A stretch of DNA of 41,324 nt from Bacteroidales bacterium (GTDB taxonomy: Bacteria; Bacteroidota; Bacteroidia; Bacteroidales; UBA10428), in assembly GCA_016936215.1 (NCBI GenBank), contig JAFGPL010000099.1, positions 68,190 to 109,513 of the forward strand, in the 5' to 3' direction. Of the stretch, positions 1 to 41,324 are shown in pieces. How positions within the stretch are numbered: the stretch's first letter is position 1; every line of letters starts with the position of its first letter. The position numbers and the translations under genes are program-made. The notes below the pieces were generated by a model. It saw only the letters and a program-made list of their open reading frames with translations. It did not search any database and had not been told where the DNA came from.

Positions 1-278
1 CTTCGGTACCATGCATATCCATGCCTGTTGCCATGGAGCATACGCCTGTAACCTTCGTATTTGTCCCAGTTATGCGGAATATCAACCGTTTTCCATCCGG
101 AATCGTCAAAAACCTGCATTTCAAAACCTTCATATGCCATACGATTTGAGTCGTTAGCAACGGTCTTCCAGTTATCATTTAAAAGAATATCCTTTCTATG
201 TCCCGACTGTGAAAGAAGCTGATCTGAAAGGGAGAATAAAAGAAGGATTAAGACGAAATGTATAATATTGAATTTCAT
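1..278 (-). CDS. GH2-family glycoside hydrolase, N-terminal fragment (cut by window edge)
   Basis: An open frame runs on the minus strand from an ATG at 278 to the window edge, giving about 92 codons. The first residues form a signal peptide (MKFNIIHFVLILLLFSLSDQ). The following part has the look of the GH2 N-terminal jelly-roll sugar-binding domain: W-K-T-V, then VDIPHNWD, then HGNRHGYAWYR, a run typical of Bacteroidota GH2 beta-galactosidases and beta-glucuronidases. The catalytic domain lies outside the window, so activity cannot be read. It begins only a few bases after the stop of the CE8 gene and is therefore the last visible gene of the minus-strand operon. In a pectin locus a beta-galactosidase acting on galactan side chains is the simplest guess. 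Confidence 0.8.
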   Translation of the reverse strand, partial: MKFNIIHFVLILLLFSLSDQLLSQSGHRKDILLNDNWKTVANDSNRMAYEGFEMQVFDDSGWKTVDIPHNWDKYEGYRRMLHGNRHGYAWYR

Positions 279-282
279 AATT

Positions 283-1278
283 TTACTGACTCTGAAATAT
301 ATAATCATACCATTTTGGTGTTTGATCTTCATTTTCCTGAATAAAGGACAAAATATTAACCTTAGTAAAACAGGATGCTTCATCATCTGACAAATGCTTG
401 GACCATGCCACCCTGTTTGCGATATCAGAACCATTACCTGAATTTTTATATTCGGCATAAAATGCGGTTAATTCCCGTTCTGATTTGCTCCAGTTGTGCC
501 ATCCGGCAGGAACGATATGGTTGTCCAATTCGCAATGCAAAAATACCACTTTTGCATAATCCCTCCAGGGACGTCCAAGATATACTTTGCTTATAGCACT
601 ATCAGCTGTTAGCTTGCATTTCATAAAAACAAAGCCATATTCAGTATCTTTTGTAGTAGAAGCAGCAGTGATATACGAATTTTTTTTGCTATGTATGGTA
701 CATTCTTCAAACAGGGCAGTGGCAGCCCCGAAGATAAAGTCGGTAGTACCTTCGATATAACAGTTGTAATAATACTGTCGCGAGCCCTCTCCCGCAGCAT
801 ACATGGTATCCTGGTTGCCCAGGAAACGGCAGTTACGGAAAGTACAGCGGTCGGCCTCAATGTGAAGCGCCACAGCCTGACCAACCGGTCCTGCTGAATT
901 CTGAAAAGTAATGTTCTCGGCATAGAAGTCATTTCCCTGAACTAATACCGTATATGATGTAAAAGTATTGATGCCGTCTTTACCTGAATAGTCGTCAAAA
1001 ACAATAATGGTGCTGTCTGCATTTTCCCCTATCAGGGTGATAATTGTTTTCCATGAAGGTACTACCAGTTTTTCCCTGTAGATTCCATTCTTGATGAAAA
1101 TAACAAAACGTGCATCGGAAAAATCACGTGCAGAGTTTACAGCTTCCTGAATGGTAGTGAAATCACCGGTGCCATCTAATGAGACAGTGACCGGAATTGA
1201 TGTACCTGCTGCAAAGGAAATCTTTGTGAAAAGGAATGTAAAAAAAAATATAAGATATTGATTAGTAACCTTTTTCAT
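283..1278 (-). CDS. Pectin methylesterase, family CE8, single-domain, exported
   Basis: This 331-aa protein is predicted to hydrolyse methyl esters of homogalacturonan, releasing methanol. Residues 1-23 form a signal peptide. The rest is one CE8 parallel beta-helix with the family motifs in order: GIYREK (65-70), GQAVAL (133-138), GNQDT (154-158), TDFIFG (179-184) and YLGRPW (233-238). By comparison with characterised pectin methylesterases, Gln134, Gln156, Asp157, Asp180 (nucleophile) and Arg236 are the active-site residues, and all are present. It has no T9SS tail, so it is probably periplasmic, unlike the two larger CE8 proteins here. It starts 14 bases after the transporter gene stop and is followed within 5 bases by the GH2 gene. 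Confidence 0.95.
   Translation of the reverse strand: MKKVTNQYLIFFFTFLFTKISFAAGTSIPVTVSLDGTGDFTTIQEAVNSARDFSDARFVIFIKNGIYREKLVVPSWKTIITLIGENADSTIIVFDDYSGKDGINTFTSYTVLVQGNDFYAENITFQNSAGPVGQAVALHIEADRCTFRNCRFLGNQDTMYAAGEGSRQYYYNCYIEGTTDFIFGAATALFEECTIHSKKNSYITAASTTKDTEYGFVFMKCKLTADSAISKVYLGRPWRDYAKVVFLHCELDNHIVPAGWHNWSKSERELTAFYAEYKNSGNGSDIANRVAWSKHLSDDEASCFTKVNILSFIQENEDQTPKWYDYIFQSQ
301..317 (-). repeat. 17-base repeat, copy 1 (inside the CE8 C-terminal codons)
   Basis: ATAATCATACCATTTTG is identical to 5761-5777. Here it encodes the KWYDYI end of the 331-aa CE8 protein on the minus strand. Confidence 0.6.
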
Positions 1279-1292
1279 AATTTTATATAAAT

Positions 1293-2543
1293 TTAAATTT
1301 CAATTTTTGAGTTGTCCGGCACCAATAACCTCAGAAACAACCAGCATAACAGGTATGCCACAGAGGCAAAAAGAAACAGGAAAAAATAGCTTTCTGTCAG
1401 TTCAAGGATATAGCCTACTGAGAATGAGAAGAGAATTCCTCCCACAGCTCCTGCTGAGCCTGATAATCCGATAACTGTGCCGACTGCTTTTTTAGGATAA
1501 ATATCAGAAACAATTGTAAAAATATTGGCAGCATAACCCTGGTGCGCAAAGGCTGCCAATGATATCAGTAAAGCACTTATCCACATGTGCTGTACCTGCG
1601 AAACAAAATAAACCGGCAGGGCAAACATTGATAAAATAAGAATAGCATTTTTACGGGCAGGGACAGGTTTTTTTCCCTTAGAGATGAAAAACGAGGAAAG
1701 ACCTCCCCCTGACACCGAACCAATAATTGAAACAATATAAATGAGAATTAAAGGAGGTCCGATATTTGTAAGATCTATCCCGTAATTGGTATAAAGGAAT
1801 TTCGGAATCCAATAGAGGAAAAACCACCAGACCGGATCGGTCACGAAACGGGCAAGGCATATTCCAAGAGTTTGCCTGTGTGCCAAGACATTGGTCCATT
1901 TTACCTTTTCCTCTTTTTCAGGTTCATCCTGCAGAATATATTCTTTCTCTTTTATGGTCAACTTGGGTGATTTCTCAGGGTGATCATAGGTAAACAGCCA
2001 TAAAATTAACCAGATAAACCCAAGCGCCCCGGTGCCGATAAAGGCCCATTGCCATCCCCATTTAATAGCAATAACAGGAACGATAAAAGGTGTAAGGATA
2101 GCACCGAAATTGGTACCGGCATTAAAAATGCCGGTTGCCAGCGCTCTTTCCCGTTTTGGGAACCATTCGGCAACAGCCTTGATAGCGGCAGGAAAATTGG
2201 CTGATTCACCTATACCTAGTGAAAAGCGGGCTGCAACAAAAGCAAAAAGTGATCTTGCGGCCCCATGAAACATTGCAGCTATACTCCAAAAAGCAATTGC
2301 AAGGGAGTACCCGGTTTTAGTCCCGATACGGTCAAGAAGGTTGCCGGCAAACATTAAACCTAATGCATAAGCCCCCTGAAAAGACATTATTATCAAACTG
2401 TAATCTACCTCAGACCAATTGAAGAGCTTTTGTAAATCAGGTGCCAGGATTGCAATTACCTGGCGATCAATATAATTTATCGTGGTAGCGAAAAACAATA
2501 AGGCTACTACACGCCAGCGGTAATTACCAATTCTCTGTTTCAT
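1293..2543 (-). CDS. MFS transporter, ExuT-like (anion:cation symporter type), probable hexuronate uptake
   Basis: This 416-aa protein has about twelve hydrophobic segments. The N-terminus (WRVVALLFFATTINYIDRQV) and the stretch ARFSLGIGESANFPAAIKAV match the ACS branch of the major facilitator superfamily, which includes hexuronate transporters such as ExuT. In this setting it probably carries galacturonate or short unsaturated galacturonides into the cytoplasm. It starts 6 bases after the stop of the upstream UroD-like gene, so the two are almost certainly co-transcribed. The family assignment is strong. The exact substrate is inferred from the pectin context. Confidence 0.9.
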   Translation of the reverse strand: MKQRIGNYRWRVVALLFFATTINYIDRQVIAILAPDLQKLFNWSEVDYSLIIMSFQGAYALGLMFAGNLLDRIGTKTGYSLAIAFWSIAAMFHGAARSLFAFVAARFSLGIGESANFPAAIKAVAEWFPKRERALATGIFNAGTNFGAILTPFIVPVIAIKWGWQWAFIGTGALGFIWLILWLFTYDHPEKSPKLTIKEKEYILQDEPEKEEKVKWTNVLAHRQTLGICLARFVTDPVWWFFLYWIPKFLYTNYGIDLTNIGPPLILIYIVSIIGSVSGGGLSSFFISKGKKPVPARKNAILILSMFALPVYFVSQVQHMWISALLISLAAFAHQGYAANIFTIVSDIYPKKAVGTVIGLSGSAGAVGGILFSFSVGYILELTESYFFLFLFASVAYLLCWLFLRLLVPDNSKIEI

Positions 2544-2549
2544 ATAGTT

Positions 2550-3680
2550 TTAACTACTTTGGCAAATATTATATATCCGTTCATATGCTAATTCCTGTTC
2601 TTCAGTTGATTGGCAGTAGGTTACCACGATAAGTTTCATGCCTGGCACCCATAGCCGCTTTAACTGGTTTTCCAAAGTATTTGTATCACCAACAATCCTG
2701 GCGTTTAAAACCACACCGGTATGGGCAAATTTTTGGAATGATTCGTGCTTATCAGTTGCCCCTGGATCAGTCTCAAAAGAAAAAGCGCCATCGGCCATGA
2801 GGATACCATTAATGTTCAGCACAGCTTCAATCATCCCAGACCAGTCACCACAGGAGTGGAAGACAGGGCCGCCAAATGGCTTACCTGCTTTTTCGACCGA
2901 GGGCGCCGCGAGCTGCAAATACTGTTCAGGTGAAATCATTACAGCATTGTCATCGCTCATACCAAGCCCTCTCCATTTCTTTGATGATGCAAAACCATGG
3001 CCCGGAAGTACAAGAGCATCGCCTATAATTTTTACCTGCTCCTTGTTGAAAGCGATTGACAAATCAGCAAGAATATCAAATAGTTTGAGTATTTTATCGG
3101 GATGAATAAGAAATTCATAAAAAAAAATATCGAGAGGGATTAGCTGATTGACAATGTTCAGAGGGGATTGGGTATCGGTGAGGGAGACCGGCAGCGTGCC
3201 TTTGGTCTGCTCCATGAAATAATTTATCATTTGCAATGTATGCCGCCCGATATTAGTCAAGGCAACTTCTTTAGGGGAATATGCAAGTAATTCATCAACA
3301 CTTTTAAAGAGTGGTTTCATCACGGGGGCATTTCCTTCGGGCCATTCATAATCCCCGCCGAAAGCGCTGGCAATGGTACCAATACCATACCAGGGTTCGA
3401 GAAAATTCGGGACATCGGCTTTAAACTGCATGCTTTTTTGCAAAGCGCCCAACTGTAGTTCAAGTGAATCCTGCATATCTTTGCATCCATATGAAAAACA
3501 TTGAGCAACCCTCATTCTGCGGTAAACGAGCACTCCTGAAGATGATTTCCAGAACCGTTCACATTGCACATTCAATGCTTCTGCATATGCTGCATAGCCA
3601 TCATAGTCAAAATCTTGACTTTTAATTGGAATAACCTGCGAAGCCTGTGAATCTGCTATGTTGACATTGAATTTCTTCAC
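2550..3680 (-). CDS. UroD/MtaA-like zinc methyltransferase homologue 1
   Basis: This 376-aa cytoplasmic protein has no signal peptide. It belongs to the uroporphyrinogen decarboxylase (COG0407) superfamily, which also holds the methylcobamide:thiol methyltransferases MtaA and MtbA. It carries the H-x-C-x(n)-C zinc signature of the methyltransferase branch: His275 and Cys277 in FHSCGDW, then Cys356 in VVTYC, with 78 residues between the cysteines. That pattern argues against a true haem-pathway HemE. It lies between a CE8 gene (76 bases upstream) and the hexuronate transporter (6 bases downstream). Methyl donor and acceptor are unknown. Use of methanol released by the neighbouring esterases is an inference. 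No corrinoid-binding partner is encoded in the window. Confidence 0.85.
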   Translation of the reverse strand: MKKFNVNIADSQASQVIPIKSQDFDYDGYAAYAEALNVQCERFWKSSSGVLVYRRMRVAQCFSYGCKDMQDSLELQLGALQKSMQFKADVPNFLEPWYGIGTIASAFGGDYEWPEGNAPVMKPLFKSVDELLAYSPKEVALTNIGRHTLQMINYFMEQTKGTLPVSLTDTQSPLNIVNQLIPLDIFFYEFLIHPDKILKLFDILADLSIAFNKEQVKIIGDALVLPGHGFASSKKWRGLGMSDDNAVMISPEQYLQLAAPSVEKAGKPFGGPVFHSCGDWSGMIEAVLNINGILMADGAFSFETDPGATDKHESFQKFAHTGVVLNARIVGDTNTLENQLKRLWVPGMKLIVVTYCQSTEEQELAYERIYNICQSS

Positions 3681-3756
3681 TTAAATAAATAATTCAATTA
3701 AGTATTCTTAATTAAAAAATATATAGTGTATTATAATTAGAAAAATCCAAATAGCA

Positions 3757-5724
3757 TCAATCCAGTTTATGGAATTTTCCATTGAAGATATTCCCGTTCC
3801 ATTTCATGCTATACAGATACACACCACATTTTAATTCAGATACATCAGCATCAACTGTTGTGGCACCAAGGGGGATATTTTTCAGGTTAGCTGCAATTTC
3901 CAATCCACCTTTCAAATTAAATATTTCGAGTACGGTGTCTGTTAATTCATCATATTGATTAACGACCATCAGATTATTCCTGGCGCAAACGAGTGAAATA
4001 TTTGGCACTGCTGTACTGTGGCTATTAACAAGACCGGAAGGAAGATCCACGAATATTTCATAGGTGCTTTTGGTAACTTTGTCCACTGCAGTTACTTCTA
4101 CGGTGATTATACCTGGCAAGGTAACCGGGTTGGTCCTCAAATAATTCTGTCCTGTTACTTTGGTATACACTCCCACCGAGGAAATTTTGTTTGTACCCGG
4201 CCTCAACCTGTATTGATAGTTGCGTACATCAGGCTGGCAATGAATGGTATCGGAAGAGTTAATGATAAAAAAACGTAAGTCGGTATCCCAATAGGCAGAA
4301 TCTTTTGAAAAATAAACATTATATGTCGCACCGTTTACCTTATCTTTAGATAGTGCTGTTACCTTTGCATAACCGGGCAATGCTGTGGGGTAAACCATAT
4401 TTACAGTGGCTCCCTGCTCACTAAGCGAAATAAACGGACAGGTGGTATCTTCCTTATCCAGTTCAACCACGTATTCATACTGTAAAGGATCAAATTCTTC
4501 AAACTCAAGACCGTCAATCAACAAACCGTCTATACTCATTTCTCCATTTATTGAATCCATTATCCGGTATGTGTTGTTTTTAATAACCTGGTAAACATCG
4601 TCGTAAAACACAGGCTTCCAATTTTCTGTAGGGTATTCGGGATAATGATCCCTGCCGGCATATAGGATGGTGTCTGCCCTTTCAGGGTATCCCGATTTTT
4701 CAAAGCGGCGGTAAAGATGCATTAGTTCAGAGGTATCGCCATCATAACCTAAATGGGAAGGGAAATTTCGAGCTGAAAAGATAGTATCAATATTGTACCG
4801 CGGTGCTTTGGACGGATCAAGCTGTTTTCCGAAATATACCCGGTTGGTTGTATCAGAACCGGGGCCAAAGCAATTATATTCCTGATAGATACAGGTTTTT
4901 TCCCTTTGTGACCAGGTCGTCCAGCCACCGGGAATAATGCTTTCAGGCTCCCAACACTCATAGTATATCGTATTGGACCAGTCAAACCATGGCCTACCCA
5001 ATGAAACATTTCTTACACCCAATCCGGATGTAAGTCTGCAGTTCTTAAAAACATATCCAAACTCATAATGCTGAGGTGTAGAAGCTGCTGTAATGTAACC
5101 AGTAGAGGCATTTGTATGAACCTGGCAACTGTCAAAAAGAGTAACTCCGAAACCAAAAATATAATCAACATTGCCTTCTATAAAACAATCTTTGATATAC
5201 CTGCGGGTCCTGAAGTTATCGAAATAGGTATCCTGGTTGCCAAGCAATTTACAATGATATAATATCTGGCGGTCGCCATTGGAATGAAAAGCAACACCTT
5301 GCCCCTGGCCGCCGGCTGTTGATTCGAAAGAAATGTTGTATGCCTGAAAATCATTTGCATCTGCCCGAAAAGTATAAGTACTGAAAGTATGTCCGGGAAG
5401 CACCTTATTGGCATAGTCATCGTAGGTAATTACTGTGCTGTCGGCATCTTCGCCCACCAATATCACCTTCGTCTTTCTATGTCCGAGTATAACTTTTTCA
5501 TAATAGACCCCTTTTTTAACAAAAATCACCTTCCAGGTATCGTTATCATCGGGTATGGCATTAATGGCATCCTGAACCTTAACAAAGTCTCCTGTGCCAT
5601 TAATATCAACCACATAATTTATTTTTCCCGAAAGCTGGTCATAAACAGATTGTGCTTTTAAATTGCCTGTAAAAACTACAAAAAAGGCGATAATACCAGT
5701 CAATAAGAATACTTTATTTTTCAT
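3757..5724 (-). CDS. Multidomain pectin methylesterase (CE8) with C-terminal T9SS sorting domain
   Basis: This 655-aa protein has a signal peptide (1-25) and a CE8 beta-helix at about residues 35-330. The motifs are GVYYEK (72-77), GQGVAF (141-146, in place of the usual QAVAL), GNQDTYF (162-168), VDYIFG (186-191) and SLGRPW (241-246). The predicted catalytic residues Gln142, Gln164, Asp165, Asp187 and Arg244 are all present. After a linker, residues of about 395-490 look like a cadherin-like beta-sandwich (FDPLQYEYVVELDKE, then PGYAKVTALSKDK). A second similar beta-domain follows. The last 70 or so residues (IFNLKGGLEIA, then DVSELKCGVYLYSMKWNG) match a type A T9SS sorting domain. Predicted location is the cell surface or outside the cell. 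It sits between the two UroD-like genes. Confidence 0.93.
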   Translation of the reverse strand: MKNKVFLLTGIIAFFVVFTGNLKAQSVYDQLSGKINYVVDINGTGDFVKVQDAINAIPDDNDTWKVIFVKKGVYYEKVILGHRKTKVILVGEDADSTVITYDDYANKVLPGHTFSTYTFRADANDFQAYNISFESTAGGQGQGVAFHSNGDRQILYHCKLLGNQDTYFDNFRTRRYIKDCFIEGNVDYIFGFGVTLFDSCQVHTNASTGYITAASTPQHYEFGYVFKNCRLTSGLGVRNVSLGRPWFDWSNTIYYECWEPESIIPGGWTTWSQREKTCIYQEYNCFGPGSDTTNRVYFGKQLDPSKAPRYNIDTIFSARNFPSHLGYDGDTSELMHLYRRFEKSGYPERADTILYAGRDHYPEYPTENWKPVFYDDVYQVIKNNTYRIMDSINGEMSIDGLLIDGLEFEEFDPLQYEYVVELDKEDTTCPFISLSEQGATVNMVYPTALPGYAKVTALSKDKVNGATYNVYFSKDSAYWDTDLRFFIINSSDTIHCQPDVRNYQYRLRPGTNKISSVGVYTKVTGQNYLRTNPVTLPGIITVEVTAVDKVTKSTYEIFVDLPSGLVNSHSTAVPNISLVCARNNLMVVNQYDELTDTVLEIFNLKGGLEIAANLKNIPLGATTVDADVSELKCGVYLYSMKWNGNIFNGKFHKLD

Positions 5725-5760
5725 TTTTTAAGGTGCTTTATAAATAAATTCGAAAATTAG

Positions 5761-5777
5761 ATAATCATACCATTTTG
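5761..5777 (-). repeat. 17-base repeat, copy 2 (between UroD-like 2 and the T9SS CE8 gene)
   Basis: This is an exact copy of 301-317, lying in the 63-base gap downstream of a UroD-like gene stop. On the minus strand it reads SKWYDYLIF in one frame, similar to the CE8 C-terminus, and may be a vestige of a lost CE8 gene end. Confidence 0.45.
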
Positions 5778-5787
5778 ACAAAACTAT

Positions 5788-6867
5788 TTATTTTGTTGCA
5801 TATTCTTTCCTTAATTCTAACACTGATTTGAAAATTGCAGATATTTTGTCATCGGCAACCTGGTCATCAATGTTGATACAACACACTCCGGTAAGGTACG
5901 GATTTTCAGAATCTGTAACGAGTTTTTTAATTGTGTTTTCAATCTCTATAGTGGTCATTCCGATCAATTCAACAGGACTCAGCCTGATATTCAGAAATGT
6001 GTCCGGGAGATGTCTTCTCAGCATAGCAACATCCCCGCCCCAGCCCACATCAAGAAAGTCTAGGTGGGGTATTTTGGCAAAACTAGCAGCCATACGGTGC
6101 GGGTCGGGACCGCAATAATGAATTCCAAAGGGCCGCATTCTGCTCCACTCAATATCAAAGTGCATCAGGTAGTTTTCGTAATCCTCAGCCGATATCATGG
6201 TATGGGAGCACTCTGAATGAAGGAATACCGGTTTTTTGAGATGTCTTACCACACGGTTGACTGAGATGGAGGAGGTACCCGTATGGGTGGCGATTACAGA
6301 TGTAAACTTATCAATTACTGCCGCAATTTGTTCAAAAAAATGTTTTACCTCTTCGGGTGACAGCATCATATCTGTAAAGATACTCTCGCCCCTGATGTCC
6401 ATTGCAAGATTCAAAATGCCTCCCCAGTTGACATCCCCGGTAAGGTAGCCGTACTTACTTTTCAATGCTTCCGTGAGATTAAGAAATTTTTTAAAAGCAG
6501 GAGCATTGAAAACATCATCCTTATTCAGTCCAGGGGTTTCCCTGTTTGCAACCATAACCTGCGGAGGATGAGAACCGGAGTAATTCACTTTGCATCCTGC
6601 CATTTCTGAAAGAAGGAATCCGGCTGCAAGATGCACTGCGCCTATTTCAGGCCTTTTCTCCGGCTTATTTTGGCCCAATCCGAATTGGCCCCATTTTTCA
6701 TACAGCGTTTTTTCCATCATCTGTTCGGCTTCAATTCTTCTGTGCGGATGAAAGAAAAAATCTTCATCAAATGTAAGTCCTGTGTTCCTGTGCCACCATT
6801 CCGGTGCAAGAACAATGTCCACCGGCAGGAGCTGATTTCCAAGAAGCGGGTTAAAAGGGTAATCCAT
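5788..6867 (-). CDS. UroD/MtaA-like zinc methyltransferase homologue 2
   Basis: The protein is 359 aa from the ATG at 6867. A longer frame starts at 6933, but its first 22 codons overlap the end of the upstream gene and read like that gene's other frame. The 6867 start lies 10 bases after the upstream stop and gives the natural N-terminus MDYPFNPLLGNQ. It is a COG0407 member with no signal peptide. His250 and Cys252 (GIHYCGPDP) plus Cys329/Cys330 (GVCCINID) give H-x-C-x(76-77)-C, the zinc signature of MtaA-type methyltransferases. It lies between the 914-aa enzyme and a CE8 gene. The acceptor thiol and the methyl donor cannot be read from sequence. Confidence 0.85.
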   Translation of the reverse strand: MDYPFNPLLGNQLLPVDIVLAPEWWHRNTGLTFDEDFFFHPHRRIEAEQMMEKTLYEKWGQFGLGQNKPEKRPEIGAVHLAAGFLLSEMAGCKVNYSGSHPPQVMVANRETPGLNKDDVFNAPAFKKFLNLTEALKSKYGYLTGDVNWGGILNLAMDIRGESIFTDMMLSPEEVKHFFEQIAAVIDKFTSVIATHTGTSSISVNRVVRHLKKPVFLHSECSHTMISAEDYENYLMHFDIEWSRMRPFGIHYCGPDPHRMAASFAKIPHLDFLDVGWGGDVAMLRRHLPDTFLNIRLSPVELIGMTTIEIENTIKKLVTDSENPYLTGVCCINIDDQVADDKISAIFKSVLELRKEYATK

Positions 6868-6877
6868 AGTATCAAAA

Positions 6878-9622
6878 TTAATAAAACAACCAGTCAATTC
6901 CTTCAATATTTTCCTTGCCTCCAAGGCCGGCATCGCGCATGATGATATCCTGATCTGCTTTCATAAAGCCAAGGACAAGCACAAGCCCTTTATCAAATTT
7001 TAATACATTTTCTCCTGCATCAAACCTGTAGGTATAGATGTTAACAGGAAAAAGTCCCGGCACATCCAATGCATTGGCGATACGGATGTCGGCCTGCCCG
7101 CGATCGTTGGCATGTGCATTGGTCTCGAGCGAAGGAGGTTGCAGAAGCCTGTAGCTGTTACCGTTAAAAAAGCCGACAACCACCTTAACGGGCTCTTTGC
7201 ATGAAAAATGTATCTCCGTGCCCTGTTCAAGCTGTTTTTCGTATGAAAACCTGATACCTGATATTGATTTGAGTTCCCCGGCATATGCATTAATCTTAAA
7301 GTCTTTATCAGAGTATATCTGTTCTTTCTGATCTATTCGATACCTTTCCAGTCCTTCATCTTTAAGTATAACATCAGCCGGCTGCAATTCGGCTATTTCG
7401 CGGCTTACTGTACCATCAGCAGATTGTCTGAGTGCCTGAATATTTCTTTTGAAATTGAGCAATTCTTCTTCGTATCCGGGTAGTAGTTCGATCCATGTTT
7501 TGTTCCTGCCTCCAGCACCGCTGATGGGTATGCGTCTTTGTTGAGTTTGCATACTATTGGCATACAAATATTTATCTTTAGTTAACTCAACCAATTGTTC
7601 ATAGTGTTGAACGCTTTTCTCAAGCTGGGGTACGGCACTGTCAAGATCGGCAACATTATTGGAATATTTGTATTTCAAAACAAAAAGGGCAGCCCTGACT
7701 CTTTCGGCAAAATACCAGGCGAAGGCATGGTAACAATAAACATCATTCTTAAACCTTGTAAACTCCTCGTTATTGTTCATTATATGCCGTTCAGCAGCAT
7801 CAACAGCCTTTTTTGCCTCTTCAGCATGCTGAACAACTTCGAGAATAATCTGCATTGGAGTTTCACCTTTATGGGGTTTATTAATCCATTCTTTTTCAGC
7901 ATATTCAAGCAGAATTTCACCCTCAGGTCCGTTTGATGAATAAAAATTGCTGTATACCTGCCATTTATAAGGATTCACAAGCTGGCTCATAAACATCCCG
8001 AGTAACAGGGTTTGCCTGTTTCCATCGGAGATACCAAACCTGCGGAGCAGTTTAGGGGCGATCTCGCCTGTCTGTTCATATGCTTTAAGAATTTCGTTAC
8101 CGTATTCACCACACTTGTAAAAATCTGCAAGAATCCGTGACCAGTATTTGTTTTCTGATACGCTGTCTTGATGGCAATTCCAGGCGTATCGGGCCCATGC
8201 CTTGTACCATATCCGGTCACGGTCAACCTGTAGCAGTCTCGGATTGGTATTATCGGCAGCATATGGCCAGTCCCAGTATGATGCCTGCGGGTATAGGTGC
8301 AGTCCGTTGGCCCCCTGTATATCGTGCATAGCAATTACCGACTTTCTGATGAAATCGGGCGAACCATACCTGAAGGGTTCAAGGTTGGCCAAAATATGCA
8401 CATTTGAAATATGCACCGAACCGAGATTGCTCAGGTCCCTGTGTATTTTTTCCCATGATCCGCGAGGTTCATAGGTAGTAAGTGACTCACCGTTATATTT
8501 ATGCATTGTATAAAGGTTGGAGTAAAGAGGTAATGCAGCCTCCATTACCCTTTTGGCATCGGTATCGTGGCCTCTTAAAATAAGCGGTGGCTCCTCTGTT
8601 CTGCCAAGCGCAGCCAGACCGTCCTTTACACCGGGAATAATTGTTTCTGTAAACCATTGAATATCGTCTTCGATGGTATTCATTGCCTCTCCCAGGCAAA
8701 CCATTAAACCGACATTCGGGTATTTATGTATAAATGCTTTTACCGATTTTCTTGTATAATCAGCTATAACAGGCATTATCGGCCGGCTCCTGTCCTGTGT
8801 CTTAATTCCATAATGTTCGGCAAACGGTTTTGAAACAATAATGTTGTAAAACATCTGCACTATATAGATTCCCCTCTTATCAGCTTCGTTTGTCAGAAAA
8901 CTGAAAATCGCTTCATTTTTTTCAAAGGTTTCATTATCCACTTCAACTGCAAACGGGTATTCTTCCAGTCTGACCAGGGAAGCAAACGGATGGCCGTTCC
9001 ACAGGTAGAGTGCATTCATCCTGTTTTCAACCAGCATATCAAGGTACTTAATCCACAACTCTTTATCGTAGAACCAGGGAAAGTTTTCGGGAGTGTATGG
9101 ATATTCATATACGCTTCTACCGGGCAAATAGGTTGTTTTCTGAAGCCCGATACAGGCTCCTCTCATCACCATTTCTGGCTGATCGGTGAATGTTAAGTCA
9201 GGTAACAGATTATTACCTTTTTCTATTCTATCTGCCATCTCAAGACAGCCATACAAAGTACCTGAAGCGTCAGCACCGGCAATAATTAACGACTCATTCA
9301 CGGGTATCAGGTAAAAGCCTTCTTTGCCCGGCACAATACTCATTCCTATGGATAGCTTAGTCATAAGTGATTTAAATTCAGGATCTGTTACCACACCAAT
9401 AATTACATGTGTCTTTTTCCTGGTGAGCAATGGATTGTCCTGAAATTTTACCTCATATCCTTTATTCTTCACATTTTTAGTTAAAATTTCAGCACCGAAC
9501 TGAATTCTTGGATTTGATTTACCTACAATTGCCATATGTACTAATGATTTCTGACAGAACCCTGTTGGAAAAATCAAAATCAGCAGGCTAATTGTTATAG
9601 AAATTAATTTTATTATTCTCAT
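6878..9622 (-). CDS. Exported putative glycoside hydrolase with GH67/GH20-like N-terminal domain, family unassigned
   Basis: This 914-aa protein has a signal peptide (1-23). Residues of about 25-150 resemble the small alpha/beta domain that precedes the catalytic barrel in GH20, GH67 and related enzymes (GFYLIPVN, then AGADASGTLYGCLEMADRI). A large central region follows that looks like a TIM barrel with aromatic-rich conserved segments: MRGACIGLQK, YLWNGHPFASLV, LMVCLGEAM and HLYPQASYWDWP. Beyond about residue 450 it appears helical, and the C-terminus looks like a beta-rich domain. Acidic residues such as the Glu in CLGEAM are catalytic candidates only. It is the first gene after susD, separated by a hairpin. 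An alpha-glucuronidase- or alpha-galacturonidase-like role is possible, but I cannot name a family with confidence. Confidence 0.6.
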   Translation of the reverse strand: MRIIKLISITISLLILIFPTGFCQKSLVHMAIVGKSNPRIQFGAEILTKNVKNKGYEVKFQDNPLLTRKKTHVIIGVVTDPEFKSLMTKLSIGMSIVPGKEGFYLIPVNESLIIAGADASGTLYGCLEMADRIEKGNNLLPDLTFTDQPEMVMRGACIGLQKTTYLPGRSVYEYPYTPENFPWFYDKELWIKYLDMLVENRMNALYLWNGHPFASLVRLEEYPFAVEVDNETFEKNEAIFSFLTNEADKRGIYIVQMFYNIIVSKPFAEHYGIKTQDRSRPIMPVIADYTRKSVKAFIHKYPNVGLMVCLGEAMNTIEDDIQWFTETIIPGVKDGLAALGRTEEPPLILRGHDTDAKRVMEAALPLYSNLYTMHKYNGESLTTYEPRGSWEKIHRDLSNLGSVHISNVHILANLEPFRYGSPDFIRKSVIAMHDIQGANGLHLYPQASYWDWPYAADNTNPRLLQVDRDRIWYKAWARYAWNCHQDSVSENKYWSRILADFYKCGEYGNEILKAYEQTGEIAPKLLRRFGISDGNRQTLLLGMFMSQLVNPYKWQVYSNFYSSNGPEGEILLEYAEKEWINKPHKGETPMQIILEVVQHAEEAKKAVDAAERHIMNNNEEFTRFKNDVYCYHAFAWYFAERVRAALFVLKYKYSNNVADLDSAVPQLEKSVQHYEQLVELTKDKYLYANSMQTQQRRIPISGAGGRNKTWIELLPGYEEELLNFKRNIQALRQSADGTVSREIAELQPADVILKDEGLERYRIDQKEQIYSDKDFKINAYAGELKSISGIRFSYEKQLEQGTEIHFSCKEPVKVVVGFFNGNSYRLLQPPSLETNAHANDRGQADIRIANALDVPGLFPVNIYTYRFDAGENVLKFDKGLVLVLGFMKADQDIIMRDAGLGGKENIEGIDWLFY

Positions 9623-9699
9623 TAATAATATAATTTACAATATTATACGATATATTAAATAAAATAAAAATTTAATAACACAAAGCTAAATAAGTTAAA

Positions 9700-9729
9700 A
9701 AACCTGACAGGTCAAAACCTGCCAGGTTT
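9700..9729 (-). terminator. Intercistronic hairpin between susD and the downstream enzyme genes
   Basis: Arms AAACCTGACAGGT (9700-9712) and ACCTGCCAGGTTT (9717-9729) pair with one mismatch around a 4-base loop. On the minus-strand transcript the stem is followed at once by a run of T (GGTTTTTTAAC), which is the form of an intrinsic terminator. It sits 43 bases after the susD stop. It may cause partial termination or 3'-end protection, so that susC and susD are expressed more than the distal genes. That role is inferred. Confidence 0.75.
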
Positions 9730-9772
9730 AAAAGAAAAAACAATAAGAGAAACCAAAACTGTTTTAAATACC

Positions 9773-11542
9773 TTAATATCCGGGGTTTTGACCGAATTCT
9801 TCCCCGTTTAATAATGCATCAAGTTCATTTTGAGGTACTGGTCTGAGCAGTACATTTTCAAACACACCATTGTCTTTTCTTAACAAGGCTGCAGGGATTT
9901 TGATATCTTTATTAAATCTTTGAATCCTGTCCACGAGTGTCCTTGTCCGTTTCAGGTCAAACCAACGCATATGTTCACCAGCCAACTCCCTGGCTCTTTC
10001 ATCAAGAATAAAATCAAGGGTAATGTCTGCAGCAGTAACCTGCATATCGGCTTCTTTACCAGGTATAGCTGCTCGATTCCTGATAACATTGATGTCATCT
10101 GCAGCCTCATTTAGTTCCCCTAACTGAAATTCTGCTTCTGCTGCAATCAGATATACTTCAGCCAAACGCATAACAATAATATCAAGAAAGCCAGGTTGTA
10201 AATTGGCTGCACTTCTGTTAGAATCGCGATATTTCTTTAAAGAGGGATAAATATTAATAGCACTTTTTATTGTATCGTTCAAAAACAAACTATCCCTGTC
10301 AATGACAACATATACACGCTGCTTTTTGTCTGGTATCGGATGTTTACTTACATAAAGTGCCGTATCTCCAACTATCATACTATCTCCGACAACAGAAAGA
10401 TCTTTATGCCAGTTTTTTGCAGTTTCATCATTCCATTTAAAATCAGTATTGCAATACCATGTATCCTGGAATGAACCTGCATAACGAGAATCCATTGTCT
10501 CATCAAAAAGATCAAGCAGGTATTGTGTTGGCATAAAACGGGTATAACCATCATTTCCATTTTCAATGTCCTGCACCAATCCCGGTTTGCCATTATATTT
10601 AGCCATAAACCAAAGGTGCAATCTGTTTCCGTTTGGGTCAAAATTAAAGGACGAATTAAAAGAATTTGTTATCACATAAAGTGCTTCTATGGAGGTTTTG
10701 TTGTTGCTCTCAGGTCCAATGTTTTGCCATAGGTCAGAAAAATTCGGATAAAGAGAGACACTCCAGTTTGCTGCGCTATCAATAACAGAATGGGCTATTC
10801 TTTTAGCTTCAGTGAAGAATTCATCAGCTTCAGCTTCATTGTTTTTGTCAAATGAATAATATCCTCGCGTTAGTAAAGCTTTTGCAAGAAAGCCATAAGC
10901 TGCCTTACGACAAGGTCTTCCATAATCTTCCTGTGTAACCGGTAGCCATTGGGCAGCAAATTCAAGATCATCTATGATTACGTTATAAAAATCTTCAACC
11001 GGGCTTCTAACAGCATTCAAGGGAGGGTCATTTGTTTCAGTTGTCCTGAGACAAACTCCACCCCAGGTTTCGACTACATGAAAGTAGTAAAAGGCCCTTA
11101 AGAATTTTAATTCCCCTAATTTCTGGTTCTTGGCCAGTTCTGATGAATACCCGGCCCTGTCAATTCTATCTATTCCGGCATTACAATAGTTAATGGACGG
11201 CCAGAGGCTTCTCCAAAATGTTCTAACTGTACCGGCTGTAGAATTTAAGTCCATATAACGTATGAGTTGCCTGTAACTTGTTGCCTTCTCAGACCTGAAC
11301 CATATGTCTGTTCCTGGTTCAGTCATAAGAATGGCGTCTTCTTTACCGTACATATTTCTCTGGTTCACGTAGGCAGCATTAATAAGTGTTTGAAAACCTT
11401 CAGGGTTTCCCCAAATTGACTGTGATGTTTCACCACCCGATGGATTGTACTCTTCTAAATCGTTACAGGAAATGATCAATACAAGCATTAATAATCCTGC
11501 TGTCAATGAATTTAGAATAAAATATATGTTATTCATTTTCAT
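9773..11542 (-). CDS. susD: SusD/RagB-type outer-membrane glycan-binding lipoprotein
   Basis: This 589-aa protein has a type II signal peptide ending in LIISC, with lipidated Cys at residue 26. SusD-family features follow: an N-terminal region with tetratricopeptide-like helices and the C-terminal segments RLAEVYLIAAEAEFQLG and LDERARELAGEHMRWFDLKR, both typical of the family. It caps the SusC transporter and captures oligosaccharides at the cell surface. It begins about 17 bases after the susC stop. Pectin oligomers are the probable ligands, judging from neighbouring genes and not from the SusD sequence. The symbol denotes the family, not orthology to the starch protein. Confidence 0.95.
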   Translation of the reverse strand: MKMNNIYFILNSLTAGLLMLVLIISCNDLEEYNPSGGETSQSIWGNPEGFQTLINAAYVNQRNMYGKEDAILMTEPGTDIWFRSEKATSYRQLIRYMDLNSTAGTVRTFWRSLWPSINYCNAGIDRIDRAGYSSELAKNQKLGELKFLRAFYYFHVVETWGGVCLRTTETNDPPLNAVRSPVEDFYNVIIDDLEFAAQWLPVTQEDYGRPCRKAAYGFLAKALLTRGYYSFDKNNEAEADEFFTEAKRIAHSVIDSAANWSVSLYPNFSDLWQNIGPESNNKTSIEALYVITNSFNSSFNFDPNGNRLHLWFMAKYNGKPGLVQDIENGNDGYTRFMPTQYLLDLFDETMDSRYAGSFQDTWYCNTDFKWNDETAKNWHKDLSVVGDSMIVGDTALYVSKHPIPDKKQRVYVVIDRDSLFLNDTIKSAINIYPSLKKYRDSNRSAANLQPGFLDIIVMRLAEVYLIAAEAEFQLGELNEAADDINVIRNRAAIPGKEADMQVTAADITLDFILDERARELAGEHMRWFDLKRTRTLVDRIQRFNKDIKIPAALLRKDNGVFENVLLRPVPQNELDALLNGEEFGQNPGY

Positions 11543-11559
11543 AATTTTATATATTTCAA

Positions 11560-14500
11560 TTATAAGTCAAGGTTTACACCAAAAATAATTTGTCTGCTCA
11601 TAGGTGTCTTTTCAGAACCACTGTTTTCCGGATCATAATATTTAATCAAATGACTCTTTGCCACAGTAAACAAATTTGAAGCAGTACAATATACCCTCAT
11701 CTTTTCTATCTTTAATTTGGTAGAGATAGCCCTGGGCAGTGTATATCCAAGTGAGATATTTTTCAATTTAAAGAATGAACCATCGACATATGGAAGAGTC
11801 TGATAATAAGAATAATCAATTAACCTTTGATTACGTGGTTGTGGAAAATCATTGGTAGGATTTTCAGGTGTCCAGTAGTCAAGATAAGCCGGTCCATTTC
11901 CCGTACCAGCCGGATTGTACCTGCTTAGTAGTTCATTCTTGATCATTTGTCCCCATCTGGCAAACAGGTATACACTAAGATCAAAGTCTTTGTATGTGAA
12001 GGTATTCTGAAAACCACAAACCCATTTAGGGGATTTAGAGCCTATGTAAGTCCGGTCGTTGTTGGCATCTATTATGGAGTCATTGTTTAGGTCAGCAACT
12101 TTAATTTCTCCTGCCTGCACCGGGGTTTTCATAGCAGCCATTGCTTCAGTTTCATCAAGTTGCCAGATACCAAGTTTCTGATAATTATAATATGAACCTA
12201 TTGGTTTGCCAAGCAACAATGACCGGTCTTCGGGACTGCTGCCGCTTATAATATCTGTTCCATCTATCAGGCTTACAATTTTCTCGTTATTTCTTGAGAA
12301 GGTGACAGATGAGGTCCATTTAAAGCTTGCTGTGCGAACATTCAAGGTATTCAGAGATATTTCAATTCCTTTATTTTGACTTGAACCAATGTTTTGCCAG
12401 ATAAGAAAAGGTGATTCGATATCACCCCCGAGCGACATAGGCAATGAACGTGCCATTAGAATACCTGTGGTCTTTGTACTATATAAGTCAATTACAACAA
12501 CAGCCCTGTTGTCAAGCACAGCAAAGTCCAATCCCAGGTTATAGGATGCCGAACGTTCCCATTCAAGATTTTCATTTGCCTTATTCACTTTGAAAAAATA
12601 TGTCGGGACAACTTTTTCGCCAAAGGACTGAGGTTTAGTTCCGGGCTGTATGCCACTAATGGTACCATAAGGTTCAATGGAAGCAATTCCAGCTTCGCCA
12701 TAACTAAGCCTAAGTTTCAGATCAGTTAAAAATCCGATATTTCTGGCAAAATTTTCATCGCTTATACGCCATGCCATTGCTATTGAAGGAAACCATGACC
12801 ATTGATGTCCCGGAGACAAACGAGAGTTACCGTCAAGTCTTTCTGTTAAAGTGAGGAGATATTTGCCTTTATAGCTGTAATTCAGCCTTCCGGCATATGA
12901 CATCGTTTTTGTACCAGTATATTGCGATTCGATGGTACGGGTAGTAATATCTGAAGATTCGATATTATAAAACAGAAACGAATTATATAAACCTTTGTTT
13001 TCTTGCCCAGAACCTAAGGCATACAAATAGTCACTTATTCCTTCAGTATAACTTGTAATTCCTGTTACTGTAAAAGAATGACCAGACAATTCTTTTGTAT
13101 AGGTTATAATATTGTCCCAGTTAATGTTTCTTGAATTGGTTGCGTTGATCGAAGCTATACTGTAATTATCACTGTATTGGCTCATAGAAAGACTGTCATT
13201 AAAAATACCACGGCGACTGAAATTTATATTTGCTCCCAATACTGTCTTTAATGATAAGCCATTGAAGGGAGTTATTTCAAGGTAACCAGATGTAAAAATT
13301 TTACTGGAGATGTTATTGTTTATTGCTGCATTCTCCCTTGTATCAGTTAGTGGGTTTATCACCGAGTTATCACCAGCAATAGGATATAAGTTCAATGATC
13401 CGTCTTCATTATAAACTGTACCGAGAGGTGACATAGCATTGGCTTTGCTAAGTGCATCCACTTTTGAATCGTTATTAATATAGGTTACCTGCGCCTGCAA
13501 TCCTGCCTTTGCCCATTTGGCGAAATTACTTTCAGAGTTCAGGCGGGCAGTGTATCTTTTGTAGGCATCTTTTATCGGTCCCTGTTCATCATAATAACCA
13601 ACAGAAAAATAAGTGCTGCTTTTTTCGTTTCCACCACTAACAGACAGTTGATGACTTTGCAACTTGCCGTTGTCAAGAATATAATCTGTCCAATTGATCC
13701 ATTTTCCTTCTCGAAAAGCCTGCCATTCATCAGGATGAGGGAATAATGCCTGGTCATCATCCGGAGAATTCCAAAGAGTTCCACGATTAGCTTCCCTTCT
13801 AAGCTGAAGATAATCATCACCAAAACGTCCTTCAGGATAAGGCGTTAGGCCATTGACACCGTAATATCCGTTATAGGAAACTTTGGTCTTACCGGCTTTA
13901 GCTTTTTTTGTAGTGATTATGATAACACCATTAGCCCCCTGCCAACCATAGATAGCCGTGGTTGAGGCATCTTTAAGTACTTCAATGGATTCTATATCAT
14001 TGGTATTAAGGTCAGAAAAACTCCCACCCTGTATTCCATCAATTATAAATAAAGGCCTGTTCAGGTCATCAAAGGTTTCAGGCCTGTTGGGATCACCAAA
14101 TGACCTGTTGCCACGAACTTTAATGGTAACATCAGAGCCAGCCCTTCCGGTATTTCTTATAATATCCACACCGGTTACTCTTCCCTGTATTGCTTCCATA
14201 GCATTTAAAGTAGGAGTTTTAATAATGTCTTCTGCTTTCACAGAACTCACCGCACCTGTAAGGTCTCTTCTTTTAACTGTGCCATAACCTATCACAACCA
14301 CTTCGTCAAGCGACATGATGTCTTCAACCAGAACCATGTTGATTTCGGTCTGGTTGTCAACAGTCACCTCTTCGGTGAGCATACCTATAAAAGAAAATAC
14401 AAGTACGGCATCAGATGACAATCCGGTAAGGGCATAATCACCTTCCGTATCAGTAATAGTACCCTGCTCGGTGCCTTTAATGATAACATTCACGCCGGGT

Positions 14501-14607
14501 ATAGGTTCACCGGTACTGTTGGTGACCTTACCAGTCACCTTTACCTGTGCCCACAGGGAACAGGTAAATAATAAAATCAAAGCAAAGACAAATAAATTCT
14601 TTTTCAT
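11560..14607 (-). CDS. susC: SusC/RagA-type TonB-dependent outer-membrane transporter
   Basis: This 1015-aa protein has a signal peptide (1-20), a carboxypeptidase-regulatory-like beta-sandwich (about 22-95: VTGKVTNSTGEPIPGVNVII) and the SusC plug signature (SLDEVVVIGYGTVKRRDLTG). The plug domain (IEVLKDASTTAIYGWQGANG) and a long beta-barrel ending in a hydrophobic beta-strand (IIFGVNLDL) follow. It imports oligosaccharides across the outer membrane using TonB energy, paired with the SusD gene directly downstream. There is no N-terminal secretin/STN extension, so it is not an obvious anti-sigma-regulated transducer. It is the first gene of the minus-strand operon. The 336-base upstream region shared with the divergent group carries CG-centred palindromes that may be operators. 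Confidence 0.96.
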   Translation of the reverse strand: MKKNLFVFALILLFTCSLWAQVKVTGKVTNSTGEPIPGVNVIIKGTEQGTITDTEGDYALTGLSSDAVLVFSFIGMLTEEVTVDNQTEINMVLVEDIMSLDEVVVIGYGTVKRRDLTGAVSSVKAEDIIKTPTLNAMEAIQGRVTGVDIIRNTGRAGSDVTIKVRGNRSFGDPNRPETFDDLNRPLFIIDGIQGGSFSDLNTNDIESIEVLKDASTTAIYGWQGANGVIIITTKKAKAGKTKVSYNGYYGVNGLTPYPEGRFGDDYLQLRREANRGTLWNSPDDDQALFPHPDEWQAFREGKWINWTDYILDNGKLQSHQLSVSGGNEKSSTYFSVGYYDEQGPIKDAYKRYTARLNSESNFAKWAKAGLQAQVTYINNDSKVDALSKANAMSPLGTVYNEDGSLNLYPIAGDNSVINPLTDTRENAAINNNISSKIFTSGYLEITPFNGLSLKTVLGANINFSRRGIFNDSLSMSQYSDNYSIASINATNSRNINWDNIITYTKELSGHSFTVTGITSYTEGISDYLYALGSGQENKGLYNSFLFYNIESSDITTRTIESQYTGTKTMSYAGRLNYSYKGKYLLTLTERLDGNSRLSPGHQWSWFPSIAMAWRISDENFARNIGFLTDLKLRLSYGEAGIASIEPYGTISGIQPGTKPQSFGEKVVPTYFFKVNKANENLEWERSASYNLGLDFAVLDNRAVVVIDLYSTKTTGILMARSLPMSLGGDIESPFLIWQNIGSSQNKGIEISLNTLNVRTASFKWTSSVTFSRNNEKIVSLIDGTDIISGSSPEDRSLLLGKPIGSYYNYQKLGIWQLDETEAMAAMKTPVQAGEIKVADLNNDSIIDANNDRTYIGSKSPKWVCGFQNTFTYKDFDLSVYLFARWGQMIKNELLSRYNPAGTGNGPAYLDYWTPENPTNDFPQPRNQRLIDYSYYQTLPYVDGSFFKLKNISLGYTLPRAISTKLKIEKMRVYCTASNLFTVAKSHLIKYYDPENSGSEKTPMSRQIIFGVNLDL

Positions 14608-14693
14608 AGTTAATAATAATTGGTTCTGCTATTTAAGTTATTAGGTTCTTTAATTATCTGAATTGTAAAGTATTGTAATTAGTGATTAGAAAT

Positions 14694-14707
14694 TGTAATC
14701 GTTTACA
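14694..14707. promoter_or_regulatory. Candidate LacI-family-like operator, site 1
   Basis: TGTAATCGTTTACA is a near-perfect CG-centred palindrome, broken at one base pair. It matches the general TGTAAxCGxTTACA form bound by many LacI-family regulators. It lies about 87 bases upstream of the susC start. No LacI-family gene is in the window, so the regulator is unknown. Confidence 0.45.
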
Positions 14708-14761
14708 TGGCTTATATATCATATTTTAAGGTATTTATATTTGTTTAACACGATTAAATCT

Positions 14762-14775
14762 TGTAAACGTTTTTA
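14762..14775. promoter_or_regulatory. Candidate LacI-family-like operator, site 2
   Basis: TGTAAACGTTTTTA keeps the full left half-site TGTAAACG and the central CGTTT, and departs from a perfect palindrome in two right-half bases. Its centre is 68 bp from that of site 1, and it is upstream of the plus-strand -7 box at 14799. Paired sites in one divergent promoter region suggest looping or joint control (inference). Confidence 0.4.
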
Positions 14776-14798
14776 TTACAATATTAATTTTCTTATCA

Positions 14799-14806
14799 TA
14801 GATTTG
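14799..14806 (+). promoter_or_regulatory. Candidate Bacteroidota -7 promoter box for the plus-strand acetylesterase group
   Basis: TAGATTTG matches the Bacteroidota -7 consensus TAnnTTTG. No clear -33 TTTG partner is seen at the usual distance. It would give a leader of roughly 130 bases before the ATG at 14944. Confidence 0.35.
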
Positions 14807-14943
14807 CAAATAATTTCCTATAAAATAATTAAGAAATTATGGTTTTTTTTCAGCATCTAAGTTAATATTGAAGAAATTTTCCTGAGTTTTATACCAAAAT
14901 TTTATTGCAATAAATACTATCTTCATCTGTTAAACACATTATC

Positions 14944-16377
14944 ATGAAAAGTCTTAAACGAATTCTAACTGTTTTATTTATTTCATTTATAATTTTTTAC
15001 AATGTCAGATCTGAAGTAAAGCTTCCTTCTATTTTCGGAGAAAACATGGTGTTGCAGCAAAAATCAGATATATCGGTTTGGGGCTTAGCCAATCCGACAG
15101 CGACTGTTGAAATAAAGGTTTCATGGGGCAAGGCGATATATACTGGAAAAGCAGACAAAAACGGCAAGTGGAAAATTCAGATATCCACACCAGATGCAGG
15201 CGGACCTTACGAGATTTCCATAACTGATGGAGATGGTTCCACTGTACTTTCGAATGTATTAATTGGCGAGGTATGGCTTTGTTCCGGGCAATCGAACATG
15301 GAAATGCCAATGAAAGGATATAAGGGACAACCAATACTCGGTTCCAATGATGCAATATTAAAATCATCAAATAAAAATATCAGGTTTATAACTGTTCCCC
15401 GTGCAGCCGACACTGAACCAAAAGAGAATTTTGAAGGATACTGGCAGTCAGCAAATCCTCAGACTGTTTCAGAATTCAGCGCTACAGCATATTATTTTGC
15501 CAGGCTGCTAAATGAGGTTCTTGAAATTCCTATTGGATTAGTCAATGTAAGTTACGGTGGTTCATGTATAGAGGCATGGATGAGTAAAAGCACATCCCAG
15601 CAGTTCGAAGAAACAGAGATTCCGCAGAAGGGTGATTCCATCAAAGTACGTAACCGAACCCCCACTGCACTGTTTAACGGAATGCTTTCTCCGGTTATCG
15701 GCTTCACCATTAAAGGCTGTATCTGGTACCAGGGTGAAACCAATTACAAAAACCCAAATGAATATACCCAACTCTTTGCAAAAATGGTGGATGAGTGGCG
15801 CTCACTTTGGGGAATTGGAAATTTTCCTTTCTATTATGCACAAATAGCGCCCTTTGATTACAAGGCAATAAGTAAAGGTGAAGTTCTTGAGAAACATAAT
15901 TCAGCCTATCTGCGTGAAGCCCAGCTCGAGGCTTCAGGCCTGATACCAAATTCAGGAATGGCCGTACTGATGGATATCGGAGAGGAAAAATGCATACACC
16001 CTTCAAGAAAAGACATTACAGGCAACCGCCTGGCATACTGGGCGCTTAAAGAAACATACGGTACCGGTGGAATTGGCTGTGCAAGCCCCGTTTACAAAGG
16101 AATAGAAATTAAAGACACCACAATTGTAATTTCTTTTGACAATGTGCCCAATGGCATCACTACCTATGGAAAGGAATCTGTAAATTTTGAAATTGCAGGG
16201 GCAGACAAGGTATTTTACCCTGCAAAAGCAATTGCAGGCAGGACTACCATAACTGTTTATGCATCCAATGTTAGAAATCCTGTTGCGGTGCGCTATGCCT
16301 TTAAAGATTTTGCCATTGGTGATTTATACAGTACTGAAGGACTGCCGGTAAGTTCCTTCAGGTCTGATAACTGGTAA
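14944..16377 (+). CDS. SGNH/SASA-type carbohydrate acetylesterase, exported
   Basis: This 477-aa protein has a signal peptide (about 1-23). It belongs to the sialate 9-O-acetylesterase-like SGNH family. An N-terminal beta-domain (LPSIFGENMVLQQKSDISVW) leads into the catalytic core. Block I is GQSNMEMP with nucleophile Ser117. Further conserved segments are VSYGGSCIEAWM and KGCIWYQGETN, and the catalytic His352 is in CIHPS. Enzymes of this fold remove O-acetyl groups from varied glycans, including hemicellulose and pectin. Here deacetylation of rhamnogalacturonan or homogalacturonan is more plausible than sialic acid, since no sialic acid genes are present. It is the first gene of the plus-strand group, divergent from susC. 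Confidence 0.9.
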   Translation: MKSLKRILTVLFISFIIFYNVRSEVKLPSIFGENMVLQQKSDISVWGLANPTATVEIKVSWGKAIYTGKADKNGKWKIQISTPDAGGPYEISITDGDGSTVLSNVLIGEVWLCSGQSNMEMPMKGYKGQPILGSNDAILKSSNKNIRFITVPRAADTEPKENFEGYWQSANPQTVSEFSATAYYFARLLNEVLEIPIGLVNVSYGGSCIEAWMSKSTSQQFEETEIPQKGDSIKVRNRTPTALFNGMLSPVIGFTIKGCIWYQGETNYKNPNEYTQLFAKMVDEWRSLWGIGNFPFYYAQIAPFDYKAISKGEVLEKHNSAYLREAQLEASGLIPNSGMAVLMDIGEEKCIHPSRKDITGNRLAYWALKETYGTGGIGCASPVYKGIEIKDTTIVISFDNVPNGITTYGKESVNFEIAGADKVFYPAKAIAGRTTITVYASNVRNPVAVRYAFKDFAIGDLYSTEGLPVSSFRSDNW

Positions 16378-16464
16378 CAGGTACACAGAAATATGAATAT
16401 AAAACATTTTTCCAAGAATTGTTTTTTAATTTATTTTCTACTTTAACTGATAATTTCATTTAAT

Positions 16465-18786
16465 ATGAAAATCAGATTTTTATTTATTTTCTTAATTCTC
16501 AACTTGATTCTTGCAGGTAGCCGGTGCCAAACTCCTTTGCCCGATGAATATAATCTTGTATGGAATAAACAAAGCAGGAATTCATCCGAGTCAATGCCTT
16601 GTGGAGGCGGGGATATTGGTCTGAATGTGTGGGTTGAAAACGGCGACATCCTGTTTTACATATCCCGCAGCGGAACGTTCGATGAAAACAATGGTTTCCT
16701 GAAACCGGGCAGGGTACGGATTAAAATGAACCCGAACCCATTTAGTGGCGCAGTATTCACGCAGGAACTTGTTTTAGAAGATGGAAATATAAAAATCACA
16801 GGTTCTGATCATTCCACGAATGCTTCGGCCTTGATTTGGGTAGACATATACAATCCGGTGATTCATGTTGAAATTAGTACCAGCAGTCCTGTTGATGTTG
16901 AAGTAACATATGAGAACTGGCGATACCGTGACCTGCAATTGAGAAAAACAGAGAGTTTCGCAAATTCTTTTAAATGGTCGCCATTTGACAGCCTGAAAAC
17001 ATTGCGGGACGAGGTCTTGTTTAGAGCAGACAATTTACTTTTTTATCATCGCAACAGGAAACAAACCGTATTTGATGTTACCGTGGAACAACAGTCGTTG
17101 GACAAGGTTAAAGAACAACTATTCAATCCTTTAAATAATCTCACTTTTGGCGGTTTGATGACAGCGAAGAACATGAAACCCGATGGCACTGTCACTGGAA
17201 AATATCTTGATACCGAATTTAAAGGGTGGAAACTGAAAAGCCGAAACGCTTCAAAGTTGCATCATATACGTATCTTTCTGCATACTGCCAAGACAGATAC
17301 CTTTGAAGAATGGGAAGACGGTCTGGAACGTTTGATAAAGCATTACTTAAAGACTGAGAAACCGGCTTACAGCAAAACCACCGCCTGGTGGCGTGAATAC
17401 TGGAAAAGAAGCTTTATTATAATTCAGCCCGGCCATTCTGATCCCAATTCACCAGAATGGCAGGCAGGGCGTAATTATCAGCTTTTCAGGTATATGCTTG
17501 GCTGCAATGCTTTTGGTGAATATCCGACCAAATTTAATGGCGGTTTGTTTACATACGATCCACGGTTTACAGATTCAACAAGGAGTTTCACCCCCGATTA
17601 CAGAAACTGGGGCGGAGGAACTTTTACCGCGCAAAATCAGCGGCTGGTATATTTTCCGATGCTAAAGAGCGGTGATTTTGATATGATGAAACCCCAGTTT
17701 GATTTTTATTCAAGAATTCTGAAGAATGCCGAAATGCGGTCTAAAGTATATTGGGGCCATGAAGGCGCTTGTTTCACCGAACAGATGGAGAATTTCGGAT
17801 TGCCTAATTGCACAGAATACGGATGGAACCGTCCTGACTGGTTTGACAAAGGATTAGAATACAATGCATGGCTGGAATACCAGTGGGACACTGCGCTGGA
17901 GTTTTGCCTGATGATACTTGAAACTGAAAGATATGCCGGAAAAGACATAACAGAATATTTGCCATTGATTGAGAGTTGCCTGACCTTTTTCAACGAACAT
18001 TACCAATACCTCGCCAAAAGACGTGGCATAAAGGCTTTTGACGGCAACGGAAAACTAATCCTATATCCGGGAACAGCATGTGAGACATACAAGATGGCAT
18101 ATAACCCGGTTTCAACCGTTGCAGCACTAAATAAAATCTTATCAAGAGTCATTGAATTGCCTGAGAACTATCTTGATGCCCAAGCCAGGGAAAAATGGCA
18201 GTTGATGCTTAAACGCATACCACCGTTAAGTTTCAGGGAGATCAACGGGCATAAGACCATTGCACCAGCCAGGTTGTGGGAAAGGGTAAATAACACCGAA
18301 ACACCGCAGTTATACCCGGTTTTTCCATGGGGAATTTATGGAATTGGTAAGCCTGATCTGGATATAGCATTAAATACCTGGAACCATGATCCCGACGCAA
18401 TAAAATTCAGAAGCCATGTTGGATGGAAGCAGGACAATATCTTTGCGGCAAGATTAGGGCTGACTAAAGAAGCCTCTGACCTGACCCTATTGAAACTGAA
18501 AGATTCGGGCCGCAGGTTTCCTGCATTCTGGGGACCCGGTTTTGACTGGGTACCGGACCATAACTGGGGAGGGAGCGGAATGATCGGACTTCAGGAGATG
18601 CTGATGCAGGTTTATGACAAAAAGATTTATCTTTTCCCTGCCTGGCCAGAGACCTGGGATGTTCATTTTAAGCTGCATGCACCTTACAACACCACAGTAG
18701 AAGGAATTTTCAGGGATGGTAAACTTGAAAATCTAATAGTTATACCCGAAGAAAGAAAAAATGATATCATCAACATGTTTGAGTAA
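16465..18786 (+). CDS. DUF5703-type exported protein, probable glycoside hydrolase with (alpha/alpha)6-like fold
   Basis: This 773-aa protein has a signal peptide (about 1-21). The N-terminal region (MPCGGGDIGLNVWVENGD, then YISRSGTFDENNGFLKPGRV) matches what I know as the DUF5703 domain, which resembles the N-terminal beta-domain of GH95-type enzymes. The middle and C-terminal parts (WWREYWKRSF, then HEGACFTEQMENFG, then WDTALEFCLMILETERY, and a final beta-rich tail) fit an alpha/alpha toroid with a C-terminal beta-domain, as in GH65/GH95-like architecture. Conserved Glu residues in HEGACFTEQME are catalytic candidates. Substrate is unknown. Its position after an acetylesterase suggests action on a deacetylated pectic oligomer. 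I am sure of the gene and only fairly sure of the domain name. Confidence 0.7.
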   Translation: MKIRFLFIFLILNLILAGSRCQTPLPDEYNLVWNKQSRNSSESMPCGGGDIGLNVWVENGDILFYISRSGTFDENNGFLKPGRVRIKMNPNPFSGAVFTQELVLEDGNIKITGSDHSTNASALIWVDIYNPVIHVEISTSSPVDVEVTYENWRYRDLQLRKTESFANSFKWSPFDSLKTLRDEVLFRADNLLFYHRNRKQTVFDVTVEQQSLDKVKEQLFNPLNNLTFGGLMTAKNMKPDGTVTGKYLDTEFKGWKLKSRNASKLHHIRIFLHTAKTDTFEEWEDGLERLIKHYLKTEKPAYSKTTAWWREYWKRSFIIIQPGHSDPNSPEWQAGRNYQLFRYMLGCNAFGEYPTKFNGGLFTYDPRFTDSTRSFTPDYRNWGGGTFTAQNQRLVYFPMLKSGDFDMMKPQFDFYSRILKNAEMRSKVYWGHEGACFTEQMENFGLPNCTEYGWNRPDWFDKGLEYNAWLEYQWDTALEFCLMILETERYAGKDITEYLPLIESCLTFFNEHYQYLAKRRGIKAFDGNGKLILYPGTACETYKMAYNPVSTVAALNKILSRVIELPENYLDAQAREKWQLMLKRIPPLSFREINGHKTIAPARLWERVNNTETPQLYPVFPWGIYGIGKPDLDIALNTWNHDPDAIKFRSHVGWKQDNIFAARLGLTKEASDLTLLKLKDSGRRFPAFWGPGFDWVPDHNWGGSGMIGLQEMLMQVYDKKIYLFPAWPETWDVHFKLHAPYNTTVEGIFRDGKLENLIVIPEERKNDIINMFE

Positions 18787-18861
18787 CTAATCGAAAATTG
18801 TTTATTTTTAAATCCTTATTCCCCTAAAGGGATTATTACATAATAAAAACTTTAAAATAGA

Positions 18862-20481
18862 ATGACCGGTAAGGAACGAATAATCAAAACCATCAGGCTC
18901 GAAGAAACCGATCGCATCCCATGGGTGCCATTTGTTGGATGTCACGGGGCTAAATTACTGAATATCAGCGCAGAGGAATATCTTAAATCTTCGCATCATA
19001 TTGTCAATGGGATCAGTAAAGCCATTGAACTATACCAGCCAGACGGTATCCCTGTGATGTTTGACCTTCAGATTGAAGCTGAAGCGCTCGGATGTAAGCT
19101 GGCCTGGTCCGACAACAATCCTCCCGCTGTTGTTTCGCATGTTTTGTCTGAAGGGGTTAAATTGTCAGACCTGAAAATCCCCGATAAAAACTCAGGACGA
19201 ATACCCCTGATCATAGAAGCAACCGGTTTACTTCGTAAAAAATTTCCGGATACCGCCCTGTATGGTCTTATCACCGGACCTTTCACACTGGCGTTGCATC
19301 TTCTTGGCACCGATATCTTTACAAAGATGATGGAAGTACCTGATGAGATTTTCACATTGCTTGAATTTACAAAAGAGGTCAATAAAGCAATGGCAGATTT
19401 ATATATTGATGCAGGTTGCGATGTGATTGCCGTAGTAGACCCGATGACTTCACAGATTGACCCGGGATCGTTCGAAATGTTTGTCACGCCACCTGCGACG
19501 GAAATTTTTGAATATATCAGAAAAAAGGGTGCCATGGGTTCATTTTTTGTCTGCGGTCATGCACAGCAGAACATTGAAGCGATGTGTGAATGTAAGCCAG
19601 ACAATATTTCGATTGATGAAAATATCCCGCTTGATTTTGTGAAAGATATTGCCATAAGGCATAAAATCAGTTTTGGCGGAAATATTAAGCTCACGGTTAT
19701 ATTGCTGATGGGAACTCCTGAAGATGCACAACGTGATGCACTTGAATGTATGGACCTTGGCGGAAATATTGGTTTTATGCTGGCCCCCGGATGTGACCTG
19801 CCAATGGATACACCGGTTGAAAATCTCCAGGCCATTACAAAACTAATAAATGACAGTTATTTGCAGGAAGTAATCAGGGCAAAGGAAAAAAGTGAATCTG
19901 ACCTTGCCCTTCTGAATATGAAGGATTATGGGAATGCCAACAAAGTGATCGTAGACATTATCACCCTCGACTCGGAATCGTGCGCACCATGCCAATACAT
20001 GGTTGAAGCGGTTAAAACCATTGCTCCTCAATTTGAAGGAATCGTGGAATGGAGGGAGCATGCCATCAAAAAAATGGAGGCGGTGACTTTTATGAATTCG
20101 CTGATGGTAAAAAACATACCAACCATCTGTATTGACGGTAAAATTGCATTTGTATCACAGATTCCCCCAAAACATGAATTGATTGCTGCCATACAGAAGC
20201 GAATAAACGAGAAGCTAAAACTACTCATCAAATCAAGAAATGCAGAGATTTTGATTATCGGAAAAACTGATGAAGAGTGTAAACATGTGAAAATAAATAT
20301 TAAACAAGCCATTCAGGAAACCGGTAAAAACATCAATGTTAATGTTACGACCGATGAAAACATCAGGTTGTCGTTTGGCATAAGCAATACGCCTGCTGTA
20401 GTACTAACTGAACACAAAGTAAAATCACAGGGGGAGGTGCCTAAAGTTGAGATAGTCAGGGAGTGGTTGAAGGAGTTGTAG
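18862..20481 (+). CDS. UroD/MtaA-like methyltransferase homologue fused to two thioredoxin-like domains
   Basis: This 539-aa cytoplasmic protein has three parts. Residues 1 to about 340 are a COG0407 UroD/MtaA-like barrel (MTGKERIIKTIRLEETDRIP at the start, LAPGCDLPMDTPVEN near the end). The zinc-motif cysteines are Cys231 (FVCGH) and Cys311 (APGCD), 79 residues apart. The His that normally precedes the first Cys by two residues is Phe229, and a His follows at 233. Residues of about 350-435 form a small thioredoxin-like domain with an intact CAPC motif (Cys374, Cys377) and a cis-Pro-like NIPTICIDGK. Residues of about 440-539 look like a second such domain (STPAVV equivalent NTPAVVL) with only one cysteine, Cys473. 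The fusion suggests thiol or disulfide chemistry coupled to the methyltransferase site. Substrate is not known. Confidence 0.85.
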   Translation: MTGKERIIKTIRLEETDRIPWVPFVGCHGAKLLNISAEEYLKSSHHIVNGISKAIELYQPDGIPVMFDLQIEAEALGCKLAWSDNNPPAVVSHVLSEGVKLSDLKIPDKNSGRIPLIIEATGLLRKKFPDTALYGLITGPFTLALHLLGTDIFTKMMEVPDEIFTLLEFTKEVNKAMADLYIDAGCDVIAVVDPMTSQIDPGSFEMFVTPPATEIFEYIRKKGAMGSFFVCGHAQQNIEAMCECKPDNISIDENIPLDFVKDIAIRHKISFGGNIKLTVILLMGTPEDAQRDALECMDLGGNIGFMLAPGCDLPMDTPVENLQAITKLINDSYLQEVIRAKEKSESDLALLNMKDYGNANKVIVDIITLDSESCAPCQYMVEAVKTIAPQFEGIVEWREHAIKKMEAVTFMNSLMVKNIPTICIDGKIAFVSQIPPKHELIAAIQKRINEKLKLLIKSRNAEILIIGKTDEECKHVKINIKQAIQETGKNINVNVTTDENIRLSFGISNTPAVVLTEHKVKSQGEVPKVEIVREWLKEL

Positions 20482-20668
20482 GAAGAGGTGTTAATGTGCT
20501 AATGTGCTAATTTGTTAATTATAGAATTTGAAGAAGAGAAAATGGGAAGATGAGAGGATGTGGTAATAAAACAATTTGAAAATTAGTTAATTAGACAATT
20601 TGAGAATGGGTAACTGATAAGGTGAGAAGTGAGATTTAGAGATGAAAGAATTTCAATTTTAATTAAGA
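20482..20668 (+). repeat. Degenerate short direct repeats in the intergenic region before the CobW-like gene
   Basis: This stretch contains tandem copies of an 8-mer (TAATGTGC TAATGTGC, then TAATTTGT TAATTATA near 20491-20522). Scattered AATTTGAA/AATTTGAG/AATTAG units follow to about 20600, and the rest is purine-rich. It has no credible open frame. Low-complexity repeats of this style recur between genes in many Bacteroidota genomes (general recollection, not checked). It separates the UroD-thioredoxin gene from the CobW-like gene. Confidence 0.5.
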
Positions 20669-21592
20669 ATGTCAAAAATACCGGTTTATCTGATTACAGG
20701 ATTTCTGGGAAGCGGGAAGACTACTTTTTTAGAACATGCCTTGGATTTTTTTAATGGAAAGGGTAAAATTGGCATTGTACAGAATGAATTTGCACCTGCC
20801 AATATTGACGGCAAAGAACTCAAACGCACAGTAAATGCCGATTTTAACCTACTTGAAATCAATAACGGGTCGGTATTCTGTGTCTGCCTGCTTTCGGGAT
20901 TTATCAAATCGCTAATAAGCTTTATCGAACAGTATCATCCCGATGTTATATTGCTTGAATGCAGCGGTCTTTCTGATGTTCTATCAGTTGCCCAGGTATT
21001 TGATGCACCTACCCTTCAGAATCTGGTTTACCTGTCAGGCACCATTTGCATCATTGATGCGGTAAATTTTGAAAAAACCATTACCCTGATGCCGCGTGTG
21101 AAGCACCAGATTATGCTTGCAGACTACCTGCTTATCAATAAAGCAGATATGGTGGAGGATACCGGTAAAATACTTCAGGCTGCCAAAAAAATAAATCCTT
21201 TCGGGAAAATTTACACCACAGTTTATTGCAATGCCCCACCCGATGAGATTTTTCAACCTGTAAAACAACCATCCTGGGAAAAACTGCCCGGGTTTATGGC
21301 ATCAGCTAATTCCGTTAGGCCCGAAATACAATCGGCTGTATTTCGTTCTGTCAAACCCCTGAAAAGCATTCATCTTGAACAATTTATCTGTGCTGTGATA
21401 TCAAAAACATACCGGGTTAAAGGAATTATATGGCTTGATAATAACAAGCATATTTCCCTGCAATCAGTATTCGAAGAGAGTAAATATGCTGAAGTAGTTA
21501 CAGATGATAGACAAACTGAGTTGATTGCAGTCGGCAAAGAGGTGGATGCAGGGTCACTAAAAAGATTATACCACTTTTATAACCAGTCTTAA
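20669..21592 (+). CDS. CobW/COG0523-family GTPase, putative metallochaperone
   Basis: This 307-aa cytoplasmic protein has a Walker A GFLGSGKTT (11-19), a QNEFAPANIDG switch-like region, LLECSGLSDV (Walker B area) and the guanine-specificity motif NKAD. A C-terminal CobW_C-like domain follows (FRSVKPLKSIHLEQF, then VKGIIWLDN). COG0523 GTPases deliver metals such as zinc or cobalt-related cofactors to client proteins. The usual GCxCC metal motif is altered here to GSVFCVC: two of the three usual cysteines are Ser68 and Phe70, while Cys71 remains and Cys73 is extra. It follows the UroD-thioredoxin gene and is 13 bases from the esterase gene. A role in loading zinc into the UroD-like proteins is inferred. 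Confidence 0.85.
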   Translation: MSKIPVYLITGFLGSGKTTFLEHALDFFNGKGKIGIVQNEFAPANIDGKELKRTVNADFNLLEINNGSVFCVCLLSGFIKSLISFIEQYHPDVILLECSGLSDVLSVAQVFDAPTLQNLVYLSGTICIIDAVNFEKTITLMPRVKHQIMLADYLLINKADMVEDTGKILQAAKKINPFGKIYTTVYCNAPPDEIFQPVKQPSWEKLPGFMASANSVRPEIQSAVFRSVKPLKSIHLEQFICAVISKTYRVKGIIWLDNNKHISLQSVFEESKYAEVVTDDRQTELIAVGKEVDAGSLKRLYHFYNQS

Positions 21593-21605
21593 AAGGATAG
21601 AAAAC

Positions 21606-22535
21606 ATGTACAGATTATTCAAATTTTTCCTCTGCTTATCCTTTATCATAACTACTGTTGCAGCTCACCCACAGGAGTTTTTACCTCTTTGGCAGTCAGG
21701 TAAAATGCCAAATTCGAAAGGCATTGATATTAACGAAAAGATTGTTAACAACAGAATGCTGCAGGTTGAAACACCAGGTATCTATGTTTTTTTGGCTGCA
21801 AAGGAAGAAAACAACGGGGGAGCAGTACTTATCTGCCCTTCGGGTGGGTATCATCACCTGACCTATGACCTTGGGGGATTTCAGCTTGCCAAATGGTTCA
21901 ATACCATCGGCATGAATGCATTTGTACTTATTTACAGACTGCCTACTTCGCCTGATCTTGCTGAAAAGCATACAGCGCCGTTGCAGGATGCGCAGCGGGC
22001 AATGAAAATTATCAGGGCAAATGCAGACAGATGGAACATCAATCCTGACAAAACCGGTGTAATGGGCGCCTCGGCTGGCGGACATCTGGCATCAACCCTT
22101 GCCACATTTAAAGATGACATTTCAAAAACCGGTGATTCAATTGACAGGTTTGATTATAAACCTGAATTCCAAATCCTGGTTTCTCCGGTTATTACAATGA
22201 ATACATATACCCATATGGGTAGCCGGAATAATCTTTTAGGCGAATCGCCCGCACAGGAACTGGTTCTGAGATATTCAAACGAACTACACGTTGACAGTCT
22301 CACCCCACCCTGTTTCCTGGTACACGCCCAGAACGACAAAGCTGTAAATCCACAGAACAGTCTGCTTTATTTTCAGGCGCTTCAGGAATACCATGTTAAA
22401 GCCAGCCTGCATATCTTTCCATTCGGAGGCCATTCCATCGGATTGACACGAAATCCCGGATCAACACAACTCTGGGTGACGCTTTGTGAAGCATGGTTAA
22501 AAGAGATGGGGTTTAATAAAACAGAAAAAGAGTAA
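21606..22535 (+). CDS. Exported alpha/beta-hydrolase esterase (COG0657 type), probable carbohydrate acetylesterase
   Basis: This 309-aa protein has a signal peptide (about 1-22). An alpha/beta-hydrolase fold carries the oxyanion region CPSGGYHHLTYDLGG, the nucleophile elbow GASAGG (Ser156), the acid Asp244 in AQNDKAVNP and His276 in FGGHSIG. This subgroup is usually labelled acetylxylan esterase or xylanase-B-like esterase. Here it more likely removes acetyl groups from pectic oligosaccharides, complementing the SASA-type esterase at the start of the same gene group. The role in pectin is inferred from context. It is the last gene before the hairpin at 22633. Confidence 0.85.
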   Translation: MYRLFKFFLCLSFIITTVAAHPQEFLPLWQSGKMPNSKGIDINEKIVNNRMLQVETPGIYVFLAAKEENNGGAVLICPSGGYHHLTYDLGGFQLAKWFNTIGMNAFVLIYRLPTSPDLAEKHTAPLQDAQRAMKIIRANADRWNINPDKTGVMGASAGGHLASTLATFKDDISKTGDSIDRFDYKPEFQILVSPVITMNTYTHMGSRNNLLGESPAQELVLRYSNELHVDSLTPPCFLVHAQNDKAVNPQNSLLYFQALQEYHVKASLHIFPFGGHSIGLTRNPGSTQLWVTLCEAWLKEMGFNKTEKE

Positions 22536-22632
22536 AAGCCTCAATAAATTATTGATAATGAGACAATAAGTTTTCAAATTATAGTTTATTGTAAAAGAAT
22601 ATTACGTTCATCCTCCGTTCAAAAGCCGTTAC

Positions 22633-22667
22633 AATCTTTCCAAAAGTTTCAAACTTTTGGAAAGATT
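22633..22667. terminator. Perfect 17-bp inverted repeat between convergent genes
   Basis: Arms 22633-22649 and 22651-22667 are perfectly complementary with a single central base (AATCTTTCCAAAAGTTT, then C, then its complement). It lies between the stop of the plus-strand esterase and the stop of the minus-strand isomerase, where a bidirectional terminator is expected. Neither side has a strong T-run, so it may act as a structural or 3'-end-protecting hairpin rather than a classic intrinsic terminator. Confidence 0.65.
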
Positions 22668-22697
22668 AACAAGTTGTATTCTGTTCACCGGAATTAC

Positions 22698-24119
22698 TCA
22701 TCCATGCAAATACAGCTCCCATCCGAGGTAATTATCTACAGCTTCGGCCAATATATCAGATACATTGCCCCTAACCATGGCCACATGATGTTCAAAACCG
22801 TTTTTACACATAAATTTCAAAAGTGTTTGCAAATCTGGCACACGTGTAACAGCAATACCCCCGTCCATTCCGTAAGGATCGTCTGTAAAATCGCCCTCAC
22901 CCAGGTAAGATTTAATCAAGCCGTACGTATCATCTGTTGAAATCCTGAAGTAAGTCATTGGACCTGCTTTTACCTTACCCTTGACTGCGCCGAAACAGTT
23001 TTCCTGTCCAAGGGTAGTGCCCAGCACATCAAGGTTTGATATTTCAATCTGGTTTTCGAAAAAGCTTTTCGGGTAATTGCTGCAGTGGGTGCAAACGCAC
23101 ATGTTTCTGTCTTCACCGAAATTATTGTTCCAGTCGAGCAGCGCCGGCGGACGCCCTGCAGCCAGGGCTAACATGTACATTGATATTACACCCGCAATAT
23201 CCACTTCACATGCACAAGGGATCATTTTCTCTCCCAACATACTCATTGACAGGCATGTAGCGCATCCATAATTCTTTTGTATTGATTCCCAGCATTGAAT
23301 AGCGGCAGCATCAATTTCATTTTCGGCTATCCATTTCTCGATGGCAAGCCCGAATTTAGCCTGAATGGAAATCTTCTCCTCGTGTATTGAGGAAGGTATC
23401 TTACCATATGCCTTGATCTCTGCAATTTTACCTTTCAGTGCCCCTGCATTTTTGTCAATCCTTTGCGCTTCACCCAGTATTTCAGATAGATCAACCGGGA
23501 CAACGGTAATACCTGATGCCTGTAACAATTTTTCGCTGGCACGCATGGTCTGGAAAGCAGCAGGTCTTGCGCCGATTGCACCAATGCGTGCATGCTTTAA
23601 TCCATTTACCACCCTGCAAACAGCGGCAAAACGGTTGATGTCTGCTGTAAACTCATCACTATTAATTTTACAGGTATGGTATGTAGTGTCAGTAAATTGT
23701 ATACCATACTGGTACAGGTTATTGCAGACCGACAACTTGCCGCAGAATGCATCACGGCGGCTCTTCACATCTACCTTGTCATTGTCGTCATCCACAGCCT
23801 GAACAAGGATGGGAACCTTCAATTCTGCCAGTTTCAATGTATTGATAATGCCCAGTTCATCGCCAAAATTGGGGAGGGTTATGATAATCCCGTCAATAAT
23901 ACTTCTGTTTTTGCTGAACAAATCTGCACATTTTTTTGCATCGGATAATGTTTCTATCGCCCCGGTGGGTGTTTCCCCTGCAGGAAGAATGACCAGTCCG
24001 AAACCCATTTTTTCGAGTTTTTCAATGATTTGTTTACGGCCTTCCTGTGCAAGCTTAGAATTGAAGATATTTCTTGTACCGACGATAACGCCGAAAGTTA
24101 ATTTTTGTTTGTATGCCAT
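22698..24119 (-). CDS. L-fucose/L-arabinose isomerase-like sugar ketol-isomerase
   Basis: This 473-aa cytoplasmic protein matches the L-fucose/L-arabinose isomerase fold. The N-terminal Rossmann-like half contains IDGIIITLPNFGDE and VPILVQAVDD. The C-terminal half contains IQCWESIQKNYG, CACEVDIAGVISMYML and GPMTYFRISTDD. The Glu in CWES and the Glu/Asp pair in CEVD correspond to likely metal-binding and catalytic residues of the family. It would convert an aldose to a ketose. It is not of the RhaA (rhamnose isomerase) type. As last gene of an operon with GH78 and GH127, substrates could be L-arabinose, L-fucose, a methylated deoxy sugar or a relative. The exact sugar is unclear. Confidence 0.8.
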   Translation of the reverse strand: MAYKQKLTFGVIVGTRNIFNSKLAQEGRKQIIEKLEKMGFGLVILPAGETPTGAIETLSDAKKCADLFSKNRSIIDGIIITLPNFGDELGIINTLKLAELKVPILVQAVDDDNDKVDVKSRRDAFCGKLSVCNNLYQYGIQFTDTTYHTCKINSDEFTADINRFAAVCRVVNGLKHARIGAIGARPAAFQTMRASEKLLQASGITVVPVDLSEILGEAQRIDKNAGALKGKIAEIKAYGKIPSSIHEEKISIQAKFGLAIEKWIAENEIDAAAIQCWESIQKNYGCATCLSMSMLGEKMIPCACEVDIAGVISMYMLALAAGRPPALLDWNNNFGEDRNMCVCTHCSNYPKSFFENQIEISNLDVLGTTLGQENCFGAVKGKVKAGPMTYFRISTDDTYGLIKSYLGEGDFTDDPYGMDGGIAVTRVPDLQTLLKFMCKNGFEHHVAMVRGNVSDILAEAVDNYLGWELYLHG

Positions 24120-24182
24120 GGTTTTTTTGAATTGTTGATTACTAAGTAAAAATATACATTATTCACAAAATCTGATCAGGTT

Positions 24183-26204
24183 TTATCTGCTAACCGGAAT
24201 CCAGACAGTCATTTCCGATCGTCCCCTGTTGCCCCAGGCTAAATAGGGAATTAGTTTGATTTTCAACGGTTTGGGTGAAGTTACGGATAATTCCCTGTAT
24301 AGTGTCTTGTCCCATGAAGCATTTTGTACAACTGATGCCTCACCTTCAAAAGCAAGCATTTCAGTATGATCAATTGTCGTAAGCTTTTTAGTCAGCATTA
24401 TATCTGCAGGGATCACAATATCAAAAATCCTGATATCTGAAGGGATATCGGGAGATTCAAGACAATAGACAACAGGGCCGTATTTTAATGCTGCCTGGTT
24501 GCGTGTTTCTTCCACAAGGGGATGTGATTCAATCAGTGTAGGTTGCATTTCCATAACCAGTTCCAGGATATCCCCGTTAGACCACTTTCGTTTCAATTCA
24601 AGGTATTTGCCCGGATTAATATCTGTATCAAGCTTTTTATTATTAAGAAGTATATGGGCATGTTTACACCATCCGGGTATTCGCATGAAAAGTGAAAACT
24701 CAGATCCTGGTACCTTTTCAATGCTGATTTTTGCCTTTCCGTCCCATGGGTAATCAGTTTCCATTGTGAGCTCAATTGGTGAACCATCTTTTAAATTTGT
24801 CCTTAGTGAATTTCCCCCGTAAAAATTGATCCAAAGGCCTTTGTCAGAAATAGTATAAAAGTAGTTGCTAATTTCTGCGACAGTTCGGATTGTATTTGGC
24901 GGGCAGCAATTGCAGTAGCTTATATATTCTTCCCTCTCTTTTGACCAGCGGAGTGTGTATGGCAGATCATGGTTCACACAGAGCGGGTTGGTATAAAAAT
25001 GTCTTTTCCCGTCGAGGCTGACGGCAGAAAGCAGACTATTATACATTACAACCTCCATCATATCTGTAAACCTTGCATCGCCAGTGATGAGAAACATGCG
25101 CCAGTTCCAGAGCAGGTTGCCAATATTCGCACAAGATTCGTTATGAGCGGTGATGTTGGGCAACTGATATGGCCGGCCATAAGCCTGGTGTACCTGCTGA
25201 ATATAGGGTTGGTCGTAGGTGATACCATCAGGTGAAACCCCATCGTATAAAGCGCCACAGGCACCTGTAATATACATTTTTTTTTCAATAACATCGTGCC
25301 AGATCAGATCAAGCGCTGTAAAAAGCGAATCATCGCCGGTTTCGGCAAATACATCTGCTACACCTGCGTAAAGGTAATTAGCCCTGACTGCATGTCCAAC
25401 TGCCTCTGTCTGTTTTCTGAAGGGAACCCTGTCCTGGTTATGATCGGTGCCATCGGCAACCATTCCCCTGATATCAATCAGGCTCTTAGCGAGCTCAAGG
25501 TACCTGGGATCACGTGTGGTACGGTACATTTCAACCACACCCATATAATGCGAAGGGCAGATGGCATTTCTTGCCAGTTCGGGTGATGCATTTTTATAAA
25601 AACCGTATAGAAAGTCGGTTGCCTTAACAGCCACATCCAACAATGACTTTTTTCCTGTAGCCCTGTAATGGATACATGCAGCAGTCATTAAATGCCCCAT
25701 ATTATAGGTTTCAAAATTCATCCGGTCCATAAACTCTGTTTTATTACCGCTGTTTTTTTCCTCGATTACAACAGGGGTATGGATATAGCCGTCACTGCGC
25801 TGAGACCTGGCAATAACATCAATGATTTCATCCATTTCACGATCGGTTTCGGGATTTTTATCCACAGCATAAACCATTGCCATGGCCTCAAAAAGTTTGA
25901 AAAAATCCCCGTCATGGAAAGGAGGGCCTTTATGGGTACCATCTGCCAATCCTGCTGCTATTTCAAAATTGCGAAACGAGTGGCTTATATCAGGGTCTTT
26001 GTATAGTCTGAGCATGTTTGTAACCATCGAATCTCTGCAAACCGCAAATCTTTCTGCCCAGAAGCCTTTGGTCCATTTCACATCGTCAATATCGGTTGAT
26101 TGCAATACTGCAAAACTGCTATTGGTTGTGTTTGTCAGCGCCCGTTCCTGTGCTTTTAAATGAATAATGAATAATATAAACAAAAGAATTAATATCTTCT
26201 TCAT
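24183..26204 (-). CDS. GH127-type beta-L-arabinofuranosidase, exported
   Basis: This 673-aa protein has a signal peptide (1-18). An (alpha/alpha)6 DUF1680/GH127-type catalytic domain follows (KWTKGFWAERF, FHDGDFFKLFEAM, YITGACGALYDGVSPDGITY). The zinc-cysteine site of GH127 is complete: Glu356 and Cys358 in NESCAN, Cys433 (nucleophile by comparison with HypBA1) and Cys434 in NCCPPN. An extra Cys431 precedes them. Enzymes of this group release beta-linked L-arabinofuranose, found in arabinan ends, rhamnogalacturonan II and extensin glycans. The related family GH146 cannot be excluded. The start lies 27 bases after the upstream lyase-like gene. Confidence 0.92.
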   Translation of the reverse strand: MKKILILLFILFIIHLKAQERALTNTTNSSFAVLQSTDIDDVKWTKGFWAERFAVCRDSMVTNMLRLYKDPDISHSFRNFEIAAGLADGTHKGPPFHDGDFFKLFEAMAMVYAVDKNPETDREMDEIIDVIARSQRSDGYIHTPVVIEEKNSGNKTEFMDRMNFETYNMGHLMTAACIHYRATGKKSLLDVAVKATDFLYGFYKNASPELARNAICPSHYMGVVEMYRTTRDPRYLELAKSLIDIRGMVADGTDHNQDRVPFRKQTEAVGHAVRANYLYAGVADVFAETGDDSLFTALDLIWHDVIEKKMYITGACGALYDGVSPDGITYDQPYIQQVHQAYGRPYQLPNITAHNESCANIGNLLWNWRMFLITGDARFTDMMEVVMYNSLLSAVSLDGKRHFYTNPLCVNHDLPYTLRWSKEREEYISYCNCCPPNTIRTVAEISNYFYTISDKGLWINFYGGNSLRTNLKDGSPIELTMETDYPWDGKAKISIEKVPGSEFSLFMRIPGWCKHAHILLNNKKLDTDINPGKYLELKRKWSNGDILELVMEMQPTLIESHPLVEETRNQAALKYGPVVYCLESPDIPSDIRIFDIVIPADIMLTKKLTTIDHTEMLAFEGEASVVQNASWDKTLYRELSVTSPKPLKIKLIPYLAWGNRGRSEMTVWIPVSR

Positions 26205-26231
26205 AATCTTCTTTTTAAGACAATTAATCGC

Positions 26232-27587
26232 CTACTGTTTTGAACCCCTGAGCCAATTTTTGGGAACAGGGACTATGCAAATATTCATTGACCGGTTATC
26301 ATCAGAAAGCATGGCCGATTGTATTTGTATTTTGGTGCCATCGGGGCTGAAAGTAGGATGAACATGATCGGCAGCGGTTGTCTTGTGGCCGGTTGACAGC
26401 AATATCATTTCGTGGGTTTGCCTGTTGATGAGGTAGAGGTTACGGGCAAAGTCATCACCAGCTACAAAACGTTTATCTGCAGAGCCACAGACATGCCAGA
26501 ATCCGCTGCCAAAAGGTATCTGTCCGGCAATGGTCATTTCGCGGGTGTTTATATTCACAATACCAAGCCCTGTCGGCTTCTCACGTGTGCCGCAAGGCCC
26601 CCACCCCGGTTCCTGTCCGGGCAGAAGGCTGTCTGCACCATTTATATCTGTATTTCCGGTTATATCCTTAATTTTCCTGTGGCCCATAATGGCAAAGGCC
26701 ACCTCATCGGGACTGATGACAACTTCGTGGGTTACCCATTCAAAATCTGCTTCGGGATATAGCGGGCGAAGCCCTGAACCGTCTGCATTCACAATCCATG
26801 TTCGCTGGGGGGCTTTCCCTCCTGTTTCCCAGCAGAAAATGATCTGTCCCGGCACATAGGGATTACTCTGAATATGGCCTATCTGAAAAGGAACAGAAAC
26901 AACGTGTTTGATTTCACCTGTGTTAATGTTCAGACCAGCAATACCGGCAGGCCCAGCGCCCATGTTTCTTGGCCCGAAAGGCTCAGTTGGTTTCACACTA
27001 TCAGGCAGATATTTTTTTGCGGCATCACGGCCAATGCGAAACCACAACCATTCCTCACCTGCATCAAGTGACATATCGCCCCAGGCCTGCATTTCAGATG
27101 GAATTACACCACATTTTTTCTGATAGGCATCCGCTGTCTGAAGCTTTCTTTTTTTACCGTCATCCATAAGTTTTGCCAGGTCAACTTCAAAAACATGCAA
27201 GGAACGTCGTGCAGAATCTTCCCTGACCCTTCTTGCGAAATAGAGCTTCATAGAATTGCGGGCTATATTGAGCATTCCTGAGAAACCGCCTTCGGTAACC
27301 TGTATCATCCTGCCTGTTCGTTCATGCACTGCCATTGCTTCACCTTTGATTTTTCCGGAATGAAAAATGAGCCATTGGTCATCGGCAGTCCATTGGTTAT
27401 GGGTTGGGTAAATTTTCCTGTCCCCATTGGGTGCGCTTGTTAAAAAAACCAACTTTGTCCCTGTAACAGGGTCTTTAACCACTTTGCGCTCAGAGGGGAA
27501 TTGTTTCCCAATTTGCGGGCAGGCTTCAAAGGCAAAAGACAAGCATAGAATATGTAAGGCGACATTTAAAATAATATGTTTTTTCAT
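26232..27587 (-). CDS. Oligogalacturonate lyase-like beta-propeller protein (PL22-like), with signal peptide
   Basis: This 451-aa protein is related to the oligogalacturonate lyase family (PL22, seven-bladed beta-propeller). Repeated propeller strands occur (THNQWTADDQWLIF, NADGSGLRPLY, HPTFSPDGTKIQIQS). His/Gln-rich positions fit the manganese-binding centre of the family: HIQSNP, WVTHEV, SGFWHVCG and ADHVHP. An N-terminal signal peptide (about 1-22, MKKHIILNVALHILCLSFAF) points to the periplasm, whereas classical Ogl enzymes are cytoplasmic. The gene overlaps the GH78 stop by 4 bases (ATGA), so the two are translationally coupled. A relative acting on rhamnogalacturonan-derived oligomers is possible. 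Confidence 0.8.
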   Translation of the reverse strand: MKKHIILNVALHILCLSFAFEACPQIGKQFPSERKVVKDPVTGTKLVFLTSAPNGDRKIYPTHNQWTADDQWLIFHSGKIKGEAMAVHERTGRMIQVTEGGFSGMLNIARNSMKLYFARRVREDSARRSLHVFEVDLAKLMDDGKKRKLQTADAYQKKCGVIPSEMQAWGDMSLDAGEEWLWFRIGRDAAKKYLPDSVKPTEPFGPRNMGAGPAGIAGLNINTGEIKHVVSVPFQIGHIQSNPYVPGQIIFCWETGGKAPQRTWIVNADGSGLRPLYPEADFEWVTHEVVISPDEVAFAIMGHRKIKDITGNTDINGADSLLPGQEPGWGPCGTREKPTGLGIVNINTREMTIAGQIPFGSGFWHVCGSADKRFVAGDDFARNLYLINRQTHEMILLSTGHKTTAADHVHPTFSPDGTKIQIQSAMLSDDNRSMNICIVPVPKNWLRGSKQ

Positions 27588-30337
27588 GCTAAACCGGTTT
27601 TTCGAGATTTATCCAAAGTTTTTGTATCATAAATTACTTCAAAATGATAACTGCCCGATCCTGCCCCGATGATCACCCTGCCATTCTCCACTCCGGACAG
27701 TTCAAAATAACCGGACTCATTTATTTTCATACCATTTTCAGTTATCATATCATCACTATCTGCAGGAATTTCAATTCTTGCAGTTGTATTTGAAGGTATT
27801 GACACATCTATTATCAACTTATCCTCCTTCAGTCGCCAGTCTGATTTTATCAAACCGTAAACAGATTGAAATTCAGCTTTTACAAAAGTTAATTCTCCTG
27901 TAACATAGGGTTTAATCAATATTCTTTTATATCCCGGGAATTCAGGGTCTGACATAATTCCCGCTACCCTTGAATAAAGAAAATGGCCAATGGCACCATA
28001 TGCATAATGATTGAATGAATTCATGCCTGCATCCTGAAAAGAACCGTCAGGCCTGATACCATCCCATCTTTCCCAGATGGTTGTTGCTCCCATTGTAACT
28101 GGATAAAGCCAGGAGGGGTATTTTTTATTGAACAGGAGCTTAAATGCCTGTGTTGAATAACCGTTGTCGGCAAGTGTCGTGCACAAATACGGGGTACCCA
28201 GGAAGCCGGTTGTAAGATGACCGAAATATTCAACGTTGTCAGCAAAACGTTGTACTGCAATCTCTCTCAGTTCTTCTGGCAACAAATCAAATGCCAGAGC
28301 CAGGGCATATGCTGTTTGTGTACCGGATACAAGCCTGCCCGAGGGTGTGATAAATTCCTTTTGAAAAGCCTTCTTTATATTTATGCACAAGCGCTCCAAC
28401 GATTGTGAGTCTTCTTTTTTGTCAAGGATTACAGCAATCTTTTGGACAATCAAGGCAGAGTAATAGAAGTAAGCCGTTGCAATAAGGTCTTTATCGGTAT
28501 TTGCACCGGCAAAACCATAATCAGGAGCATTGTATCTGTATGAATGGTAACCTGTAAACGAGAGCCAGTCGCCAAAATGAAACCCTTTATTAAAAATAAA
28601 ACCATTGCCCGCTTTTTTTACCATATAGCCTACCCATGCTTTCATAGATGGGTATTGTGCTTCAAGGATCCTTTTGTTACCATAAACCTGATAAACCGTC
28701 CATGGAATGATGACTGCGGCATCGGCCCAGCCAGTGGCTCCATAACCATCAGACCAGCCTGTACAGCCACCACCATCAACAATCATCGGCACTACCCAGG
28801 GCACACTGCCATCAACACGCTGGTCGGCAGCAAGGTCTTTGAGCCATTTTTCAAAGAAACAACACACATCCATATTGAAGCAGGCGGTGGGAGCAAAAAC
28901 CTGTGCATCACCAGTCCAGCCGAGCCTTTCATCGCGTTGCGGGCAATCGGTTGGCACATCGAGAAAATTTCCTCGCAATCCCCACTGAATATTATGCTGA
29001 AGCTGGTTGACCAACGGTTCCGAACATTCAAAACTACCGGTTTCAGCGAAACCAGAGTGAATTACCATTGCAGAAAGGTCTTCGCATTTAACCTCTCCCT
29101 GAAAATCTTCGATTTTCAAATACCTGAAACCGTGGAATGTAAAACGGGGTTCATAAGTTTCGGTCCCTCCCCCTTTAAAAAAATATGTATCCTGAGCTTT
29201 GGCCGCCCTCAGGTTTTGGGTATAAAAATTACCTTCTTTATCAAGTACTTCAGCATGTTTAAGAGTAATTTTGTCCCCGTGCCCGGCTTTCAGGCTGAAA
29301 CGCACCCATCCGGTGAGATTTTGCCCAAAGTCAAATACTGTTTCCCCTTTGGGGGTAATAATTTTTTTGACGGGTTCAAGAACGCCGGTACAAAGCACTG
29401 GCTGGCAATCTGAAGATGCAAGCACATCAATGGGGTATTCTGCCTCATTAACACTGTACCATTTATGGTCATCGAAACCTGGCATGTTCCATCCATCAAT
29501 CTCAAGTCGCGCATCATAGATTTCACCATTATAAATATCCGACATCAATATTGGCCCTGTTGAAGATTTCCAGTGACGGTCGGTTATCAGGAGGTAATCA
29601 TTTCCGTCTTCAAACAAAACACGCATTTGAAGAATGAGCGCCAGCTTTTCACCATAAATATTTTTTTTGCCCTGCCAGCCAAAGAAACCCCTGTACCAAC
29701 CATCACCCAGAATAGCGCCTAAAGCATTTTCACCCTGTTCAAGCAGGTTTGTGACATCATAAACCTGGTATTGGATGCGGTGATGATAACTTGTCCACCC
29801 GGGAGTGAAAAGGTCTTCTGAAACCTTTTTTCCATTGAGCCAAAGCTGATAAAGTCCGTGTGAGGAGACATAAATCCTTGCACGCACAACTTTTTTTCCC
29901 AGGTTGAATTCCCTTCTCAGGTATGGAGATGGAACAGAAACGGAAGTATCTTCTTCAAAACCCGGTTCAATCCATCGGGCTTTCCATTCAGCATTATTCA
30001 TCAATCCTGCTTCCCAAAACGCGTGTGTACTCCATTCAGATTCACGGGAATGGTTATCCCATATTTTAACCCTCCAGTAAATACGCTGGCATGCACCGGG
30101 GATTTTCCCGCTATATTCTATATGCACAGAGTTATCTGAAAAGATTTTTCCAGTATCCCAAAGCATGTTTTTACCCTTGATTAAATCCTCCTCAGAGTAT
30201 GCAGACTGCACCTGATAAGCTGATTGCAAGGTGTTTTGTATATCTGACTCAACCTCCCAGCTCAGGCGGGGTTTTGTCGCATCAATACCAACAGGATTGA
30301 CGCGGTATTCCGTTTTAAGGGCAAAAGTTTTAAGCAT
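27584..30337 (-). CDS. GH78 alpha-L-rhamnosidase without a signal peptide
   Basis: This 917-aa protein begins MLKTFALKTEYRVNPVGIDA, with no signal peptide. It has GH78 architecture: N-terminal beta-sandwich domains (LRREFNLGKKVVRARIYVSS, then WLNGKKVSEDLFTPGWTSY), an alpha/alpha-barrel with the signature DVPTDCPQRDERLGWTGDAQ, and a C-terminal beta-domain. Glu470 (in DERLGW) is the likely general acid and Glu756 (in TIWERWD) the likely base. It probably acts in the cytoplasm on imported rhamnose-containing oligomers, such as those from rhamnogalacturonan I. Its ATG directly abuts the stop of the small membrane protein (TAAATG), which fixes the start and shows tight coupling. Confidence 0.93.
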   Translation of the reverse strand: MLKTFALKTEYRVNPVGIDATKPRLSWEVESDIQNTLQSAYQVQSAYSEEDLIKGKNMLWDTGKIFSDNSVHIEYSGKIPGACQRIYWRVKIWDNHSRESEWSTHAFWEAGLMNNAEWKARWIEPGFEEDTSVSVPSPYLRREFNLGKKVVRARIYVSSHGLYQLWLNGKKVSEDLFTPGWTSYHHRIQYQVYDVTNLLEQGENALGAILGDGWYRGFFGWQGKKNIYGEKLALILQMRVLFEDGNDYLLITDRHWKSSTGPILMSDIYNGEIYDARLEIDGWNMPGFDDHKWYSVNEAEYPIDVLASSDCQPVLCTGVLEPVKKIITPKGETVFDFGQNLTGWVRFSLKAGHGDKITLKHAEVLDKEGNFYTQNLRAAKAQDTYFFKGGGTETYEPRFTFHGFRYLKIEDFQGEVKCEDLSAMVIHSGFAETGSFECSEPLVNQLQHNIQWGLRGNFLDVPTDCPQRDERLGWTGDAQVFAPTACFNMDVCCFFEKWLKDLAADQRVDGSVPWVVPMIVDGGGCTGWSDGYGATGWADAAVIIPWTVYQVYGNKRILEAQYPSMKAWVGYMVKKAGNGFIFNKGFHFGDWLSFTGYHSYRYNAPDYGFAGANTDKDLIATAYFYYSALIVQKIAVILDKKEDSQSLERLCINIKKAFQKEFITPSGRLVSGTQTAYALALAFDLLPEELREIAVQRFADNVEYFGHLTTGFLGTPYLCTTLADNGYSTQAFKLLFNKKYPSWLYPVTMGATTIWERWDGIRPDGSFQDAGMNSFNHYAYGAIGHFLYSRVAGIMSDPEFPGYKRILIKPYVTGELTFVKAEFQSVYGLIKSDWRLKEDKLIIDVSIPSNTTARIEIPADSDDMITENGMKINESGYFELSGVENGRVIIGAGSGSYHFEVIYDTKTLDKSRKTGLA

Positions 30338-30538
30338 TTACTCTTTTTCTTCCAGTGACTTACTTTCCATCCAGAATGGCGCTGAACCAAACCAGAGGAC
30401 CAATCCGGCTATCATAAGTGTAAAGTGTGTTTTCATCCCGATGATACCATTAAAAACCAGTAATGAAGGTAAAAAGGTCAATATGAGACCCAAACCGGAA
30501 CAAATTTTTAAAATCGTACTTAAAAAACTATTTTTCAT
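30338..30538 (-). CDS. Small two-helix membrane protein, function unknown
   Basis: This 66-aa protein has two hydrophobic segments (about residues 10-30 and 38-54) and a charged tail (ESKSLEEKE). Its ATG overlaps the end of the permease gene by 11 bases, and its stop immediately precedes the GH78 start. It is therefore very probably translated as part of the operon. I do not recognise the family. A small accessory subunit of the permease is one possibility, suggested only by overlap and topology. Confidence 0.7.
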   Translation of the reverse strand: MKNSFLSTILKICSGLGLILTFLPSLLVFNGIIGMKTHFTLMIAGLVLWFGSAPFWMESKSLEEKE

Positions 30539-32015
30539 TCATTTGATTTTTACTGCTTTTTTGTTGTATAATGCTGAATAATAAATATAAAGTCACTGCT
30601 ACGATCCATTCGGGGGCCACAAGAAACAGCAGGTCGGCTTTTATTGCAGCCAGCCATGCTGGTTGCCTGCCCTCAAGAAGCTTTGACAGCCATTCATAAT
30701 GGTCTTTTCCGTAAAGGAATACTGAAAACATGAACGACATCGCCCAAGTAAGTGCAGCCGGCCAACTGATCAACAGATTTTTATATTCGGCATAATTACT
30801 TTTAAGGCCTAATTTCGGCAATACCCATATATCAATAAAAATACAAGCGCCAAGGGGCATAAAGAACAGTCCGTAATAACCGATAATACGGTCGAGGTTG
30901 GCATTCACTGCCGGAATACATGCAGCGATAATCATGAAAATACCTGCAGCGAATGTTACTTTCCATCGTTTCCAGTTGGGCGTGGCAACCTGAATGGCAA
31001 GTCCTGCGCGGTACATCGTTGGATTTGCTGTAGTCCATCCCGCGATTACAACACATATTGCACCGGCAAGTCCTGCGCCGAAAAGGGCGATGGTCCCGGG
31101 CTGGGGATTGGTATTACCGGCGGCAAGAAAAGCGGCACAAAGAACTCCCGAAGCTATCCAAGCGCCATAGTGCCCAAGGAACATTCCAAAGGCAGAAGCA
31201 AAACCCTGTGTCCATTTTTTGGCATACCGGAATACCGTGATATCAGCCATACCAATATGCTGGGTGGCATTGCAAAGCCATGCAAATCCGATTACATGCC
31301 ACAGGGTATATTTTGAATTATTGCCTATGGGGACACCTGTAAATATCTTATCATTAAATACCTGCCAGAAATCGCCTGTTTTGGTAAGGCCAAGATCAGG
31401 AAGAACAGCAATGGCTGCAGCAAAAAACACAAACACCATCCACGGGGCACATACTTTAGAAAAAAATGCAATCTTTTCAAACCCGAGTACAGCCAGCAAA
31501 GTCACCACCACTCCAACGATAACGGCAAGGGCAATCCATGAAACAGACGGCAGCATATCGCCTGCTACAAAATCGGGATTGGGAATATTGAAAGGGATAG
31601 AAACAGCTGTTGTAGCAACATTGATCATAGCGCCTGCCATAAGGCATAAAATAAAAGCATAAAAAGCGCTGTATGCCACTGTAAGGTAAGGCCCGCACAT
31701 CTTGCGCAACTGCCAGTATATTGTTAACCGTGTTTTCACCCCTACGGGGGCACAAAAAAAAGCCCAGCTTAATACGGCCAGTATGTTTCCGAAAAATAAC
31801 CCTACGAAAAAATCAAATGCAGAAACCCCGTGCATGACCATTAGCGGGCCAAGGACAAATTCAGTACCGGCGATATGTTCGCCTGAAAACATGGCTATAA
31901 ATGTTTTCCAGCCATGAAGTTTGTTTTCCGATACCGGTTCGCGGTCGTACTCGTAAAGGGCATCAAGTCTTTCTACAAGTCTGGATTTTGCTGCCGGGGA
32001 TGAAATCGTATTCAT
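30528..32015 (-). CDS. NCS1-family (purine-cytosine permease-like) transporter
   Basis: This 495-aa protein has about twelve transmembrane segments and NCS1-type features: ENKLHGWKTFIAMFSGEHIAG near the N-terminus, FEKIAFFSKVCAPWMVF, and CVVIAGWTTANPTMYRAGLA, the family's substrate-site region. Known NCS1 members carry purines, pyrimidines, hydantoins, thiamine or allantoin. As first gene of an operon of rhamnosidase, lyase-like and arabinofuranosidase genes, it is more likely to carry a carbohydrate-derived product, which would be unusual for the family (inference). A clear -7 box lies upstream at 32062-32069. Confidence 0.85.
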   Translation of the reverse strand: MNTISSPAAKSRLVERLDALYEYDREPVSENKLHGWKTFIAMFSGEHIAGTEFVLGPLMVMHGVSAFDFFVGLFFGNILAVLSWAFFCAPVGVKTRLTIYWQLRKMCGPYLTVAYSAFYAFILCLMAGAMINVATTAVSIPFNIPNPDFVAGDMLPSVSWIALAVIVGVVVTLLAVLGFEKIAFFSKVCAPWMVFVFFAAAIAVLPDLGLTKTGDFWQVFNDKIFTGVPIGNNSKYTLWHVIGFAWLCNATQHIGMADITVFRYAKKWTQGFASAFGMFLGHYGAWIASGVLCAAFLAAGNTNPQPGTIALFGAGLAGAICVVIAGWTTANPTMYRAGLAIQVATPNWKRWKVTFAAGIFMIIAACIPAVNANLDRIIGYYGLFFMPLGACIFIDIWVLPKLGLKSNYAEYKNLLISWPAALTWAMSFMFSVFLYGKDHYEWLSKLLEGRQPAWLAAIKADLLFLVAPEWIVAVTLYLLFSIIQQKSSKNQMNEK

Positions 32016-32061
32016 TTTAAAACAAGATTAGAATTAAGCAAGTTATCATATTTAGGTGCAA

Positions 32062-32069
32062 CAAATATA
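32062..32069 (-). promoter_or_regulatory. Candidate -7 promoter box for the NCS1-GH78-GH127 operon
   Basis: On the minus strand this reads TATATTTG, a full match to TAnnTTTG, 47-54 bases upstream of the permease ATG. A clear -33 TTTG is not seen at the usual spacing, so activation by a regulator is plausible. Confidence 0.5.
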
Positions 32070-32105
32070 ATAAAAGAAATACATGAACCGTGCAGCATGA
32101 ATTTA

Positions 32106-32119
32106 TGAAATCGTTATCA
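32106..32119. promoter_or_regulatory. Possible CG-centred operator in the permease/HTCS divergent region
   Basis: TGAAATCGTTATCA has matching outer bases (TGA/TCA) and the core AATCGTT, also present in the site at 14694. Two of seven pairs do not match, so this is weak. It lies between the two divergent -7 boxes. Confidence 0.2.
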
Positions 32120-32146
32120 CTGCTGTTAATAAAGAAAAATGAATTG

Positions 32147-32154
32147 TATCTTTG
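32147..32154 (+). promoter_or_regulatory. -7 promoter box for the HTCS gene
   Basis: TATCTTTG is a full match to TAnnTTTG, placed 25-32 bases before the ATG at 32179. Its presence supports starting the protein at 32179 rather than at the upstream TTG at 32152, which falls inside the box. Confidence 0.55.
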
Positions 32155-32178
32155 TTAAGTGTTAAGCAAACTGTAAAG

Positions 32179-35100
32179 ATGTTGCAACGTTTCATAGGTT
32201 GTATTATACTGTTTATATTTAATGTTGCCCTGCAGGCACAGTATAACTGTATATTTAAACACTATTCCACAAGCGACGGGCTCTCGCACGGCCAGGTAAG
32301 AACCATGCTCAAAGACAGCAAAGGATTTATGTGGTTCGGGACTTTTGACGGGATCAACAGGTTTGACGGGTATAATTTCACTACATATAAAACCAGGCCC
32401 GGTGACAATACCAGCATGTCGTCAAACCGGATTGATATGCTGAAAGAAGACCAGTGGGGATTTCTCTGGATACAAACATACGATTCGAAAGTATACAGGT
32501 TTGACCGGCGAACAGAAACCTTTGAGGGTGTTTTGTTTGATTCATCGGGTAATGAAATCAGGGTGGACAAACTTTATAAATCCAAACGAGGCGATTTCTG
32601 GTTATATTCCAACACACATGGCTTATTTCGTGCCTATACTGATTCTTCGAGTTTAAACATAAAAATCCGGAAACTATCGCTCCCTGGTATAAGCATTTCC
32701 GAAAAGTCTGAAAAAAAAGTTGTTTTTATGCATGAAGATGCAAAAAGGCACTTATGGATAGGATGGGAAAAGGAACTAATTTGCCTGGAGTATATTAAGA
32801 AAACAAATGAATACCTTGTTCATAAACAGTCACCCGACCTTGCCGTTTTACCAGAGGTTTACCACCTGACATCTGCCGCAGGCAAAGCCGGTTGTTTATG
32901 GATTGGAACACAGCAAGGAGTTTTACTCAGAATTGACCTGAAAACGCTTAAAATCGGACCATCAGGATTTATTAACAAAGCGCCTGTTAACACCTTAAGA
33001 AGTGCAAGGGGAAAGCACCTTTTTATAGGAACCATCGGCAACGGTATTTTCAGGTTTAATGCTGAAACCAATTTTACAGAAAAGCATTATGTTGATGAGA
33101 ATGTTAAGAATGTCCTTTCAATATTTATTGACTCCCGTTACCTGGTATGGCTTGATACTGACAGCAAGGGCATAATCAGGACTGATACTGCATTTTCGGT
33201 ATTCAGAAATTTCAGCCAGGTAACCGATGCTGATCCTTCATTGCAAATAAAAACAACCTCAACACTTACCGAGGACAAAAACGGTGTACTGTGGATTGCA
33301 CTCAAAGATGGCGGGTTTGGTTATTATAACCCTGTTACCGACAACCTCGACTATTTTTTCAACGAACCGGGAAATCCTGAATCAAAAATGTCTAATTACA
33401 TCAACAGCTATTATGTTGATACTTCGGATGTAATGTGGTTGTGCACTTATTTCAGGGGACTTGAAAAGATTACTTTTCTGCAGGACAGGTTTCGTTTTAT
33501 CAAACTGAGCCCTTCAGCAACAAACAAAATTGCCAATGAGGTAAGGGCTATTTTTGAAGACAAAAAAGGTAGCCTCTGGGTTGGCTCAAAAGATGGAAAA
33601 CTACACCTGCTGGATGACAAAAACAATATTTCAGGTGTGTTTTCAGATGAAATTGGCAACGGGATGGTTTATTCCATTATCGAAAGCCAAAATGGTACCG
33701 TATGGTTAGGTACCAAAGGCAACGGATTGTTCATGGCACAGAGAAAAGGCAACAGCAGAACAGATTTTTCTTTCATGCATTATATAACTAATCCGGAAAA
33801 TAAGTATTCCCTAAGTAATGATATGATCTATTCTGTGACCGAAGATTCAAAGGGGCGCATCTGGGTAGGTACTTTCGGAGGTGGAATAAACCTTTTGGAA
33901 AAGGAAGGAAACAATGTTATTTTCAGAAATCCGCTCAATACCTTCAAAAATTACCCGAAAGAAACAGGTGCCAGGATACGCTTTCTGAAAGAGGATACCA
34001 AAGGCACAATGTGGGTGGCAACCACCGAAGGACTATTATCATTTAATGTAAATTTTAAAAATCCCGGGGACATAATTTTTCAGCATTACACCAAAATTCC
34101 CGGCAATCCCAAAAGTCTTGGCAATAATGACATAATCACCATCCACAGTGATCGTTATGACACCCTTTGGCTCGGCACAATGGGTGGCGGTTTACATAAA
34201 ATGATATCTTATCCCAACAAGAATACACCTCCTGAATTCATGATATACACCCGGGAAAACGGTCTGCCGAGCGATGTCATATTAAGCATTGAAGATGACA
34301 ATAACGGTAACCTCTGGATTTCGACTGAAAATGGCATTGCAGCCTTTAACAGAGCAAACCAGCAGTTTACCTACTTTGATGAATATGATGGAATAGATAA
34401 TTCAACTTTTTCTGAAGCGACCTCTTGCAGAAGGGCTTCGGGTGAGATAATTTTCGGCTCGCTTGACGGTATATACCATTTTCATCCTGAAAAAGCAGCC
34501 AAGAGGACTATAAACGGTAATATGGTATTGACAAACCTTCGCTTATTTAATAAAGATGTGCGGCCCGAAGATAAAGGTTCACCCTTGAAATATGCCCTGT
34601 CAGAAACCAGCGAAATCACCCTCAGACATAACCAGAACATGTTCAGTATAGAATATGTAACCCTTGATTTTGTTGCACAGGATAAGATTGAATATGCTTT
34701 TATACTCGAAGGTTTTGACCCGGCAGGATCAGGGTGGCACTATGTAAAGAACCAACGAATTGCCACATACACAAATATTCCGCCGGGTGAATACTATTTC
34801 AGGGTAAAATACCTGAATGCAGGTCTGGAACCAACAAGACCGGGCGCAGGGCTTAAAATTAAAATCCTGCCCCCACCCTGGAAAACAGGATGGGCCTATG
34901 CACTTTATGTTTTAATTCTGCTGGCACTTCTCGAAGCAACCCGCAGGATTGTTACCACCATGATAAGACTTCGCAACAGGGTTGTGATAGAAAGAGAGAT
35001 GTCCGACCTGAAACTTAGGTTTTTTACCAATATTTCACATGAACTGCGCACTCCTTTAACCCTTATTCTTGGCCCCCTGGATGAGATTACACATAGTGAG

Positions 35101-36594
35101 CAGTTAACCGATCGTGGAAAGGAATTCATACAACTGATTGACCGCAATGCCAAAAGAATGTTAAAGCTCATCAACCAGTTGCTAAGCTTCAGGAAAATCC
35201 AGAACAAGAAAATGGTGCTAAAATTAACATATATTGATATTGTGCTGTTTGTCAGGGAAATTGCCTCAAATTTCAAAGAACTCGCAGAAGAAAAAAAAAT
35301 AAACTTCAGCATAAACAGCAATGTACAAAGCCTTTTTATATGGATAGACGAGGAAAAGACAGACATAGTAATATTCAACCTTTTATCGAATGCATTTAAA
35401 TTTACACCCGCATCGCGAAAAATTGAACTAAGAATAACACATTACGACCAACAGGATTATGTTACCATTGAAGTACGCGATGAGGGAATAGGAATACCGA
35501 AAGAAAAAATACCCTTGATATTCAAACGTTTTGCCGATATTCACGATTCAAAAAGCATCGGATACATGGGGACCGGTATAGGTTTGTCATTGTCTAAAGA
35601 GCTGATAGACCTGCATAACGGAACAATCAGCTTTGAAAGCACCGAAGGTAAAGGTTCTGTTTTTACTGTTCAGCTTAAGCTTGGAAAAGATCATTTTAAT
35701 AAAGAATATGCAGAGTTTATTGAAGCCAATGGCGTAAATACAATCCAGCCCCCTGAAATGCAAAATATGTTTACAGATATCACCAAAAATCCTGATATCA
35801 GCTTAAAAGAGCATACAAACAAAGATAAGCCGGTTTTGCTTATTGTTGAAGACAATGCTGATTTGCGTAAATTTATGGTCAGTCTTTTTAGTGAAAAATA
35901 TTTCATTGAAGAATCTGTTAATGGTGCCGAAGGTTACCAAAAAGCCTTTGCCATCCTGCCCGATCTTATTATTTCGGATGTGATGATGCCTGAAATGGAT
36001 GGTATAGAAATGACAAACAAACTAAAGAGCGACTTTGTCACCAGCCATATCCCTGTGATACTTCTCACCGCGAAAGCCTCTGTAGAAAGCAAGGTTGAAG
36101 GTTTGAAATACGGCGCCGATGCCTATATCACAAAACCATTTAACAGTCTGCTTTTACAGGCACAAATAACCAATCTTCTGGAACAACGAAGGTTGCTTGC
36201 CGAAAAATACATCAACCAGGTTAAGCTAATTGATATAAAGGGTGTTAATGAACCTGTTATAACCGATAAAGATTCTGAATTTCTAAAAACTGTGATAGGG
36301 ATCATTGAAGAAAATATCAGTATATCAGAGTTCAGGATTGAAGACATTGCAAGATCACTGGGAATGGGAAGGACCAATTTCTTTAAAAAAATAAAAGGGC
36401 TTACAGGTAGTTCACCTATTGACTTTGTAAATGAACTCAGGTTAAACAAAGCTGTTCAATTGCTTGAATCGGGCAGCTACAACATTTCAGAGGTTTCTTA
36501 CATGACCGGTTTTAACGATCCGGGCTATTTCAGTAAGCGGTTTAAAGAGCGTTTTAAAAAAGCTCCATCAAGTTTTCTTAAACAGAGAAACTAA
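32179..36594 (+). CDS. Hybrid two-component system sensor/regulator (HTCS)
   Basis: This 1471-aa protein starts at the ATG at 32179, which gives the signal peptide MLQRFIGCIILFIFNVALQA. Periplasmic two-component propeller repeats follow (HGQVRTMLKDSKGFMWFGTF and many similar W-x-G-T units), then a Y_Y_Y-type beta-sandwich (GYYFRVKYLNAG-like EYYFRVKYLNAG). A transmembrane helix lies at about 905-925. His954 is in the kinase motif ISHELRTPLT, and the ATPase domain contains NLLSNAFKFTP. The receiver domain has Asp1267 in SDVMMPEMDG, and an AraC-type helix-turn-helix occupies the last 100 residues. HTCS proteins bind an oligosaccharide in the periplasm and activate the matching locus. It is the only regulator visible here. 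Confidence 0.96.
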   Translation: MLQRFIGCIILFIFNVALQAQYNCIFKHYSTSDGLSHGQVRTMLKDSKGFMWFGTFDGINRFDGYNFTTYKTRPGDNTSMSSNRIDMLKEDQWGFLWIQTYDSKVYRFDRRTETFEGVLFDSSGNEIRVDKLYKSKRGDFWLYSNTHGLFRAYTDSSSLNIKIRKLSLPGISISEKSEKKVVFMHEDAKRHLWIGWEKELICLEYIKKTNEYLVHKQSPDLAVLPEVYHLTSAAGKAGCLWIGTQQGVLLRIDLKTLKIGPSGFINKAPVNTLRSARGKHLFIGTIGNGIFRFNAETNFTEKHYVDENVKNVLSIFIDSRYLVWLDTDSKGIIRTDTAFSVFRNFSQVTDADPSLQIKTTSTLTEDKNGVLWIALKDGGFGYYNPVTDNLDYFFNEPGNPESKMSNYINSYYVDTSDVMWLCTYFRGLEKITFLQDRFRFIKLSPSATNKIANEVRAIFEDKKGSLWVGSKDGKLHLLDDKNNISGVFSDEIGNGMVYSIIESQNGTVWLGTKGNGLFMAQRKGNSRTDFSFMHYITNPENKYSLSNDMIYSVTEDSKGRIWVGTFGGGINLLEKEGNNVIFRNPLNTFKNYPKETGARIRFLKEDTKGTMWVATTEGLLSFNVNFKNPGDIIFQHYTKIPGNPKSLGNNDIITIHSDRYDTLWLGTMGGGLHKMISYPNKNTPPEFMIYTRENGLPSDVILSIEDDNNGNLWISTENGIAAFNRANQQFTYFDEYDGIDNSTFSEATSCRRASGEIIFGSLDGIYHFHPEKAAKRTINGNMVLTNLRLFNKDVRPEDKGSPLKYALSETSEITLRHNQNMFSIEYVTLDFVAQDKIEYAFILEGFDPAGSGWHYVKNQRIATYTNIPPGEYYFRVKYLNAGLEPTRPGAGLKIKILPPPWKTGWAYALYVLILLALLEATRRIVTTMIRLRNRVVIEREMSDLKLRFFTNISHELRTPLTLILGPLDEITHSEQLTDRGKEFIQLIDRNAKRMLKLINQLLSFRKIQNKKMVLKLTYIDIVLFVREIASNFKELAEEKKINFSINSNVQSLFIWIDEEKTDIVIFNLLSNAFKFTPASRKIELRITHYDQQDYVTIEVRDEGIGIPKEKIPLIFKRFADIHDSKSIGYMGTGIGLSLSKELIDLHNGTISFESTEGKGSVFTVQLKLGKDHFNKEYAEFIEANGVNTIQPPEMQNMFTDITKNPDISLKEHTNKDKPVLLIVEDNADLRKFMVSLFSEKYFIEESVNGAEGYQKAFAILPDLIISDVMMPEMDGIEMTNKLKSDFVTSHIPVILLTAKASVESKVEGLKYGADAYITKPFNSLLLQAQITNLLEQRRLLAEKYINQVKLIDIKGVNEPVITDKDSEFLKTVIGIIEENISISEFRIEDIARSLGMGRTNFFKKIKGLTGSSPIDFVNELRLNKAVQLLESGSYNISEVSYMTGFNDPGYFSKRFKERFKKAPSSFLKQRN

Positions 36595-36729
36595 GTAAGA
36601 CAATCAAAAACTACCACTTTTAAAACAATTATTCCCAAAGCTATTTTCACTTCCGGCTTATTTTTATTGCCTTAAAACCGGGTGTAACACGGTTATGAGT
36701 TGGTATTTAAATAAATGTAATTAAATTAT
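36595..36729 (+). promoter_or_regulatory. Leader region of the large CE8 gene
   Basis: This 135-base gap follows the HTCS stop. It contains an imperfect palindrome with the core TAACACGGTTA (36685-36695), nearly the same as TAACACGATTA at 14746-14756 before the susC/acetylesterase genes. No clear TAnnTTTG box or terminator is seen. The shared core could be a common operator, but this is weak evidence. Confidence 0.25.
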
Positions 36730-39700
36730 ATGACTATGAAAAGGACGTTTGTACTCTTTTGTTTTTTTGCTTTAATAGCACTGAACCAAAACATAATGGG
36801 ACAATCTGATGAATTGATCCCTGCATCGGCATTTTGGGAACTTTCAAATCCTGAGTCAGGAGGTACCGGCATTGAAGCATCAGTATCGGGTAACCTAATT
36901 GCTGCAGATGAATCGGGTGGCAGCAATACACAAATTCGTGATTATTCGGGTTATGACGGCAGCCAGCGTTCGCAGATAACCGGGGGCGCATGGCCGGCAA
37001 ATCAGATCTCACCGCTGGATGATGTTTACATTCAGTTTGCAGTTTCGCCCCAACCTTACTCAAAATTCTACCTCGATTCCCTTATTATGGAGATTACAGC
37101 TACTGCAATTAATACCATGAAAGCAGAAATATTTTATTCCACCGACCCTGCATTTGCAAATCCCGATTCAATCGGAATTTCAACCGGCTATGTTGTAAGG
37201 GACAGTTGGACCAAGGTACAGGCAAAACCAGGAATAACTATTGAAGATGGTGAAACGCTGTATGTAAGGGTATATTTTTGGGTGGAAGACCCCACTGTAA
37301 GAACCGGTAAATACTTCTGTATTAAAAATTTAATGGTAAAAGGGGAAGGAGAAAGTCTCCCTGCGCCTGCTTCGGTAAAATGGTTTGAGAATGGTTTGCC
37401 GTCAGCCGTGATATCCGGAAACCTGTTGTCAAATGCCCCAACATATAGTGATTCATTAACTTTGTACAACACTACTACCGATTTACCATTAAATGGTGGA
37501 AATAATGTAACTGCAGGAGCTATTCATACAGTGTCAAAGATATGGAATGCAGAAGCTGATACAGTATCATATCTGTATTTTGGATTTGAAGTTTCTCCCA
37601 AGACAGGAGGAACATTTCATATTGATTCGGTAAAAATTAACATAGGGGGCTGGTTTGAATCGAATTTCAAAGCAGCTATATACTATTCCTTAAAACCTGA
37701 TTTTTCTGATGCCACCCTGTTGTTTCCTGACGCACAACTTCCCGGAAATGCACTAAGTACATGGAAAACAGCAATTGACACCAATGTTTATACCGGTGAA
37801 ACCTTTTACCTGAGAGTATATCCCCATAATACCGCATCAGCCGGATGGGCCAAACTGATAGCTGTCAATGATGTCATTATAAAAGGTTCCACTACCGGAT
37901 TGACTGCAGACCCGCCTACAGTGACAACCGGAAATCTATCTTATCTCTCTACCACATTCGTCACATGCGGGGGTTCTATTCCTACCGACGGGGGATCAGC
38001 AGTCATTGCCAGGGGTGTTGTATGGGATACGATAGCTGCCCCGACAGTTGAAGAAGACCCAAAGACCACCGATGGAACCGGATCGGGGTCATTTGTAAGC
38101 CATGTAACAGGTCTTATACCCGGTAAGTTATACTATTTAAGGACTTATGCCACAAACCTGGCGGGTACTTCATATGGCGAAGAAAAAACATTCACCACAC
38201 TTTCATCGGTGGTACTTCCTACAGTTACTACAACATCCGTTTCATCTGTTTTGGTAAAAACTGCAGAAAGTGGCGGAAACGTTACCGAATGGGGAGGCGA
38301 TACTGTAACTGCCAGGGGAATCTGCTGGAATACGACCGGCGCTCCTGAAACAACAGACAACTTTACAATGGACGGGGAAGGACTGGGAACATTCAAAAGC
38401 ATCGCCCATCCCCTTGCAGAAAACACAAAATATTATCTCAGGGCTTATGCAACCAACTCAGCAGGAACAGGGTACGGTGAAGTAGTTGAATTCACCACAC
38501 AAACTGCAGCCCCTGATGTGATGAAAACAGTGGCCAAAGACGGAAGCGGTGACTACACAACCGTTCAGGCAGCCTTCGATGCCGTACCCGAACTCTATAC
38601 CGGAACATGGACAATATACATTAAACCAGGCGTTTACAAAGAAAAACTGATACTGGAAAGGAATAAAGTGAATGTAGTGCTTAGAGGTGACCATCCGGAC
38701 AGTACCATTTTAACCTATGACGACAATGCCAACACACCTAATGGTTCGGGAGGAACAGTGGGCACATCGGGTTCATACAGTGTTTCCATTGAACCGAATG
38801 ATTTCGCAGCTTACAAAATCACCTTTCAGAATACCAACCAGACAGCACAGGCAGTTGCACTGAGAACAAACGGCGACAGGCAGAGCTATTATCATTGCCG
38901 TTTGAAGGGGTACCAGGATACCTATTACACTTATGGTCTTGGCAGGATTTATATGAAAAGCTGTTACATCGAAGGTGCGGTGGATTATATATTTGGCCAG
39001 GCAACGGTGGTATTTGACAGTTGCGAGTTTAAAATTATCCGCAGCGGAGCACCGCTTACCGCAGCAAGTACCAATGTCAATTCAAAATTCGGATATGTCT
39101 TCAGAAACAGCAAAATAATGACCGACAAAACCGGGTATGACGGAAACACCATCTCTTCGGTTTATCTTGGCAGGCCCTGGCAGGGAAATCCTAAAGTGGT
39201 CTTTATGTATTGCGAAGAACCTGCCACTCTCGCTCCTGCTGGCTGGACCAACATGACTGCCGGATTAGACCCGCTGTTTGCCGAGTATAAATGTTTTGGC
39301 CCGGGCTATAAACCCGACCAGCGCTCTACCAATGTCAATTACCCAGGTATTCAGCTCACCGATGAGCAGGCAGCAGCCTATACCATTGCCAATATATTTG
39401 CCAAAACTACTAATCCTTCTTTTGGCATAGACTGGATGCCGGATACCACAGTTTGTGAAAAGTTACCCCAGACAATCGAATTTGGTGAATTACCCGGTAA
39501 AAGAATGGGTGAAGCCCCTTTTGAGCTTACTGGCACTGCAACATCTAACCTGCCAATGGTTTACAATAGTTCAAATATATCTGTTGCAACCATTAACGGT
39601 ATTACAGTTACACTTGTCGGTGCAGGCACAACTGATATAACGGCTTCACAGCCTGGCAACTTTCTGTATCATGCCGCACCCGGCACAATCACCCAAACAC

Positions 39701-39963
39701 TTAACGTAGGTGAGCCAAGTTCGCTGGATGATGCTTCTTTAAAGGAATTCATAGTCTTTCCAAATCCTGCAAACGGAAGAATATTCATCAAAAATCAGTT
39801 ACACACTGCCACTCTAATAGAGGTATTTAATGACAAGGGACAAAAGCTGGTGGAAACGATAATGAATACAGATGAGACCAGCATTGATGTATCATCATTT
39901 CCGGAAGGGTTATACTTTGTAAAGATTAATGAATCGGTGCATAAGATTGTTATAAAAAAGTAG
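36730..39963 (+). CDS. Large multidomain pectin methylesterase (CE8) with Fn3-like repeats and T9SS tail
   Basis: This 1077-aa protein has a signal peptide (about 1-24) and two N-terminal beta-sandwich regions of unknown role (about 25-390). Two Fn3-like repeats follow at about 395-595, each with the Bacteroidota pattern ARG-x-x-W and LRxYATNxAGTxYGE. The CE8 helix spans about 598-900, with Gln729 and Asp730 (GYQDTYY), Asp752 (VDYIFG) and Arg815 (LGRPW). An Ig-like domain (about 905-1000) and a type A T9SS sorting domain (VFPNPANGRIFI to the end) complete it. It is probably secreted or surface-attached and removes methyl esters before depolymerisation. The N-terminal domains may bind pectin. 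It follows the HTCS gene and ends at a strong terminator. Confidence 0.94.
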   Translation: MTMKRTFVLFCFFALIALNQNIMGQSDELIPASAFWELSNPESGGTGIEASVSGNLIAADESGGSNTQIRDYSGYDGSQRSQITGGAWPANQISPLDDVYIQFAVSPQPYSKFYLDSLIMEITATAINTMKAEIFYSTDPAFANPDSIGISTGYVVRDSWTKVQAKPGITIEDGETLYVRVYFWVEDPTVRTGKYFCIKNLMVKGEGESLPAPASVKWFENGLPSAVISGNLLSNAPTYSDSLTLYNTTTDLPLNGGNNVTAGAIHTVSKIWNAEADTVSYLYFGFEVSPKTGGTFHIDSVKINIGGWFESNFKAAIYYSLKPDFSDATLLFPDAQLPGNALSTWKTAIDTNVYTGETFYLRVYPHNTASAGWAKLIAVNDVIIKGSTTGLTADPPTVTTGNLSYLSTTFVTCGGSIPTDGGSAVIARGVVWDTIAAPTVEEDPKTTDGTGSGSFVSHVTGLIPGKLYYLRTYATNLAGTSYGEEKTFTTLSSVVLPTVTTTSVSSVLVKTAESGGNVTEWGGDTVTARGICWNTTGAPETTDNFTMDGEGLGTFKSIAHPLAENTKYYLRAYATNSAGTGYGEVVEFTTQTAAPDVMKTVAKDGSGDYTTVQAAFDAVPELYTGTWTIYIKPGVYKEKLILERNKVNVVLRGDHPDSTILTYDDNANTPNGSGGTVGTSGSYSVSIEPNDFAAYKITFQNTNQTAQAVALRTNGDRQSYYHCRLKGYQDTYYTYGLGRIYMKSCYIEGAVDYIFGQATVVFDSCEFKIIRSGAPLTAASTNVNSKFGYVFRNSKIMTDKTGYDGNTISSVYLGRPWQGNPKVVFMYCEEPATLAPAGWTNMTAGLDPLFAEYKCFGPGYKPDQRSTNVNYPGIQLTDEQAAAYTIANIFAKTTNPSFGIDWMPDTTVCEKLPQTIEFGELPGKRMGEAPFELTGTATSNLPMVYNSSNISVATINGITVTLVGAGTTDITASQPGNFLYHAAPGTITQTLNVGEPSSLDDASLKEFIVFPNPANGRIFIKNQLHTATLIEVFNDKGQKLVETIMNTDETSIDVSSFPEGLYFVKINESVHKIVIKK

Positions 39964-40326
39964 AAGTTTAGTAATAGTTGGATGAAATACCCCGGAAGGA
40001 TATCAAAAGCCTTGCCGGGGTATTTTTTGATGTAAAGTCATTATTAAAAAAGTGATATACTTTATTGTCTGTCTCGAATTGTCTAAGCCATAATTTTTCA
40101 TTATTTTTGTCCTGTAACTTAACATTTTAAGATTTACAAACTGTTTTTGTTTTTTTTAAGCTACAAAAATTGCCTTTAAAGAACAGAGATGAAGATAAAA
40201 TAGAGTATTGCATCTGCCTTTCCTTTTTGAGCAGGATGAAGAAAATATAAAAGATGTAAGTCGCCCAGAGATGGGATAATAAAAGTATATAATTTAAAAA
40301 TATTGAAACTCTTTATATTTAAAACT
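39964..40326 (+). other. Gene-free region between the CE8 gene and the toxin-antitoxin pair
   Basis: These 363 bases hold the CE8 terminator (39985-40028) and otherwise AT-rich sequence. A -7-like TATTTTTG is at 40102-40109, about 220 bases before the antitoxin ATG. I find no open frame with a credible protein and no tRNA-like cloverleaf. It marks the end of the pectin-related genes. Confidence 0.6.
39985..40028 (+). terminator. Rho-independent terminator after the large CE8 gene
   Basis: Arms AAATACCCCGG and CCGGGGTATTT pair perfectly, with an inner AAGG/CCTT extension and one bulged G. The right arm runs into TATTTTTT. It begins 22 bases after the CE8 stop. Confidence 0.9.
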
Positions 40327-40536
40327 ATGATACGTACAGTTATAACGGCCGATAAAAATGTGCTCACCCTTCCTTTACCTGAGGACTACGTAGGAAAACA
40401 GGTTGAAGTGATAGCCTTTACCCTTGAGGAAGGTGCTGAAAAACAACAATTAAAGAAAAAACATGTTACTTTTGACGCTGTAAAGCTCGATACAAGAGAG
40501 TTTAAATTTAACCGGGAAGAAGCTAATGAACGATAG
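40327..40536 (+). CDS. Putative antitoxin of a PIN-domain toxin-antitoxin pair
   Basis: The protein is 69 aa from the ATG at 40327. An upstream in-frame TTG at 40303 would add 8 residues but is less likely. The start MIRTVITADKNVLTLPLPED has the look of small antitoxins found before VapC-like toxins in Bacteroidota, with a short N-terminal beta-strand region and a charged C-terminal tail (DTREFKFNREEANER). Its end overlaps the toxin start by 11 bases, the usual coupling in such pairs. The call rests mainly on size and partner. Confidence 0.7.
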   Translation: MIRTVITADKNVLTLPLPEDYVGKQVEVIAFTLEEGAEKQQLKKKHVTFDAVKLDTREFKFNREEANER

Positions 40537-40933
40537 AGTTTTTCTTGACACCAATATACTGGTTTATTCCTATTCGGCAACAGACCTGGTTAAACAAAAG
40601 ATTGCCCGAAAACTTGTTGCCGAAAACCTTTCATATATCAGTACACAGGTTTTGCAGGAACTGGCAAACACTCTTACTAAAAAATTTGGCAATACATGGA
40701 AAGATACACAAAAGGCAGTAGTTGAATCGGGTAAAAACAATCTTCTTCATGTAAACAACCAGGACACAATTGCCAACGCCTGTGATATCGCCGATAAATA
40801 CCAGTACTCTTTTTATGATTCTTTGATTGTTTCGGCTGCCATGTCCTGCAACTGCACAACCCTTTACAGTGAAGACATGCAGCATGGACAAATGGTTGAA
40901 AACAAACTGAAAATTGTAAACCCGTTTATATAG
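40526..40933 (+). CDS. VapC-like PIN-domain ribonuclease toxin
   Basis: This 135-aa protein has the PIN-domain acidic residues in place: Asp8 (FLDTN), Glu45 (LQELAN), Asp98 (SFYDSLIVSAA) and Asp117 (LYSEDMQHG). PIN toxins cleave RNA, often tRNA or rRNA, using bound magnesium or manganese, and are held inactive by the antitoxin encoded just upstream. It has no link to pectin use and lies beyond the terminator of the CE8 gene. Confidence 0.9.
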   Translation: MNDRVFLDTNILVYSYSATDLVKQKIARKLVAENLSYISTQVLQELANTLTKKFGNTWKDTQKAVVESGKNNLLHVNNQDTIANACDIADKYQYSFYDSLIVSAAMSCNCTTLYSEDMQHGQMVENKLKIVNPFI

Positions 40934-40935
40934 CA

Positions 40936-40959
40936 AAAACCCGGACGATGCCGTGTTTT
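40936..40959. terminator. Terminator between the toxin gene and the convergent small membrane gene
   Basis: AAAACCCGG (40936-40944) and CCGTGTTTT (40951-40959) pair with one mismatch around a 6-base loop. A T-rich stretch follows on the plus strand (ATTTTT), and the minus strand also ends in a T-run after the stem. Placement just after the toxin stop supports a bidirectional terminator. Confidence 0.7.
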
Positions 40960-40965
40960 ATTTTT

Positions 40966-41145
40966 CTAGCCTAAAAAGCTTTTCCCTCTTATAAGGTTAT
41001 GCTTTATAATTCCATAAGCAATGAGTATTAATACCGATACTATAATATAAAATATTATATTCCAGCCTTTTCTCTTTTTTGTAGACTTATCTTCTGTCTG
41101 CCATAATTCCTTTAGGTCTTTATATTTTTTGTTGTATCTCTGCAT
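40966..41145 (-). CDS. Small single-helix membrane protein, function unknown
   Basis: From the ATG at 41145 the frame encodes 59 aa: a charged N-terminal region (MQRYNKKYKDLKELW, then KSTKKRKG), one transmembrane helix (IIFYIIVSVLILIAYGII) and a short tail. A GTG at 41175 could extend it by ten residues. I do not recognise a family. The clear topology and the convergent terminator give some support that it is real. Confidence 0.45.
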   Translation of the reverse strand: MQRYNKKYKDLKELWQTEDKSTKKRKGWNIIFYIIVSVLILIAYGIIKHNLIRGKSFLG

Positions 41146-41175
41146 GTTTATACCAATTAGAGCCACGATTAACAC

Positions 41176-41324
41176 AACAATACCAGGCTAAAGATTAGCA
41201 GTACTATCTATTAATTCCCCTCCTGCTGGCGCGAGCTCAATGTCATTAAGTTAAGGGCATAACAGGCTGGTTATCAAATTAATTTCTTTCTATTATGAAA
41301 CATAGGTGGCTTGGTCCTTTGTCT
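41176..41324. other. Right-edge region without an assignable gene
   Basis: This 149-base stretch has a GC-richer patch (CTGCTGGCGCGAGCTC at about 41223-41238) followed by TCAATGTCATTAAGTTAAGG. An ATG at 41295 opens a frame (MKHRWLGPLS) that runs off the window. It could be the start of a further gene. Nothing more can be said from the visible bases. Confidence 0.3.

Follow-up and report, generated by a model that had tools for sequence, protein, structure and literature searches.

Candidate substrate- and acceptor-side enzymes of a corrinoid methyltransferase system in an RG-II locus of a Bacteroidales bacterium

Why three UroD-fold proteins and a COG0523 GTPase should be encoded among three pectin methylesterase (CE8) genes is the question raised by a 41,324-nucleotide stretch of the genome of a Bacteroidales bacterium (contig JAFGPL010000099.1; here called the window). 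An earlier note on this DNA had proposed a methyl-group handling module; the genes that it named were confirmed by open reading frames and by domain matches or, for one of them, profile and fold comparison (Table 1), and the order that it gave for operon A (UroD-like, CE8, UroD-like, transporter, CE8) is correct. Here we report a follow-up analysis, which leads us to propose, with a probability of about 0.5, that the window encodes enzymes for both the substrate side and the acceptor side of a corrinoid methyltransferase system, in a locus for the pectin component rhamnogalacturonan-II (RG-II).

Open reading frames of at least 110 aa were called mechanically, and neighbouring genes were named from blastp comparisons with a reference set of 27 proteins drawn from the window, its own genome and relatives; 9 of 80 B genes are unlabelled in the neighbour table, and some gene names in relatives (M24 peptidase, hydrolase, MFS, ABC) were assigned by reading. 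Genes were counted per locus, with loci L077, L135 and L136 sharing genomes with L052, L056 and L057. Genomes were classed as "non-Bacteroidota" by record title, a few unclassified ones among them. One sample of 80 genomes comprised 10 genomes bearing A or B (the window's own included), 40 with CE8 and neither A nor B, and 30 others.

Table 1. Features of the window, with positions counted from its first nucleotide.
Feature	Position	Strand	Remarks
CE8 pectin methylesterase	283..1278	-	
MFS transporter, ACS/galactonate-transporter-like	1293..2543	-	Likely importer of the A/B sugar
Protein A	2550..3680	-	UroD-fold partner of B; putative second substrate-side methyltransferase; HxC-x78-C
CE8 pectin methylesterase between B and A	3757..5724	-	Equivalent position in L075
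Protein B	5788..6867	-	UroD-fold; family without Pfam/NCBIfam match; putative substrate-side methyltransferase (MTI); HxC-x76-C
GH138-type alpha-D-galacturonidase (RG-II chain A enzyme)	6878..9622	-	PDB 6hzf, NF049878
SusD-like outer-membrane glycan-binding protein	9773..11542	-	
SusC-like TonB-dependent receptor	11560..14607	-	Plug and carboxypeptidase-regulatory domains
Protein C	18862..20481	+	MtaA/CmuA-like UroD domain and two thioredoxin-like domains; putative methyl-corrinoid:thiol methyltransferase (MTII)
COG0523/G3E GTPase	20669..21592	+	FCVC replaces CxCC motif; partner of C, possibly metallochaperone
Pectin acetylesterase-like hydrolase	21606..22535	+	PaeX-like, under the cut-off of the PaeX model
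Fucose-isomerase-C family protein	22698..24119	-	Possible sugar isomerase
GH127 beta-L-arabinofuranosidase family	24183..26204	-	
GH78-type alpha-L-rhamnosidase	27584..30337	-	
CE8 pectin methylesterase	36730..39963	+	Secretion-sorting tail

Three UroD-fold proteins and a GTPase

The mechanically called frame of protein B spans 5788-6933, but a start at 6867 is preferred because homologues begin at about that point and because the frame then stays clear of the neighbouring gene, which ends at 6878. Protein B matched no Pfam model even at E 10 and no NCBIfam model at E 0.1, and a search of the PDB sequences with the single sequence or a profile returned nothing meaningful. Profile-profile comparison (hhalign) linked it to A (probability 95.8, E 7.6e-9) and to C (probability 97.0, E 7.8e-11), and the top Foldseek match of its predicted fold (pLDDT 93.5) was MtaA (4ay7); on these two lines of evidence B is assigned to the UroD superfamily. 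Protein A (376 aa) matched PF01208 over the family cut-off (E 5.7e-8) and, like B, nothing meaningful among the PDB sequences by single sequence or profile. In structural comparison by VIA-align, MtaA and true UroD came out level for B (Z 21.8-21.9), and UroD came out ahead of MtaA for A (Z 21.3 vs 19.5).

Both A and B carry a His-x-Cys...Cys site, which we take to be the MtaA-type zinc ligands, in the spacings that the earlier note had read; C, as also noted there, keeps both cysteines, and has Phe in place of the zinc His. The complete motif was found in 79 of 79 aligned B rows, three of which repeat a gene already counted and which exclude the remote B of L060 (HNC retained, last Cys not). 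Among 30 aligned relatives of A, including a 28% match from genome G131 that was left out of the A set, HxC is present in 29 (the remaining row is a gap) and the last Cys in 26. Haem synthesis by A, B or C was ruled out, in line with the methyl-group handling proposed earlier, since C scored 65.5 bits against the hemE model (TIGR01464, cut-off 303) and no hemE match was listed for A or B. The MtaA model NF040654 (cut-off 400) gave 154.4 for C, 14.8 for A and no match for B.

The three UroD-fold proteins should not be treated as equivalent. Two of them, A and B, form a closely spaced pair: of the 39 Bacteroidota loci with B, 19 have A after it, directly in 18 and past a CE8 gene in L075, as in the window. 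All but two of these 19 pairs are separated by a gap between -14 and 126 bases. Protein C is a putative corrinoid-side enzyme that has lost the zinc His. It matched PF01208 over the cut-off with E 1.5e-57, carries its two thioredoxin-like stretches at the C-terminus, and has MtaA (4ay7) as its nearest solved structure (E 6e-26). F-V-C, the second Cys and the thioredoxin CxxC are conserved in 15/15 relatives; 8 of 12 match C only up to residue 444-461 and therefore probably have one thioredoxin-like domain each. A corrinoid gene adjoins C in eight of these 12 relatives and lies one gene away in two; in the remaining two the contig begins at C.

The GTPase gene lies at most three genes from C in 11 of the 12 relatives. 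COG0523/G3E metallochaperones carry a CxCC metal motif. The GTPase of the window (cobW, E 1.2e-34; P-loop GFLGSGKT) lacks CxCC and has FCVCL; C-x-C-nonC is found in 24/24 partners of C and CICC in 3/3 GTPases near UroD0x or MtaB (L206 was excluded from this count).

Corrinoid partners in the genome and its relatives

No MtaB (PF12176) was found among the 21 window proteins scanned, and the earlier note had left room for partners encoded elsewhere. Such partners are present in the same genome. Contig C30 encodes, in a row, a stand-alone corrinoid protein (PF02607 and PF02310), a homocysteine S-methyltransferase and a Met_synt_B12 (MetH-activation-like) protein, with a hydrolase gene directly beside the corrinoid gene and nothing between them; a RACo-type activator is encoded on contig C109. 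An MttB-type amine system was rejected, as the genome has no PF06253.

The corrinoid protein was detected in 22/22 B-bearing Bacteroidota genomes tested vs 30/294 genomes across the order (at least 54% identity; Fisher p 6.5e-20, ignoring kinship), and in 6/8 B-bearing genomes of a separate order sample. It was also found in 24 of 28 non-Bacteroidota B genomes (the rate of 30/294 covers the order only); G317, which has the order RACo-C-GTPase-B (L081), is among the four genomes without a match. The tests on the 22 Bacteroidota and 28 non-Bacteroidota genomes drew on 50 of the 80 B loci. Neither a corrinoid protein nor RACo was found at the thresholds used in G208, with intact A and B, or in G294, in which B is truncated; G219 has a corrinoid match of only 46% identity and no RACo was found in it.

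A corrinoid gene lies within about 10 kb of B in only 5 of 80 B loci. It directly follows B in L136, and in L089-L091, which are close relatives of one another, the genes corrinoid-UroD-MetH-activator-GH141-rhamnosidase-GH127-B-A-GH138 share one strand, with 8-9 kb from corrinoid gene to B (GH141 by a Pfam test on the L089 protein; other GH141 labels derive from clustering). G308 has a corrinoid operon some 14 kb away from B-A, apparently on the same contig. L075 mirrors the window, with PaeX-GTPase-C, the PaeX-like gene adjoining that of the GTPase in both, and GH138-B-CE8-A-MFS. L191 has the order GH78-GH127-corrinoid-C-GTPase. The 20 corrinoid loci collected, which represent 18 of these 22 Bacteroidota genomes, include 10 with C beside the corrinoid gene and four with MtaB, a genuine MTI, at most one gene away; in others a UroD gene is the neighbour. 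One of the MtaB loci (L201) also holds genes for an MtaA-like protein, a GTPase, RACo and a GH28 polygalacturonase. No clear neighbour pattern emerged from 17 non-Bacteroidota corrinoid loci.

Methyl transfer by the putative module is well supported by the corrinoid partners, the adjacency of C to corrinoid genes, the co-occurrence with B and the RG-II-linked A-B pair. Protein C very probably belongs to a corrinoid methyltransferase system; A and B probably do so as well.

Candidate substrates and competing explanations

The nearest link of A and B is to enzymes of RG-II side chains: GH138 or GH141 is encoded in 18/19 A-bearing Bacteroidota loci vs 3/20 loci without A. The product of 6878-9622, presumably a member of family GH138, matched BPa0997 (PDB 6hzf) with E 0 and scored 1473 bits against NF049878 (cut-off 1300); a "GH95" label for 16465-18786 proved wrong, the domain being DUF5703_N. 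An MFS transporter gene is present in 14 of the 19 A-bearing loci, and MFS, SSS or ABC transporter genes often stand beside A/B. Outside Bacteroidota the neighbours of B are diffuse and not RG-II-like, with transporters, Gfo/Idh and UxaE recurring in a few loci, which suggests that the wider B family may use other substrates.

The link between COG0407 and CE8 genes that the earlier note had asked about was found, in tests uncorrected for kinship, for A (CE8 in 4/5 A-bearing vs 41/289 other genomes, p 0.002) and B (5/8 vs 40/286, p 0.003); for C it is not clear (4/12 vs 41/282, p 0.09). Together with the three CE8 genes of the locus, and with the MtaB genes that accompany corrinoid genes in relatives, once beside GH28, this association speaks for a role of A/B, or C, as methanol:corrinoid methyltransferases harvesting the methanol released by CE8. 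We consider this explanation unlikely, because MtaB belongs to a different family and is present together with A and B in G298, G302, G307 and G308, where it would make A/B redundant, because methanol should need no transporter, and because the RG-II enzymes are the closer link. The earlier note had offered methanol or O-methyl groups of pectic sugars as the captured methyl; for A/B the former has become less likely, and an O-methyl sugar is the somewhat favoured substrate. That it is specifically a 2-O-methyl sugar of RG-II is a tentative proposal.

It is rather improbable that A and B are UroD-fold lyases or decarboxylases of an unusual RG-II sugar acid (e.g. aceric acid or a uronate) and that the corrinoid proteins are coincidental. 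The VIA-align scores are compatible with this role, as are the UxaE-type (uronate) genes near B in 5/41 non-Bacteroidota loci (two confirmed by Pfam), the missing corrinoid match in G208, and aceric acid, which the Figure 1 legend of PMC7939467 lists among the RG-II sugars. The invariant zinc-type motif of B, its co-occurrence with the corrinoid protein throughout the Bacteroidota genomes tested and the gene orders of L136 and L089-L091 argue against it.

About equally improbable is that C and the GTPase form a methionine-synthase-like system, transferring methyl from methyl-corrinoid to homocysteine, that is unrelated to pectin, came here by chance rearrangement and is separate from A/B. The homocysteine methyltransferase and MetH-activation-like genes of the corrinoid locus on C30, the doubtful CE8 link of C and the absence of C from the other B genomes of the order sample (0/8) speak for such a system; C and the GTPase nevertheless accompany GH138-B-CE8-A-MFS in L075, stand in a row with B in L081 and with GH78, GH127 and the corrinoid gene in L191, and C adjoins the corrinoid gene in half of the 20 loci described above.

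From the observed genes, predicted folds, motifs, co-location and co-occurrence we infer the steps, substrate, acceptor and compartments of the proposed corrinoid system as follows. Exported GH138, GH127, GH78 and CE8 enzymes would trim RG-II, and the MFS transporter would bring in a sugar or sugar acid that carries an O-methyl group, with 2-O-methyl-D-xylose and 2-O-methyl-L-fucose as the likeliest candidates. A 2-O-methyl group prevents C1-C2 isomerisation, through which xylose and fucose are channelled into metabolism. Once the sugar is in the cytoplasm, A and B with their zinc-type sites would move the methyl group from the sugar oxygen to Co(I) of the stand-alone corrinoid protein, leaving a demethylated sugar that an isomerase could use. 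C would pass the methyl group from methyl-corrinoid to a thiol, probably homocysteine, its site being maintained by its thioredoxin domains and the COG0523 GTPase, and the RACo-type and MetH-activation-like proteins would keep the corrinoid protein active.

Relation to known systems and significance

UroD-fold MTIs are established: according to PMC13222342, CdmB, MtvB, OdmB, VdmB, MtoB and CmuA belong, like A/B, to the UroD superfamily and rely on a small corrinoid protein and an activator to demethylate O-methyl or chloro-methyl donors. A and B differ from these enzymes: they are distant from the family models searched, none of which matched B; they keep HxC...C, whereas CdmB is described as zinc-free; and they are paired and associated with RG-II hydrolases and sugar transport, whereas the known enzymes act on methoxyaromatics and haloalkanes. 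Protein C shares both Cys and a Glu with the methylcobamide:CoM methyltransferases MtaA and MtbA, but differs in its His-to-Phe exchange, fused thioredoxin-like domains and regular COG0523 neighbour, and reaches no curated MtaA cut-off. The MtaB/MtaC methanol system uses the same hub parts, with MtaB near the same corrinoid clade in loci of four relatives; A/B differ from MtaB in sequence family and context.

GH138, GH127, GH78 and SusC/D are common to the window and the RG-II system of Bacteroides thetaiotaomicron (BT0997 etc.), whose GH141 and GH2 also occur in relatives of the window. The available portions of PMC7939467 and PMC12282258 mention no corrinoid methyl-transfer genes in that system, and PMC7939467 describes there that the methylated disaccharide 2-O-Me-Xyl-Fuc accumulates during growth on RG-II oligosaccharide, so that B. 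thetaiotaomicron does not use this methylated sugar. Among titles and abstract openings of the open-licence PMC articles listed by full-text searches, neither an enzyme demethylating these pectin sugars nor this gene combination was described.

It is conceivable, at somewhat less than even odds, that Bacteroidota possess a modular B12 hub for sugar O-demethylation, in which one corrinoid protein and its activators serve interchangeable substrate-side enzymes, each with its own sugar transporter and hydrolases. The modules would be A/B with RG-II enzymes and MFS, UroD with a rhamnose mutarotase and a rhamnose symporter, and MtaB for methanol; on this view A/B would act as a sugar O-demethylase that depends on cobalamin, and C, with its thioredoxin fusion and rebuilt metal site, as the methyl acceptor enzyme. 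Because A and B also occur together in three named strains, as opposed to MAGs (Gaoshiqia sediminis A06, Draconibacterium aestuarii Z1-6 and Maribellus sediminis Y2-1-60), direct testing is possible. If the proposal is true, two uncharacterised protein families would be added to the methyltransferase repertoire, a corrinoid O-demethylase would account for the complete breakdown of RG-II methyl sugars by other bacteria, and pectin breakdown would be joined to one-carbon metabolism and vitamin B12.

Window locus and fold of its UroD-like proteins

The window covers positions 68190-109513 of contig C162. The earlier note had placed three UroD-like ORFs (here A, B and C), a COG0523 GTPase and three CE8 genes in the window, and all of these positions match ORFs. 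The minus-strand genes run in the order SusC, SusD, GH138, B, CE8, A, MFS transporter and CE8, and those on the plus strand in the order SASA esterase, DUF5703_N protein, C, GTPase and PaeX-like esterase; further on in the window lie fucose-isomerase-C, GH127, oligogalacturonate-lyase-like (assigned below its Pfam cut-off) and GH78 genes. For B, the mechanical ORF extends 66 bases upstream beyond the likely start, which would give a 56-base overlap with the GH138 gene. Because the alpha-galacturonidase is related to GH138 enzymes (PDB 6hzf, E 0), the locus looks aimed at rhamnogalacturonan-II (RG-II). BPa0997/BT0997 belong to family GH138. A 47% relative of the DUF5703_N protein directly adjoins B in L052/L077, so this protein is possibly an RG-II enzyme.

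Coordinates of features in the window and in other loci
Feature	Location	Positions	Strand
A, UroD-fold protein	window	2550-3680	minus
B, UroD-fold protein	window	5788-6867	minus
B, mechanical ORF	window	5788-6933	minus
DUF5703_N protein	window	16465-18786	plus
C, UroD-fold protein	window	18862-20481	plus
COG0523 GTPase	window	20669-21592	plus
UroD-like protein with LDG	L053	19-1086	
Polygalacturonase-corrinoid gene run	L201	2279-12959	
Uronate gene set	L011 (own contig C256)	3460-13639	
UroD of the uronate gene set	L011 (own contig C256)	8274-9302	

Both A and C exceed the PF01208 cut-off; B, with no match among the models of the two libraries searched (Pfam and NCBIfam), appears to be a new family. 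Profile-profile comparison links all three (probability 95.8 for B-A, 97.0 for B-C and 94.0 for A-C), with aligned blocks extending to the HxC region. The AlphaFold2 models of A and B are confident (pLDDT 91.5 and 93.5), and Foldseek ranks MtaA 4ay7 first for both (E 5.6e-10 and 2.2e-11), followed by more MtaA and UroD. With VIA-align, MtaA and UroD are tied for B (Z 21.9 and 21.6) and UroD is ahead for A (21.3 vs 19.5). On these models the UroD-type fold of A and B is settled, but it offers no choice between methyl transfer and decarboxylation. Here the HxC...C motifs help: H272-x-C274...C351 of B is kept in 79/79 rows from several phyla, and in A H275-x-C277 is kept in 29/30 rows and C356 in 26/30. 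The His is replaced by Phe in C (15/15 rows), where C231, E253, C311 and a thioredoxin CxxC are invariant. The match to the 539 residues of C is full-length in four of 12 relatives and ends at residue 444-461 in the other eight, so its second thioredoxin-like domain does not appear to be general.

Gene neighbourhoods of A, B and C

Among the best 80 of 143 B relatives, A lies near B in 23 loci, GH138 in 20, an MFS transporter in 15 and a corrinoid protein gene in five. A is present in 19 of the 39 Bacteroidota loci of this set, with a B-A gap of -14 to 126 bases in 17 of them, 238 in L076 and 2,091 in L075, the last because a CE8 gene lies between B and A as in the window, whose gene set L075 shares. 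GH138 or GH141 accompanies 18/19 A-bearing loci (the exception is L083) vs 3/20 without A (p 4e-7; all p values are from Fisher tests that ignore kinship). L081 has the run RACo (reductive activator), C, GTPase and B; L089-L091 have corrinoid, UroD, MetH-activation-like gene, GH141, rhamnosidase, GH127, B, A and GH138, with one extra ORF in L091; and in L136 the corrinoid gene immediately follows B. A-B pairs also occur in two planctomycete loci, one spirochaete locus and L144, three of these four with SSS or ABC transporter genes, assigned by eye. A family of 355-374 aa, UroD-like in look and with LDG in place of the expected HxC (L053, L078, L079, L086, L087, L198; the L087 member is the same gene as in L196), sits near B or a corrinoid operon. 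An SSS-type transporter adjoins its gene in L053, L196 and L198, and the L198 member has no Pfam match.

C occurs in 13/295 genomes of the order, the own genome counted. In its 12 relatives a corrinoid gene is directly adjacent in eight (including the L068 copy, missing from the ORF table and then confirmed) and one gene off in two (L061, on the opposite strand, and L064); the contigs of the remaining two, L067 and L071, begin at C. The GTPase is at most three genes away in 11/12, and nearby are a MetH-activation-like gene (seven), another UroD gene (seven), a homocysteine methyltransferase gene (three) and RACo (three). The GTPases partnering C, that of the window and 23 relatives, have FC-x-C-nonC in place of CxCC (24/24), and those near MtaB or UroD0x, a second MtaA-like UroD with HNC kept, have CICC (3/3). 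A GTPase without one Cys of the usual metal motif goes, in parallel, with the C-side enzyme that lost its zinc His. In L069 and L070 a C-type corrinoid operon contains a second UroD gene along with genes for a galactokinase-like protein and an AraC-like regulator (by eye), which suggests that a different methylated sugar is the target there.

Corrinoid partners in the own genome and in relatives

That no corrinoid protein is visible, as the earlier note had it, holds for the window but not for the genome (5.3 Mb, 332 contigs). The whole-genome search that it proposed gave two PF02607 matches, a frame of 1238 aa that we take for MetH and a single stand-alone corrinoid protein of 222 aa on contig C30, and one PF14574 match, a RACo on contig C109; no MTTB was found. 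The C30 order is M24 peptidase, alpha/beta hydrolase (by eye), corrinoid protein, homocysteine S-methyltransferase domain and Met_synt_B12 activator.

Among 50 B-bearing genomes searched, a corrinoid protein was found in 22/22 Bacteroidota (all E 2.8e-83 or better) and 24/28 others (E 1e-25 or better); G317, home of L081, is among the four without. In the order sample minus the own genome, a copy of at least 54% identity occurs in 30/294 and, at a looser threshold, in 42/294. The looser set accompanies B in 6/8 vs 36/286 (p 1.4e-4), B accompanies A in 4/5 vs 4/289 (p 1e-6; a 28% match in G131 was left out of the A set), and RACo accompanies B in 3/8 vs 14/286 (p 0.008). C and a corrinoid protein occur together in 11/12 vs 31/282 (p 1.6e-9), and B and C together in 0/8. 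Counting against the reading proposed below, neither corrinoid protein nor RACo was found in G208, which has A and B, or in G294 (truncated B), and G219 has a copy of only 46% identity and no RACo found. CE8 is present in 4/5 A genomes vs 41/289, 5/8 B genomes vs 40/286 and 4/12 C genomes vs 41/282, and GH138 in 5/9 A/B genomes vs 6/40 CE8 genomes lacking A/B (p 0.019) and, over all tested genomes lacking A/B, 6/70 (p 0.002).

Across 20 corrinoid loci of 18 B-bearing Bacteroidota genomes, C is near the corrinoid gene in 10 (with the GTPase in 10/10), UroD0x in six, and neither in four (L183, L184, L194, L202). MtaB, the true methanol:corrinoid methyltransferase, directly adjoins the corrinoid gene in L184 and L202 and is one gene off in L195 and L201; other loci have UroD genes nearby. 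The L184 order is that of C30 with MtaB inserted between hydrolase and corrinoid gene. Such swapping is to be expected if substrate-side enzymes can be exchanged around one common corrinoid hub, and the GTPase motifs split along the same lines. UroD, rhamnose mutarotase (PF05336) and rhamnose symporter (PF06379) lie upstream of the corrinoid gene in L196 and L198; in L197 other genes separate the first two from the symporter, and of the three genes the L200 contig has only the symporter. The same trio occurs in the own genome (L013, contig C188), its UroD cut by the contig end, and hints at O-methyl deoxysugar demethylation. Judged by length and a shared gene, L196 and L087 are on one contig, with the L087 B-A pair about 14 kb away. 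L201 has GH28 polygalacturonase, UroD, MFS (by eye), corrinoid, UroD0x, MtaB, COG0523, RACo and MetH-activation-like genes, a candidate pectin-methanol capture cluster. In L011, a UroD among uronate-isomerase-like, UxaE-like, SDR and LarA-like genes (by eye) looks like part of a uronate catabolism cluster; in L194 a 60% relative adjoins genes for a homocysteine methyltransferase and a corrinoid protein.

Putative route of methyl transfer

It is established (PMC13222342) that some methyltransferase I enzymes of the UroD superfamily work with a corrinoid protein to demethylate O-methyl donors. We propose that A and B are putative enzymes of this type, acting on an imported O-methyl sugar from RG-II, which is favoured over methanol because of the transporters and RG-II hydrolases and because four A/B genomes carry MtaB. 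PMC7939467 gives the activity of BT0997, places 2-O-methyl-xylose in RG-II chain A, the chain attacked by BT0997 and fucosidase BT1002, and reports that B. thetaiotaomicron leaves over the disaccharide 2-O-Me-Xyl-Fuc; 2-O-methyl-fucose is released by GH139 enzymes, according to PMC12282258. C would then transfer the methyl group to a thiol, for which homocysteine is suggested because a homocysteine methyltransferase domain adjoins the corrinoid gene. Searches of open-licence PMC papers turned up no description of this combination. Corrinoid methyltransferases are a known kind of system; the novelty lies in the A and B families and the way they pair, in the sugar context, and in the architecture of C with its GTPase.
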